Below are positions 1-64,000 of a DNA stretch of 64,000 nt, one piece after another. The number at the start of each line of letters is the position of its first letter. Positions within the stretch are counted from its first letter, which is position 1. The stretch covers positions 783-64,782 of the forward strand of contig PLWV01000030.1 in assembly GCA_003153155.1 (NCBI GenBank). The letters run 5' to 3'. Source of the DNA: Gallionella sp. (GTDB taxonomy: Bacteria > Pseudomonadota > Gammaproteobacteria > Burkholderiales > Gallionellaceae). The notes beneath the pieces were generated by a model. The model had not been told where the DNA came from and ran no database searches. It was given only the letters and a program-made list of their open reading frames with translations. The translations under genes and the position numbers were made by a program.

Positions 1-1159
<1,159 letters not shown>

Positions 1160-1345
1160 CTATAACGTTAAGCCCTCAACCTTACAGCCAAGGCGTTATT
1201 CGTGTTTCGCATTTGTGACCGCATCGATACGACTAGCATCAATACGGCTTGATACAATCAAAACCCATTGTTTTTCATACGCTCGCATCAATAGGTCGCC
1301 CCATCAACGCTCGCGCGTGAATCACTTTCTTTACTTCTTCCAAAT

Positions 1346-1357
1346 TTTTAAAGAACG
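1346..1357 (-). promoter_or_regulatory. boxA antitermination site before 23S
   Basis: On the minus strand the tRNA-Ala/23S spacer contains GTTCTTTAAAAA, a close match to the rRNA boxA consensus (TGCTCTTTAAMA) bound by NusB/S10. A near-identical boxA precedes 16S in this operon, as expected for an antiterminated transcript. The rest of the spacer (1160-1469) holds no gene I can see. Confidence 0.7.
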
Positions 1358-1469
1358 GCTCACCATAAATGGTGAAAGCTGTACAGTGAACCGATCCCGG
1401 TCCACGATGCAGTTTTCACAACTCACTCTATATTTTCTTGCCACCAACCTGACTTGATTTCAAAGTGGT

Positions 1470-1545
1470 TGGTGGAGGTTGACGGGATCGAACCGACGAC
1501 CCCCTGCTTGCAAAGCAGGTGCTCTCCCAGCTGAGCTAAACCCCC
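1470..1545 (-). tRNA. alaT: tRNA-Ala (TGC)
   Basis: The minus strand gives a 76-nt cloverleaf starting GGGGGTTTAGCTCAGCTGG, with anticodon loop TTTGCAA (anticodon TGC), T-arm GGTTCGATCC and an encoded CCA end. It sits in the 16S-23S spacer after tRNA-Ile, the standard proteobacterial arrangement, and is cut out of the rRNA precursor. Confidence 0.97.
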
Positions 1546-1559
1546 ATTTTTCCTTGCTC

Positions 1560-1636
1560 TGGTGGGTCTGGTTGGACTCGAACCAACGACCCTTGCGTTA
1601 TCAACACAATGCTCTAACCAGCTGAGCTACAGACCC
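1560..1636 (-). tRNA. ileT: tRNA-Ile (GAT)
   Basis: The minus strand folds as a 77-nt tRNA beginning GGGTCTGTAGCTCAGCTGG, anticodon loop TTGATAA (GAT), T-arm GGTTCGAGTCC, acceptor end CAGACCCACCA with CCA encoded. It lies 14 bp upstream of tRNA-Ala and downstream of 16S. The 16S-tRNA-Ile spacer (1637-1767) contains direct copies of a GAGGATTGAG-like motif that also occurs inside aroA-cmk. Confidence 0.97.
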
Positions 1637-1765
1637 TGTAACTTCTCAGGATCGCGGAGCGAGGAGCGAGGGGGGTAAAGCAGCACGCTGCCCCAACTCA
1701 ATCCTCAATCCTCGTTCCTGCTCTTAAACAACCGATGAGTGTAGGCACTCAGCCTTTGGATTCTC

Positions 1766-3307
<1,542 letters not shown>

Positions 3308-3477
3308 ATACCTGTTTTGATTCTTTGCAGAATCGGTCCTACTCAAAGTAAATCACTTGCATGATTTGTTTCGACTTCGCGTAGGTTGCTACTATATTTT
3401 TAAAGTCGTTCCCACACCCCGAAGGATGCAAAAACTTCCCAAAAACCAAGTACCTACACTCGTCGGTTGTTTGTTTG

Positions 3478-3490
3478 TTTTTTAAAGAAC
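3478..3490 (-). promoter_or_regulatory. boxA antitermination site in 16S leader
   Basis: The minus strand reads GTTCTTTAAAAAA about 12 nt after the tRNA-fMet gene and about 170 nt before 16S. It matches boxA and the copy in the 23S spacer. Its place after the tRNA suggests one transcript starts upstream of tRNA-fMet and continues into 16S. Confidence 0.7.
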
Positions 3491-3501
3491 TGGCTGATGG
3501 G

Positions 3502-3575
<74 letters not shown>

Positions 3576-3590
3576 TCAGCGAAGACCGCC

Positions 3591-3619
3591 ACTATAACAA
3601 AGCATCCCAACCTCGTCAA
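3591..3619 (-). promoter_or_regulatory. sigma70-type promoter for tRNA-fMet and the rRNA operon
   Basis: On the minus strand TTGACG and TATAGT are separated by exactly 17 bp, a near-consensus -35/-10 pair, ending about 16 bp before the tRNA-fMet 5' end. A second TATAGT lies just upstream. The position and quality fit a strong stable-RNA promoter. Whether a further promoter lies between tRNA-fMet and 16S cannot be told by eye. Confidence 0.7.
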
Positions 3620-3862
3620 ACACTATATGCGTTTTTTATTTTCCCCCGCATGACTGAAGCAGCACCCCCACTTACCTACAACTGTTATTCATGTTCCGCA
3701 CCTACTTTGCAGCAACGCTATAATCGCCGCTCAATGAAACAGCAGATAACACCCATGGGCGCCTCTAAAAATTCAGAGTTCACCCAAATGCAAGGCGTGG
3801 AAAAAATTTTGCCGCGCCACATATGATAGATATGTTAGCAAGAAATTTTTTCCGCAACGCAG

Positions 3863-3912
3863 CATAACCAGCCATTTGGTTGTCGTTCTTTGACAACCTA
3901 GTGGAATGGCTA
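3863..3912 (-). repeat. variable-stem palindromic repeat, stem GTTGTC/GACAAC
   Basis: The plus strand reads ATAACCAGCCATTTG, then inner stem GTTGTC, loop GTTCTTT, stem GACAAC, then CTAGTGGAATGGCTA. Flanks match the other copies of this repeat in the window while the six-base stem differs and is still fully complementary. Confidence 0.8.
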
Positions 3913-3935
3913 GGAGTTTCATCAGTGGAATGGCT

Positions 3936-3986
3936 ATAACCAATGACTTGCCCAGCGTCTTTTGCTGGGTTAGTCAGATGGCTAGT
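3936..3986 (-). repeat. variable-stem palindromic repeat, stem CCCAGC/GCTGGG
   Basis: The plus strand reads ATAACCAATGACTTG, CCCAGC, loop GTCTTTT, GCTGGG, TTAGTCAGATGGCTA. The same stem recurs at 49082 and, in the other orientation, at 32512. Confidence 0.8.
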
Positions 3987-4041
3987 AGTCATATCAGTAG
4001 CTCCATCAGTTGGGATGAAATCTGGATTTTTAGAGGTGGAC

Positions 4042-4296
4042 ATGACCATTACTGACTGGATCGGCAGTACCGCTGCTACACTTACCACCACAGCCTTCAT
4101 CCCGCAGGCTTGGAAAGTATGGCGCACCAACCATACCGCTGACATCTCATTGGGTATGTATATCCTGTTCACGATCGGGGTCGCGCTGTGGCTGGCCTAC
4201 GGTATCCTGCTCGAATCATGGCCGATCATCATCGCCAACTCTGTCACGCTGTTATTGGCGGGGGCCGTGTTGGTAATGAAAATCAAATTCGGCTAA
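4042..4296 (+). CDS. SemiSWEET-type sugar transporter (PQ-loop protein)
   Basis: An 84-residue membrane protein with three hydrophobic helices and the family signatures TTTAFIPQAWKVWRT (PQ motif, about residues 14-28) and SLGMYILFTIGVALWLAYG. The length equals that of bacterial SemiSWEETs, which dimerise to move sugars across the inner membrane; the substrate here is unknown. The ORF track starts at 3943 inside the MITE, but residue 1 is better placed at the ATG at 4042, after AGAGGTGG, where family homology begins. The Shine-Dalgarno sequence therefore comes from the MITE end. A methyltransferase gene follows after 14 bp. Confidence 0.88.
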   Translation: MTITDWIGSTAATLTTTAFIPQAWKVWRTNHTADISLGMYILFTIGVALWLAYGILLESWPIIIANSVTLLLAGAVLVMKIKFG

Positions 4297-4310
4297 AGCA
4301 CAAACACATC

Positions 4311-5144
4311 ATGAACAAAATCCTCGAAATCAAACCCAATCAATCCGTCGAGTTGCTCAAAGAGTTGCATATCCTGACGCGTAACGGCAAGCTCAATCAG
4401 GACAGCCGGCGCAAATTGAAGCAGGTGTATCACTTGTTTCATTTCATCGAACCGTTGCTGGATGAAGTACTCGCCGCCAAGCAAAATCTGACGCTGGCGG
4501 ATCACGGCGCGGGCAAATCCTACCTGGGTTTCATCATCTACGATTTATTCCTGAAGGCACGCGAGACTGAACATATTTCTGGGCATATTTACGGCATCGA
4601 AACCCGCGAGGAATTGGTCAGCAAATCGCAAGGATTGGCGGCCAAGCTGGGCTTTGCGCGCATGTCGTTTCTGAATCTGTTGGTGGAAGAATCTATCCAC
4701 TCGCCGCAACTGCCCGAGCAAATTGATGTAGTCACCGCACTGCACGCCTGCGACACCGCCACCGACGATGCGATCAAATTCGCTCTACACAAACAGGCTA
4801 AATTCATTGTGCTGGTACCGTGCTGTCAGGCCGAAGTCGCGGCAGTGTTGAACAAAAATAAAAACCAGTCATTTGGCAAAACACCGCTCTCGGAAATCTG
4901 GCGGCATCCGATTCACACTCGCGAATTCGGCAGCCACCTCACCAACGTGCTGCGCTGTTTGCAACTGGAAGCGCATGGTTATCAGGTGACGGTGACAGAA
5001 TTGGTCGGCTGGGAACATTCGATGAAGAACGAGCTGATTATCGCCAGCCGCAAAGGCGCGGCGAGAAAAAATGCGCAGGAAAGACTTGAGCAGATTTTGC
5101 GCGAGTTGAATCTGGAAGAATTGCGCAATAGGTTCATCTATTAG
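4311..5144 (+). CDS. class I SAM-dependent methyltransferase (Methyltransf_32-like)
   Basis: 277 residues from the ATG at 4311; the longer track ORF from 4188 overlaps the preceding gene. A SAM-binding motif I is seen as LADHGAGKSYLGF (about residue 60), followed by HIYGIETREELV (acidic motif II), ALHACDTATDDAI and VPCCQAEVA, a pattern I recognise from the PF13679 methyltransferase family. The substrate is unknown; RNA or protein is possible. Its 3' end overlaps the 3' end of convergent queG by 11 bp, so the transcripts are antisense at their tails. Confidence 0.75.
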   Translation: MNKILEIKPNQSVELLKELHILTRNGKLNQDSRRKLKQVYHLFHFIEPLLDEVLAAKQNLTLADHGAGKSYLGFIIYDLFLKARETEHISGHIYGIETREELVSKSQGLAAKLGFARMSFLNLLVEESIHSPQLPEQIDVVTALHACDTATDDAIKFALHKQAKFIVLVPCCQAEVAAVLNKNKNQSFGKTPLSEIWRHPIHTREFGSHLTNVLRCLQLEAHGYQVTVTELVGWEHSMKNELIIASRKGAARKNAQERLEQILRELNLEELRNRFIY

Positions 5145-6231
5145 CGTGTTGCAACAGCGCCCACGCAACGTGTTCTCGCACTAACTCGGATGGATGTTCG
5201 GCGCGCGACTTCAATGCGGCTATCACTACGATACTCTTAGTCGCATTACCCAGTGCCACGGCAATATTGCGCAGCCATTGTTCGTGGCCAATGCGATAGA
5301 TGGCACTGCCCGAAAGCTTGGTTTTGAACTCAGCTTCATCCCACGCGAACAACTCCGCGAGCGACACATCATCCAGCCCGTGCCGCACTGCAAAATCCGG
5401 CTCGACTGTGGTTTGCGCAAAACCATTCCATGGGCACGCCAACTGGCAGTCGTCGCAACCGTAGATGCGATTGCCGATCAGCGGGCGCAACTCGACCGGA
5501 ATGCTGCTCTTGAGTTCGATAGTGAGATAGGAAATGCAGCGGCGCGCATCCAGCCGATACGGCGCGATGATCGCTTGGGTCGGACATATCTCGATGCAGC
5601 GTGTGCAACTGCCACAATGTTCTTCTTGCGGTATATCCACTGGCAGCGGCAGGTTCAGGTAAATTTCGCCGAGAAAAAACCACGAGCCGTGTTCGCGCGA
5701 TAGTAGCAAGGTGTGCTTGCCGCGCCAACCCAGGCCGGCTTTGCGCGCCAGTTCCACTTCCATCACCGGCGCGCTGTCGGTGAATACACGCCCGTCGAAG
5801 TCGGCGACTTCAGCACGAATTTTATCGGCCAGTTTCGCCAAGCGATTGCGCAGCACTTTGTGATAATCGCGCCCCAAGGCATAGCGCGAAATGAAGGCGC
5901 GCTCGCCCTCTGCCAACACTTGCCAACTGTCGCGTGCCTGGGGCGGTAAATAGTTCATGCGCAGCGAAATTACGCGCAAGGTGCCGGGCACTAACTCTGC
6001 CGGACGGCTGCGTTTGGTGCCGTGATTTGCCATATAATCCTGTTCGCCGTGCCAGCCGAGTGCGAGCCATTCCAACAGGCCGCTTTCCGCCGCAGAAAGA
6101 TCGGTGTCGCTGATGCCCACGGCCTGAAAGCCAAGCTCATGCGCCCACCCGCGTATCTGTGCTGCAAGCGCGGCGTAATTTACCTGCTGAGGATTTCCGT
6201 TTTGCCCCTGTTGAGGTTTTCTATTTTGCAT
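5134..6231 (-). CDS. queG: epoxyqueuosine reductase QueG
   Basis: This cobalamin-dependent iron-sulfur enzyme performs the last step of queuosine synthesis, reducing epoxyqueuosine to queuosine in tRNAs with GUN anticodons. Visible signatures are YALGRDYHK (about 118), the conserved FTDSAPVMEVELA with the catalytic Asp (about 150), CGSCTRCIEICPTQAI (first 4Fe-4S set, about 210) and CDDCQLACPWN (second set, about 260). About 365 residues is normal. The track start at 6237 is a GTG; the ATG two codons later (6231) is used here. It is divergent from tsaE, with a short intergenic gap. Confidence 0.95.
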   Translation of the reverse strand: MQNRKPQQGQNGNPQQVNYAALAAQIRGWAHELGFQAVGISDTDLSAAESGLLEWLALGWHGEQDYMANHGTKRSRPAELVPGTLRVISLRMNYLPPQARDSWQVLAEGERAFISRYALGRDYHKVLRNRLAKLADKIRAEVADFDGRVFTDSAPVMEVELARKAGLGWRGKHTLLLSREHGSWFFLGEIYLNLPLPVDIPQEEHCGSCTRCIEICPTQAIIAPYRLDARRCISYLTIELKSSIPVELRPLIGNRIYGCDDCQLACPWNGFAQTTVEPDFAVRHGLDDVSLAELFAWDEAEFKTKLSGSAIYRIGHEQWLRNIAVALGNATKSIVVIAALKSRAEHPSELVREHVAWALLQHANR

Positions 6232-6255
6232 AGTCACGATGATAGCCGAATCAGC

Positions 6256-6696
6256 ATGAATCTAGCCGATGAAAGCGCGACCGTCGCGCTGGCGCAACGC
6301 CTCGCGGCGCGCCTCAAACCCGGTATAGTGATTTATCTGCATGGTGATCTGGGGGCTGGCAAAACCACCTTGGTGCGTGCTGTGCTAAACGCGCTGGGTT
6401 ATTCCGGTCGCGTGAAGAGCCCCACCTATACACTAGTTGAGCCTTACAATGCCGCTGGGTTAGAATTTCGCCACTTCGATCTGTATCGTCTGCACGATGA
6501 GGAAGAATGGGAAGCAGCCGGGTTCCGCGATGAGTTTGACGGGCACAATATATTTTTCATCGAATGGCCGGAACACGCACAGGGATTGATTCCGCAAGCC
6601 GATGTGGAGATTATGTTTGAAATTTTGTCGCATGGGCGCAACGTCGAGATTAGGGGCAACACACCAACAGGACGAGAATGCTTAAAGCAGTTTTAA
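6256..6696 (+). CDS. tsaE: tRNA threonylcarbamoyladenosine biosynthesis ATPase TsaE
   Basis: 146 residues from the ATG at 6256, which aligns with the usual N-terminus; the track ORF reads in from 6022. A Walker A HGDLGAGKTTLVRA (about 30-43), SPTYTLVEPY and HFDLYRLHDEEEWEAAGF are typical. TsaE works with TsaB and TsaD to put t6A at position 37 of ANN-decoding tRNAs. The last 19 bp overlap the start of the amidase gene, a common tsaE-amiB/C arrangement that suggests coupled translation. Confidence 0.95.
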   Translation: MNLADESATVALAQRLAARLKPGIVIYLHGDLGAGKTTLVRAVLNALGYSGRVKSPTYTLVEPYNAAGLEFRHFDLYRLHDEEEWEAAGFRDEFDGHNIFFIEWPEHAQGLIPQADVEIMFEILSHGRNVEIRGNTPTGRECLKQF

Positions 6697-8096
6697 AACT
6701 CGTTACATTATCGTTTTTTCTCTGGCTGCCACAGGGGCACGCAGCCATCGCCATCAATTCGGCGCGTGTCTGGCCAGCGCAAGATTACACACGCCTGACG
6801 CTCGAATCCAAACAGGCCATCCGCCACAACATGTTCAATTTGAGCAATCCTGAACGCTTGGTAATTGACTTGGAGGAAGTTGAACTCGGCAACGCGCTTA
6901 ACGACCTGGCCAAGCTGATCGGCAACGACGATCCCTACATCAAGAGCGTACGCGTGGGGCGTTTCAAGCCCGGCGTGGTGCGCTTGGTGCTGGACTTGAA
7001 AAGCGAGGCCAAGCCCCAGCTATTTGTCCTTAAGCCGGTCGCTGAATACGGCTATCGCCTGGTGCTGGACGTGTATCCCGCCCGGCCGCCGCTTGACCCG
7101 CTGATGGCTTTGCTCGAGCAACCCAGAATCAGCATCCCCGAAACTGCGGGCACACCCACCACAACCAATCAGCCCGCAGAAAAAGCTCCTGCCGACGAAA
7201 AGCTTTTGATGGAACCACTAGCCATTCGACTAAGCGAGCAAACAACGCCCGCCAAGTCGCTGGTTATGTCCGGGCACCCGGAAGACAAACTGCAGATGGC
7301 CCAGAGCTTGAGTATCGACAACAACGATAAGCCGCCTCCCAGCGCAACCGCAACGCCCAGTCTGCCTGAAATGCGGGCACGCACCCTGATCATCGCGATC
7401 GATGCCGGACACGGTGGCGAAGACCCAGGTGCGCGGGGAAGATATGGCTCTCGCGAGAAGAATGTGACACTGGCGATTGCACGCAAGGTAAAAGCATTGG
7501 TCGATGATGTGCCAAATATGCGCGGCATACTGATTCGCGACGGAGATTACTTCATCCCGCTGATTGGGCGCGTCGCCAAAGCACGCAAAGTGAACGCAGA
7601 TTTGTTCATCTCCATCCATGCAGATGCCTTCATCAAAGCGAATGCGCGTGGTTCGTCGGTATTTGCCTTATCTGAACACGGTGCGACCAGCACCGCCGCA
7701 CGCTGGTTAGCAAAAAAGGAAAACGAAGCAGACTTGATCGGGGGCGTGAACATCGCGGTAAAAGACCCCTACCTTGCGCGCACCCTGCTCGACCTGTCAC
7801 AGACCGCCACCATCACCGACAGCATGAAGCTCGCCAAACATGTGCTGAACGAACTGGGCGGCATCAACGACCTGCATCGCGGACGGGTGGAACAGGCAGG
7901 ATTCGCCGTGCTGAAATCACCGGACATCCCGTCCATCCTGGTTGAAACTGCTTTCATCAGCAACCCCAGCGAAGAGCGTCGCTTGAATGACAAAAACTAT
8001 CAGATGAAACTTGCCAATGCGATTCTGGGTGGCATCAAACGCTATTTCGCACAGAATCCGGCATTATCCAAACCAAAAATCGCGCAGATCAACTAG
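6678..8096 (+). CDS. amiC: N-acetylmuramoyl-L-alanine amidase with AMIN domain
   Basis: A 472-residue periplasmic cell-wall hydrolase that cleaves the amide between muramic acid and the stem peptide during daughter-cell separation. It has a signal peptide (about 1-22, ending QGHA), an AMIN septal-targeting domain (about 25-130), a linker and a zinc Amidase_3 domain (about 235-455) with DAGHGGEDPGARG, SREKNVTLA, ISIHADAF and LVETAFISN carrying the expected His/Glu ligands. The linker (about residues 174-203) contains an in-frame repeat insertion (see 7199-7284). It overlaps tsaE by 19 bp. Its final 58 nt recur at 9293-9350. Confidence 0.93.
   Translation: MLKAVLKLVTLSFFLWLPQGHAAIAINSARVWPAQDYTRLTLESKQAIRHNMFNLSNPERLVIDLEEVELGNALNDLAKLIGNDDPYIKSVRVGRFKPGVVRLVLDLKSEAKPQLFVLKPVAEYGYRLVLDVYPARPPLDPLMALLEQPRISIPETAGTPTTTNQPAEKAPADEKLLMEPLAIRLSEQTTPAKSLVMSGHPEDKLQMAQSLSIDNNDKPPPSATATPSLPEMRARTLIIAIDAGHGGEDPGARGRYGSREKNVTLAIARKVKALVDDVPNMRGILIRDGDYFIPLIGRVAKARKVNADLFISIHADAFIKANARGSSVFALSEHGATSTAARWLAKKENEADLIGGVNIAVKDPYLARTLLDLSQTATITDSMKLAKHVLNELGGINDLHRGRVEQAGFAVLKSPDIPSILVETAFISNPSEERRLNDKNYQMKLANAILGGIKRYFAQNPALSKPKIAQIN
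7199..7284 (+). repeat. in-frame composite repeat inside amiC
   Basis: GAAAAGCTTTTG and TCCGGGCACCCG are the two halves of the GHPSEK-type repeat seen elsewhere. Between them sits a variable-stem palindrome: TAGCCATTCGACTAA, GCGAGC, AAACAAC, GCCCGC, CAAGTCGCTGGTTAT (one stem mismatch). The insertion keeps the amiC frame and falls in the linker between AMIN and catalytic domains. Confidence 0.8.
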
Positions 8097-8119
8097 AAAT
8101 AAATTATGGGGAAGAACCG

Positions 8120-9076
8120 ATGGATCAGAGACTACTCAGAATATTAGGTGGGGAAACGAAGTTCTATCCATACTTGCTGGAAAGTAAATATCCACGAATT
8201 CTTGCGCAGATCATGTTGCTCTGGGATGAGCCCGGAATGAGTAATTATTTTATGGAATTGATGGTGAGTGACCGCGAGGACCGTTCCGGTTTTCCTCCCG
8301 ATGTTGCGGCTGAAATTATCCGCTTGAGCCTGATGCATGCCAGCTCGCACAAACCTCACAAGAAGCCTGATATTTGGGAGGTATCTGCAAATAAATTTTC
8401 CGACTTCAGGCCCCCAGTCTCTATCGCAATGAGCAATGTATGGAAACCGCTTTCAGATACAACAACAAAGGCATTAAAAAGATTTGGCATTCCCGGCTCG
8501 GCCCGGGGTTTTCATAGCGCGGCAGAAACAGGCAATCGCCCAGCAGTCGCGTTATTTCTTGAAGCTCGTGTCAACACCGAAATTCATAATGAACGTGGCT
8601 GGACTCCCCTGATGCTGGCCGCTTTCAATGGGCACAATGAAGTTATCAGAACTCTGATTAAACATAACGCGAACGTACACGCCAGCGACTTACTCGGCAA
8701 CACCGCCTTGCATTGGGCTGTGGGTGCAGGACAAACATCTAGTGCAAAATTACTTATCGAAAATCGCGCGGGGGTTGACGCATGCAACCATTCTGGCATG
8801 ACACCTTTATTTCAGGCAACAATACACCGTCGCTTGGGAGATGTGCTGCTGTTAATTGACAGTGGTGCCAACCTGAATTTGGCAACACGCGACGGTTCGA
8901 CTGCTTTGCACAAAGCTGCCGCAGAAGGTTACACCGAAATCGTCAGAACACTATTGCACCACGGTGCCGATACGAGCATCAAAAATCTCGACGGGAATCT
9001 GCCACTCGCGTTAGCCGCAAAAAACGACCGGAAGGCTGTTATAAAGATACTTATGTCCAACTCCAAGGCTGGGTAA
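8120..9076 (+). CDS. ankyrin-repeat protein
   Basis: 318 residues. From about residue 130 to the end there are five or six ankyrin repeats, with cores such as GWTPLMLAAFNGHNEVIRTL, GNTALHWAVGAG and GSTALHKAAAEGYTEIVRTL. The N-terminal 130 residues match nothing I recognise and show no signal peptide, so a cytoplasmic protein-binding role is likely but the partner is unknown. A GAAGAACC stretch precedes the ATG. It is flanked by two copies of the amiC 3' end, and its AT-richer composition differs from the neighbours, suggesting insertion. Confidence 0.85.
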   Translation: MDQRLLRILGGETKFYPYLLESKYPRILAQIMLLWDEPGMSNYFMELMVSDREDRSGFPPDVAAEIIRLSLMHASSHKPHKKPDIWEVSANKFSDFRPPVSIAMSNVWKPLSDTTTKALKRFGIPGSARGFHSAAETGNRPAVALFLEARVNTEIHNERGWTPLMLAAFNGHNEVIRTLIKHNANVHASDLLGNTALHWAVGAGQTSSAKLLIENRAGVDACNHSGMTPLFQATIHRRLGDVLLLIDSGANLNLATRDGSTALHKAAAEGYTEIVRTLLHHGADTSIKNLDGNLPLALAAKNDRKAVIKILMSNSKAG

Positions 9077-9129
9077 TATGGTCTTAGGCATAACTTAATT
9101 AGCGCGCTTGTTTCCCCAGGAAAAAACCG

Positions 9130-9285
9130 TCAAGCAGGAAACACACTAGTCGATAGATAACGATCGCAGCGATCACACACGATAAAGGCAATCACCTCAT
9201 TCTCAACTTGTTGCGAGATGCGCAGTGCTAAACTCAATGCGCCACCGGTGGAAGCGCCGCCGAAGATACCTTCTTCGTGCACCAT
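9130..9285 (-). pseudogene. C-terminal fragment of a cysteine synthase B-like gene
   Basis: The minus strand encodes EEGIFGGASTGGALSLALRI and then SQQVENEVIAFIVCDRCDRYLS, clearly homologous to the C-terminus of the intact CysM at 10750-11637 but diverged (roughly 80% at DNA level by eye). Only the last 50 or so codons exist and there is no start or catalytic domain, so it is a remnant. It lies between the ankyrin gene and a copy of the amiC tail. Confidence 0.8.
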
Positions 9286-9292
9286 GCAACAG

Positions 9293-9350
9293 ACGCTATT
9301 TCGCACAGAATCCGGCATTATCCAAACCAAAAATTGTGCAGTTCAATTAG
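9293..9350 (+). pseudogene. duplicated 3' end of amiC
   Basis: ACGCTATTTCGCACAGAATC and the following bases repeat amiC 8039-8096 including its stop region, identical for about 40 nt and then with a few changes. The copy overlaps the stop codon of the convergent FimV-like gene, so amiC and fimV-like may once have been direct convergent neighbours. Confidence 0.8.
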
Positions 9351-10684
9351 CTATAAAGGGCATTATTCGGATCCAGATTGCGTCCCATCTCCGTTGCCTT
9401 TGCCCAAGCCATTCCATCCCCCAACAACTTCAGATGCTGCGCCACCGCAAGGAAGGCGATGCTATCCTCTCGCGCAAAATAAATACGCAACAACCTCAGG
9501 TAAGCGTGCGGATTTTTCGGATTGATCTTAATGGCTTCCCTCAATACCTCCTCGGCAAGTTTGTCGTGTCCAAATCGCAGATAAATGTCCGCTTCTTCCA
9601 ACATCTCATATTCGGGCGGCAGAATGGACTGGGATTTCTCTTCGTTATAAGCGGGAGTTTTAATTGTTTGCTCATCCACTGGCAAAACCGTTTGAACAAT
9701 GACAGGCGGCTCTACCAATTCAGGGTCGTGCACATCACTTAAATCATGGAAAGAGCCGCGCTTCCATTGCTGCTTAGTCTTATATCTGCGATACCAGACG
9801 AAACCCGGCACGGCAAGCAACACCAAGCCTAGCCCTATTGCCGGTTTTATCCAACTCATCTTAAGCAACTCGACCCGACTATTCTCTTCCTTGCTTGTTT
9901 GCCGAAGAACTGGCGCAACAATTTTCGGCTTGGGCTGCTCATTGCCAACCCCAAGCACGCTGCTAACCCCGGACAAACCACCAACCGCTGAACTCTGTGC
10001 AAGCACCCCGGAAGGGGCAACACGCGAATAGGACGGGTTCGTCGAAATATCCAACTGACTTTGCTGCGCCTTGATCATCTGTTCCATTTCGGTGATCTGA
10101 GTGTTCAACACACTGAGCGTTTTTTCTTTCGCGATCGAATCCGGCTGCAGTGCCTCGCCAATTTTTGTCGAGTTGTCTGGCCGAACTGGCTCGTTTCCGG
10201 GAAGGGATAACTTCATTGAAAGCAACAACGGAAACTTGCCAAACGGCATGGTGTTTTGCTCGCTGCCAACATCGCCGGATGTCTTGCCAGCCGCACGCGA
10301 TGCTGAACCGGATAAAACCTGTCCTGAGTGTAGTCGAAGGGATGGTGATGCTACGCCTGACATCTGTTTGCTGTGTTTTATACTATGCACACCCGGCTTT
10401 TTGATTACGGCGGGCTTCGTCTCTCCATGCTGGGGCGCGGCCACGCTCCCAGAATTTGGCTGCTTAGGCTTTGTCCCTTCAGGGCGCTGTGAATTTTCCG
10501 CTTGCTCGGTAGATACAGACGGGATCAGCGCAATCTGCGCCTTGTCCATCTCGCCCGGATTGCTGTTCGCTTGAATCTCGCCCAGCCCTAAAGCGTTTGC
10601 ATTGGCCACAAACAAAACAGCCACGGATAACATCCATATCCGCGCTGCATTCCCCGCATGGCGAATTGCCTCTACTCTCATCAA
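9347..10684 (-). CDS. FimV-like membrane protein with C-terminal TPR-type region
   Basis: 445 residues. The N-terminus has a hydrophobic signal ending in NANALGLGEIQ, which resembles the mature start of FimV-type proteins. A long Ser/Pro/Gln-rich stretch, a coiled-coil-like segment (ITEMEQMIKAQQSQLDI, about 205), one membrane helix (PAIGLGLVLLAVPGFVWY, about 283-300) and a C-terminal helical repeat domain follow (about 360-440). FimV proteins organise polar and cell-wall-linked functions. Around residues 115-120 SLRLHSGQVLSG is encoded by a dispersed TTCGACTACACTCAGGACAG repeat, another in-frame insertion. The gene is shorter than classical FimV and lacks a visible LysM domain, so the name is tentative. 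Confidence 0.6.
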   Translation of the reverse strand: MMRVEAIRHAGNAARIWMLSVAVLFVANANALGLGEIQANSNPGEMDKAQIALIPSVSTEQAENSQRPEGTKPKQPNSGSVAAPQHGETKPAVIKKPGVHSIKHSKQMSGVASPSLRLHSGQVLSGSASRAAGKTSGDVGSEQNTMPFGKFPLLLSMKLSLPGNEPVRPDNSTKIGEALQPDSIAKEKTLSVLNTQITEMEQMIKAQQSQLDISTNPSYSRVAPSGVLAQSSAVGGLSGVSSVLGVGNEQPKPKIVAPVLRQTSKEENSRVELLKMSWIKPAIGLGLVLLAVPGFVWYRRYKTKQQWKRGSFHDLSDVHDPELVEPPVIVQTVLPVDEQTIKTPAYNEEKSQSILPPEYEMLEEADIYLRFGHDKLAEEVLREAIKINPKNPHAYLRLLRIYFAREDSIAFLAVAQHLKLLGDGMAWAKATEMGRNLDPNNALYS

Positions 10685-10749
10685 CGACAGTCATCTTTCT
10701 GTTTAAGTTAGACGTGACTATTCTAGCCGCATTTGCTGCGCTGAGCCTA

Positions 10750-11637
10750 TCAGACAGGGAATACGCCCGTCGAAAGATAGCGGTCGCCGCGATCGCACAC
10801 AATGAACGCAATCACTGCATTTTCGACTTGCTGTGAGATACGCAGCGCAACACTCAACGCACCGCCGGAAGAAATACCGCAGAAGATGCCTTCCTCGCGC
10901 GCCAAACGGCGCGTCATTTCTTCAGCGTCCGCTTGGTTCACATATTCCAGCCTGTCGATATCCTTGCCGTTGTAAATTTTCGGCAAATAGGCCTGCGGCC
11001 ATTTTCGAATACCGGGAATCTGTGCGCCCTCTTCCGGCTGCACGCCGATGATCTGAATGTTGGGTTTCTGTTCCTTGAAAAACCGCGAGCAACCCATGAT
11101 GGTACCGGTGGTGCCCATGCTGCTAATGAAATGCGTGAGCTTGCCATCCGTATCGCGCCAGATTTCCGGTGCAGTACCTTCATAGTGCGCCAGCGGATTA
11201 TCCGGATTGGCGAATTGATCGAGGATGATGCCTTTGCCTTCGGCACTCAGATTTTCCGCCGTATCGCGCGCCAGCTCCATGCTGCCTTCTTTCGCGGTCA
11301 GCACCAGTTCCGCGCCAAATGCACGCATGATCTGACGGCGCTCCACGCTTTGATTTTCCGGCATCACCAATATCATGCGGTAGCCGCGCATCGCCGCCGC
11401 CATGGCCAGCGCGATACCGGTGTTACCGCTGGTCGCTTCAATCAATGTATCGCCCGGCTTGATCTCGCCGCGCTGCTCGGCACGCGCAATCATGAAAAGC
11501 GCGGGTCTGTCCTTCACCGAACCGGCAGGATTATTGCCTTCCAACTTAGCCAACAGCACATTGCTGGTATTGCCTGGAATACGCTTCAAGCGCACCAGCG
11601 GGGTGTTGCCGACGAAATTTTCTAGGGATGGGTACAC
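10750..11637 (-). CDS. cysM: cysteine synthase B (O-acetylserine sulfhydrylase)
   Basis: A PLP enzyme making cysteine from O-acetylserine and sulfide or thiosulfate. It shows the PLP-lysine motif GNNPAGSVKDRPA (about 40), the asparagine loop EATSGNTGIALAMA and the C-terminal SSGGALSVALRISQQ. The track ORF extends to 11724 into hldD, but homology begins at VYPSLENFVGNTPLVRL, so the GTG at 11637 is preferred, 31 bp after hldD. About 295 residues is normal for CysM. It closes the envelope block as in related betaproteobacteria. A decayed relative of its C-terminus is found at 9130. Confidence 0.93.
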   Translation of the reverse strand: MYPSLENFVGNTPLVRLKRIPGNTSNVLLAKLEGNNPAGSVKDRPALFMIARAEQRGEIKPGDTLIEATSGNTGIALAMAAAMRGYRMILVMPENQSVERRQIMRAFGAELVLTAKEGSMELARDTAENLSAEGKGIILDQFANPDNPLAHYEGTAPEIWRDTDGKLTHFISSMGTTGTIMGCSRFFKEQKPNIQIIGVQPEEGAQIPGIRKWPQAYLPKIYNGKDIDRLEYVNQADAEEMTRRLAREEGIFCGISSGGALSVALRISQQVENAVIAFIVCDRGDRYLSTGVFPV

Positions 11638-11668
11638 GTATACTCTGTAATTAATCAAGCAACCGTAT

Positions 11669-12667
11669 CTATACCGCCATCTTAAGCATTTGCTCCACAT
11701 ACCTTGCCACACCTTGTTCCACATTCAGGAACGGTTCGGCATAGCCACTATTGCGCAGCGCGCTGATATCGGCTTGGGTGTAACTCTGATACTTGCCGCG
11801 CAGTTGCTCGGGGAACGGAATGTAACTGATCAGTCCCTGTTGTTGCATCTCGACGAGACCCAGCACAGGCTTGGACTCGGCAACGCGCAAGGTATTGATG
11901 GTCGCCACCGCCACGTCGTTGAAACTTTGCGCTTGTCCGGTGCCCAGATTGAAGATGCCGGATTTGTGCGGATTGTCCAGGAAATACATGTTCACTTTTA
12001 CCACGTCTTCAATCGAGACGAAGTCGCGCAGTTGTCCGCCGTTGGCGTAGCCGCCACAGCCTTCGAACAATTTGACCCGACCTTCGGCGCGATACTGGTT
12101 GAAGAAGTGATATGCAACCGAGGCCATGCGCCCCTTGTGCGCTTCGCGCGAACCGTACACGTTGAAGTAACGCAGCCCGACAATCTGCGCATTGCGCTTT
12201 TGCCAGCGGCGACGCACGATCTGGTCGAACAGAAATTTGGAATAGGCATACACGTTTAACGGGGCTTCGCATTCGCGGCTTTCCTTGAACACGCTGCCAC
12301 CACCGTACACCGATGCGGACGAGGCATACAGAAACGGCACTTCTTCATTCTGGCAGTAGTTCAGCAACTCCAGGGTGTATTGGTAGTTGTTCTCCATCAT
12401 GTAGCAGCCATCAGTTTCCATGGTGTCCGAACACGCGCCCTGATGCAGCACCGCGCTGATCAGCCCATCGAAAAAACCATCCTGCAATTTTTCCAGGAAG
12501 TCTTCTTTGTCGAGATAATCGGCGATTTCGCAATCCACCAGATTCTTGAACTTGTCAGCGTTCTTAAGATGGTCCACCGCGATGATGTTGTTCTCGCCGC
12601 GCTCATTGAGTGCTTTGACCAGGTTGGAACCGATAAATCCGGCCGCGCCGGTGATGATGTAATACAT
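11669..12667 (-). CDS. hldD: ADP-L-glycero-D-manno-heptose-6-epimerase
   Basis: 332 residues of the extended short-chain dehydrogenase family. The N-terminal [16 protein letters not shown] is the NADP-binding GxxGxxG fold; [13 protein letters not shown] carries the YxxxK catalytic pair, and [20 protein letters not shown] is diagnostic for HldD. It epimerises ADP-heptose for the inner core of LPS. It lies downstream of the heptose kinase gene in the same direction with a 91-bp gap; cysM follows. Confidence 0.97.
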
Positions 12668-12758
12668 AGCTATTCCTCTCTAAAATCTGACATGGCGGGT
12701 AACGATAAGGGATAAGAGTGAAGGGGTAATGGTAAAACCATAAGCCCCGCGCCACCCT

Positions 12759-13706
12759 TCAACCTTGCATATCCTGCACGATCTCATCGCGGCTGACCAC
12801 CGCCGTCCCCAGCTTGCCGACCACGATGCCCGCTGCACGATTGGCGATGCGCATGGCTTCGGGCAAATCCGCGCCGCTCGCCAACATCACCGCCAGCGTG
12901 GCAATCACGGTGTCGCCCGCACCGCTGACATCGAACACTTCACGGCTGTGGGTCGGTTCGTGCTGCACTTCGTTAGCGCGAAACAGACTCATGCCGTCTT
13001 CGCTGCGCGTGACCAGCAGCGCGTCGAGTTGTAATTCGGTGCGCAGTTTCTCTGCTTTTGTGCTGAGTTCGGCTTCGGTTTTCCAGCTGCCTGCCACTTC
13101 GCGAAACTCGCTGCGATTCGGTGTTAGCAAGGTTGCGCCGCGATAACGCGCGTAATCATCGCCCTTGGGATCGACCAACACCGGTTTGTCCGCAGCACGC
13201 GCCAGCCGAATCATTTCGGCAATATGCGTCAACCCCCCCTTGCCGTAGTCGGACAGGATCACTGCATCAGCCAGCGGCAACTGCACGCGAAAATCTTCAA
13301 GTGCGGCGTGCAGCACCTCGTGACTGGGCGGCGTTTCAAAATCAATGCGCAGCAACTGCTGGTGGCGCGCGATGGCGCGCAACTTGATGATGGTGGAAAT
13401 GGTGTTATCGCGATGCAGCAACGCAGTGAGGTTGCTGTGCTCATTGAGTAACTTTTCCAGGCAAGCACCCGCTTCGTCGTTTCCGACCACCGACAGCAGC
13501 GTAGCTTGCGCACCGAGTGCGGCGATGTTGCGCGCCACGTTGGCTGCGCCACCGGGGCGCTCTTCGACACGTTCGACTTTGAGCACCGGCACCGGGGCTT
13601 CCGGCGAGATGCGGTTAACATCGCCAAACCAGTAGCGATCCAGCATAACATCGCCGACCACTAATATTTTTGCTCCATCAAATTTTGGTAACGCGGTCAT
13701 AGCCAC
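12759..13706 (-). CDS. rfaE1: D-glycero-beta-D-manno-heptose-7-phosphate kinase (HldE1/RfaE1)
   Basis: 315 residues of the PfkB/ribokinase family. Motifs are GDVMLDRYWFGDVNRISPEA at the N-terminus, RPGGAANVARNIAALG, VDPKGDDYARYRG and the C-terminal catalytic VSGAGDTVIATLA. It makes heptose-1,7-bisphosphate for LPS core. Unlike E. coli HldE it stops before the nucleotidyltransferase domain, so the HldE2/HldC activity must be encoded elsewhere. It is 16 bp downstream of pyrF and upstream of hldD. Confidence 0.95.
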   Translation of the reverse strand: MAMTALPKFDGAKILVVGDVMLDRYWFGDVNRISPEAPVPVLKVERVEERPGGAANVARNIAALGAQATLLSVVGNDEAGACLEKLLNEHSNLTALLHRDNTISTIIKLRAIARHQQLLRIDFETPPSHEVLHAALEDFRVQLPLADAVILSDYGKGGLTHIAEMIRLARAADKPVLVDPKGDDYARYRGATLLTPNRSEFREVAGSWKTEAELSTKAEKLRTELQLDALLVTRSEDGMSLFRANEVQHEPTHSREVFDVSGAGDTVIATLAVMLASGADLPEAMRIANRAAGIVVGKLGTAVVSRDEIVQDMQG

Positions 13707-13722
13707 CCTGCGCTTTTCTGAT

Positions 13723-14445
13723 TCATCCCGGTTCTCCCCCGTTTTTCCGGCTCATACCAAGCTCCTGATTGATATCGAGCAAGGCCTGCAACGGATCCGC
13801 TGCTTGGGTGATCGGGCGACCGATCACCAGATAGCTGGAACCGGCTTGCATGGCAGCTTTCGGGCTCATCACCCGCGACTGGTCGTCGAGGCTGGCATGT
13901 GCAGGCCGGATGCCCGGTGTCACCAGGCAAAATTTATCGCCGCAATGTTTGCGCAACAGCGCGGCTTCCTGCGCTGAGCACACTACACCATCCAGGCCGC
14001 TGTCGCGCGCCAAAGTCGCCAAACGCAACACCATCTCGGCGGGTGTCGCGTTGATGCCAATTTCGGCGAGATCTTCCTGCGCCATGCTGGTGAGCATGGT
14101 CACGGCGATCAGCTTTGGACGCTGTGCACTGCTAACAATCGCCTCTCGCGCCGCCACCAGCATCTTGCGTCCACCCAGCGCATGCACGTTAATCATCCAC
14201 ACCCCCAAACTGGCGGCGGCTTTGCAGGCTTGCGCAGTGGTACTGGGAATATCGTGAAATTTCAGATCGAGAAAAACCTCAAAGCCGCGCTGCATGAGTT
14301 CTTCCAACAAGGCCGGGCCAGTGGCAGTGAATAGTTCCTTGCCTACTTTCAAGCGACACAACGATGGCTCCAGTCTGTCGGCCAACGCCAGCGCGGGCAC
14401 AGCATTCGGGTAATCCAACGCGATGATGATTTTTGGGTCGCTCAT
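13723..14445 (-). CDS. pyrF: orotidine 5'-phosphate decarboxylase
   Basis: 240 residues from the ATG at 14445, which overlaps the lapB stop (ATGA) as expected for coupled genes; the longer track ORF from 14544 runs into lapB. The enzyme decarboxylates OMP to UMP. Seen are [13 protein letters not shown], the catalytic [12 protein letters not shown] (about 60-70), VTPGIRP and the C-terminal [11 protein letters not shown] phosphate site. Confidence 0.96.
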
Positions 14446-15617
14446 AACGGCATTCCGGTTTCTTCGCCACGACGCGGGGAGTAGCTGCCCCAAGCCTGAC
14501 AGGCCGGGCAGTGCCAGTAGAACTGGCGCGCCTTGAAACCGCAATGGTCACACTGATACATGGCCAGATTGCGCGTACGTTTGTGGACCAAATCTTTCAC
14601 CAGTTCAATATCGGCGCGCATGCCCGCAGGCACTTCCAGCAATCGCGCTTCGAGCAATTTATCCAGGCCCAGCAAGGTCGGGTTGCGCTCCAAATCATCG
14701 CGCACCAATTGGTAGGCGGCAGCGGGGCCTTCGTTTTTCAGCACACCGGTGAACACCACATTCATCAAATCCAGCGAATGATATTTGCTCAAATATTCAC
14801 GCAACAGGGCGATGCCGTCTGCTTCACGATTCAGGCTCTGATAGGTACTCAACAGGCGTTCCGCAACCAGAGGCAAATATTGCGCATCCTGCGCTTCGAT
14901 GTTTTTCCAGAGGTTGATCGCCTCCTCGTGCTTGCCCTCGCTGAGGAGCAAATCACCCAACATCATGGTGGCACGTACCGCGTTTGGATCATCCTGCAAC
15001 GCCTGTTGCAAATGTTCGCGTGCCGCGACTGGATCGCCACCTGCAATTTCATCGCTCGCCAGTTCGCAATAGAAAAAAGCGGCCTGCTTGCTGTATGACT
15101 GCCCGGATACCGCCGCCAACCGTTGCGTCACCGCGATCGCCTTGAGCCAGTCATGTTCTTTTTGGAACAACTCCAGCAGGAATTCCAAAGACTGTTTGGC
15201 ATACGGGGTGCTTTCCAATTCTCTGAACAGACTCTCGGCACGATCCAGAATTCCGGCCTTCAGATAATCCTGAGCCAGTTCGAAGATCGCATGCTGGCGT
15301 TTGTCATCATCCAGATCGGCTCTGTCTACCAGGTTGTGGTGCATACGCAAAGCACGATCCACTTCGCCGCGACGGCGGAACAGACTGCCCAGCGCAAAGT
15401 GCAGCTCGACGGTTTGCGGATCGACCTTCACCACTTCAATGAAAGCTTCGATGGCCTTATCCTGTTGCTCATTGAGCAAGAAGTTCAGCCCCTGAAAATA
15501 CGAATGCGGCAGCACACTCGATTCCGAGAGCAAGTCTTTAATGTCGATGCGTGCGGCCAACCACCCCATTCCAAAAAACAAAGGGAAAATCAGCAGCATC
15601 CAGAGTTGAAATTCCAT
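14442..15617 (-). CDS. lapB: LPS assembly regulator LapB (YciM)
   Basis: 391 residues: one N-terminal membrane helix ([20 protein letters not shown]), about nine TPR-like repeats and a C-terminal rubredoxin-type metal site with CDHCGF and CPAC (about 355-372). LapB adapts LpxC to FtsH for degradation and so balances LPS against phospholipid. Order and overlap with lapA upstream and pyrF downstream (4 bp) match many proteobacteria, and hldE1/hldD follow, linking LPS control to core synthesis. Confidence 0.96.
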
Positions 15618-15641
15618 AACTAAAAGTGTTTATCTAGGCGT

Positions 15642-15929
15642 TTATCTGGGCGCTTGTTGCGTTTCGCCGATACCGGCAAGTTTATTCTTGACCCGAATAT
15701 CGCGCTTCAGAACTGCGATTTCACGGCGTTGTTGCAGCACATTGGCGAACATCGCGAGCACGCCAACGGCCGCGCCAGCGGCAAAAAATATCAGCAGCAC
15801 AATCACCAGAGAAGACTGCCACTCGTAGCCGAAAAAATAGCGCAGTGTGATCGGCTGATCGTTTTTGACTGCAAAGCCAAGCAGCACGATGAACAGTACT
15901 ACCCGTAAAATCCAATTGAGATAACGCAT
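15642..15929 (-). CDS. lapA: LapA domain membrane protein
   Basis: 95 residues from the ATG at 15929, preceded by GGGGTG; the track ORF begins seven codons earlier. Two membrane helices (LNWILRVVLFIVLLGFAV and LVIVLLIFFAAGAAVGVLAM) flank the short QPITLRYFFGYEW segment, followed by a coiled basic tail. This is the DUF1049/LapA architecture, and its position before lapB confirms it. LapA works with LapB on the inner membrane. Confidence 0.93.
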   Translation of the reverse strand: MRYLNWILRVVLFIVLLGFAVKNDQPITLRYFFGYEWQSSLVIVLLIFFAAGAAVGVLAMFANVLQQRREIAVLKRDIRVKNKLAGIGETQQAPR

Positions 15930-15963
15930 GGCACACCCCGATAAAATCATTGCAACGATAGCA

Positions 15964-15998
15964 TAAAAAAAGGCGGCTATACCTTGCGATATGCCGCC
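15964..15998 (-). terminator. intrinsic terminator after ihfB
   Basis: On the minus strand GGCGGC, a 15-nt loop region and GCCGCC are followed by TTTTTTT. It lies between ihfB and lapA and would separate rpsA-ihfB from the lapA operon. Confidence 0.65.
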
Positions 15999-16029
15999 AA
16001 GAATTGAAAATCGCCTTTCTCGTTTGCTT

Positions 16030-16051
16030 CCTCTCCCGCAAGCGGGAGAGG
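16030..16051. repeat. REP-like palindrome CCTCTCCC/GGGAGAGG
   Basis: CCTCTCCC, loop GCAAGC, GGGAGAGG, followed by ATTGAGGTGAGGG. Related units occur at 27790, 26310 (inside kdsB) and 59700. This is a very common dispersed palindrome in proteobacterial genomes. Confidence 0.7.
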
Positions 16052-16075
16052 ATTGAGGTGAGGGCTAATTCCTAA

Positions 16076-16363
16076 TCAGGATTTCTTTTCGCAGACTCGC
16101 TCCCTGAGTTCCTTGCCTGCCTTGAAGTGCGGAACATACTTGGCCGGCACTTTCACTTTGTCGCCGGTCTTGGGATTGCGCCCCTGACGCGGCGGACGAT
16201 AATTCAGGCCAAAGCTGCCAAAACCGCGAATCTCGACACGTCCACCACGCGACAGCGTGGCAGACAAGGCATCCAGAATCACTTTAACGGCAAGCTCTGC
16301 ATCCTTGGCCAGCAGTTGCGGATGCAACTCGGTCAGCTTGGCTATCAAATCAGAACGAATCAT
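16076..16363 (-). CDS. ihfB: integration host factor subunit beta
   Basis: A 95-residue DNA-bending protein of the HU/IHF family with the beta-ribbon arm motif [20 protein letters not shown] and the core [19 protein letters not shown]. It pairs with IhfA and shapes promoters and recombination sites. It lies 16 bp downstream of rpsA, the standard rpsA-ihfB arrangement. Confidence 0.96.
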
Positions 16364-16379
16364 GTCGGGAACCTCAAAC

Positions 16380-18104
<1,725 letters not shown>

Positions 18105-18191
18105 CGGATACACCTAAAAAATTCCGCCCCGAACAAAGGTTCAGCACAGAGGTTAGTTAAAGTTCCCAAATGACGGAGAGTCAAACGGGGC

Positions 18192-20219
18192 CTAGCTTTT
18201 GGAGCCTTTCGCCGGGTAGCGTGCCAGCACTTCCTGAACTGCCTGCTCGATGTTCAGAGCCGTGGTATCCAGCAGACTTGCACCCGGTGCCTGTTGCAGA
18301 GGAGATGCGCTACGCTGAGTATCTCGCTCGTCGCGCACGCGTATATCCAGCAAAAGGGCGGCGATATTAGCACTGATTCCTTTTTCCATCAACTGCTTAT
18401 AACGGCGCTCGGCACGTGCCTCAGCGCTGGCGGTAAGAAAGATTTTCAACGCCGCGTCCGGGAACACCACAGAGGCCATGTCGCGCCCGTCTGCCACCAA
18501 TCCCGGAGCCCTGCGGAAAGCGTGTTGCTTGTTCAACAGCGCGGTACGAACCTTGGGCAAGGCTGCCACTTTGGAAGCCGCAGCAGCACATTGTTCGCCG
18601 CGCAACTCATCACCGACCAATTCGCCATCCAGCCAGATTTGCTCCCTCTCAAAACGTATCTCCATGCGTTCGGCCAATGACGCCAAACCCGCTTCGTCTG
18701 TCAGCGGAACACCATCGCGCTGCGCCGCCACCGCCAGCAGGCGGTACAGCGCGCCACTGTCGAGATAGTGATAGCCGAGCTTTGCTGCAACGAGTTGCGC
18801 TACCGTCCCCTTACCTGATGCCGAAGGACCATCGATCGCAATCACCGGCACGGCCTGCACCACCTCACGGAAACGCGCGAAATAATCCGGAAAAGTTTTG
18901 GCGACACACTGCGGATCGTTGATGCGCATTCCCTCCGCGCCGAAGGCGGCGAGCGAAAAACACATCGCCATGCGGTGGTCGTCGTAGGTATCTATGCCGG
19001 ATTGAGGATTGTGGATCGAGGATCGAGAAGCAGGCGGCGTGATACGAATAAAATCCGCGCCCTCCTCCACAGTCGCCCCGACCTTGCGCAACTCGGTCGC
19101 CATCGCCGCGATGCGGTCGGTTTCCTTGACGCGCCAACTGGCGATGTTGCGCAACGTGGTCGTACCCTCGGCAAACAACGCGACAACCGCCAGCGTCATC
19201 GCCGCATCTGGAATGTGATTGCAATCCAGATCGATTGCCTTGAGTCGCCCTGATTCCCCGCAAGGAGGAGGCCGGTGGGTACCCGATGCCTCCGGCATCA
19301 CCCTTCCGCACCCCGGCGCACGCGCCTCCATCCAGTTCGTACCCTGTTCGATCTGCGCACCCATCAACGCCAGCGCATCGGCGAAGCGCACATCGCCCTG
19401 AATACTGCCGCTGCCCACGCCTTCGATGCGCACCGGCCCGCCGCCGATTGCACCCGCCGCGAGAAAATACGACGCCGACGACGCATCGCCTTCCACATAG
19501 ATCACCCCCGGCGACTTATAACGGCTCCCCGCCGCCACCGTGAAACTGCGCCAACCATCCCGCCGCACCTGCACACCGAAGCGCGCCATCATCGCCAGCG
19601 TGATTTCGATGTAAGGTTTCGAGATCAACTCGCCAACCACTTCCACCGTGACCTCGCTATCCAACAGCGGCAAGGCCATCAGCAGCGCGGTAAGGAATTG
19701 GCTGGACACATCGCCGCGCACACTGACGCGACCTGCTCCACTCAACGTCGCCGGATGAATCTCTAGCGGCGGAAAACCTTCATTGTCCAGGTATTCGATG
19801 TTCGCGCCGAGTTCGCGCAACGCATCCACCAGATCGCCTATCGGCCGCTCATGCATGCGTGGTGCACCGGACAGTTTGTAGTCACCGCCGGACAACGCCA
19901 GTGCCGCCGTCAGCGGACGAAACGCGGTTCCGGCATTGCCCAAGAACAATTCTGCCTGCTTGACCGGAAAATTACCGCCACAGCCCTGCACACGGAACAC
20001 ATGCGACTCCAGTTTCTCCACACCGACACCCAGTGGGCGCAAGCCATCCAGCATGCGCTCGGTGTCGTCGGACAACAGCACATCGCGTATCTCAGTCGTG
20101 CCTTGCGCCAAGGCAGCGAGTAACAAAATGCGATTGGAAATGCTTTTCGAACCGGGCAGCGTGATCGTGCCGCGCGCACTGAGCAATGGAGGAAGATCAA
20201 GAAAATTTACGGATGTCAT
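18192..20219 (-). CDS. aroA-cmk: fused EPSP synthase (AroA) and cytidylate kinase (Cmk)
   Basis: A 675-residue fusion. Residues about 1-450 are AroA ([52 protein letters not shown]), making 5-enolpyruvylshikimate-3-phosphate. The rest is Cmk ([41 protein letters not shown]), phosphorylating CMP/dCMP. Such fusions are known in betaproteobacteria. AroA carries two short insertions of repeat origin: around [16 protein letters not shown] and around [10 protein letters not shown], the latter from a GAGGATTG-type repeat also found in the 16S-tRNA spacer. The ATG at 20219 is used because homology starts there; its Shine-Dalgarno match is weak. rpsA follows. Confidence 0.93.
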
Positions 20220-20362
20220 TACGATTAAACTGCATAGCAGATTTGCAAGGGCGCGATGATACCGCAAAGCAAAGACTAGCGATGGGATCGCTACGTTAAT
20301 ATAGACTCAGGCGAGGACGACGTGGCATGGTATTCGGCAAAAATCAGCTAGCTAAAAACAAT

Positions 20363-21544
20363 TCACTCTGGCCCCTTTAATTCAATAACCTCACCGTCAA
20401 TCACGCGACCAGGTGGCAGCAGTTCATAGCTACGCCCTTTCTTGCGCCTTGGTATATCGCCTATCTCATGCGCGAAATACAAGGCATAGCGCATCTGTTC
20501 CTGATTATATTGCGGGAAGTGTTTGTAAATCGTGCTTTGCAGCACGCCGGGTTGCGCGGTAACAATTGGCATTACGTGGTCAATAATGTCCCGATAAAGC
20601 GGGTCTTCGTTCGCGAATGATGTCATGAGCTGCTTGAAGCCTTCGCGCTGCTCATCCGTAACTGAAGTCCCAACCATTCCATAGGCAATCTTCTGGAGCA
20701 TCTGCCTTGCCTGATCGTAATCACCGTTTTGCCATGCTTGCTGAAGCATCGAGCATTGATCCAGCCAAATCGAATCGGTTTGGTCGATTTCACGGATTTG
20801 ATGTGCCGCAATTACCTTAGCTTCGATTTTGCGACGCATCTCAGGCATCATCTGCTCTACTTTCCGAGCTGCCTTATTCTCCGGATCAATTTTCAGCAAC
20901 TCTTTCAGGTTTTTTTCGAGCAAGGTCATCTCATAGAATTTGGTTGCCAGATCACTGGTGTTGTCGAAGCTCTCTATTGAGGTATTACACATTTGGATGT
21001 ATTGTTCCAACATTGGTGAGGTTGGCACTGGCTTGGGTTGTATTTCGCTTTTTCGCCCAGACCTGAATACCGCTGGAACCTTGGCGCTGCCGTCAACATT
21101 ATTTTTTGTTTTGTTGCCTATCTTCGCAAGTCTCGCCATTTTGCGTGCTTCACGCTGCCTAGATAGTTCACGCCTCTCCTTTATCAACTTTGTATAAATC
21201 TTGAGCGTTTGTTTATACATCGCCTGCTTTCCAGGCTTTCCCACAAAAACTTCCGGTTGATCCATGAACGAAAATTTCCTGGCCATTCTTGGCACCTCCT
21301 CCAAAAGCTTCTCGAATTCAAGCTCGGATTCTTCAAATCTCCCCGCTTGTTGCAATACTAAAGGCAATCTGCACCATGCTTCAATGCCGAAATTCACAGG
21401 AGATGTCCACATTCTTTCTTTCATTTCGCGCAAGGTATTGATAGCACCGTCCCAATCTCCAGCATCCTTGAGGGCAGTCGCTTTGCGGCTTAGAGCGGAA
21501 GTCTCATCATCTCTTGCAAAACCAAATCCACTTGTTGTTTCCAT
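20363..21544 (-). CDS. conserved-looking protein of unknown function
   Basis: I do not recognise this 393-residue protein. It has no signal peptide or membrane helix and is mostly helical and charged. The first 150 residues look TPR-like (GDWDGAINTLREMKERMW, LQQAGRFEESELEFEKLL), residues about 200-260 could be coiled, and a C-terminal segment (QSTIYKHFPQYNQEQMRYAL with IPRRKKGRSYEL) resembles a small winged-helix fold. It interrupts the otherwise conserved neighbourhood between aroA-cmk and xseA, so it may be acquired. Its Shine-Dalgarno sequence and start are tandemly duplicated (21545-21581). Confidence 0.6.
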   Translation of the reverse strand: METTSGFGFARDDETSALSRKATALKDAGDWDGAINTLREMKERMWTSPVNFGIEAWCRLPLVLQQAGRFEESELEFEKLLEEVPRMARKFSFMDQPEVFVGKPGKQAMYKQTLKIYTKLIKERRELSRQREARKMARLAKIGNKTKNNVDGSAKVPAVFRSGRKSEIQPKPVPTSPMLEQYIQMCNTSIESFDNTSDLATKFYEMTLLEKNLKELLKIDPENKAARKVEQMMPEMRRKIEAKVIAAHQIREIDQTDSIWLDQCSMLQQAWQNGDYDQARQMLQKIAYGMVGTSVTDEQREGFKQLMTSFANEDPLYRDIIDHVMPIVTAQPGVLQSTIYKHFPQYNQEQMRYALYFAHEIGDIPRRKKGRSYELLPPGRVIDGEVIELKGPE

Positions 21545-21581
21545 GCCATCCTCCTAAAGACATGCCATCCTCCTAAAGAGA
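21541..21581 (-). repeat. tandem duplication of Shine-Dalgarno and start codon
   Basis: On the minus strand TCTTTAGGAGGATGGCATG occurs twice in a row with a 19-bp period. Each unit has a perfect AGGAGG and an ATG. The downstream ATG opens the 393-residue ORF; the upstream ATG opens only a short alternative frame. Confidence 0.85.
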
Positions 21582-21691
21582 AGAACTCTAAAACAACCCT
21601 TGCTGCCTGTCATTCACTATCCGCCGCCTCGGCCACATCCATGCCGCTATTTAAAAAAAGATAAAGGGGCTAGGCTGAATTGTTTTTCATC

Positions 21692-23038
21692 TCATTCCCC
21701 ACTCCGTTCTTTCACTTCAGTCCGCGCCCACCCCTTGGCAAAGGTAATGCGCAACTCAGCACCAACCGTCACCTGCCCCGCATCCGACACCACGCTGCCG
21801 CTTGCGTCTTGCACCATGCTATAGCCGCGCGCCAGTACTTTGGTCGGGTCAAGCAAGATTAAATGTTGCGCAGTGTTGTCCACTCGCCCGATTCGCTGTG
21901 CCTGTGCTGCGTGCATCGCCTTGATAAGACGATCCGCGAGATTGGCCTGCCGGTCTTGCATACGGGCAAAGTCGATGCTCGCGACGCGCAATCGTTGCGC
22001 CAGCGATTGCCATTGCCAATATTGATGCTGTTTGCGATAGGCAAAGGCGCGCAGCATGCGTTGTTGCAGTTGGTCTAATTGTTGAGTCTGGCGCTGCAAC
22101 TGTTGCGCGGGGTGCACCAGCCTGCGCTGTAGGTAATCAACCGCCTGCATCGCGTTCTGCATACGGTTGCGCTGCGCGCGTTGCAGGTGCTGCGCCTGGT
22201 CGCGCAAACCCCTGAGCAGGGCATGGCGATCCGGCACGACGCGTTGCGCCGCTGCGGTGGGAGTCGGGGCGCGTTCGTCGGCGACGAAATCGGCGATGGT
22301 GAAATCGGTCTCGTGCCCGACCCCGCTGACGATGGGGATTTCACTGGCGGCGATCGCGCGCGCCACGACTTCTTCATTGAACGCCCACAGGTCTTCGATG
22401 CTGCCGCCACCTCTACACACGATCAGCACATCGCATTCCGCGCGCCGGTTGGCGAGCTGGATGGCGAGCGCGATCTTCTCCGCGCTGCCGGTGCCCTGCA
22501 CCGGCGTGGGATACAGCACCACCGGTACGCTCGGCAGGCGGAGTCTTAGAGTAGTGAGCACATCGCGCAATGCGGCGGCCTGCGGTGAGGTGATGATACC
22601 GATGCTTTTGGGGAAGACGGGCAAGGCACGTTTGCGCTCGGCGGCGAACAAGCCCTGGCTTTCCAGCAATTGTTTCAGCCTGGCGAATTGTTCATACAGT
22701 ATTCCCAGCCCGGCCGGACGTATCTGCTCGACGGTCAACTGAAAATCGCCGCGCTGTTCGTATAAAGTAGCGACCGCTAATACTTCGACCTGCTGCCCAT
22801 TGCTGATCGGCTCACTTAACAACTGGTTCTTATGCCGGAACATCACACAACGAACCTGCGCTTGATCGTCCTTAAGTGAAAAATAAAAATGGCCGGAAGC
22901 GGCCTTCACCAAATTAGAAATTTCTCCGCGCACCCATAACAAAGGGACGTTGCTTTCCAGCAACTGCTTGATTGCAAAGTTGAGTTCCGCGACTCGAAAA
23001 ACGCGCGTTTTTTCTTCAAAAAATAGATCGAAAGACAT
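21692..23038 (-). CDS. xseA: exodeoxyribonuclease VII large subunit
   Basis: 448 residues from the ATG at 23038; the track ORF starts ten codons earlier, but MSFDLFFEEKTRVFRVAELN matches the family start. An N-terminal OB fold (about 10-110), a catalytic domain with IGIITSPQAAALRDVL, VLYPTPVQG, CRGGGSIEDLWAFNEE and SGVGHETDFTIADFVADERA, and a long coiled helical region before a C-terminal barrel are seen. It degrades single-stranded DNA with XseB in repair. It is divergent from exbB. Confidence 0.96.
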   Translation of the reverse strand: MSFDLFFEEKTRVFRVAELNFAIKQLLESNVPLLWVRGEISNLVKAASGHFYFSLKDDQAQVRCVMFRHKNQLLSEPISNGQQVEVLAVATLYEQRGDFQLTVEQIRPAGLGILYEQFARLKQLLESQGLFAAERKRALPVFPKSIGIITSPQAAALRDVLTTLRLRLPSVPVVLYPTPVQGTGSAEKIALAIQLANRRAECDVLIVCRGGGSIEDLWAFNEEVVARAIAASEIPIVSGVGHETDFTIADFVADERAPTPTAAAQRVVPDRHALLRGLRDQAQHLQRAQRNRMQNAMQAVDYLQRRLVHPAQQLQRQTQQLDQLQQRMLRAFAYRKQHQYWQWQSLAQRLRVASIDFARMQDRQANLADRLIKAMHAAQAQRIGRVDNTAQHLILLDPTKVLARGYSMVQDASGSVVSDAGQVTVGAELRITFAKGWARTEVKERSGE

Positions 23039-23220
23039 ATTGACAATCCGAAATAATCCACACTCCAAGGAAATTTGCCGCTTTTCACCACTTCACTCAG
23101 CAACAAAACCATAAACTTACGCTAACTTATTGTTTTAATTTGATATTATTTAGTTACAAAAAATAGGCAAAGTAACAAAATCCCTTGCGCCACGCCAAGT
23201 TAAAGGGCTATCCCCGAGAG

Positions 23221-23241
23221 TCATCCACAAAGTTATCCACA
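23221..23241 (+). promoter_or_regulatory. pair of DnaA-box-like sites
   Basis: TCATCCACA (23221-23229) and TTATCCACA (23233-23241) lie 3 bp apart in the 346-bp gap between divergent xseA and exbB; the second matches the consensus TTATNCACA exactly. Two sites are too few for an origin; a DnaA-responsive promoter or chance are both possible. The rest of the gap (23039-23384) is AT-rich and probably holds the two divergent promoters. Confidence 0.4.
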
Positions 23242-23384
23242 GGTTTTGTGAGTAAACAGAAATACTCTTTTCAAATGGTAGCTTAGCAAAATAGTGCTGA
23301 AGTAAATCCTGAGAAAGGTTGCTCAACTCAGTGCGACACGCTACAGTTGCGACCTGTTAATTTAAGCACATTTGGAGAATCCGC

Positions 23385-23993
23385 GTGTTTGCAATTGTAG
23401 AAGCGGCCGGCTGGCCGATCTGGTTTTTGATTCTGGCATCCATCATTGCAGTCGGCTTGATCATTGAACGCTTGATGTTTTTGCGCAGCCATCGCATCGC
23501 TCCTCCCACCCTGCTGGACGAAGTCATCAAGGAACTCAAGCAACGCGGTGTCAGCGACGGCATGCTAACCAAACTTGCCGGTAGCTCGCCACTGGGGCGC
23601 ATTTTCGCCGCCGGTTTGAAGAACATCAAAAGTCCTCCCGAAGTGATGAAAGAATCTGTCGAAGAAGTGGGACGTGCAGTCTCACACGATTTGGGACGAT
23701 TCCTTACTACTTTAGGTACGATTGCCTCGATCAGCCCATTGCTGGGCCTGTTCGGCACGGTGGTCGGCATGATCGAAATCTTTGGCTCACAAACTGCGGT
23801 AGGCAACTCGCCGGCGATACTTGCACATGGTATCTCCGTGGCTCTCTACAACACCGCCTATGGTCTGATCGTGGCGATTCCGAGCATGATTTTTTACCGC
23901 CACTTCCGCTCGCAAGTGGATACCCTGACCATAGAGATGGAACAGCAGGCGATCAAACTGGTTGGGATTGTGCACGGCCAACGCACGGGTTAA
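23385..23993 (+). CDS. exbB: MotA/TolQ/ExbB proton channel family protein
   Basis: 202 residues starting at GTG with GGAG seven bases upstream. Three membrane helices: IWFLILASIIAVGLIIERLM near the N-terminus, then TTLGTIASISPLLGLFGTVVG (about 105-130) and LYNTAYGLIVAIPSMIFY (about 150-170), as in ExbB/TolQ. With ExbD it turns proton flow into force for TonB-dependent uptake or for Tol. No tonB or tol gene is nearby, so the exact partner is open. The gap to exbD is 6 bp. Confidence 0.92.
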   Translation: MFAIVEAAGWPIWFLILASIIAVGLIIERLMFLRSHRIAPPTLLDEVIKELKQRGVSDGMLTKLAGSSPLGRIFAAGLKNIKSPPEVMKESVEEVGRAVSHDLGRFLTTLGTIASISPLLGLFGTVVGMIEIFGSQTAVGNSPAILAHGISVALYNTAYGLIVAIPSMIFYRHFRSQVDTLTIEMEQQAIKLVGIVHGQRTG

Positions 23994-23999
23994 TCAGTA

Positions 24000-24419
24000 A
24001 TGAACTTCCGACTTGGGCGTAGACGCGAAGAACCGGAGATCAATCTGATCCCGATGATAGACGTATTGCTGGTGATTTTAATTTTCATGATGGTGACCAC
24101 CAGCTACGCCAAGTTTTCCGAATTGCAGATCAATCTGCCGCAAGCGGGCGGAGAAGCATCCGGCACAAAGGCCAATATCATCAACGTTGCGGTGGATGCC
24201 TCGGAGCACTATGCCATCAACAATCAAGGCCTGTCTTACACCGGTGTAGACGCGTTGGCAGCTTCCCTGAAAAATGCTGCGGGCGATCAAACCGACCCCA
24301 CCATCGTCATTAACGCCGATGCCAAAGCCACTCATCAATCCGTGATAAACGTGATGGAAGCGGCAAGGCGGGCCGGCTATGGGCGCATCACCTTCACCAC
24401 GCAGAGCCAACCCAAATAA
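24000..24419 (+). CDS. exbD: ExbD/TolR biopolymer transport protein
   Basis: 139 residues: a short cytoplasmic start, one membrane helix (INLIPMIDVLLVILIFMMV, about 15-33) containing the conserved proton-carrying Asp, and a periplasmic domain ending ARRAGYGRITFTTQ. It forms the motor complex with the ExbB-like protein just upstream. The stop codon lies at the edge of a small inverted-repeat element. Confidence 0.92.
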   Translation: MNFRLGRRREEPEINLIPMIDVLLVILIFMMVTTSYAKFSELQINLPQAGGEASGTKANIINVAVDASEHYAINNQGLSYTGVDALAASLKNAAGDQTDPTIVINADAKATHQSVINVMEAARRAGYGRITFTTQSQPK

Positions 24420-24544
24420 TTCCAATCCTATTTCATCGGTGAAACAGCGTTGGCTTCCTCGCTCACTCCTAGCCGTGCTATCAGCACTGTCTGCGTCGTT
24501 TGCTCGTCGCAGCCTTGTTTGACCTTCGAAATAGAATTGGAATG
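24418..24544. repeat. 127-bp element with 17-bp terminal inverted repeats
   Basis: Left end AATTCCAATCCTATTTC and right end GAAATAGAATTGGAATG are inverted repeats matching at 15 of 17 positions. The interior has no ORF. It fills the whole exbD-lpxK gap; its right end supplies part of the GGAATGAGG that precedes the lpxK ATG. Confidence 0.7.
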
Positions 24545-24548
24545 AGGC

Positions 24549-25541
24549 ATGAATTGGCTTGAACACCACTGGTATCGCATCACCCCGCTGCACCTGATTC
24601 TTTTCCCGATCAGCCTGGTTTTTCGCATGCTGGTGGCGTTGCGTCGCGAGTTGTATCGCAGCGGCATCCTGACCAGCCATCAATTGCTGCTACCGGTCAT
24701 CGTGGTCGGCAACATCAGTGTCGGCGGAACCGGCAAAACCCCGCTCACGCTTGCCTTGGCACAACAACTCATCGAGCGCGGCTGGCATCCGCTCATCGTC
24801 AGCCGCGGCTACGGCCGCACAATCTCAAGCCCGCAACCAGTAAGCCTATCAAGCACAACCGCACAAGTCGGAGACGAACCTTTGTTGATGGCGCAACGCG
24901 ATATTTGTCCGGTGTGGGTAGGTGCGGATCGCGTCGCCACGGCGCGCGCGGCGTTGCAAGCCCGTCCGCAATGCGATGTCGTGCTGTGTGATGATGGCTT
25001 GCAGCATTACCGCCTGCAGCGCGATGCGGAGATTGCGGTCATCGACGGCGCGCGCGGATTTGGCAATGGTTTGATGCTCCCCGCCGGCCCGCTACGCGAA
25101 CCGGTATCGCGCTTGGAGACTGTGGACGCGGTGGTGGTGAACGGCGATTCTTCACCAGCGGGCCAATATGCGATGCGCTTATCGGGAGATATGTTCTATA
25201 ACCTGCTCGACCCCGATATGAAAGTCTCTGAAGATCATTTTTATAATCAAAAAAGCCATGCCGTCGCGGGCATCGGAAATCCTCAACGTTACTTCCGGCA
25301 TCTGGAAAAACTGGGTATCTCCTTCACGCCGCACGCTTTTCCCGACCATCATCCTTACCGCGCAGCCGACCTGTCCTTCACGGATTGCGATGCGCTACTC
25401 CTGACCGAAAAAGATGCGGTAAAATGCGCCGCATTCGCTGATGCGCGATATTGGGTATTGCGTGTGGATGCCCAAATCGACCCAGCCCTGATAGACCACA
25501 TACTGCGAAAGATCGCCCCCCATGGACACCAAACTGCTTGA
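24549..25541 (+). CDS. lpxK: tetraacyldisaccharide 4'-kinase
   Basis: A 330-residue inner-membrane-associated kinase that phosphorylates the lipid A precursor to lipid IVA. N-terminal hydrophobic helix ([17 protein letters not shown]), P-loop [20 protein letters not shown] (about 54-73), [15 protein letters not shown] and FPDHHPY are typical. It overlaps the next gene by 20 bp and is followed by kdsB, so lipid A and Kdo genes are cotranscribed. Confidence 0.95.
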
Positions 25542-25706
25542 TATCCTCGTTTGCCCGTTGTGCAAATCTCCGCTGGTCTATCAAAAAGCCGCGCAGGAAC
25601 TGATCTGCAAGGCTGACCGGCTGGCCTTCAAAATCGAAGACGATATTCCGGTGATGCTGGTCGATGAAGCGCGCAAGCTCACCCCAGAAGAAGCCGAAAA
25701 AATTCA

Positions 25707-25710
<4 letters not shown>
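25522..25710 (+). CDS. Trm112/YcaR-family small protein
   Basis: 62 residues: [20 protein letters not shown] opens the protein with a CPLC pair, and [12 protein letters not shown] is the conserved tail. The second Cys pair of some relatives is reduced to one Cys (ELIC). Homologues sit between lpxK and kdsB in many proteobacteria; function is not established. It overlaps both neighbours (20 and 4 bp). Confidence 0.9.
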
Positions 25711-27283
<1,573 letters not shown>

Positions 27284-27285
27284 TC

Positions 27286-27696
27286 ATGGCTGACAAACCC
27301 ATTCTCACCTTGGAAGATGCCAAGCGCATCGCCACAGCGGCGCAAGCCGAAGCGCAACGCAACGACTGGCGCGTGGTGATCGCCGTGGTGGACGATGGCG
27401 GTCATCTGCTGTATTTGCAGCGCAGTCACGACACCCAGTTTGGCAGTGTGGAAATTGCGATCCAAAAAGCCCATGCGGCAGTGGCTTTTCAACGTCCCAC
27501 CAAGGCCTCGGAAGATGCGGTGCAGAGCGGCCGATTGATACATCTCGTCCTCCCCGGCATGATCCCTGCCGAAGGCGGTGTGCCGCTGCAGATTGATGGT
27601 GTGGTCGTGGGTGGCCTGGGGATCAGCGGCGTGCGCTCGTTCCAGGACGGGCAAATCGCAGCAGCAGGTGTGGCTGTCCTGACTGATGAAGATTAA
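27286..27696 (+). CDS. GlcG/HbpS-family protein
   Basis: 136 residues: ILTLEDAKRIATAAQAEAQR at the N-terminus, VIAVVDDGGHLLYLQR, QIDGVVVGGLGISGVRS and QIAAAGVAVL near the end are hallmarks of the GlcG/HbpS family (heme- or cobalamin-binding in some members, unknown in most). No signal peptide, so cytosolic here. It follows adk after 2 bp and is probably cotranscribed. The ligand cannot be deduced. Confidence 0.85.
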   Translation: MADKPILTLEDAKRIATAAQAEAQRNDWRVVIAVVDDGGHLLYLQRSHDTQFGSVEIAIQKAHAAVAFQRPTKASEDAVQSGRLIHLVLPGMIPAEGGVPLQIDGVVVGGLGISGVRSFQDGQIAAAGVAVLTDED

Positions 27697-27701
27697 CAAT
27701 G

Positions 27702-28038
27702 GGGAGCCTCTAGAAATTCGCTTTTGCGGGATGAAGCGCAAGGAGCCGCCAACCCCCTTCCTAACCTTCCCCCAGAGGGGAATGAACGATCGCCTCCTCT
27801 CCCTTCGGGGGAGGATTGAGGTGGGGGCTGTGCGAATGACGAGGCATATCGGATAGATAGACGCACCCGCAAGGGGTAGGCCGCGCGGTTCCCGTAACTG
27901 AAGCTACGACCGCTGCGCACAGGAGTGAGCGAGCACGCGACGCCGCGAGCGAGAGGGTCGCTACGCAGTAGCGGGGCACCCGTCGGCCTACTCCTTGCGG
28001 GTGGATTCGCCCGGAAAATGAATTTATAGAGGTTCCCA
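27702..28038. mobile_element. MITE-like element, copy 2
   Basis: Left end GGGAGCCTCTAGAAATTCG and right end GAATTTATAGAGGTTCCC are inverted repeats of the same family as copies 1, 3 and 4. AATG occurs on both sides, a possible 4-bp target duplication that contains the next start codon. The interior differs from copies 1 and 3: a REP-like unit and a 20-bp inverted repeat (CACCCGCAAGGGGTAGGCCG at 27864 against 27984, one mismatch). No transposase. The right end supplies AGAGG for the carbonic-anhydrase-like gene. Confidence 0.75.
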
Positions 28039-28581
28039 ATGCTCTATCGCCTGAACGAACGCGTCCCCGAACTACGCGGTGAACAACATTTCATCGCCGA
28101 CAATGCCTCAGTCATCGGCACCGTCATTCTGGAAAACAATGTCAGCGTGTGGTTCAACGCCGTGCTGCGCGGCGACAACGAACCGATCCACATCGGCGCG
28201 AACAGCAACATCCAGGATGGTGCGGTGTTGCACACCGATCCCGGTGTGCCCCTCACTGTCGCAGCAAACGTCACGGTGGGACATCAGGCCACGCTGCATG
28301 GCTGCACCATAGGTGAAGGCAGCCTGATCGGCATCAAGGCGGTGATACTCAATCACAGCATCATCGGCAGAAACTGCTTGATCGGCGCGAACACCCTGAT
28401 CACCGAAGGCAAGGTTATCCCCGATAATTCACTGGTAATTGGTACGCCGGGACAAGTGGTACGCGCATTGACGGAAGCAGAAATCGCCGCGCTGCACGCC
28501 AACACCGCGCACTACGTGGAACTTATGGCACGCTATGCCGACGGACTGCATCCTATAACCCACAAGTGCACGACACTATAA
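28039..28581 (+). CDS. gamma-carbonic anhydrase-like left-handed beta-helix protein
   Basis: 180 residues of hexapeptide repeats ([55 protein letters not shown]) with three metal-ligand histidines in the expected places ([13 protein letters not shown]). This is the YrdA/CaiE/gamma-CA group; many members are assembly factors or have no measured carbonic anhydrase activity. The ATG at 28039 directly follows AGAGGTTCCCA from the MITE end. The C-terminus [10 protein letters not shown] is encoded by a 23-bp tandem repeat that continues past the stop. Confidence 0.9.
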
Positions 28582-28622
28582 CCCACAAGTGCACGACACT
28601 ATAGCCAACAAATGTACGACGC
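28554..28622 (+). repeat. three tandem copies of a 23-bp unit
   Basis: Unit TATAACCCACAAGTGCACGA plus CAC: copies at 28554 and 28577 are identical and a third at 28600 is diverged (TATAGCCAACAAATGTACGA). The array spans the stop codon of the gamma-CA-like gene. Confidence 0.9.
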
Positions 28623-28730
28623 TTATCCAAAATTCGAAGTATCCTAGACACCTGAAGTTGCTTCTCGGTGCTCTAGCATGCGTTTTGAATGTCGGGGCGG
28701 TTGGCTGATTTATCTTTAGGGAGGGGTACC

Positions 28731-30773
28731 ATGTCAGGTGGTTTGGGATTTGCGTTGTTATGCGCCATTGTCGCAATCTTTTACGGCATATTTTCCATCA
28801 AATGGATTGTCGGTAAACCAACCGGCAACGAAAAAATGCGCGGGATTGCCGCCGCAATACAGGAAGGCGCTTCCGCCTACCTGAATCGGCAATACACCAC
28901 TATCGGCATAGTCGGTGCAATTTTGTTTGTCGTTATTTTTGTCGCTCTGAAATGGCCGACCGCCGTCGGCTTCGCCATCGGCGCGATCCTGTCGGGATTG
29001 ACCGGCTATATTGGCATGAACGTATCGGTGCGCGCCAATGTGCGTACCGCTGAAGCTGCCAAAGAAAGCCTGAACGCAGCATTGAACATATCCTTCAAAG
29101 GTGGCGCGATCACCGGCATGTTGGTAGTGGGCTTAGGTCTGCTCGGGGTGGCGGGCTATTACGCTTTCCTCACCCTGATGATGGGCACCAATACCGAAGA
29201 TGCAACGCATGCTCTGGTGGGTCTGGCCTTCGGCGGTTCGCTGATTTCCATCTTCGCCCGTCTTGGCGGCGGCATTTTCACCAAGGGCGCTGACGTAGGT
29301 GCCGACTTGGTGGGTAAGGTCGAAGCCGGCATTCCCGAGGACGACCCGCGCAACCCGGCGGTAATCGCCGACAACGTCGGTGACAACGTCGGCGACTGCG
29401 CCGGTATGGCGGCCGACTTGTTCGAGACTTACGCGGTCACCATCATCGCCACCATGTTGCTGGGCGGTTTACTGATAACCGGTGCCGGTCCGAATGCGGT
29501 GATCTATCCGCTGGTGCTGGGCGGCTTCTCCATCATCGCTTCCATCGTCGGCACCTTTTTCGTCACAGCACGTGAGGGCGGAAAGATCATGAACGCGCTG
29601 TATCGCGGCTTGGCCGTCTCCGCCATGCTGGCGGCAATCGCCTTCTACCCCATCACTACCATGATGATGGGCGATGGCGTGATGATAGACGGCATGCTGG
29701 TTTCGGCACAGCATATTTACTATGCCACCTTGATCGGTCTGGCACTGACCGCTGCCATGGTGTGGATCACTGAATACTACACCGCCACCGAATATGCGCC
29801 GGTGCGCCATATCGCCGAAGCTTCCACCACCGGCCACGGCACCAACGTGATCGCCGGCTTGGGCGTTTCGATGAAGTCCACTGCCGCTCCGGTACTCGCC
29901 GTTTGTCTGGCGATCTGGGGTGCTTACGAACTGGCCGGACTCTACGGCATCGCCATCGCCGCGACCTCGATGCTGTCCATGGCCGGCATCATCGTGGCGC
30001 TGGATGCTTACGGTCCGATCACCGACAACGCCGGCGGCATCGCCCAGATGGCCAACTTGCCGGATGACGTGCGCAAGATCACCGACGCGCTGGACGCAGT
30101 GGGCAACACCACCAAAGCCGTCACCAAAGGCTATGCCATCGGCTCCGCCGGTCTGGCCGCGCTGGTATTGTTCGCCGACTACACCCACACCTTGCAGGCT
30201 AAGCTGGGGGGCGTGGTCACGACCTTCGATCTGTCCAACCACATGGTCATCATCGGCCTGTTCATCGGCGGCATGGTGCCTTACTTGTTCGCCGCGATGG
30301 GCATGGAAGCAGTCGGCCGCGCCGCCGGATCAGTTGTGGTGGAAGTACGCCGCCAGTTCAAGGAAATTCCGGGCATCATGGAAGGAACCGGCAAACCGCA
30401 ATACGGCACTTGCGTGGACATGCTGACCAAGGCCGCAATCAAAGAAATGATCGTCCCGTCGCTGCTGCCCATTGCAGTGCCTTTGATAGTCGGCCTGACA
30501 CTCGGCGCACAGGCACTGGGCGGCGTACTGGTCGGCACCATCATCACCGGTATCTTCGTGGCAATTTCCATGACCACCGGCGGTGGCGCGTGGGATAACG
30601 CCAAGAAATACATCGAAGAAGGCAACTTCGGCGGCAAAGGTTCGGAAGCACATAAGGCAGCGGTGACAGGCGACACTGTGGGCGACCCGTACAAGGACAC
30701 CGCCGGCCCTGCTGTGAATCCGCTGATCAAGATCATCAACATCGTTGCGCTGATGATCGTACCGCTGATTTAA
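28731..30773 (+). CDS. hppA: K+-independent H+-translocating pyrophosphatase
   Basis: A 680-residue, about 16-helix membrane pump that couples PPi hydrolysis to proton export. Substrate-site motifs are [20 protein letters not shown] and [20 protein letters not shown], with a further acidic cluster near the C-terminus ([20 protein letters not shown]). [17 protein letters not shown] has Lys where potassium-dependent enzymes have Ala, which by family knowledge marks the K+-independent type. The start at ATG 28731 after AGGGAGGGG is preferred over the track start at 28689. A terminator follows. It pairs functionally with pfp and ppa in this window. Confidence 0.96.
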
Positions 30774-30782
30774 GCCGGGCTG

Positions 30783-30974
30783 TTAGAACAAAAACCGGCG
30801 GAACAAGAAAACAGGGCGGACCTTCCACCCTGTTTTTTTCGCCTGTCCCTGATCGATCCAAAACACCTCTGCCTCTACCCTGCCCATCGTCACCGGATAG
30901 CGCTTGTCTTGAAACAAAATAAAGTGTTTAATCCGGTCTGAATAATACTGTTTTTGGGTGTCGATAGTTTGCAC
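30783..30974 (-). pseudogene. N-terminal remnant of an integron-integrase-like tyrosine recombinase
   Basis: A 63-codon minus-strand ORF whose first 40 residues (YYSDRIKHFILFQDKRYPVT, MGRVEAEVFW) match the pattern of the core-binding domain of IntI-type integrases (Y..WIR.FI.FHGKRHP..MG..EVEAFL). The match ends abruptly and the ORF runs into the hppA terminator hairpin; the catalytic domain with the R-H-R-Y residues is absent. I read it as a truncated gene. It starts with GTG and may not be expressed. Confidence 0.6.
30808..30838 (+). terminator. intrinsic terminator after hppA
   Basis: ACAGGGCGGA, loop CCT and TCCACCCTGT form a 10-bp stem with one mismatch, followed by TTTTTTT. The A tract on the other side could make it act in both directions. 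Confidence 0.75.
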
Positions 30975-31016
30975 GGGATATGCTCTTTAATAATGACTCC
31001 AAAATAAGGTATTGCC

Positions 31017-31445
31017 ATGCAAAGCGCTGCTGACGTTACGACTGTCGCTCATGTCATTCAACTAGCCGTTGCACCAGTATTTCTGTTGACCGGTGTCGGC
31101 GCAATTCTCGCTGTGATCACGAATCGTCTCGCCCGCATCGTGGATCGCTCCAGGGTGTTGAGCAACTCAAGCGATCAAAAGCAGTCCGCGCAGAAGGAAG
31201 AAATGGCGATGCTTGCGCGTAGAGCGCGATGGGTTCATTGGGCGGTTAGCTTATGCACAATGTCTGCTCTCTTCATCTGTATCGTGATCGCGGCACTTTT
31301 TGTAGGCTCTGAAATAGGCATGGATCCATCGCGCGCAGTTTCACTGCTTTTCATTTCAGCAATGCTGACGTTGATTTCCGGTTTGTTGTGTTTCCTCCGT
31401 GAAATATCTCTAGCCACAGGAAGCATAGGAATACGAAAAAAATAG
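31017..31445 (+). CDS. DUF2721 family membrane protein
   Basis: 142 residues, three membrane helices (VIQLAVAPVFLLTGVGAILA; WAVSLCTMSALFICIVIAAL; AVSLLFISAMLTLISGLLCF) and the LAVITNRLARIVDRSR segment typical of DUF2721 proteins. Function is unknown. AAGG stands eight bases before the ATG. The next gene follows in the same direction after a short gap. Confidence 0.8.
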   Translation: MQSAADVTTVAHVIQLAVAPVFLLTGVGAILAVITNRLARIVDRSRVLSNSSDQKQSAQKEEMAMLARRARWVHWAVSLCTMSALFICIVIAALFVGSEIGMDPSRAVSLLFISAMLTLISGLLCFLREISLATGSIGIRKK

Positions 31446-31511
31446 GATACACAGCGATTGAAATTGATCGCATTTAACCTTGCCCCCTTGACCCCTTTAA
31501 CCTCCCATTCT

Positions 31512-32417
31512 ATGAAGCAGAAGCCATCGCGTGTATTGATCGTCGGATATGGTGAAATGGGGCATGCGATGGAGCATTTGCTGGGGGGAAAACATCAATT
31601 GGCGATCTATGACTGCCGCCCTATAGAAGGCTTGCCTTCCATCAACGTTGAACAACAAGCGGCACTAGCCGATTTTTTGTTGCTCTGTGTGCCTGCTTCT
31701 CCCCATCATGAACTTCTTGCAAGGCTCGCCCCTCATTTGCAAAGCCATTGCATTTGTCTCAGCATCGCCAAGGGCCTTGATGATAAAGGGCGGACACCGG
31801 CGCAAATATATGAACAGATATTCAATGGGCAACAGCCTTACTGCTTACTTTATGGCCCGATGATCTCAGAGGAAATCCGCGCAGATCGATATTCCTTCGC
31901 TGAATTGGGTTGTGCAGATATTTCGATCTACCGCAAGGTGCGAGACCTTTATCAGGACACCAGGCTGTATATCAAGCACAGCACCGATATACCGGGTATC
32001 TCCTGGTCTGTCATTCTCAAGAACGTTTATGCCATTGCTTTCGGCATGGCGGATGAACTTCAGCTCGGCGACAATATGCGCGGTTTTCTGGCGGTGACAG
32101 CATTGGCAGAACTGGGTTCTATCGTGAAACAGATGGGCGGGAAGCCAGCCGCACCTTTGCATCTGGCCGGGCTGGGTGATCTCATCACCACCGCCACCAG
32201 TGCCGGATCTCATCATCATGAACTGGGGCGCAAACTTGCCAGAGGCGAGACGGGAGACATCAGTGGTGAAGGCATACATACGCTTAAAATGATGGGGAAA
32301 TACCGCCTGTGCGACACCGCACCTTATCCCTTGTACGGCCTTATCCATGATGTTGTGCAAGAACCGATCGACGTGGCGCAAAGATTTCGCGAGTATCTGG
32401 TCTGCGTCCAACGATAG
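31512..32417 (+). CDS. NAD(P)-dependent glycerol-3-phosphate dehydrogenase-like protein
   Basis: 301 residues from the ATG at 31512; a TTG at 31458 with AGGA upstream is an alternative. Rossmann start VLIVGYGEMGHAMEHLL, then LCLSIAKGL-like CICLSIAKGLDD, and the C-terminal catalytic region WSVILKNVYAIAFGMADEL and GLGDLITTATS agree with the GpsA family, in which the Lys of LKN is catalytic. Sequence is clearly divergent from core GpsA, so the substrate may differ. The gene ends before a 215-bp repeat cluster. Confidence 0.7.
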   Translation: MKQKPSRVLIVGYGEMGHAMEHLLGGKHQLAIYDCRPIEGLPSINVEQQAALADFLLLCVPASPHHELLARLAPHLQSHCICLSIAKGLDDKGRTPAQIYEQIFNGQQPYCLLYGPMISEEIRADRYSFAELGCADISIYRKVRDLYQDTRLYIKHSTDIPGISWSVILKNVYAIAFGMADELQLGDNMRGFLAVTALAELGSIVKQMGGKPAAPLHLAGLGDLITTATSAGSHHHELGRKLARGETGDISGEGIHTLKMMGKYRLCDTAPYPLYGLIHDVVQEPIDVAQRFREYLVCVQR

Positions 32418-32504
32418 AAAAGCTGGGCTGGCTCGATCTACCCCCTGCTCTTCTCACGATCAGTCAGCGAACCCTCCGAAAAACTTATGATAGAACCTCT
32501 GATA

Positions 32505-32655
32505 GGACTACTAGCCATCTGACTAACCCAGCAAAGGACGCTGGGCAAGTCATTGGTTATAGCCATTCCACTAGGCTATCAGCCGAAGAGCTTTTGGCCG
32601 GGCACCCGAAAGACGATAGCCAAGTGGCTGGTTATGGCCGGGCACCCGCGAGACG
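32505..32655 (+). repeat. cluster of two variable-stem palindromes and GHPSEK-type repeats
   Basis: 32512-32560: TAGCCATCTGACTAA, CCCAGC, AAAGGAC, GCTGGG, CAAGTCATTGGTTAT. Directly after, 32561-32635: TAGCCATTCCACTAG, stem GCTATC, a loop enlarged by GAAGAGCTTTTGGCCGGGCA and CCCG, stem GATAGC, CAAGTGGCTGGTTAT. A further GGCCGGGCACCCG unit overlaps the 3' end of the methyltransferase gene and supplies its stop region. Confidence 0.8.
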
Positions 32656-33786
32656 CCACAACGATGTGATCTCCGCCGCACGGGCGGTGTGCAGCGGATC
32701 AGCAGCATCGGAAACCTTGGGATGATGCGGCTTAACATCCATCCGCCCGATCACTTTCAACCCTGCCGCATCGAATGCAGCCAGCATCTCATCTCGAGTA
32801 CGCAGGCCCAGATGCTCGGCTATATCCGAGAGCACCAACCAGCCCTCGCCGCCAGGCTCGAGATGCGCAGCCAGCCCGCTGAGGAATCCGCGCAGCATGC
32901 GGCTGTCCGGGTCGAATATCGCACGCTCGATGGGAGAGTTGGGGCGAGCCGGTATCCACGGTGGGTTACAGACGATCAGCGGCGCTTTTCCTGCGGGGAA
33001 CAAATCGGCTTGCACCACCTCCACCTGTGCACTCAGCCCGAGCCGCGCGATGTTCTCGCGGGCGCACGCCAATGCTCTAGGGTCTTGATCGGTGGCCACG
33101 ATGTGCTTGACTCCACGGCGCGCCAGCACCGCGGCCAGCACGCCGGTCCCGGTGCCGATGTCGAAGGCCAATTCGGTCGAAGGCAGCGGCGCTTCGTTCA
33201 CCAACCCCACATACTCACCGCGCACCGGCGAGTACACGCCATAGTGCGGGTGGATACGCGCACCGAGCGCCGGAATCTCGACGCCCTTCTTGCGCCATTC
33301 ATGCGCGCCGATCAAACCCAGCAGTTCGCGCAGCGACACCACGGAAGGCTCGCTCGGGTGCCCGGACAAAAGCTTTCCATCTCCCGCACCATACGCTTCT
33401 GTGCAGGCTTGCCGCATGTCCGGCGCACGGCGCAGCGGGATGGTGTAATCGCTATCCAGCGACACTAAAATCATCGCCAGCGCGCGTGTGCGTTGCGATT
33501 GTGACTGGCGATGCAGATTGAAAGCCGCGCCAGCCACCTCGGATGTCTTGCGGGGCTTGCGGTCGGCCCGCCGCGACATCGCCAACAACAACTGCCGCGC
33601 GTTCTGAAAATCGCCTTGCCACAACAGTGCAGTCCCCTCGCAGGCCAAGCCATATGCCTCATCTGCCTTCATCGTGTCGTCCGCGATGACCACGCGCTTG
33701 GGCGGCGCTGCGCCACTCTCGGAACGCCATCGGGCGGAGCGCTCCTTGTCTGCCTCAGTCCATCTGATGGTTGGGTGTTCACTCAC
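32632..33786 (-). CDS. class I SAM-dependent methyltransferase (PrmC/HemK-like)
   Basis: 384 residues. The C-terminal half has SAM motif I AFDIGTGTGVLAAVLARRGV, motif II VATDQDPRALACARENI and the amide/amine methyltransferase signature IVCNPPWIPA (NPPW, about residue 272). The N-terminal 160 residues are helical and unassigned. A GDGKLLSGHPSE segment (about 135-146) is encoded by the dispersed GCTTTTGTCCGGGCACCCG repeat in frame, and the last residues and stop also come from a repeat. The substrate could be a protein Gln/Asn or RNA; not determinable. Confidence 0.75.
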   Translation of the reverse strand: MSEHPTIRWTEADKERSARWRSESGAAPPKRVVIADDTMKADEAYGLACEGTALLWQGDFQNARQLLLAMSRRADRKPRKTSEVAGAAFNLHRQSQSQRTRALAMILVSLDSDYTIPLRRAPDMRQACTEAYGAGDGKLLSGHPSEPSVVSLRELLGLIGAHEWRKKGVEIPALGARIHPHYGVYSPVRGEYVGLVNEAPLPSTELAFDIGTGTGVLAAVLARRGVKHIVATDQDPRALACARENIARLGLSAQVEVVQADLFPAGKAPLIVCNPPWIPARPNSPIERAIFDPDSRMLRGFLSGLAAHLEPGGEGWLVLSDIAEHLGLRTRDEMLAAFDAAGLKVIGRMDVKPHHPKVSDAADPLHTARAAEITSLWRLAGARP

Positions 33787-33848
33787 ATCAACACCTTACA
33801 CTCGCAGAAAGAACAGCCCAGTTTGTAAGTCAGGTTAGGTCGTAGTCT

Positions 33849-33886
33849 GTAACCCGACGCAAGAACATTAATTAGCGTCGGGTTAC
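33849..33886. repeat. 12-bp perfect hairpin
   Basis: GTAACCCGACGC and GCGTCGGGTTAC enclose 14 nt. It lies between the methyltransferase and pfp (33787-34026); there is no T tract, so it may be a dispersed palindrome rather than a terminator. Nothing else is seen in this gap. Confidence 0.7.
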
Positions 33887-34026
33887 GCGGAAAGCCGCTC
33901 TGACGATTTCTCACGCGGTTTTTTGCGTAGAGAATCGCGTAACTTTGCCTCGTAGAGGTTCTCGCACTCGGAGGGTGTTGAACTCGACCTACCAAACCAA
34001 TAAACCTCGATTGATTTTCACGACTA

Positions 34027-35220
34027 TTACAACCTTCCCATTTTAGGAAGTTCACCAACGAGAGGTCCGACATAATCCAGCCACGCCTGCGTCACATCAT
34101 TGCCCGCCGCATTGATATATTCGTCCTTCATCTCGGTGGCTACTTTTGCCACTGTCGACAAGGGCGTGATGAAGCATTCGCTGGAATATGGCTTGCTGCT
34201 CAGGCGGCGTATCGCCACTGAACCGGGCTGGCCGCTGCTGGCGGCGTAATTCACCGCAAAGTCGCCGACCATGCGCGCCTCTTTCGCATCCACCGGAGAG
34301 ATGATAGTGGGGAAAGAGCGCTGCAAGTAACCGAAGGTGTCGGCACGTACGCGCACTTTTTGTCCGGGGAAGGCTTCTTTCACCAGGGCCGCCAGCGTGT
34401 CGCCCAGCGCGCCGCTGCCGGACAACTGGATGTTGCCGTGCGAATCGCGTTCGCCACTGGTCGAGATCGGATTGCCGTCTTTGTCGGTGATGCCTTCGGA
34501 AGCGGCGATTACACAGCGGCCATATTTCGTCACCGCATCGCGCACGTCCTGCTTGAATTTTTCGATATCGAACACGCGCTCCGGCAAGTAGATCAGATGC
34601 GGGCCGTCGCCTTCCGCCTGGCGCGCCAAGGCGGATGCGGCGGTCAGGAATCCGGCACTGCGCCCCATCACCACATTGACCTTGACGCCTGACAAGGCAC
34701 GGTTGTCTCTGTCATCGCCCATGAAGGCGAGTGTCACGAAACGCGCCGCCGAGGCAAAGCCCGGGCAGTGGTCGGTGACTTTCAAATCGTTGTCTATGGT
34801 CTTGGGAATATGCACGGTGCAAAAATCGTAATTCGCTTCCTTCGCCATTTCAGCGATGATGTACGCGGTCTCGGCAGAATCGTTGCCGCCGATGTAGAAG
34901 AAATAACGCACGTCGTTTTTCTTGAACACTTCGAATACTTTCTCGCATTCGGCTTTGCCGGGCTTGAGGCGCACCGAGCCCAGTGCTGCCGCCGGAGTCG
35001 TGGCGACCAGCTCAAGTTGCTCGGCACTTTGCTTGGTCAGGTCGATAAAATCTTCTTTCATGATGCCGACGATGCCATGACGCGCGCCGAGGATGCCGGT
35101 GATGTTGGGCTGCTTGCGCGCCGCCAGCACCGCACCGACCAGCGATTGATTGATGACCGCGGTAGGCCCGCCCGATTGTCCGATAACCATCTTGCCGATT
35201 AACTTTCCCTTCGTTGCCAT
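34027..35220 (-). CDS. pfp: pyrophosphate-dependent 6-phosphofructokinase
   Basis: A 397-residue cytosolic enzyme phosphorylating fructose-6-phosphate reversibly with PPi. It shows VIGQSGGPTAVINQSLVGAV, YFFYIGGNDSAETAYII (the GGND form fits PPi- rather than ATP-users), the catalytic IPKTIDNDLKVTDHCPGFAS and VVMGRSAGFLTAASALA. It is divergent from ppa. With a PPi-consuming PFK and an H+-PPase in the same window, PPi seems to be an energy currency for this organism. Confidence 0.93.
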   Translation of the reverse strand: MATKGKLIGKMVIGQSGGPTAVINQSLVGAVLAARKQPNITGILGARHGIVGIMKEDFIDLTKQSAEQLELVATTPAAALGSVRLKPGKAECEKVFEVFKKNDVRYFFYIGGNDSAETAYIIAEMAKEANYDFCTVHIPKTIDNDLKVTDHCPGFASAARFVTLAFMGDDRDNRALSGVKVNVVMGRSAGFLTAASALARQAEGDGPHLIYLPERVFDIEKFKQDVRDAVTKYGRCVIAASEGITDKDGNPISTSGERDSHGNIQLSGSGALGDTLAALVKEAFPGQKVRVRADTFGYLQRSFPTIISPVDAKEARMVGDFAVNYAASSGQPGSVAIRRLSSKPYSSECFITPLSTVAKVATEMKDEYINAAGNDVTQAWLDYVGPLVGELPKMGRL

Positions 35221-35293
35221 AGCATCAACTCCCTGAGTGGAACTCGTTGCATTCTAAACCTAATATGGTTTCGCGGCTTAGTCAGGCATCGCT

Positions 35294-35299
35294 TATAAT
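35294..35299 (+). promoter_or_regulatory. -10 element upstream of ppa
   Basis: TATAAT preceded by GCT lies 30 bp before the ppa start in the gap between divergent pfp and ppa. No good -35 hexamer is visible at 17 bp, so this is a partial call. Confidence 0.35.
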
Positions 35300-35329
35300 C
35301 ACAATTTTTATCAACCGAAAGGAAGTCGC

Positions 35330-35860
35330 ATGAGTCTTTTAAATGTCCGCCCCGGCGACAATCTACCACACGAATGCAATGTCATCGTTGAGATCCCCAA
35401 ACACGCCGATCCGGTCAAATACGAAGTGGACAAGACCTCTGGTGTGCTGGTGGTGGATCGCTTCATCGGTTCGCTGATGCGCTACCCCTGCAACTACGGC
35501 TTCATCCCGGAAACCATCGCGGATGATGGCGACCCGGTGGATGTGCTGGTGGTTACCCCGTTTCCTATCGTCCATGGTGCCATCATCCCCTGCCGTCCGG
35601 TCGGCATGTTGAGCATGTCCGATGAAGGCGGCGATGATGCCAAAATCATCGCGGTGCCGACCGACAAACTCACCCCGCTGTACCACAATGTGCTGACGTA
35701 CAAAGATTTACCTGAAATCACGCTGGAACAGATCAAGCATTTTTTTGAACTCTACAAGGCACTGGAGCCGGGAAAATGGGTCAAGATCAAAGGCTGGGAA
35801 GGAGTTGAAGCAGCCCATGTGGAAATCATGAAGGGCATCGCAGCTTATAAGAAATCTTAA
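35330..35860 (+). CDS. ppa: inorganic pyrophosphatase
   Basis: 176 residues, the size of family I soluble PPases. Active-site elements are YEVDKTSGVLVVDRF, YPCNYGFIPETIADDGDPVD with the clustered Asp ligands, and KIKGWEGVEAA near the end. It removes PPi from biosynthesis. The ATG follows GGAAG. folD starts 9 bp downstream, so they are likely cotranscribed. Confidence 0.97.
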   Translation: MSLLNVRPGDNLPHECNVIVEIPKHADPVKYEVDKTSGVLVVDRFIGSLMRYPCNYGFIPETIADDGDPVDVLVVTPFPIVHGAIIPCRPVGMLSMSDEGGDDAKIIAVPTDKLTPLYHNVLTYKDLPEITLEQIKHFFELYKALEPGKWVKIKGWEGVEAAHVEIMKGIAAYKKS

Positions 35861-35869
35861 GAAGAAAAA

Positions 35870-36730
35870 ATGACTGCACAAATCATAGACGGCAAGACCA
35901 TCGCCCAGCAGGTGCGCGCCGAGTGGAAGGTGCGCGCCGATGCGCTGAAGGCGCGCGGTGTAACACCGGGCTTGGCGGCAGTCATCGTGGGCAACGACCC
36001 CGCCTCCAAGGTGTATGTCGCGAATAAAGTCAAAGCCTGCGCGGAACTGGGGCTGTATTCAAAACACATCGAGTTGGGCAGCGACATTTCCGAGGCCGCA
36101 CTGCTGGCCGAAATCGCTGCGTTGAATAGCGATCCCAAGATACACGGCATCCTCGTGCAACTGCCGCTGCCCAAGCATCTGGACGCGCACAAAGTCATCG
36201 AGGCGATCAACCCGGATAAAGACGTGGACGGCTTCCACGAAAAAAATGTCGGCGCGCTGGTGACCGGCGAAACACCCTTCCCCTCCTGCACACCATTTGG
36301 CGTGATGGTGCTGCTGGAAAAAACCGGCATCGCGATCGAGGGCAAACACGCCGTGATCGTGGGTCGCAGCAACATCGTCGGCAAACCGATGGCACTGCTG
36401 CTGCTGCACAAGAATGCCACCGTGACGATTTGCACTTCCAAGACCGTAGATTTAGCCAAGCACACCCGCGATGCGGACATACTGGTCGCGGCGGTGGGCA
36501 AGCCCAACTTCATCACCGGCGACATGGTCAAACCCGGTGCGGTCGTGATTGATGTCGGCATCAATCGCAACGCGGAAGGCAAGCTGGTCGGCGATGTGGA
36601 CTTCGCCAGCGTGAAGGAAGTGGCGGGCTACATCACTCCGGTGCCCGGCGGCGTTGGGCCGATGACCATCACCATGCTGGTGGCGAATACCGTGCGCGCG
36701 GCGGAGCGGTTATCCGGTTTCAGCAAGTAA
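35870..36730 (+). CDS. folD: methylenetetrahydrofolate dehydrogenase/cyclohydrolase
   Basis: A 286-residue bifunctional folate one-carbon enzyme. The catalytic Lys is in [14 protein letters not shown] (about 56), with [20 protein letters not shown], the NADP loop [16 protein letters not shown] (about 165) and the final [19 protein letters not shown]. The last about 119 nt plus stop and 11 bp beyond are duplicated at 37974-38104. Confidence 0.97.
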
Positions 36731-36878
36731 CGGGTATCAGAATTTCCAGCTCGCGCTCGCGCACAGCTTGTTCGGCGATGAAGATGGGGCATTGGTGATG
36801 CCAAGGCCACTAATCGCCGCGGCCTTGACTTGGCCGGGCATGGCGGTGTAAAAAAACTATCGATTGGAGCCCTTCATT

Positions 36879-37976
36879 GTGAGCAAACTGTTTTCCCCGA
36901 TCACCCTTGGCAGCCTGGTTTTGAGCAACCGAATCGCCATCGCGCCCATGTGCCAGTACTCCGCCGAGCATGGCCAGGCAAGCGACTGGCATCTGATTCA
37001 CCTTGGCCACTTGGCTTTGTCTGGCGCCGGCCTGCTGTTCACCGAGGCAACGGCGGTAGCGCCGGAAGGCCGCATCTCTCCGCGCGACCTTGGGCTGTGG
37101 TCCGACCAGACGGAGGCGGCGCTTGCTCGTGTCCTCAAGTCGATTCGGCAGTACTCGGCTATGCCCATCGCCATCCAGTTGGCACACGCCGGGCGCAAGG
37201 CATCCACCCTGGTGCCGTGGGAGGGTGGTCAATCAATCGCGCCGGAGAACGGTGGCTGGCAAACCGCCGCCCCATCCGCCTTGCCCTATGATGCGGACAG
37301 TGGTCAGCCCCTCGCGTTGGATGGCGCTGGATTGCAGCGAATCCGGAACGACTTCGTGTCCGCGGCGCAACGTGCGCTTCGGCTGGGCGTGGACGTTATC
37401 GAACTGCACGCGGCGCATGGCTATCTGTTGCATCAATTCCTGTCGCCCTTGTCGAATACCCGCGATGACCAGTATGGCGGCATGCTGGAGAACCGGATGC
37501 GCTTCCCGCTTGAAGTGTTCGAGGCCATACGCAGTGCTGTGCCGGACGACAAGCCGGTTGGCATCCGGATTTCCGCAACAGACTGGGTGGCCGGCGGATG
37601 GGACATCGAGCAGAGCGTCGTTTTCGCAAAGGAACTGCAGCGTCGGGGGTGCGCATTCATCGATGTTTCGAGCGGCGGGCTGTCTCCTTTGCAACAGATT
37701 CCGGCTGAGCCGGGCTATCAGGTTCCTTTCGCCGAAAGAATCCGGCGCGAAACCGGTTTGACCACGATCGCCGTGGGCCTGATCACCGAGCCGGAACAGG
37801 CTGAAACGATTGTCTCCTCCGGACAGGCAGACATGGTGGCGCTGGCCCGGGGCATGCTGTATGACCCGCGCTGGCCATGGCACGCAGCAGCAAAGCTGGG
37901 CGCCCAAGTCGACGCGCCGAGACAATATTGGCGCTCGCAGCCGCGAGGGTTCAAAACTTTGTTCAAACCAGGATGA
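36879..37976 (+). CDS. Old Yellow Enzyme family NADH:flavin oxidoreductase (YqjM/NamA class)
   Basis: 365 residues from the GTG at 36879, nine bases after GGAG; the track start at 36864 is a TTG. An FMN TIM barrel with [20 protein letters not shown] (the Cys marks the YqjM class), [30 protein letters not shown], the catalytic [19 protein letters not shown] and [20 protein letters not shown]. Such enzymes reduce activated C=C bonds with NAD(P)H; the physiological substrate is unknown. It lies between two copies of the folD 3' end; its TGA stop is inside the second copy, suggesting insertion. Confidence 0.93.
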
Positions 37977-38104
37977 AGGAAGTGGCGGGCTACATCACTC
38001 CGGTGCCCGGCGGCGTTGGGCCGATGACCATCACCATGCTGGTGGCGAATACTGTGCGCGCGGTGGAGCGGTTATCCGGTTTCAGCAAGTAACGTGTATC
38101 AGAT
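37974..38104 (+). pseudogene. duplicated 3' end of folD
   Basis: TGAAGGAAGTGGCGGGCTAC and the following 110 nt repeat folD 36612-36741 with about three differences, through the folD stop and 11 bp beyond. It encodes only [19 protein letters not shown] plus a few residues; no promoter or full domain. Confidence 0.95.
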
Positions 38105-38587
38105 TTCGGTGATGGTTTAAGGTCAAAATGTTCTGTGTTCAAGAACAAGGTCGGTGTTGATGCAGTCGGTTCACATAAACGCAATAACCGCTTTGTGCCA
38201 AAACAGGACGGTCGAGTATTTCCTCCATAGCAGACGCTCGATAACATTATTGGTCAGCTGAGAGCATCAATTAATATTTCCTGGCGGTTATGAACTTAAC
38301 CCAGAATTATCCAGGTCGTTTTGCATATTCTTTGCGATTGCCACAAAAGGTCGGTTAAGGTTCAAAAAATTGGCCAGATTGCGTCCCTTGGCTCAAGTTG
38401 CATGCGCTGGCCAACAACTGCCCGGCAGACTTGGGCGAGTTGCATCTCACCGCACGCAACAAGCTCAAGAGTGACCAAACACGCTCCTCGATCATCGCTG
38501 CTTGTTGGATGTAGACCACCCTTTTTGGTAGTATCATGATCCGTTGAAACATCAATAATGAAGCTGTGTCCATAATAGAAAATCTGC
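38105..38587. other. intergenic region without a clear gene
   Basis: No ORF with recognisable content. TGTGCCAAAACAGGACGG...TAGCAGACGCTCGATAAC near 38200 resembles a segment at 42247-42298 (GTGCCAAAAGGAGACAGACG...TAGCAGACATTCCATGAT), a diverged repeat. A 72-codon minus-strand ORF (38355-38573) shows nothing convincing. Confidence 0.5.
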
Positions 38588-39415
38588 ATGAAATTACTTG
38601 TCTTATTCTTGACTGCCGCCGCTCCCCTCTCCGCCCTAGGAGCGAACATCGACATCGACATCCAGCCGATTCCCGACCTGCCGCTCAAGAACATTCCCTC
38701 TGCCCCTTCAACGGAGACGGCTCCGCCTGCCGGCGTCTGGCGATTCGCCTTGGGCGGCGGCGCAAGTTACGCCCCGCGCTATGAAGGCGCTGCGGGCAAT
38801 CGTCTGCGCTTCATGCCGCTGCTGGATGCCAGCTACAGTAATGGCAAGCTCTTCATCAGCCTGTTGCGCGGCATAGGCTACAATTTTTCCGATGCGAAAG
38901 ATGTGCAATACGGTGTACGCCTGATGCCGGGCCATAGCCGCAGACAAAACGCTGATCCACACTTGAACGGCATGGGCGACATCGGTTACATTCCCGAAGC
39001 AGGCTTGTTCTTCAACCAGCGCTTTGCTCCCTGGTACGTCTCCAGCGGCATCACCACCGGCAGCCACGGCACCCACGCCGAACTGGGAGGCGGCATTGGT
39101 TTCCCCCTTTCCGCTGCCGACCGCCTGCGCTTGGGCATCAACCTCAACTGGGGCGATACCAGCTACAACCAGACTTACTTCGGCGTGACGGCGTCACAGG
39201 CCGCAGCCTCGGGCAATGTACTCACCGCCTACAACGCCAGCGCAGGTATCAAGGATTACGCCCTGACCGCCAACTGGGTGCACAATTACGACAAGGAATG
39301 GTTCAGCAACGCTGGACTGTCATACAAGTGGCTTACAGGCTCCGCTCAACAAAGCCCGCTGACACAGCGCAGCTCGATGGGCAGCCTAAATTTCCTGATG
39401 GGTTACCGCTTTTAA
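38588..39415 (+). CDS. MipA/OmpV family outer membrane protein
   Basis: 275 residues with a signal peptide (MKLLVLFLTAAAPLSALGA), then beta-barrel repeats: RFALGGGASYAPRYEGAAGN, RFMPLLDASYSNGKLFISLL, GIGYNFSDAK, GGGIGFPLSAADRLRLGINL and a C-terminal FLMGYRF ending in Phe, as expected for BAM-inserted barrels. The family includes MltA-interacting scaffolds and porin-like proteins; the role here is unknown. A weak terminator-like hairpin follows at about 39523. Confidence 0.88.
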   Translation: MKLLVLFLTAAAPLSALGANIDIDIQPIPDLPLKNIPSAPSTETAPPAGVWRFALGGGASYAPRYEGAAGNRLRFMPLLDASYSNGKLFISLLRGIGYNFSDAKDVQYGVRLMPGHSRRQNADPHLNGMGDIGYIPEAGLFFNQRFAPWYVSSGITTGSHGTHAELGGGIGFPLSAADRLRLGINLNWGDTSYNQTYFGVTASQAAASGNVLTAYNASAGIKDYALTANWVHNYDKEWFSNAGLSYKWLTGSAQQSPLTQRSSMGSLNFLMGYRF

Positions 39416-39521
39416 AGCCCAGCGCTACTCACAACTCGCGATCAGCTCGGTTGTTTGCGCAGCACGGTTTTGTCGTGCGCATCTCTCCCGTGAATTGAAT
39501 TGAGTGCAAGAAAAAAACCGA

Positions 39522-39543
39522 AGCTATCCTCAGCTTTTTTGCG
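39522..39543 (+). terminator. weak terminator-like hairpin after mipA-like gene
   Basis: GAAGCT, loop ATCCTC, AGCTTTTTT: a 5-6 bp stem followed by a T run about 110 bp after the stop. Short stem, so uncertain. The rest of 39416-39697 shows no gene. Confidence 0.4.
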
Positions 39544-39697
39544 GCAGTTCAATTTGAAGATATTAGAATCACCTCCTTCAGGGGACAAGAAGCAAAGGCG
39601 TAGTTTAGAATTGCACTTTCGTTTGCACCAACAACTGTAATGATCGCATCCACATTAGCCACCCTTTACCTCACCGGTACTCGTTAGAGAATGTCAC

Positions 39698-40066
39698 GTG
39701 CTTAAATCAAAGATATTGTTATGGCTATTACTCATGACCGGGACAGTTCATGCCGCCCCTCTGCTCACGCTGGGAACATCCGATAATTACTGTGTGGTGA
39801 CTTGCTACATCAGAATTCCATTCACCATCACCCACTATGAATCCACCCGAAATGTCGGGATGGTGTACTGTGATGTCGATGCCGAAGTGACATCAATAAT
39901 GGCTGCTTATGACGGACAGATCCGGACAAAAAATCTGCGGCAGTCACCTATAGGTGTTTTCAAAAACACTGCGGGAGCAATCAAAGGTGAAGTTGAAGTG
40001 GATACCGGAATCAGCAAAAAGAACTTCAGGGAAGCCAAGGTCAAGACCGCCAGTTGCCACCTGTAG
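39698..40066 (+). CDS. small secreted protein of unknown function
   Basis: 122 residues beginning with GTG after AGAGA. A clear signal peptide (MLKSKILLWLLLMTGTVHA, cleavage at AHA-type VHA/AP) leads to a periplasmic or secreted domain of about 100 residues with four Cys (YCVVTC, YCDVD, ASCHL), probably disulfide-bonded. I recognise no family. The alternating hydrophobic pattern suggests beta structure. Confidence 0.6.
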   Translation: MLKSKILLWLLLMTGTVHAAPLLTLGTSDNYCVVTCYIRIPFTITHYESTRNVGMVYCDVDAEVTSIMAAYDGQIRTKNLRQSPIGVFKNTAGAIKGEVEVDTGISKKNFREAKVKTASCHL

Positions 40067-40492
40067 CTGAAGCTAAACGTCCAGGTGCTGGTGCAGGCGG
40101 AGCTACTATCAGCTATGTGGGCGGGGGAATAAGCAAGAATATACAGCGTCAGCCGATCCACGGGAGCTGCCTAACGCGAACGGCAGCAGCGTGCCAAAAG
40201 CAGACCCCTAGGGTTGCTATCCATTTTGGGTTAAGGCACGATGCGACGATGAAAAGAGATTTTCTACAACTTCGTAAAAGCACATTAGCAACCGCTTATG
40301 TTTGATCAAACGAAATCACTGGAAGAATTGGAAGGCCAAGTCTGGCCGTACAACGACTTTGGCTCGCACGTTGTGCAGGAATCTAATCTCAGCGGCTACG
40401 GAAGGTATTGCAACACTTCTACGAAACATTTCCTATGTCACACTATGACCCAGTTCCATGCATCGCAAGGGACTAACCGGTTCTGACCTCAT
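40067..40492. other. intergenic region with one doubtful short ORF
   Basis: The only suggestive reading is 40298-40486, MFDQTKSLEELEGQVWPYND, which faintly resembles the N-terminus of CdiI-type immunity proteins (SLEELE..W.......S.LV) but loses resemblance after about 30 residues. If real it is a remnant. Confidence 0.3.
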
Positions 40493-41818
40493 ATGGCCGG
40501 GAAACGACCGCTTATCGCATTTCTGATTTTCTCCATCGTTTTTGGGGCGGTTGCTGCATACCTCAGATCCCACAGGATTTTCGAACCATCATGGTGGTAC
40601 GCCTTATTTATGGTCGTAGAAGGGTTTCTGCTGTTCGATTGGTACTACCTTGACAGCAAAGCACGCTCTTTCGTATGCCCAAAGTGGCTAAATATCGCGG
40701 TTGTTGCTGTGCCATTCATAGCCATGCCTTACTACTTAGTCCTGAGTCGAGACCGGTTGCAAAGGGCTAGGTCACTGCTCGTATGTCTTGGCTTCACCGC
40801 TCTTTGCGTCTTGGCCGCGGTCGCTGGCGCAGTAGTCACTCGATACGCTGACACAGAATACGTAGTCTGGGCTCAACGCAATCACATAACCAGGAAACTT
40901 GCATTCTGGCAGCAGGCGTTCGCCAAACCGGTTGAGGAACGCATTGGCTCAGCACCTCCTGAGTTGGTGAACTACCTCGAGTTGGACAACATCAAGGAAG
41001 GCCTTCCCAACAAGCCGCGATCCGTCATCCTAGCTCCCGATTTTTTCTCCGACGTGCGCGATGCGTTTGCGGATATCCCCGCCCCGGTGAGGCGCCTCCT
41101 CGCACAGAAACTGGCGGGCATTTATTTTGTCGAGGACCTAGGAGGGAGCGGGTTCACTGAGCAAATCTATGAGGGTTCGAAACCCGTCGCTGGCTTTATC
41201 GTCCTCGATGCGTCAGTCTTGCAGAGCAGAATAGCCAATAGCTGGGCAACCTGGAAAGAAAATACCCCATTCAGAGGAAGCCCCGATTTCAAGCTAAATG
41301 CAACTATCGAGGAAGCGTCGCAGGACAATCGGAAACAGGCAATCCAATACATCCTGCTCCACGAGCTGGGACACGTACTTTCCATTGGTGGGGGCTTTAA
41401 CCCCAATTGGGACACTCCTCCAAATGAACTCACGACGCCAACAAGCTATCCATATTTTCAGCTATCGTGGGTAATTTCGAAAGACACCAATCGATACGTA
41501 ACCGTCTTTGACCAGAGCTTTCCACAGCGGAAGGACGTTGTTTACTATTTCGGAGCGAGACTCCCGGCGGCGGCGATGGGCGATACCTACGAAGCACTTG
41601 AGCGTACAAATTTCTCCACGCTTTATGCTGTCACGAATCCCAATGATGACTTTGCCGAGGCTTTCGTGAGTTACGTTCATACAGTACTGATGGGTAAGCC
41701 ATTTGAGATCACAATATATACTGGTGGAAAGATTTCGAAAGTTTACAAGTCTTGCTGGACCGAGGAACGCTGTGCGGCGAAGAGGAAGATACTGGAGCAT
41801 CTTCTCAATCTGGGTTAA
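40493..41818 (+). CDS. membrane protein with HELGH metallopeptidase-like motif
   Basis: 441 residues. Four membrane helices occupy about 1-120 (LIAFLIFSIVFGAVAAYL; WWYALFMVVEGFLLFDWYYL; IAVVAVPFIAMPYYLVL; LLVCLGFTALCVLAAVAGAV), followed by a large soluble domain. YILLHELGHVLSIGGGFNPN (about residue 287) has the HExxH zinc motif, and DDFAEAFVSYVH (about 388) could give a third acidic ligand, as in many gluzincin-like enzymes. I cannot name a family. Proteolytic activity is inference. No strong Shine-Dalgarno sequence precedes the ATG. Confidence 0.6.
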   Translation: MAGKRPLIAFLIFSIVFGAVAAYLRSHRIFEPSWWYALFMVVEGFLLFDWYYLDSKARSFVCPKWLNIAVVAVPFIAMPYYLVLSRDRLQRARSLLVCLGFTALCVLAAVAGAVVTRYADTEYVVWAQRNHITRKLAFWQQAFAKPVEERIGSAPPELVNYLELDNIKEGLPNKPRSVILAPDFFSDVRDAFADIPAPVRRLLAQKLAGIYFVEDLGGSGFTEQIYEGSKPVAGFIVLDASVLQSRIANSWATWKENTPFRGSPDFKLNATIEEASQDNRKQAIQYILLHELGHVLSIGGGFNPNWDTPPNELTTPTSYPYFQLSWVISKDTNRYVTVFDQSFPQRKDVVYYFGARLPAAAMGDTYEALERTNFSTLYAVTNPNDDFAEAFVSYVHTVLMGKPFEITIYTGGKISKVYKSCWTEERCAAKRKILEHLLNLG

Positions 41819-41930
41819 GCGATCATCGATTGGCTAATTGTTCGCCAATATGGGCGACAGACCATCCAATTACGTCCGCTTTCTGGAACAATCTTTAGGA
41901 CAAAGCTAAAATTTATGGAAGGGGTTTATC

Positions 41931-42056
41931 TTGGACGACAAATTCGCTGAAGAACTTTTTGCTCATCAAAAAAAACAGACTGAACGAACTATGAAAATAG
42001 TGGTTACATTACTTGCTGCCGTGCTTCTACTTATCTTATATTTCCTTTTGACGTAG
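41931..42056 (+). CDS. 41-residue single-pass membrane protein (not in ORF track)
   Basis: A TTG start follows GGAAGGGG by seven bases, a strong ribosome-binding site. The product is a charged N-terminus (DDKFAEELFAHQKKQTERTM) and then a single C-terminal helix (KIVVTLLAAVLLLILYFLLT) ending at the last residue, the shape of a tail-anchored microprotein. No homologue comes to mind. It follows the HELGH gene after 112 bp. Confidence 0.55.
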   Translation: MDDKFAEELFAHQKKQTERTMKIVVTLLAAVLLLILYFLLT

Positions 42057-42497
42057 AATTAACGTTACTTTTGGAAAGGAAGATGTAGGATAAATTGCGG
42101 TCATTTTGTTCCGAAAATTAAGAGAGGATTTATCCTTCCATTCGACGAAAGAGAGCAGGCAATGGTGATGCCTGAATCGTCCCATCTTCTCTAGACACCT
42201 TTGACCGTTTACTTGGGTCGGCTGCTGCCGGTCGCGGTAGTCAGCTCTGTGCCAAAAGGAGACAGACGAGAATTTCTCCTTTAGCAGACATTCCATGATT
42301 AACCCGGAACGCGCCGGGATAGAGGATGACTCAATGATCGTTGGTTTCGTGAGCCTAGTAATGGCCTTTACGCGGTATCAAGTGCCTGACACCGGGGATT
42401 ATCTACATCACCTTGTTGGCGCAGAATCAGGTGGATGTGACAGTGGGAAATCGGCTGCCCAGCAACTTCGCCCGCATTCATGCCAATGAGGAGTAAC
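42057..42497. other. intergenic region with decayed repeat sequence
   Basis: No credible gene. The stretch 42170-42300 carries the diverged repeat also seen near 38200. The 64-codon ORF at 42295 has no Shine-Dalgarno sequence and no protein-like pattern. Confidence 0.5.
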
Positions 42498-42509
42498 ATG
42501 CCCGGATGA
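42498..42509 (+). promoter_or_regulatory. three-codon leader ORF coupled to the DUF1003 gene
   Basis: GAGGAGTAACATG places a strong Shine-Dalgarno sequence before ATG CCC GGA TGA. The TGA overlaps the ATG (42506) of the following gene, in the form ATGA shifted by one. The real start is therefore too far (about 13 nt) from the AGGAG and may depend on termination and re-initiation. Confidence 0.5.
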
Positions 42510-43138
42510 GAGCCAAACCTGCCGTTCCGCCCGTTCTGCCGGCGTCGCCTCCGGACTCCCGTGACACACCAGTCGAATCCGAACGCGACCAGATCAGCCA
42601 AAATATCGAGGCCGTTCTGGAGTTCTACACTCGTGAAAATCAAAAGATCAGCCGCTCGCAACGGATCCTCGAACGCATCAGTAATTTTATCGGGCAGCCG
42701 GTTTTTCTCGGCTTCATTCTGCTCTTTGTCGCGCTATGGATGCTCGCCAACGACGCATTGCGTCAGTTTGGCATGGCCGAATTCGACCCGGCGCCGTTTT
42801 TCTGGTTGCAGGGGATTGTCGGTCTGGGCGCGTTGCTGACCGCGACCGTGGTTCTGACCAAGCAGAACCGGCTCGCCAAGCTCGCGGAACAGCGGGCGCA
42901 TCTGGATTTGAAAGTGACGCTATTGACAGAACAGAAGGCCGCCAAACTTATCGACCTGCTGGAAGAGTTGAGGCGCGATTTGCCTAATGTCAAAAACCGC
43001 CATGATCCCGAGGCGGCAGCGCTGCAGCAGTCGATGAATCCGGATCTGGTGCTTGCCGCACTGGATGAACGCAGCGAGCCGGACGAGCAAACGAATCCCG
43101 CCGAAGAAGCCAAAGAGGACGCACACGGCAACGAATGA
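42506..43138 (+). CDS. DUF1003 family membrane protein
   Basis: 210 residues. A conserved core with two membrane helices: FIGQPVFLGFILLFVALWML (about 70-90) and WLQGIVGLGALLTATVVLTKQNRLAK (about 103-128), followed by the helical EQRAHLDLKVTLLTEQKAAK that is typical of DUF1003. The C-terminal 40 residues are acidic and disordered. Function unknown. An in-frame stop at 42494 makes 42506 the first possible start. Confidence 0.85.
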   Translation: MRAKPAVPPVLPASPPDSRDTPVESERDQISQNIEAVLEFYTRENQKISRSQRILERISNFIGQPVFLGFILLFVALWMLANDALRQFGMAEFDPAPFFWLQGIVGLGALLTATVVLTKQNRLAKLAEQRAHLDLKVTLLTEQKAAKLIDLLEELRRDLPNVKNRHDPEAAALQQSMNPDLVLAALDERSEPDEQTNPAEEAKEDAHGNE

Positions 43139-43713
43139 AACCGCACGCTGCGCTGGAGCTCGGACACCTAACGCAACAAGGCGCATACTTCAGAGCGGCG
43201 CCACCGCATCCTCTTCGAATCGGCCAAAGATGGATTTTGATCCTGGATGCTGAGACTGACTACCGCGCACTGCAGCAGTGTGCCCAGAAGGGGACATTCA
43301 GCACAGTCTTCCGGAAGATTAGCTCGTAGTTCAGAAAACGGAAAAACTGGTAGCATGAAATCCACCTTTTGGAAGACGAAAAACAGAGGGAATCTCACCA
43401 GGATTTCCCATTATCCTGAAGAACAGGTGATTTTTTGGCTCTCAGAAAAGTATGAACCATCTGAGAATGCCTGTGTCGAAAAAAAGTGGACAAAGGCGAT
43501 CGAAGAAAGCTCAGTGCGCCGGAGCTAAAAAAGCTGCCCAAACAGGTGATCCGTGCGTACTTGTGCTTTAGAAGTTGCAATATGTGTCAGCAAGATGCGA
43601 TGTAACGGGTTGTTGGATTGCTTGTTCTCCTGATCAATTGGTTGTCAGAAAAACAAGGGTAATCCCATCTACAGACATTCTTGCAAAGTTAAGAATTCAC
43701 TGGGAGTCATACC
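43139..43713. other. intergenic region, no supported gene
   Basis: Several short ORFs (93 codons at 43247, 65 at 43575) lack Shine-Dalgarno sequences and recognisable content. The composition is mixed and may represent decayed genes. A promoter for the next gene is expected near its 3' end. Confidence 0.45.
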
Positions 43714-44088
43714 ATGAAAAAATTATTGATTGTATTTCTTGCGATTTTATCAACCACTCCGGCTTACGCTGAAGGTGATCATGGCCGTGGCGGGGGGCGA
43801 GGCGGTGGCTGGGGTTGGGAAGGTGGCTGGATTTTTCCAGCGCTGATAGGCGGCGCTGTCATTTATGACCTGACCCAGCCGCAAACTGTATATGTACAGC
43901 CTGCACCGCCCTATGCACCAGGGTATGTACCTAGCGTTGCACCCTCATCAGTGCAGTACTGGTATTTCTGTCCTGCCGCCAATGCTTATTACCCCTATGT
44001 GCCTTCGTGCCCGAGTGGATGGCAAGCCGTACCGGCCACTCCACCCGCTACTTTATCGAGTGCGCCATACGGCGCCCCGGCACGATAA
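43714..44088 (+). CDS. small Gly/Pro-rich exported protein
   Basis: 124 residues. A signal peptide (MKKLLIVFLAILSTTPAYA) is followed by a glycine-rich stretch (GRGGGRGGGWGWEGGW), a hydrophobic segment (IFPALIGGAVIYDLT), a Tyr/Pro-rich part and the motif YFCPAANAYYPYVPSCPSGW near the C-terminus, which recurs in small outer-membrane or periplasmic proteins of proteobacteria. Function unknown. GGGAG precedes the ATG by nine bases. Confidence 0.75.
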   Translation: MKKLLIVFLAILSTTPAYAEGDHGRGGGRGGGWGWEGGWIFPALIGGAVIYDLTQPQTVYVQPAPPYAPGYVPSVAPSSVQYWYFCPAANAYYPYVPSCPSGWQAVPATPPATLSSAPYGAPAR

Positions 44089-44319
44089 TAAAAATGGACA
44101 CATCTGGCACTAGCACCTAAACGCTAGCCGTTGTGAATTCTGGCTCGCCGGTTCGGACTCGAACCATGGGTTTGTGAATGTCTGCTCAGGAGGGGGTCGA
44201 CCGTCCGGATCGGGTCGGAAGCTGCCATTGAATCTCTCCCGATAGCGGCTCGTCACACAAAATACAATTTAGCTCTGGAAGAACATTATCCAGTAATCAA
44301 TCACAGAATTGGATGCGCA

Positions 44320-44660
44320 TTATTTGGGAGCACCGGAAACAGCAGAAGCAGGCAGTGACATCGCCTGCTTCTCTGTTATCTGAGCAGATGGATCTTCCAG
44401 AATCTGGTAGAACACTTCGTCGCGTTTGATCATGCCCAACTCGCTGCGTGCACGTTCTTCGATAGCCGCCGTCCCTTGCTTGAGATCGCGCACTTCAGCA
44501 TCCAGCACTGCATTGCGCGTTTGAGTCTGCTGATTGACTTGCTGTTGTGCTTCAACTTGGCGATGCAAGTCCCAAACTTTCAACCAGCTGCCTTTGCCCA
44601 GCCACAGCGGGTACTGCAACAGCAGCAGCAGAACGACCAGTATCAGTGTGACTGCACGCA

Positions 44661-44661
<1 letters not shown>
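44320..44661 (-). CDS. ftsB: cell division protein FtsB
   Basis: 113 residues: one N-terminal membrane helix ([20 protein letters not shown]) and a periplasmic coiled coil ([40 protein letters not shown]) ending in [13 protein letters not shown], the FtsB hallmark. It joins FtsL and FtsQ in the divisome. Its ATG overlaps the eno stop by one base, the usual eno-ftsB pair. The C-terminal 25 residues are variable. Confidence 0.93.
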
Positions 44662-48727
<4,066 letters not shown>

Positions 48728-48731
48728 TCAG

Positions 48732-48808
48732 TAGGGGCACGGCGGTGTCAATTCCACATCCAGCTTGCTGGATAGTGGATTGCCTGACTTTGTTGCGCCG
48801 TGCCCCTA
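48732..48808. repeat. TKSGNPL...ELT repeat, copy 3, complete with 13-bp terminal inverted repeats
   Basis: TAGGGGCACGGCG and CGCCGTGCCCCTA are perfect inverted ends around GTGTCAATTCC, hairpin ATCCAGC/GCTGGAT and GGATTGCCTGACTTTGTT. This intergenic copy shows the unit as a 77-bp nested palindrome. Confidence 0.85.
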
Positions 48809-48871
48809 TGGAGACCCAATCACGGCTTGCGAAAAATTGCCGAATCCAAACCCGGACATCGAATATCTAAT

Positions 48872-49187
48872 GGGAGCCTCTAAAAATTCAGAGTTCGCCC
48901 AAATGCAAGGCGCGTAAAAAATTTCGCAGCGCCGCATATGGGTTATATGCAAGCAAGAAATTTTTTACGCAACGCAGCATAACCAGCCACTTGGTTGCCG
49001 TTAACCAATGACTTAGTTGGCGTAGTTTGCCAACTTAGTCAGATGGCTATGCAAAGCTTTTTGGCGACTTAGTGCAATGGCTATAACCAATGACTTGCCC
49101 AGCGTCTTTTGCTGGGTTAGTCAGATGGCTAGTAGTCATATCAGTTGTTTCATCAGTTGGGATGAAATCTGGATTTTTAGAGGTTCC
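48872..49187. mobile_element. MITE-like element, copy 3
   Basis: Ends GGGAGCCTCTAAAAATTCAG and CTGGATTTTTAGAGGTTCCC; TAAT flanks both sides (possible 4-bp target duplication). Inside are a perfect 14-bp inverted repeat (GCGTAAAAAATTTC at 48912, GAAATTTTTTACGC at 48957) and three variable-stem palindromes, one nested in the loop of another. It lies between pyrG and nuoN; the nuoN stop codon uses the base at the element edge. No transposase. Confidence 0.85.
48983..49132 (-). repeat. three variable-stem palindromes, one nested
   Basis: An outer copy (ATAACCAGCCACTTG, GTTGCC ... GGCGAC, TTAGTGCAATGGCTA) is split in its loop by a complete second copy (AACCAATGACTTA, GTTGGC, GTAGTTT, GCCAAC, TTAGTCAGATGGCTA; 49002-49049). 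The third copy (49082-49132) has stem CCCAGC/GCTGGG, identical to 3936-3986. Confidence 0.8.
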
Positions 49188-50645
49188 CTAATGCAGCAAC
49201 AAGGATTGTTGGACTGACACGGCGCAAACCGACATCAGAGTGCCGGGCAGCAAACCAAGCAACAACACGCCCAAGCCGTTCACGCTGATCAGCAGCGTGG
49301 TATCTTGTCCGAAGATAATCGGCTCGTGACTTTCCGGCGCGTCGAAATACATTAACTTGACGATGCGCAGGTAGTAGAACGCGCCGATCAGCGAAAACAG
49401 TACCGCCACGACAGCCAGCCAGATGTACCCCGCTTGCACGACGGCATTCAGCACCGAAAATTTTGCGTAAAAACCCACGGTGGGAGGCACCCCGGCCAAG
49501 GAGAACATCAGTATCAACATCAGGAAGGCGAGCCATGGACTGCGCTGGTTGAGGCCTTTGAAGTCGTTGAGGGTATCAGCCTCGAAGCCTACCCTTGACA
49601 GCAACATGATCATACCGAACGCACCCAGCGACATCAGCACATAAATCACGGCGTAGAACATTGATGAACCATAGCCTTCTATGTCACCGCTGATAAAACC
49701 CAGCAGCAGGAAGCCCATGTGCGCGATGGTTGAGTAGGCGAACATACGTTTGAGGTTGGTTTGCGCAATCGCGGTGATGTTACCGAGCGCCATTGAGGCA
49801 ATCGCTAGAATGATCAACATGCCCGACCAGTGTTGCACCAGCGGTTGCAGCCCTTCGACCAAGATGCGCGAAACAAAAGCAAAGGCGGCGAGTTTGGGTG
49901 CCGATCCGATCAGCATGGTCATCGCTGTCGGTGCGCCGTGATACACGTCCGGCAACCACATATGGAATGGCACCACGCCAAGTTTGAAGGCCAGACCGGA
50001 AACCACGAACACCAGCCCGAACACCAGCAAAGTTTTATTCGCATCACCGGATTGAATCGCGTTTGATACCTCCCCCAGCTCCAGCGAGCCGGTCGCCCCA
50101 TACAGCATGGACATGCCATACAACAGCAAGCCGGAAGCCAGCGCTCCAAGGATGAAGTATTTCATCGCAGCTTCGGTGGCGATGGCTGAATCGCGTTGCA
50201 ATGCGACCATTGCATACAGACTCAGGGAAAGCAACTCCAAGCCGAGATACAGCGCCAGGAAGTGGTTGGCGGAAATCATCACCATCATGCCGAGCGTGGC
50301 AAACAGGGTCAGCACCATGAATTCACCGCTGAACAGACCGCGCACGGTGAGATATAGCCTTGAATATATCAGCATCATGGAAACTGCCAGATAGGTCAGC
50401 AGCTTCAACACATCGGACATCAGATCGTCCACGAACATGTTGTGGAAGAGGTACGCCACACCGTTTTCATGCGTGCCCACGGTGATCAGCGCACAACCCA
50501 TCAAGGTGAGTTGCACCAGCATGTAAGTGGCCAGCCTGCCGCTTTGCTTGATCAGCGAATCCGCAATCAGAATCACACACGTCATGATCAGCAGGAATAT
50601 CTCCGCGCTGGCTGGCATCAAATTAGTCATCAAATCCATATTCAT
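49188..50645 (-). CDS. nuoN: NADH-quinone oxidoreductase subunit N
   Basis: A 485-residue, about 14-helix antiporter-like subunit of the complex I membrane arm. [20 protein letters not shown], the [19 protein letters not shown] loop with the key Lys, and [17 protein letters not shown] are conserved. It is the last gene of the nuo operon. The second Met (two codons in) is an equally good start. The C-terminus ends at a MITE, so the final residues may have been altered. Confidence 0.96.
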
Positions 50646-50676
50646 CTCAAAATCAGTCGTTAGTTATTAGCTGGTG

Positions 50677-50713
50677 GCTAGTAGCTTGTAGCTGGTAGCT
50701 ACAAGCTACTAGC
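50677..50713. repeat. 17-bp perfect hairpin between nuoM and nuoN
   Basis: GCTAGTAGCTTGTAGCT, loop GGT, AGCTACAAGCTACTAGC: a perfect 17-bp stem with a 3-nt loop in the 85-bp nuoM-nuoN gap. No T tract follows, so it looks like an mRNA processing or stability hairpin or a dispersed palindrome rather than a terminator. Confidence 0.85.
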
Positions 50714-50730
50714 TGTCCTCTGTCCTCTGA

Positions 50731-52218
50731 TCACGGCAGTTTGGAACGAGCTGCGTGTACTAGTAAATCATTCACTGACACATGCATGATTTCGCTGAAC
50801 GGTAGCGGGTACAACCCCATGCCCAGCACGGTAAGCGCCAGGATCGCGAAAATCACTTTGTCGCGCAGGGTGATGTCGGTCAGTTTGGCAACATGCGAGT
50901 TGGCAACTGCGCCGAAGATCACGCGCTTGTACATCCACAGCGTGTAGGCCGCGCCGAAGATCAGCGTGGATGCCGCGGCAAAAGCGTACCAGAAATTCGC
51001 TTTCACCGCGCCGAGAATCACCATGAATTCACCGACGAAGCCGCTGGTGCCCGGCAGGCCGACATTGGCCATGGCGAACAGCATAAAAAATGCGGCGAAC
51101 ACCGGCATGGTGTTGGCCACACCGCCGTAATTGGCAATGTTGCGTGAGTGCATCCGGTCATATAGCACGCCGATACAAAGGAACAATGCACCGGACACAA
51201 AGCCGTGTGAAATCATTTGCAGCAGCGCGCCTTCCATACCGTAATCGTTAAAGATGAACAAGCCCAGCGTGACGAAGCCCATGTGAGAAATCGATGAGTA
51301 CGCCACCAGTTTTTTCATGTCGGTCTGGGTTAATGCCACCAGACCGATGTACACCACCGCAATCAGCGACAAAGCGATCATCACTCCGGCCAAATGATGG
51401 CTGGCATCCGGCACGATAGGTATGGAGAAACGCAGAAAACCATAAGCGCCCACCTTCAGCATGATCGCCGCCAGAATCACCGAACCGCCGGTAGGCGCTT
51501 CGACGTGGGCATCCGGCAACCAGGTATGCACCGGGAACATCGGCACTTTCACCGCGAAGGCGAAGAAAAAAGCGATGAAGATCAGAATTTGCGCAGTCAT
51601 CGGGATCGCGACCTGATGGAAGTCAAGTATCTCGAAGCTGCCGCCGGATTGGTTATAAAGATAGATCAACGCCACCAGCATCAGCAGCGAACCGAGCAAG
51701 GTGTAGAGGAAGAACTTGACTGCCGCATACACACGATTCGCACCGCCCCACACGCCGATGATGAGAAACATCGGGATCAGCATGGCTTCCCAGAGCACAT
51801 AGAACAGTATGGCATCCAGCGCGGCGAACACGCCGATCATGATGCCGGACATGATCAGGAAGGATGCCATGTATTGCGCAACGCGCTTCTCGATCACCTG
51901 CCATCCGGCCAGCACCACGATGGGGGTGAAGAAAGAAGTGAGCAGAATGAACAGCACCGAGATGCCATCCACGCCGAGGTGATAGTGAATGTTGAAGCGT
52001 GCGATCCAGTTGTGCATCTCGACGAACTGCATCTCCGAGGTATCGCGCACAAAACTGGTATATAGAGGAATCGTCACCAGAAAGCCGAGCACCGAGCCGA
52101 CCATGGCCAGGATGCGCGCCAGCGGCGCATTCTTGTCGTCGCCGGTGGCCAACACCAGAATGCCGAAGATGATCGGCAACCAGATCGCAACGCTAATTAT
52201 GGGTAATCCAAAAAACAT
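50731..52218 (-). CDS. nuoM: NADH-quinone oxidoreductase subunit M
   Basis: A 495-residue antiporter-like proton-channel subunit. LWEAMLIPMFLIIGVWGG with the conserved Glu, FAVKVPMFPVHTWLPDAHVE with the conserved Lys, and KKLVAYSSISHMGFVTLGLF are seen; about 14 helices. It is preceded by nuoL after 50 bp. Confidence 0.97.
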   Translation of the reverse strand: MFFGLPIISVAIWLPIIFGILVLATGDDKNAPLARILAMVGSVLGFLVTIPLYTSFVRDTSEMQFVEMHNWIARFNIHYHLGVDGISVLFILLTSFFTPIVVLAGWQVIEKRVAQYMASFLIMSGIMIGVFAALDAILFYVLWEAMLIPMFLIIGVWGGANRVYAAVKFFLYTLLGSLLMLVALIYLYNQSGGSFEILDFHQVAIPMTAQILIFIAFFFAFAVKVPMFPVHTWLPDAHVEAPTGGSVILAAIMLKVGAYGFLRFSIPIVPDASHHLAGVMIALSLIAVVYIGLVALTQTDMKKLVAYSSISHMGFVTLGLFIFNDYGMEGALLQMISHGFVSGALFLCIGVLYDRMHSRNIANYGGVANTMPVFAAFFMLFAMANVGLPGTSGFVGEFMVILGAVKANFWYAFAAASTLIFGAAYTLWMYKRVIFGAVANSHVAKLTDITLRDKVIFAILALTVLGMGLYPLPFSEIMHVSVNDLLVHAARSKLP

Positions 52219-52268
52219 GCTGTTGTTCCTTCACTTTCTCGCTGCTATCACGCTGTTCAAACCACACA

Positions 52269-54407
52269 TCACTCAAACCAGTTCCGCACCGTCAGCAGCA
52301 CGAACACGCCGATGATCATGGAAAACGCATAGTGATAGATATAGCCGGACTGGAGATGCCGGAGCACTCCGGAAAACATGCCTACCAGCTTCGCCGAACC
52401 ATTCACTATCATTCCGTCGATCAGCTTCACATCGCCGAATTTCCACAGCAAGCGACTCGTACCGCGCGCCCCGCCGGCAAAGAACCAGTCGTTAAAGCGG
52501 TCGAAGTAATATTTGTTGTCCAGCAGGGTGTAGATGGAATGAAAACGCTTTTGAATCGCAGCAGGAATATCCGGGCGCTTCATATAGAAGAACCATGCGG
52601 TCACGACACCCGACAAAGCGAGCCAAAACGGGAGTTCACCCACTGCATGCAAGACCTTTGCCACCGGGTCGAAATGCTCGATGGCCAGCACCGTCATGCC
52701 AGCATGATCAAGCGAAATGTAGATGGCATCTTTAAAAAAGTTGCCAAACAGTAAAGGCTCCATGGTGAAATAACCGATGAAAACTGATGGGATCGCCAGC
52801 ATGATGAGCGGGAATGTCACCACCCATGGCGATTCGTGCGGCTTCTGTCCTGGTGCGAGACCGTGGTGAGGGTCGTCGCCCGATGCTTTCTCCTCGTCAT
52901 GGTCGCCATGCGCATGAGCATCCGTCTGTCCTGAGCCTCCTGAGGTATCGAAGCCTGTCCTAAGCCTTGTCGAAGGGGGCGAAGGATGCACTTGTGTCAA
53001 TTCCGCATTCGCTTCAGCGGATAGCGGATTGCCTGACTTTGTTATGCCAAAACGCTCCTCGCCATGAAACACCAGGAAGTACATACGGAACGAATAAAAT
53101 GCGGTGACGAACACCCCTGCCACCACAGCGAAATAGGCAAACTCGGCACCCGGCAAGGTCGATAGCTCAACTACCTCAATGATGCTGTCCTTGGAATAGA
53201 AACCGGAGAAGAACGGTGTGCCAATCAGCGCCAATGAACCGATCAGAAAGGTCCAATGGGTAATCTTCATGTACTTGCGCAGGCCGCCCATGTTGCGGAT
53301 GTCCTGATCGTGGTGCATGGCGATGATCACGCTACCGGCGGCAAGGAACAGCAGCGCCTTGAAGAAGGCGTGGGTCATCAGGTGGAAGATCGCCACCGAG
53401 TAAGCGGAAGCGCCCAGTGCCACGGTCATATAGCCCAGTTGCGACAACGTGGAATATGCGATCACGCGCTTGATATCGTTCTGGATAATGCCGAGAAAAC
53501 CCATGAACAGCGCGGTGATCGCACCGATGATCATCACGAACGACAGCGCGGTATCGGACAACTCGAACATTGGCGACATGCGCGCCACCATGAAGATACC
53601 GGCGGTCACCATGGTCGCAGCGTGAATCAGTGCGGAGATCGGGGTCGGGCCTTCCATCGAATCGGGCAGCCAGACATGCAACGGAAACTGTGCCGATTTA
53701 CCCATCGCACCCATGAACAGCAATATGCATATCGCAGTAAGCAAATTCACCGACATGCCGGGGATTGGTGCCATATCGGCAGCGTGACTGGCCGCATTGG
53801 CGAACACAGCGGCATAGTCCAGCGTACCGAACACCATCAACACCAAAGCGATGCCCAGCAGGAAGCCGAAGTCGCCGACGCGATTCACCAGAAAGGCTTT
53901 TAGATTGGCGTAAATCGCGGTTTCCTTGTTGTACCAGAAACCGATCAGCAGGTAGGAAACCAGGCCCACCGCTTCCCATCCGAAGAACAGTTGCATGAAA
54001 TTGTTGGCCATCACCAGCATCAGCATGGAGAAGGTAAACAGCGAAATGTAACTGAAGAAACGCTGGTAGCCGGGATCTTCTTCCATATAGCCGATGGTGT
54101 AGATGTGCACCATCAGCGACACAAAGGTGACCACCAGCATCATGGTGACGGTCAGACTATCGATCAGGAAACCAACCTGAAACCTGGCATCACCCGAGGT
54201 CAGCCAGGTATAGACCGGGCCGTTGAACCTATGGCCTGCCTGCACATCGTCGAAAATCACCACAGAGGCAAAGAAGGAAACAGCTACCAGCGCGATAGTG
54301 ATGCGATGCGACCAAGCGCGACCAAGCCACTTTCCGAATAAACCGGCGGCAATCGCCCCGACCAGCGGAGCCAGCGGAACCAGCAGATAAAGGCTTTGCA
54401 TATTCAT
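52269..54407 (-). CDS. nuoL: NADH-quinone oxidoreductase subunit L, with in-frame repeat insertions
   Basis: 712 residues from the ATG at 54407; the track ORF begins inside the MITE upstream. It is the distal antiporter-like subunit with the lateral helix. Conserved are FFGWEAVGLVSYLLIGFWYN, KSAQFPLHVWLPDSMEGPTP and RVIAYSTLSQLGYMTVALG. It is longer than E. coli NuoL (613). After FHGEERF a stretch of about 50-70 residues (GITKSGNPLSAEANAELTQV, HPSPPSTRLRTGFDTSGG) comes from two dispersed repeats, then a His/Asp-rich loop. The AAAGG Shine-Dalgarno sequence is in the MITE end. Confidence 0.95.
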   Translation of the reverse strand: MNMQSLYLLVPLAPLVGAIAAGLFGKWLGRAWSHRITIALVAVSFFASVVIFDDVQAGHRFNGPVYTWLTSGDARFQVGFLIDSLTVTMMLVVTFVSLMVHIYTIGYMEEDPGYQRFFSYISLFTFSMLMLVMANNFMQLFFGWEAVGLVSYLLIGFWYNKETAIYANLKAFLVNRVGDFGFLLGIALVLMVFGTLDYAAVFANAASHAADMAPIPGMSVNLLTAICILLFMGAMGKSAQFPLHVWLPDSMEGPTPISALIHAATMVTAGIFMVARMSPMFELSDTALSFVMIIGAITALFMGFLGIIQNDIKRVIAYSTLSQLGYMTVALGASAYSVAIFHLMTHAFFKALLFLAAGSVIIAMHHDQDIRNMGGLRKYMKITHWTFLIGSLALIGTPFFSGFYSKDSIIEVVELSTLPGAEFAYFAVVAGVFVTAFYSFRMYFLVFHGEERFGITKSGNPLSAEANAELTQVHPSPPSTRLRTGFDTSGGSGQTDAHAHGDHDEEKASGDDPHHGLAPGQKPHESPWVVTFPLIMLAIPSVFIGYFTMEPLLFGNFFKDAIYISLDHAGMTVLAIEHFDPVAKVLHAVGELPFWLALSGVVTAWFFYMKRPDIPAAIQKRFHSIYTLLDNKYYFDRFNDWFFAGGARGTSRLLWKFGDVKLIDGMIVNGSAKLVGMFSGVLRHLQSGYIYHYAFSMIIGVFVLLTVRNWFE
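52926..53043 (-). repeat. two dispersed repeats in frame inside nuoL
   Basis: 52926-52977 is a CTGTCCTGAGCCTCCTGAGG...CCTGTCCTAAGCCTTGTCGA palindromic repeat of a type common in many genomes (one half also in the FimV-like gene). 52994-53043 is GTGTCAATTCC, hairpin CCGC/GCGG, GGATTGCCTGACTTTGTT, the same unit as at 46863 and 48745 and read in the same frame as the ORF at 46815. Confidence 0.8.
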
Positions 54408-54610
54408 AATGAAACCTTTAAAAATCGTAGCGAGCGGTTCGAGAGCAAGGCGCACGGCGCGTTGCATGGCCATTCGACTAAGCTGGCAAAAGAACGCCAG
54501 CCAAGTCGCTGGTCAGCGCAGCGAACGAGACATACCAAATGGGTAGGCGAAGAGCGAGCACCGCGTAACGCCGCTATCGAATCGCGCAGTAGATTTTTAG
54601 AGGTTTCCAT
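54408..54610. mobile_element. MITE-like element, copy 4
   Basis: Ends GAAACCTTTAAAAATCGTAG (left) and GATTTTTAGAGGTTTCC (right) form the same inverted repeat as the other copies, though diverged. The interior differs but contains a variable-stem palindrome (54466-54515: GCCATTCGACTAA, GCTGGC, AAAAGAAC, GCCAGC, CAAGTCGCTGGTCA). It fills the nuoK-nuoL gap, an otherwise tight operon. Confidence 0.7.
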
Positions 54611-54616
54611 TGCGCA

Positions 54617-54922
54617 TCAACCTTTCAAACTGTCGAGATCATCGACATTGATGGTGTTCAGATTACGGAACAGCACCACCAGAATCGCCAAACCGATGGC
54701 AGCTTCGGCTGCGGCCACGGTCATAATAAAGAATACGAAGACTTGTCCGGCGGTATCGTTCAAATAATGCGAAAACGCCAGGAAGTTGGTATTCACCGCC
54801 AACAGCATCATTTCGATCGCCATCAGCAGCACGATCAGGTTTTTACGGTTCAGAAAGATGCCGACCACGCTGATGGCAAACAGCACGGCGCTCAGTACAA
54901 GATAATGCGACAGTGTTAGCAC
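54617..54922 (-). CDS. nuoK: NADH-quinone oxidoreductase subunit K
   Basis: 101 residues from a GTG at 54922 with GGGAG upstream; the track ORF starts in nuoJ. Three helices with the two membrane Glu of the proton path ([12 protein letters not shown] and [13 protein letters not shown]). Length equals E. coli NuoK. Confidence 0.96.
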
Positions 54923-54944
54923 TCTTCTCGCTCCCTTGATTGGT

Positions 54945-55625
54945 TTAGTCTTTACGCTCGGACGGGTGCCCGGCCACAAGTTTTTCGGACGGGTGCCCGG
55001 CCAAAAGCTTCTCGGACGGGTGCCCGGCCAAAAGCTTCTCGGACTGCATCGGAACGATACGCAAGCGATCCGCCTTCTTTACCGCAACCTGTTCGGAGAC
55101 CACCTGCGATTTGGCATCTTTGCGACGACGCAAGGTCAGTGCAATCGCGGCCACCATCGCCACCAGCAGGATCACGGCGGCAATCTCAAATGGATACACA
55201 TAGTCGGTATAGATCAAACGCCCCAACTCTTTGGTATTACTATAATCAGCAGCATGTTTGACAGCGACCATGCCATCGGAAGTCTCATGCGAGCCCAGCA
55301 CCCAGATCATCTCAAACGCCATCAAACCGGCCAATGCCGCACCAAATGGCAACCACCGCCAGAATCCTTCGCGCAGGCGCACCAAATTGATATCCAGCAT
55401 CATCACCACGAACAGGAACAACACCATCACCGCGCCAACATACACCAGCACCAGCGTGATGGCGAGGAATTCGGCTTCAAGCAACAGCCAGATGCCGGCG
55501 GAGCTGATGAACGCCAACACCAGGAACAGCACCGCGTGCACCGGATTGCTCGCGGTGATCACACGCAATGCCGCGAACACGATCAACGCCGCGAATACAT
55601 AAAACACGATGGTTTCAAAACTCAT
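54945..55625 (-). CDS. nuoJ: NADH-quinone oxidoreductase subunit J, with a repeat-encoded tail
   Basis: 226 residues; five helices with the conserved [19 protein letters not shown] (about 58-77). The last 30 residues, [20 protein letters not shown] and then [11 protein letters not shown], are three tandem nine-residue units encoded by a 27-bp repeat. Nothing like this occurs in normal NuoJ, and it extends the cytoplasmic C-terminus. nuoK follows after 22 bp. Confidence 0.96.
54959..55039 (-). repeat. three tandem 27-bp GHPSEKLLA repeats at the nuoJ 3' end
   Basis: Units of 27 bp at 54959, 54986 and 55013 (plus-strand form CGGACGGGTGCCCGGCCAAA...). Copies 2 and 3 are identical; copy 1 differs at two positions or so. 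The single unit occurs in amiC, the 32632 methyltransferase, the pyrG leader and the 32505 cluster. Confidence 0.95.
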
Positions 55626-55646
55626 TAACTTGCCCTTTATTCCTGC

Positions 55647-56135
55647 TTACCGGTACTTGGCATCCGCCGCCCTATCCTTGGCGATCTGCTCTTCATATTT
55701 ATCGCCCATCGCCAGCAACATCGGCTTGGTGTAATACAAGTCGCCGCGCTTCTCGCCGTGATACTCGAACACGCGCGTTTCGACAATCGCGTCCACCGGA
55801 CAGGACTCTTCGCAGAAGCCGCAGAAGATGCACTTGGTCAGGTCGATGTCATATTGCGTAGTGCGCCTTGTGCCGTCCTCACGTTCGGCCACTTCGATCT
55901 TGATCGCCAGTGCCGGACAGACCGCCTCGCACAGCTTGCAACCGATGCAACGTTCTTCGCCATTGGCATAACGGCGCAGCGCGTGCAGGCCGCGAAAACG
56001 ATAGCTCTGCGGGGTCTTTTCTTCGGGGAACTGCACGGTGATCTTGCGCGCGAAGAAATACCGCCCGGTCAGCGCCATGCCTTTAACCAACTCATAGAGC
56101 AGGAAGGTCTTGAAGAAATTTTTGATCTTTTCCAT
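55647..56135 (-). CDS. nuoI: NADH-quinone oxidoreductase subunit I
   Basis: 162 residues carrying the N6a and N6b 4Fe-4S clusters in two ferredoxin motifs, [16 protein letters not shown] (about 60) and [16 protein letters not shown] (about 99). An N-terminal amphipathic helix ([18 protein letters not shown]) ties it to NuoH. It passes electrons to NuoB. Confidence 0.98.
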
Positions 56136-56171
56136 TTTTATATCCTTGTACGGGCGCGATTAATCGCGCCC

Positions 56172-57212
56172 CTACCACCACCAATACGGGGTCTGCATCC
56201 ACACCGCAATCACCACGACCCAGATGATGGTGAGCGGAATAAACACTTTCCAGCCAAGGCGCATGAGCTGGTCATAGCGATAGCGCGGAAAGGTCGCGCG
56301 GAACCACAGGAACAAGAACAATATGAAGGAGACCTTGCCCAGCAGCCAGATGAAGCTGTCCGGCAGGAACGGCAGCGGCGACAACCATCCACCCAGAAAC
56401 ATGATCGAGGTAAGGAAGGCGATCAGAATCATGTTGGCATATTCGGCCAGGAAAAACAGCGCAAACGCTATGCCGGAATATTCCACATGGAAACCCGCGA
56501 CGATCTCCGACTCGCCTTCGGCCATGTCAAACGGCGCGCGGTTGGTTTCCGCCACGCCGGAAATCAGATACACCAGGAACATCGGGAACAGCGGCAATAC
56601 ATACCAGTTCAGCATGCCAAGACCGCCTTGCTGGCCGCGCACGATGTCACCCAGATTCATGCTTTGCGAGAGCATCAGCACGCACACCAGCGCGAAGCCC
56701 ATGGCGATTTCATACGACACGATCTGTGCTGCGGAACGCACCGCGCCGATGAATGCATATTTGGAATTGGATGCCCATCCGGCGATGATGATGCCATACA
56801 CCCCCAGCGAGGTCATCGCCAGGATGTACAACAGCCCGGCATTGAGATCGGCCACCGCCATCCCGTCACTGAACGGCACGACTGCCCACGCCGCCAGCGA
56901 CGGGGCCAAGGCCATGATAGGAGCAAGAACGAACAGGAATTTGCTGGAACCGGTCGGAATGATGATTTCCTTGAGCAGCAATTTCACGCCGTCGGCAATC
57001 GGTTGCAGCAGCCCGAAATAACCGACGCGATTCGGACCGATACGGATTTGCATGTAGCCGAGGACCTTGCGCTCCGCCAGTGTCATATAGGCGACCCCAC
57101 CCATGATCGGCAATACGATCGCCAGGATTTTTACCAGCGTCCAGATCGGCAGCCAAGCTGGGCCGAGCAGGTTCTGCCCGGCCAGTTCCAGAGTTTGCAG
57201 CAGCTCCATCAT
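56172..57212 (-). CDS. nuoH: NADH-quinone oxidoreductase subunit H
   Basis: A 346-residue, eight-helix subunit forming the quinone entry. [20 protein letters not shown] (about 65-84), [20 protein letters not shown] with its acidic cluster, and [19 protein letters not shown] are conserved. The ATG overlaps the nuoG stop by 4 bp. Confidence 0.98.
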
Positions 57213-59608
57213 GCCCGTTCCCCAGATATCGGTTCCACGGTAAGCGTCCCAAACATCGCACCCAACTCCGCCGTGATCGGATGCCCCGCCGCTACGCGCG
57301 CAGTAGCGACAGGCATGCTGTCATCCGCCCGCGCCACCAGGCTCGCGCTTGCTTTGCCCTGATTCACTCTCACAGTATCACCGGATCGCACACCCAGCTT
57401 CTGCAACTCGCTGCTATGCATCACCACACAGGGAGTTGCCGCGTCGTGCGTCATTTGCAGCGAGGCTGCGCGACGCACCACCGCATCGGCGAAGTATATC
57501 GGCACATCGCTGACGCGCTGCAAACCTTGGCTGTTGCTGCTTGTCGCAGCTTGCAGTGCGACAGCGAGGATATGACTGTCCAAACCGGTGATGTGATTGT
57601 TCAACTTATCCGCCACGCTCATTGCGCCATCTTTCTTGGGCAACACTTCATCGCGCACCGCTTCGCCGGAGTCATAATCAAAGCCCGACACCTCCAGCAG
57701 GTTGCCCAAAACGCGCAACACCTTCCATGCCGGACGCGATTCGCCGAGCGGTCTGACCGCGCCCCTGAAACTTTGCACGCGGCCTTCGGTGTTAACAAAC
57801 GTACCGGAAGTTTCCGTGAACGGCGCGATAGGCAACAGCACATCGGCGTAATCAGTCGCGTGGTGTTTGTAGGCGGATAACGCCACCACCATATCGGCGG
57901 CGTACATCGCAGTCATCGCCTGTTGCGGATCATGCATATCAAGTTCCGGCTCGACATTCAGCAGAACGTAGGCCTTGCGCGGCGATGCCAGCATCTGCGC
58001 GGCATTCATGCCTTTTGCACCAGACGGCATTGCCCCGGCCAGATAGCCACCGACACTATTCGCCGCTTCACCCAGGAAGCCGAACTTCGCAGCGCACAAT
58101 GCGGCGATATGCTCGGCCAGCAAAGCGATCTGCGCAGCTTGCGGATGTTGTTGCGCGAAGTTGCCCAGCAGCACCGCGGCACGTTCGCCGCTCGCCAGAC
58201 TGTGCGCGATGGCAAACGCTTGCGCGGAGGGTTGCACAGCTTCGATGATTTTCTGCGCTTCGCCAGACAGTGCGGCTGTCTTTTCTACCGCGAGTGCTTT
58301 CAAGATTTGCGCCAAAGTACTCGTTAACTCGCTCGGTGCGACGATGGACTTGTTCATCACCGGCATCAACAGCTCATCATCGCTTGCGTGAACGATGTTG
58401 GCCTGCGCACCGCGCTTGACTGCCTGTCTTACACGTTGCGCCAACAGGGGGTGGTCTTTGCGCAGGAAGCTGCCGACGATCAGGAAGCGGTCACGGGTAT
58501 TGATGTCCGCGACCGGCATCCCCAACCAGGGAGCACCAGACTGCCTGCCATCGGCACTGAAGTCGGACTGACGCAAACGGAAATCCACGTTGCCGCTGCC
58601 CAATCCGCGCATCAGTTTTTGCAGCAAGTACAGTTCTTCTAGCGTGCTGTGCGGCGTAGCCAGCGCGGCGATCTGCTCTGCTCCGGCTGTGGTGCTGATT
58701 TGGCGCAAACCGTTCGCCACATACTCCAGCGCGGCTTGCCATCCGACTTCTATCCACTTGCCGTCTTGCTTGAGCATCGGCTTGGTCAAACGCTCAGTAG
58801 CGTTCAGCCCTTCATAACTAAACCTATCCTTATCGGAAATCCAGCATTCGTTGATGGCTTCGTTCTCGATCGGTAAAACGCGCAGCACTTTATTGTCCTT
58901 CACCTGCACCGCCAGATTGGAACCCAAGCCATCGTGCGGGCTGACCGACTTGCGCTGCGACAACTCCCAGTTGCGTGCGGTGTAACGGAACGGCTTGCTG
59001 GTCAGCGCGCCTACCGGACACAGATCGATCATGTTGCCGGACAACTCGGAATCCACCGTGCTGTTCACAAAGCTCATGATCTCGGCATGCTCGCTGCGGA
59101 ACGCCATACCCAGTTCCATTACCCCGGCGATCTCCTGTCCAAAACGCACACAGCGTGTGCAGTGGATGCAGCGGTTCATCTCTTCGGTGGACACCAGCGG
59201 CCCGATGTCCTTGTGCATCACACTGCGCTTGGGTTCCTGATAACGCGATGCGCTGTCACCGTATCCCACCGCCAGATCCTGCAATTGACATTCACCGCCC
59301 TGATCGCAAATCGGGCAATCGAGCGGATGGTTGATCAGCAAGAACTCCATCACGCCTTGCTGTGCCTTGACCGCCATCTCCGAGTGGGTGTGTACCTTCA
59401 TGCCTTCCGCAGCCGGGGTCGCGCAGGCAGGCATCGGCTTGGGAGCCTTCTCGATTTCAACCAGGCACATACGGCAATTGGCCGCGATGGACAATTTCTT
59501 GTGATAGCAGAAATACGGGATATAGATGCCGAGCTTGTTCGCCGCATCCATCACGGTGGAACCGCGCTCGGTCTCGACTGACTTGCCATCAATTTCAAAG
59601 TTGATCAT
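57209..59608 (-). CDS. nuoG: NADH-quinone oxidoreductase subunit G
   Basis: 799 residues. An N-terminal 2Fe-2S domain ([20 protein letters not shown], then CATPA), a His-Cys3 4Fe-4S motif ([18 protein letters not shown]), [14 protein letters not shown] for a further 4Fe-4S cluster, and a large molybdopterin-oxidoreductase-like domain without cofactor. No N7-type cysteine set is obvious. It overlaps nuoH by 4 bp. Confidence 0.97.
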
Positions 59609-59689
59609 TACTCACTCAATCCTTCAGCTTTACACCAACGGGCATGACAAGTTGCCACCCCTGATAATGAAACCAGCCATGCCCGTTTC

Positions 59690-59736
59690 CCTCTCCCCAA
59701 CCCTCTCCCGCAAGCGGGCGAGGGAGCAAACGAATC
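59690..59736. repeat. REP-like unit between nuoF and nuoG
   Basis: CCCTCTCCCGCAAGCGGGCG and flanks form a near-palindrome of the same family as 16030. It lies in the 140-bp nuoF-nuoG gap, another expanded joint in the operon; no gene. Confidence 0.6.
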
Positions 59737-59748
59737 GCTGCGCGAGTT

Positions 59749-61035
59749 TCACGTTAAACAACGCTTGTGTTCGATGTGATATTCAAACTCGTCGCGGAAA
59801 TGCCTGAGCATGCCCTGCACCGGCCACACCGCGGCCTCGCCCAAAGCGCAAATGGTGCGCCCGGCAATGTTCTCGCCCACGCTTAACAACAAATCCAGAT
59901 CTTCCTTGCGCCCTTCGCCATGCTCGATACGATGCACGATGCGATACAGCCAACCGGTACCTTCGCGGCAAGGCGTACATTGGCCGCAGGATTCCTCATA
60001 ATAGAAGTAAGACAAACGTTCCAGCGCACGCACCATGCAGGTGGTGTCATCCATGATGATCACCGCACCGCTGCCCAGACCGGAACCCGCCTTGGCAATG
60101 GAGTCATAGTCCATGTCCAGATCCATCATGATCTCGCCAGGCAACACCGGCATGGACGAGCCGCCCGGAATACAGGCTTTCAGTTTGCGCCCGCCGCGCA
60201 TCCCGCCGGCCATTTCCAGCAGTTTCTTGAACGGCGTTCCCATCGGCACTTCGAAGTTGCCCGGATTATTCACATGGCCGGAAACGGAAAACAGCTTGGT
60301 GCCGCCGTTGTTGGGCCTGCCCAGTTCCATGAATTTCTGCCCGCCGTGATTGATGATGTAGGGAATGCTGGCAAAGGTTTCGGTATTGTTGATGGTGGTC
60401 GGCTTGCCATACAGACCAAAGCTGGCCGGAAACGGCGGCTTGAAACGCGGCTGGCCTTTTTTGCCTTCAATGGATTCCAGCAATGCCGTTTCTTCGCCGC
60501 AGATATACGCGCCATAGCCGAGATGGTTGTGCAGGTCGAAGCAGAAATCCGTGCCCATGATATGGTCGCCGAGATAACCGGCGGCACGCGCCAGTTCGCA
60601 GGTTTCTTCCATGCGCTCATAGGCCTCAAAGATTTCGCCGTGCACATAGTTATAGCCGGTTTTCACACCCATGGTGTAAGCGGCGATGGCCATGCCCTCG
60701 ATCAGCAGATGCGGGTTGTAACGCATGATGTCCCAGTCTTTGCAGGTGCCCGGCTCACCCTCATCAGAATTGCAGACGATGTATTTGTCGCCCTCGAATT
60801 GACGCGGCATAAAGCTCCACTTCAATCCGGTAGGGAATCCCGCGCCGCCACGCCCGCGCAACGCCGACGCCTTGACCTCGGCGATGATCTCATCCGGCGT
60901 CATCTTTTCGGTCAGCACCTTGCGCAGCGCCTGATAACCGCCAACCTTGAGATAATTTTCCAGCGTCCATGGCTGGTCGAAACCCATCGTGGTAAAAATG
61001 ACAGGGCCGTTCATAATTTTTTCAGCGCCGCTCAT
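59749..61035 (-). CDS. nuoF: NADH-quinone oxidoreductase subunit F
   Basis: 428 residues; the NADH- and FMN-binding subunit. [20 protein letters not shown] (about 58-77), the FMN site [18 protein letters not shown], and [15 protein letters not shown] (N3 4Fe-4S, about 355) are seen. The ATG overlaps the nuoE stop (ATGA). Confidence 0.98.
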
Positions 61036-61514
61036 GATTTATCCAGCTCCGCTAATATTTGATCGATCTTTTCCGGTGTCAAACGGCCGCACAATTTTTT
61101 ATTGCTGATGGTGAACAGTGGCGCATCTATACACGCCCCCATACACTCGCCCTCGCGTAAACCAAATTTTCCATCTGCGGTCGCTTCACCGAAACCGATG
61201 CCCAGCCTGGATTTAAGATACTCAACAGTTTCATTGGCGCCGCCCAACTGGCAGGACAAATTGGTGCACACAGTGATGGTGTGCTTGCCCATCGGTTTGA
61301 GGTTATACATGTGGTAAAAAGTCGCCACTTCGTACACCGCTATCTGTGGCATACCCAGATATGACGCGATGTCCGCCATATCATCAGTGGCAATCCAGCC
61401 CTTTTCGTCTTGCACAAAACGCAATGCGGACATCACCGCAGACTGCTTCTGATCCGCCGGATACTTCTTCAACTCGCGGTTGATCCTGGCTTGAATTTGT
61501 TCAGACAGCATCAA
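61032..61514 (-). CDS. nuoE: NADH-quinone oxidoreductase subunit E
   Basis: 160 residues, thioredoxin-like with the N1a 2Fe-2S cluster: [14 protein letters not shown] (about 85) and [15 protein letters not shown] (about 120) supply four Cys. [18 protein letters not shown] is conserved. It forms the NADH-dehydrogenase tip with NuoF and NuoG. Confidence 0.98.
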
Positions 61515-61548
61515 AACACTCCGATAAATTTGTTTACAGAAACATCCA

Positions 61549-62802
61549 TCAACGGTCTACTTCGCCGAAAACGATGTCCTGAGTACCGATAATGGTCACC
61601 ACGTCCGCAATCATATGACCGCGCGCCATTTCATCCAGCGCGCTTATGTGGGCGAAGCCCGGCGCGCGTATCTTCATGCGATAAGGCTTATTCGCCCCGT
61701 CAGAAATGAGGTAAATGCCGAACTCCCCCTTGGGATGTTCAACGGCAGCATAAGCCTCACCGGCAGGCACATGCATCCCTTCGGTGAATAGCTTGAAGTG
61801 GTGGATCAGTTCTTCCATGTTTTCCTTCATGGATTCGCGCATCGGCGGGGCGAACTTGTGGTTGTCTGTCATCACCGGGCCGGGGTTGTGGCGCAGCCAA
61901 TTGATACATTGCTGGATGATACGGTTGGACTGGCGCATTTCCTCGACACGCACCAGGTAACGATCATACGAATCGCCCTTTGCACCCACCGGAATATCAA
62001 AGTCCAAACGATCATACACTTCATAGGGTTGCTTCTTGCGCAAATCCCATTCCACTCCCGAGCCGCGCAGCATCGGGCCGGTGAAACCAAGAGCCAGCGC
62101 GCGTTCCGGCGTGACCACACCGATACCCACGGTACGCTGCTTCCAGATGCGGTTATCCGTCAACAGGGTTTCATATTCATCCACATAGTGGGGAAAACGG
62201 TTGGTAAAGTCTTCGAGAAAATCGAGCAGCGAGCCTTGGCGATTTTCGTTGAGTTTTTTTACCGCCGCGGTATTGTGGATCTTTGATGCCTGATATTGCG
62301 GCATGGTATCCGGCAAATCTCGATACACGCCGCCCGGACGATAGTAGGAGGCATGCAAACGCGCACCGGATGCGGCTTCGTATATATCCATCAAGTCTTC
62401 ACGCTCACGGAAGCAATACAGGAATACGGTCATCGCACCGATATCCAGCCCATGCGCGCCCAGCCATAGCAAGTGGTTCAAGATGCGGGTGATTTCATCG
62501 AACATCACGCGGATATATTGGGCGCGCAATGGCACTTCGATTCCGGCCAGCTTCTCGACCGCCATCACATAAGCATGTTCGTTGCTCATCATCGAGACGT
62601 AATCAAGCCTGTCCATGTAGGGCAGTGCTTGCAAAAAGGTCTTGTGCTCGGCAAGTTTTTCGGTGGCGCGATGCAGCAATCCGATATGCGGGTCGGCGCG
62701 TTCGATCACCTCGCCGTCCAATTCCAGCACCAACCGCAACACCCCGTGTGCAGAGGGATGCTGCGGCCCAAAATTCATTGTGTAGTTTTTAATTTCAGAC
62801 AT
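61549..62802 (-). CDS. nuoD: NADH-quinone oxidoreductase subunit D
   Basis: 417 residues from the ATG at 62802, matching [20 protein letters not shown]; the longer track ORF overlaps nuoC too far. The 49-kDa-type quinone-site subunit, with [20 protein letters not shown] at the N-terminus and the C-terminal [14 protein letters not shown]. It overlaps nuoC by 8 bp. Confidence 0.97.
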
Positions 62803-63460
62803 TACCGCGCCCCGAGTTACTAGCGTAATTTTCTTCACGCACGATGCGCGGCGTCACTTCGCGCGGCTCAATCGAGACCGGCTGATACACTACACGCTGC
62901 TGCTCCGGGTCATAGCGCATTTCCACATTACCGGACAGCGGGAAATCCTTGCGGAACGGGTTGCCGACAAAGCCATAGTCGGTCAGGATGCGGCGCAGAT
63001 CGGGGTGTCCGGTAAACACGATGCCATACAGATCGAAGGCTTCGCGCTCATACCAGTTGGCGGCTGGCCAAATATCGATCACCGATGCCAATACCGGAAA
63101 ATCATCTTCCTCGGCAAAGATGCGCACACGCAAGCGCGCGTTATGCGTCACCGAAAGCAGGTGATAGACCGCCGCAAAACGATGGGGGTATGCGGCAGTG
63201 TCGGCCGGAGCGATGTCAGATCCGAAATATGCGCCCCCCTCGGAAACATCACTGCCATAAGCGGAGTAATCAACCCCGCACAGGTCTATCATTTGCTCAA
63301 AACGCAACTCTGTTGCATCCCGCAAACGCGTCAACACGTCCAGCATAACGGCCGCCTTGACCACGACGGTCAATTCTCCCAGTCTTTCTTCCACGCTGAC
63401 CAGCTTGTCGCCAAACAAACTCGTCAGATTAGTACGCAAGGTACCCAAATCAGCAGCCAT
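62795..63460 (-). CDS. nuoC: NADH-quinone oxidoreductase subunit C
   Basis: 221 residues (30-kDa subunit). [20 protein letters not shown], the signature [20 protein letters not shown] and [20 protein letters not shown] are diagnostic. It is not fused to NuoD, as is usual in betaproteobacteria. The N-terminal part is variable. Confidence 0.97.
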
Positions 63461-63468
63461 AGTTCATC

Positions 63469-63945
63469 CTAGCGCGCAATGGTATTGGTTCGTTTGATTT
63501 TGTTTTGCAACTGGATGATGCCGTAAAGCAAAGCCTCAGCCGTTGGCGGGCAACCCGGCACATACACATCCACCGGCACGATGCGATCGCAGCCGCGCAC
63601 CACCGAATAGGAATAGTGATAATAGCCGCCGCCATTCGCACAGGAACCCATCGAGATCACCCAGCGCGGCTCGGCCATCTGGTCGTAGACCTTGCGCAAG
63701 GCGGGAGCCATTTTATTGCACAGCGTTCCGGCCACGATCATCACATCCGATTGACGCGGACTGGGACGGAACACCACACCGAAGCGATCAAGATCGTAAC
63801 GTGCCGCGCCTGCATGCATCATTTCCACCGCGCAACACGCCAGCCCAAAGGTCATCGGCCACAGTGAGCCGGTACGTGTGTAATTTATGATGGTATCGAG
63901 CGTCGTGGTGACGACACCCTTTTCCAGAATGCCTTCTATTCCCAT
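63469..63945 (-). CDS. nuoB: NADH-quinone oxidoreductase subunit B
   Basis: 158 residues from the ATG at 63945, whose Shine-Dalgarno sequence AAAGGAG lies in the end of nuoA; the track start is seven codons earlier, inside nuoA. It holds the N2 4Fe-4S cluster: [20 protein letters not shown] (tandem Cys), [17 protein letters not shown] and [14 protein letters not shown]. Confidence 0.97.
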
Positions 63946-64000
63946 TCCAAGGCTCCTTTCATCCATTCGTAGATAAAGCCCACCACCAGGATGGCCAAAA
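63936..64000 (-). CDS. nuoA: NADH-quinone oxidoreductase subunit A, C-terminal end (partial)
   Basis: The last 21 codons read [19 protein letters not shown] followed by TAG, the typical NuoA C-terminus (third helix and the GALEWE tail). The gene runs off the window end. It overlaps nuoB by 10 bp. Not in the ORF track. Confidence 0.9.

Follow-up and report, generated by a model that had tools for sequence, protein, structure and literature searches.

The palindromes dispersed through Gallionellaceae genomes constitute a new, family-wide group of REP/RPE-like mobile palindromes, combining a defined unit and target with insertion into one another, in-frame insertion into genes and a stem drift that conserves the fold. 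They were analysed here in a 64,000-nt stretch of Gallionella DNA (the window; hosts of this type are iron oxidisers), in the genome to which it belongs and in relatives. The host was placed through its KdsB protein, for which the best named relatives come from Gallionella MAGs, with an identity of about 80%. We favour the reading that they are a very small, non-autonomous mobile DNA element of this family, which probably moves as folded single-stranded DNA through an enzyme acting in trans. Movement itself is deduced from sequence comparison, namely from empty sites in relatives.

The palindrome (TAGCCAT..TGGTTA) is 48 nt long, and ten cores lie within the window. A covariance model (R1; 48 positions, 17 pairs) was made from 11 copies. 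It recovered the window copies with E-values from 3.6e-16 to about 1e-9 and gave 196 matches across 1.6 Mb of the window's genome; a separate whole-genome search, in which 150 first-look candidates were scored, placed at least 171 copies in the 2.75 Mb of the same genome. Matches were present in 131 of 150 Gallionellaceae genomes and in 14 of 15 genera, with copy numbers among relatives ranging from 0 to over 170 and at most one copy in 4 of 36 genomes of the same genus, while none occurred in 24 genomes that represent 24 further families of the order. This search of genome and relatives had been proposed in an earlier note on the window, which had also listed the local copies; all of them are there, within about 3 bases of the positions it gave, and their inner stems and outer-arm variants are as it described. 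Rfam models matched only rRNA and tRNA in the window, leaving the palindrome without a match, and no paper in the literature searched described these repeats for Gallionella.

The unit that moves is longer than the palindrome. Its main form, H1, is exactly 60 nt long and consists of a constant 12-nt head, TGATGRAACNAC, joined to the 48-nt core (in summary form, TGATGAAACTAC plus core), and a second form, H2, carries the head GCTTTGCA on a core (8+48/49 nt). H1 is inserted at C^T (or T^T): across 58 unique flanks the position before the element was C in 77% and T in 20%, and the position after it was T in 93%. A precise gain of 60 nt is seen at kdsB (ORF 25707-26627), where the empty site of a relative (L038) reads TTTTCATCCTC|GCCCGAAGG and the window is 60 nt longer, with an in-frame H1 on the + strand at 26228-26287 (core 26240-26287). 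In kdsB of other Gallionella/Ferrigenium (L111, L042, L047) the element is reversed and occupies a different point, at which L063 is empty; L069 kdsB has a 54-nt version. At ribE, L240 is without insert (..NQVSGSEFSVNL..), L238, a sister of the window's genome, has a 27-nt unit, B (GCCGAAGAACTTTTGGCCGGGCACCCG), alone, and in the window's genome this earlier insertion B itself contains an H1. The comparison of insertion sites between strains that the earlier note had advised thus yielded empty sites at both genes. Neither of these sites has a target duplication, and the element, which ends TGATG../..GGTTA, has no terminal inverted repeats; the two features that define classical bacterial MITEs were therefore not found. 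The mobile palindrome envisaged in the earlier note holds as regards mobility and kept pairing; it has to be extended to a 60-nt element that has a C^T target, nests in itself and lies in frame within genes.

Nesting is seen in several arrangements. Thirty of 109 H1 matches lie in three recognisable repeat targets, 28 of them with a length of exactly 60 nt: 11 interrupt another core's arm (GAC^TA), 9 are placed where the head and core of another H1 meet (CTAC^TAGCC), which gives rise to head-to-tail arrays, and 10 are within B. About 19 copies of H2 occupy another core's loop. B is a separate 27-nt mobile in-frame unit with 50 sites in 1.6 Mb, 10 of them intragenic and none containing a stop. 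In many Gallionella (L038-L081), KdsB also contains one or more copies of another GC-rich repeat in frame (SSPEGRDDCPSSLRGEVRRG), and this repeat was the target of the 60-nt element.

Within the window, an H1 at 3937-3996 (- strand; head 3985-3996, core 3937-3984) has the inner stem CCCAGC/GCTGGG, and a copy with an identical stem occupies 49084-49143 (- strand; head 49132-49143, core 49084-49131). The feature at 3865-3936 (- strand) is an H1 (core 3865-3912, head 3913-3924; stem GTTGTC/GACAAC) after the half arm TAGCCATTCCAC of another core (3925-3936). An intergenic H1 at 32500-32559 (+ strand; core 32512-32559), again with the stem CCCAGC/GCTGGG, directly adjoins a 75-nt core at 32560-32634 (+ strand; stem GCTATC/GATAGC) whose loop holds a 27-nt B. 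The core TAGCCATTGCACTAAGTCGCCAAAA..ACGGCAACCAAGTGGCTGGTTA at 48984-49083 (- strand) is split into two parts (48984-49001 and 49058-49083) by an H2 in its loop at 49002-49057 (- strand; head at 49050-49057, core 49002-49049); what had been noted earlier as one copy at 48983/49002 is present, and it is in fact two things, the split core and the complete element in its loop. In amiC (ORF 6678-8096), an in-frame H1 at 7207-7266 (+ strand; core 7219-7266) lies in the AMIN/Amidase_3 linker and interrupts a B, the left part of which runs to 7206 while TGTCCGGGCACCCG follows at 7267-7280. A core of the TGGCC..GGTCA subfamily, with an GCGTTGCA (H2-type) head and a foot pair changed from A-U to G-C, is found at 54467-54515 (+ strand). 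This subfamily sits within a longer dispersed repeat (AGCAAGGCGCACGGAGCTTTGCA.. to ..GCGCAGCGAACGAGACATACC), present in L001, L003 and L004 and at 54455-54600 of the window. Three tandem 27-nt B elements at 54957-55044 (- strand) supply the C-terminal (SEKLLAGHP)x3 of NuoJ (ORF 54945-55625). Two further observations concern the window: NuoL (nuoL, 52269-54473) extends about 100 residues beyond the length of its family model, and its HPSPPSTRLRTGFDTSGGSG stretch may be a further insert; a 139-nt direct repeat with 96% identity lies at 36606-36744 and 37968-38106.

Copies within genes were assessed with a codon score applied after removal of the element, which asks whether the coding frame continues and is blind to coding by the element itself. 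Most copies are intergenic, and 13 of 81 singletons are intragenic, 2 of the 13 being antisense and 5 lying in a B context. All 13 are 60 nt long with a stop-free frame, three of the six frames being stop-free; because five of them share the B context, their frames are not independent, and the number of independent cases is closer to eight, with kdsB in addition. The interrupted genes include amiC, pdxA, ribE, birA, coaBC, mutS, rlmM and comEC, as well as genes for an RNB exoribonuclease, a PP2C phosphatase, a GAF-HD protein and an AMP-forming ligase. In the predicted structure of RibE the fold is retained (pTM 0.74) and the insert forms a disordered loop between two strands (pLDDT about 45-52). 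Since only copies with a stop-free frame occur in genes, they would most simply be translated through as a 20-residue insert rather than spliced or bypassed. A further apparent intragenic match, a 91-nt composite at L161:9186-9276, failed the element-removed test and was discarded as a chance pattern match.

The stem changes its letters and keeps its pairing. When 11 copies were aligned with MAFFT, 97.9% of cells were paired and 22 had changed on both sides, none on one side alone; a shift of the 3′ partner by 1-3 columns lowered pairing to 40% or less. Across 150 copies, in an alignment fitted to the structure, 96.8% of cells were paired and two-sided changes numbered 285 versus 9 one-sided (shuffled mean of two-sided changes, 87.8). 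In 20 copies from other genomes, outside the training set of R1 and likewise fitted to the structure, 96.7% were paired and 36 two-sided changes compared with a shuffled mean of 8.2; because copies share descent, the cells and counts in these comparisons are not independent events. The claim of the earlier note that complementarity persists while sequence changes is thus borne out at n=150 and recurs in the 20 foreign copies. Its description of the stem as deliberately variable fared less well. The 147 copies of 48 or 75 nt have 70 different inner stems between them, 18 of these being perfect, and this fits stepwise compensatory change without a dedicated diversifier. Single-pair steps connect stems (GCTGGC, GCTGTC, GCTATC; GCTGGC, GTTGGC, GTTGTC), intermediates such as GCTGGC/GCCAAC exist, and one mismatched stem, GTCGCC/GGCAAC with a C.A mismatch, is shared by five copies. 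These results support a model in which pairing is maintained during sequence change and the single-stranded hairpin is the thing that is selected or copied.

Residual mismatches suggest which strand folds. Counted once per distinct stem on the top strand, as first read in the earlier note, A-C mismatches outnumber G-T by 36 to 8 (two-sided binomial p about 3e-5), and by 21 to 7 without the loop-closing pair, which stands in an ACG context (p=0.013). Top-strand A-C mismatches are G-T wobbles on the complementary strand. Columns 15/36 of the top strand have A.C in 50 cases and G.T in 1, and close to the foot a T.C/C.T mismatch covaries, which corresponds to G.A/A.G on the other strand. As ssDNA the complementary strand is the more stable one in 102 of 110 distinct cores, or in 95 of 110 with the loop neutralised. 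Contrary to this preference, the top strand has a fixed G.T at foot pair 3/48, and part of the A-C excess, reflecting an ACG to ACA step beside the loop, could be mutational in origin. Wobble patterns and folding energies together indicate that the complementary strand is likely to be the folded substrate. Selection on a top-strand RNA was rejected in its favour, top-strand G-U intermediates being rarer than A-C, and ssDNA is favoured over mRNA because intragenic copies lie in both orientations.

Several other explanations of these hairpins were weighed. A role in the cell, as in mRNA stabilisation, termination or binding of a nucleoid protein, would suit the intergenic position of most copies, and such hairpins can stabilise mRNA; we nevertheless regard it as very improbable, given the range of copy number among relatives, its fall to one or none within the genus, and the insertions within coding loops and within one another. 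Less probable still is removal of intragenic copies from the mRNA or their skipping by ribosomes, as in introns or mitochondrial byps, with the hairpin acting as RNA. The insertions are precise and in conserved genes, the RNA hairpin is stable, and palindromes that interrupt Magnusiomyces mitochondrial genes are bypassed in translation according to the account cited in PMC6649704; however, all 13 copies are stop-free and multiples of three, which removal or bypass would not demand, and with both orientations present there is no RNA hairpin common to all copies. A bypass element or intron tolerating any frame was likewise rejected, as 0 of 13 copies have a closed frame. Template switching during replication, whereby one arm is copied onto the other (quasipalindrome correction), deserves more weight, although we consider it unlikely. 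It would generate covariation without an enzyme that recognises hairpins, it accords with the large excess of two-sided over one-sided changes, it is known from other inverted repeats, and it has been proposed for the palindromes of hairworm mitochondria (PMC6649704). It leaves unexplained the strand bias of lasting mismatches (36 versus 8), the conserved mismatches and the spread of copies with an identical C.A mismatch.

The earlier note had pointed to a RAYT (TnpA-REP) gene, and mobilisation of REP elements by the genome's own RAYT was examined by searches with NF047646 and PF01797 in the window's genome, the genus, the family and closed genomes. The window's genome does encode two true RAYTs (NF047646, 203 and 195 bits) and one more distant Y1 protein, RAYTs are found in most palindrome-rich genomes of the genus, and insertion at CT agrees with the dinucleotide at which TnpA-REP cuts (PMC8266576). 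Yet no palindrome lies within about 1.5 kb of any of this genome's three Y1-type loci, and only 4 of 28 RAYT/Y1 loci have a copy at that distance. The RAYT loci of the genus adjoin GTAG-type palindromes of their own with a different sequence (GTAGGGCGCAATAAC.., CGTAGCCCGGATGAAG..; L305 2006-2083, L309 1395-1479 and 2266-2352), whereas our hairpin has no conserved GTAG/CGTC tag 5′ of its foot: the tetranucleotide is CTAC, CAAC, CCAC or CGAC, the third head position from the end being T in 53%, A in 27% and C in 13%. Presence of Y1 transposases is neither needed nor sufficient for that of the palindrome, because the closed genome G133 (11 copies) and G022 (83% complete, 108 copies) have no NF047646 or PF01797 matches, and the closed G134 and G141, from one genus of the family, have 12 and 11 RAYT matches and no copies; the mover of G133 may now be extinct. 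With no copies alongside the Y1-type loci of the window's genome and a copy number that does not go with RAYT presence, RAYT/Y1 was rejected as the likely mover, and we hold this explanation to be improbable. RAYTs, for which the earlier note had advised looking, do exist in the genome, but they neither lie beside the palindrome nor track its copy number. Among 30 Y1/IS200 loci (the Y1_Tnp genes of the genus), none contained an R1 match, so no autonomous parent is present there, and no element boundary resembled a known IS end; an IS200/IS605 parent may lie elsewhere. The searches with these two models revealed no mobilising enzyme in any of the four sets.

Taken together, these results are consistent with movement of the 60-nt unit as folded single-stranded DNA. 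The unit is inserted between C (or T) and T in intergenic DNA, other repeats, itself or genes, and in genes it would be a tolerated parasite. An enzyme acting in trans would recognise the fold of the complementary strand (TAACCAG..TGGCTAGTAG..), with its fixed A.C mismatch, G.A/A.G mismatch and T-rich loop, rather than the letters of the stem, and would join the folded strand at a CT-like dinucleotide. We propose that the stem drifts by compensatory, wobble-mediated steps because the enzyme reads the fold. Operation as a single-strand element is suggested by the CT preference and the lack of duplication, which resemble TnpA-REP/IS200 chemistry (PMC8266576). More tentatively, the 60-, 57- and 27-nt units, which enter each other and genes with the frame kept, might represent an undescribed class of single-strand element in Gallionellaceae, whose trans-acting enzyme would belong neither to the RAYTs nor to the IS200/IS605 transposases and would read nothing but the fold of one strand, leaving the stems free to drift.

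In-frame palindromic insertions have so far been chiefly a puzzle of Rickettsia and Wolbachia. The same phenomenon is now found in free-living bacteria. Many of their relatives have been sequenced, the empty sites are exact, the insertions are layered and the target rule is sharp, so a comparison of genomes that carry the element with those that lack it offers a way to seek the mover. The insertions also show a route by which short peptides enter housekeeping enzymes, riboflavin synthase and MutS among them. Several known systems share part of this behaviour. Cyanobacterial small dispersed repeats are very small hairpins that insert precisely into other repeats, as here, but the Gallionellaceae element also enters coding sequence and has a defined unit of 60 nt. 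Integron attC sites are recognised by the fold of one strand and have a variable stem; inspection found no RYYYAAC/GTTRRRY boxes here, and there is no cassette, the copies being dispersed singly. The byps of Magnusiomyces mitochondria are likewise short hairpins that interrupt genes, and as cited in PMC6649704 they are bypassed by ribosomes, whereas the Gallionellaceae copies are confined to open frames. GTAG/CGTC REPs with their RAYTs (REPtrons) are short, high-copy hairpins with conserved irregularities, a CT-type target and some insertions in ORFs (PMC3733652, PMC8266576); our element shares the insertion at CT, as judged from the sequence of the 58 flanks, and differs in its 60-nt unit and variable stem, without the 5′ tag or a flanking cognate RAYT. 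Similar in behaviour are the Rickettsia RPE and Wolbachia palindromic elements, RPE being mobile palindromes of 105-146 nt found between genes and in frame within conserved protein genes (PMC2229807). The Gallionellaceae element shares both locations (13 of 81 singletons being intragenic) and is set apart by description: a shorter unit of 60 nt, a C^T target, self-nesting and empty sites, in an unrelated host lineage.

Follow-up and report, generated by a model that had tools for sequence, protein, structure and literature searches.

The repetitive C-terminus of NuoJ in a Gallionella-type bacterium and its probable origin from a dispersed 27-bp element

The gene at 54945–55625 on the minus strand of the window, meaning the whole 64,000-nucleotide stretch analyzed here, encodes a protein of 226 residues that was matched by an NCBIfam equivalog model as NADH-quinone oxidoreductase subunit J (NuoJ), a subunit of complex I. 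Its 3′ end harbors a tandem array with a 27-bp period, 3.3 copies and 93% matches in TRF analysis (54957–55044). All on the minus strand, copy 1 (TCCGAGAAGCTTTTGGCCGGGCACCCG, 55017–55043) and the identical copy 2 (54990–55016) are followed by copy 3 (TCCGAAAAACTTGTGGCCGGGCACCCG, 54963–54989) and then by TCC GAG CGT AAA GAC TAA (54945–54962), which comprises the NNN-GA target side, the native NuoJ C-terminus and the stop codon. The array, placed ahead of the last four codons, thus contributes an inserted peptide of 27 residues from 81 bp. A count of the full 27-mer in the 64-kb window located it in the nuoJ array alone, as two exact copies and one with three mismatches, where dinucleotide shuffles of the window gave an expectation of 0.00. 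An earlier sequence-only reading had described three tandem 27-bp units encoding (EKLLAGHPS)x3. The three units agree with TRF and with the 27-mer count, but the peptide is EKLLAGHPS twice followed by EKLVAGHPS, and then ERKD and the stop.

Single copies outside nuoJ, also proposed in that reading, were borne out at two places on the minus strand of the window: one base ahead of the pyrG ATG (48663–48689) and in frame, as DGKLLSGHP, within a 387-residue ORF (33355–33381). On the plus strand, a further copy lies within the loop of a REP-like hairpin (32582–32608). The pyrG copy is one of several found directly 5′ of start codons, including those of recJ and rnhA (L235, L236, L253 and L279). A 27-mer so placed separates the ATG from any Shine-Dalgarno site and may affect translation. 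At L281, L252 and L223, the 27-mer either is interrupted between CTTTTG and GCCGGG by an inserted REP hairpin or passes straight into a GTAGGAGCGGGCC hairpin repeat. Other repeats were also observed. NuoL (52269–54473, minus strand) has a repeat-like peptide of another kind in frame, HPSPPSTRLRTGFDTSGGSGQ, to which the PSTELRTG peptide of an RsgA-like ORF (G000:C26:61634) is related, and a hemX-like ORF (L261, C20) has a C-terminal NEPKASFEGRP twice in tandem, apparently another coding repeat family. The gap between nuoK and nuoL (54473–54530) contains a REP-like hairpin of the CATTCGACTAAGC type, a family that elsewhere hosts the 27-mer in its loop.

In order to estimate the range of the element, a sequence model was built from 21 copies and matches were counted at E values up to 0.1. 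The present genome yielded at least 119 matches, a lower bound, and its congeners between 0 and 74, the median over 61 genomes of the genus being 4. Among 150 sampled genomes of the order, matches were confined to this genome and one congener, and the other 148, from 90 other genera, gave none. The sequence-only reading's account of one unit shared among loci holds in that the unit is dispersed, and is refined here to a mobile element that is genome-wide and genus-restricted. A phage origin was rejected, as the element core had no exact match in IMG/VR, and a known RNA family was likewise rejected because the sole match was below threshold, attributable to chance and located elsewhere. No description of the element in Gallionellaceae was found in the open-access literature searched.

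The element consensus reads G or T, x, CGAAAAACTTTTG, x′, CCGGGCACCCG, in which x and x′ are complementary. This pairing is kept in 95 of 97 copies (C/G in 64, A/T in 30, G/C in 1), with two copies not complementary; the covariation could instead reflect two founding subfamilies. Folding as single-strand DNA predicted two hairpins, whose stability was not above that of shuffled controls. The four main variants are open in all six frames, in tandem as well. Because about 10% of composition-matched random 27-mers are equally open in six frames, the open frames need not have been selected. Together with the fixed length of 27 bp, they agree with the earlier suggestion that copy number can change without loss of frame.

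The size of the insertion was determined by comparing the flanks of occupied genes with orthologs in relatives. In purD, acnA, rnhA, bamC, hisZ, fadJ, ispG, fabZ, ahcY and valS, the occupied gene is longer than its empty relatives by exactly 27 bp, and nuoJ is an eleventh coding site, on the basis of the one-unit gene of Gallionella sp. Chersky.3_41 compared with empty relatives. The compared sites showed neither loss nor duplication of the target, and every coding insert compared was in frame, adding nine residues. NCBIfam models confirm PurD, IspG, AhcY, HisZ, RNase HI, FabZ, ValS, RecJ and AcnA, although the models for ValS, AcnA and one RecJ matched below the whole-protein cut-off, in the case of ValS and AcnA because the compared sequences were partial; the names bamC, fadJ, glnE, hemX and yycJ are from our own reading of the sequence. 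Alignment of RNase HI with an Escherichia coli RNase HI chain from the PDB gave a gap of exactly nine residues at the insert. The REP-like hairpins of this genome provide a non-coding counterpart, with spacers of 32 nt without the element (n = 18) and 59 nt with it (n = 9) between matching flanks. The same 27-bp step in coding sites and non-coding REP loops indicates that the length is a property of the element rather than of selection on reading frame.

Among 72 copies outside REP hairpins, 71 have G at downstream position +4 and 70 have A or G at +5, so that the element inserts 3 nt upstream of G[A/G]; no base preference was seen on the upstream side. At the fabZ site, a C/G-type element is present in genome G027 (L327) and an A/T-type element here (L249), with the site empty in other relatives. 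This pattern reflects either independent insertion into the one site or its conversion. Two compound sites, in a YycJ-like gene (L241) and at a second place in hisZ (L232), are enlarged by 54 bp, the second unit having an inverted 20-nt part. In these two genes and in the yycJ-like gene of genome G079 (L297), the compound copies, 54 or 81 bp long, include stretches of the element (20 nt or 7 nt) in inverted orientation, a hint of hairpin-mediated inversion.

The nuoJ site was followed through 80 named loci and 61 genomes, made up of the present one, 36 congeners and 24 members of other genera of the order. Where NuoJ tails of Gallionellaceae were inspected, most had no insert and ended in ...RIVxMxSERKE or similar. 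Five species have one unit at the same site, with peptides that drift from species to species: EKLVAGHPS in Chersky.3_41, EKPAAGHPS in C10_concoct.bin.22, GKVMAGQTS in Ww243, EKHIAGHAT in SZUA-261 and EKPVGGHPS in GWA2_60_142. The three-unit form is absent from all five and present only in this genome. Unit number is thus 0, 1 or 3 between species, in whole 27-bp steps, with one genome per species. This distribution matches the order of events in the sequence-only reading, insertion followed by tandem growth. An identical tail in distant relatives, which that reading would have taken to imply an older, selected protein feature, was looked for, and the three-unit tail was found nowhere else, while diverged one-unit tails exist. 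On a NuoH-I-J-K-L tree, the five one-unit species are scattered, and the nearest neighbor of this genome, GL140_2_metabinner_122, has no unit. A single clean gain was rejected on the basis of this scatter, which implies either that the site was hit more than once or that one old insertion was followed by several exact losses. Exact loss by slippage would be plausible given the TCCGA repeats that flank the unit.

Taken with the insertion data, we consider it very probable that the NuoJ tail consists of three head-to-tail copies of a genus-specific dispersed 27-bp element, which inserts 3 nt before G[A/G] with no visible duplication or loss of the target. Copy 3 appears to be the older unit and copies 1 and 2 later ones, judging from sequence comparison: copy 3 equals the single copy of Chersky.3_41 over a 25-nt core, including a CTTGTG variant that, of the 101 copies of this genome that were inspected, only copy 3 has. 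The remainder of nuoJ is 89% identical between the two genomes, and 76% at third codon positions. Three sites separate copies 1 and 2 from copy 3. Both copies 1 and 2 carry CGAGAAGC, a variant in no other of the 101 copies, and at the position of the G in copy 3 they have T, the family consensus. Because of this T, copies 1 and 2 probably did not arise by simple duplication of copy 3, and a second insertion beside it followed by one duplication fits better. An ordinary minisatellite history, in which one insertion gave rise to both extra copies by slippage, is possible but somewhat doubtful. It would account for the identity of copies 1 and 2 and the exact period, and another array of three units with the same 27-bp period (C26:52367–52445), all sharing a private AAAGAC, also speaks for it; however, it makes one of the three differences from copy 3 a reversion to consensus, and copy 3 is unchanged from Chersky.3_41 despite the 76% third-position identity of nuoJ. 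The private variants common within the nuoJ and C26 arrays show that duplication occurs too.

The remaining explanations concern what the tail is rather than how it grew. That it serves NuoJ or complex I assembly, with the repeats kept for this purpose, is very unlikely: the frame is preserved and several species share the one-unit form, but the same peptide is present in unrelated enzymes, the one-unit copies have drifted, and most NuoJ orthologs, including the nearest relative on the nuoH-L tree, have no tail. A selected NuoJ feature was therefore rejected on the orthologs. Similarity to solved NuoJ chains moreover stops near residue 183 of 226, which places the tail outside the conserved fold, and nothing points to a function for it. 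The most likely view of the extra 27 residues is that of a passenger peptide which the protein tolerates. An artifact of assembly or binning must be considered for a metagenome-derived draft of 30 contigs whose relatives are mainly MAGs, but is highly improbable, as many genomes that were assembled independently have the family at orthologous sites, its copies differ in sequence, and an 81-bp array is shorter than a typical read. Mitochondrial genes of Magnusiomyces contain short inserts, and similar removal at the RNA level or bypassing in translation might be imagined here, where many essential genes contain short inserts able to form hairpins. Every coding insert compared is nonetheless in frame, stop-free in all frames and, at 27 bp, no different in length from the non-coding copies. 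Bypassing is thus unnecessary, and we regard such processing as hardly credible.

For the array as three copies of a dispersed element, the following course may be proposed. An ancestor would have acquired copy 3 by insertion, after which another element would have landed adjoining it and would then have been duplicated through slippage or unequal recombination. With NNCGA as its first bases and NNNG[A/G] remaining after it, each element keeps a target on both sides, and tandem arrays follow naturally. The lack of a target duplication suggests that the mobile unit acts on one strand, and a single-strand process of the HUH/Y1 type would be a guess at what moves it. Across the genus, the number of copies of the element correlated only weakly (rho 0.41) with the Y1_Tnp (PF01797) count. 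Y1_Tnp is absent from one genome that has 45 copies of the element, and no copy was found near the three Y1_Tnp genes of this genome. In view of this weak correlation and the lack of adjoining copies, a transposase link through Y1_Tnp appears doubtful, an HUH/Y1 enzyme being one candidate.

The element resembles two known systems, Rickettsia palindromic elements (RPEs) and intragenic REPs, in its in-frame entry into genes; size, ends, target and host differ. RPEs were reportedly described by Ogata et al. in 2000. They are dispersed repeats found in frame in unrelated pre-existing protein genes, where their peptides are tolerated (PMC3767692, PMC10969869), and the present element likewise enters pre-existing ORFs in frame, at 11 coding sites compared with empty orthologs. 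However, RPEs are palindromes of about 100–150 bp in Rickettsiales, whereas the element is 27 bp with two small hairpins, and its G[A/G] target and occurrence in one Gallionellaceae genus of the sample set it apart from RPE descriptions. GTAG/CGTC REP repeats are short stem-loops, some of them intragenic and some inverted dimers, and GTAG REPs are linked to RAYT transposases (PMC3733652). The element shares the short stem-loop and intragenic copies, and its 54-bp compound copies resemble the inverted dimers. Its ends, [GT][AC]CG...CACCCG, nevertheless lack the GTAG tag, CGTC is present on its other strand only in the GA type (15 of 97 copies), its stem is 6–7 bp with a 3-nt loop, and no RAYT gene flanked by the element was found. 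Similar to MITEs, it is short, mobile, present in many copies and without genes of its own, but it is far shorter and shows a flush 27-bp step with neither target site duplication nor the usual terminal inverted repeats. The nuoJ array varies between species, one genome each, in whole 27-bp units as VNTRs or coding minisatellites do, yet its unit is a dispersed element that stands singly at more than 100 loci.

We tentatively suggest that the 27-mer might rank with the smallest known mobile DNA elements, as a hairpin unit that is moved in trans and inserts just upstream of G[A/G] with no target duplication, and whose length and open frames convert it into nine-residue peptides in essential enzymes and so provide a natural genus-wide set of loop insertions. 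The occurrence of the same nine residues in many conserved enzymes offers a natural system for protein evolution through small in-frame insertions, for which the empty orthologs of close relatives are a ready comparison. It also raises the question of how a 27-bp sequence with exact ends reaches more than 100 sites. In this iron-oxidizing bacterium, the element often adds nine amino acids to housekeeping proteins without breaking them.
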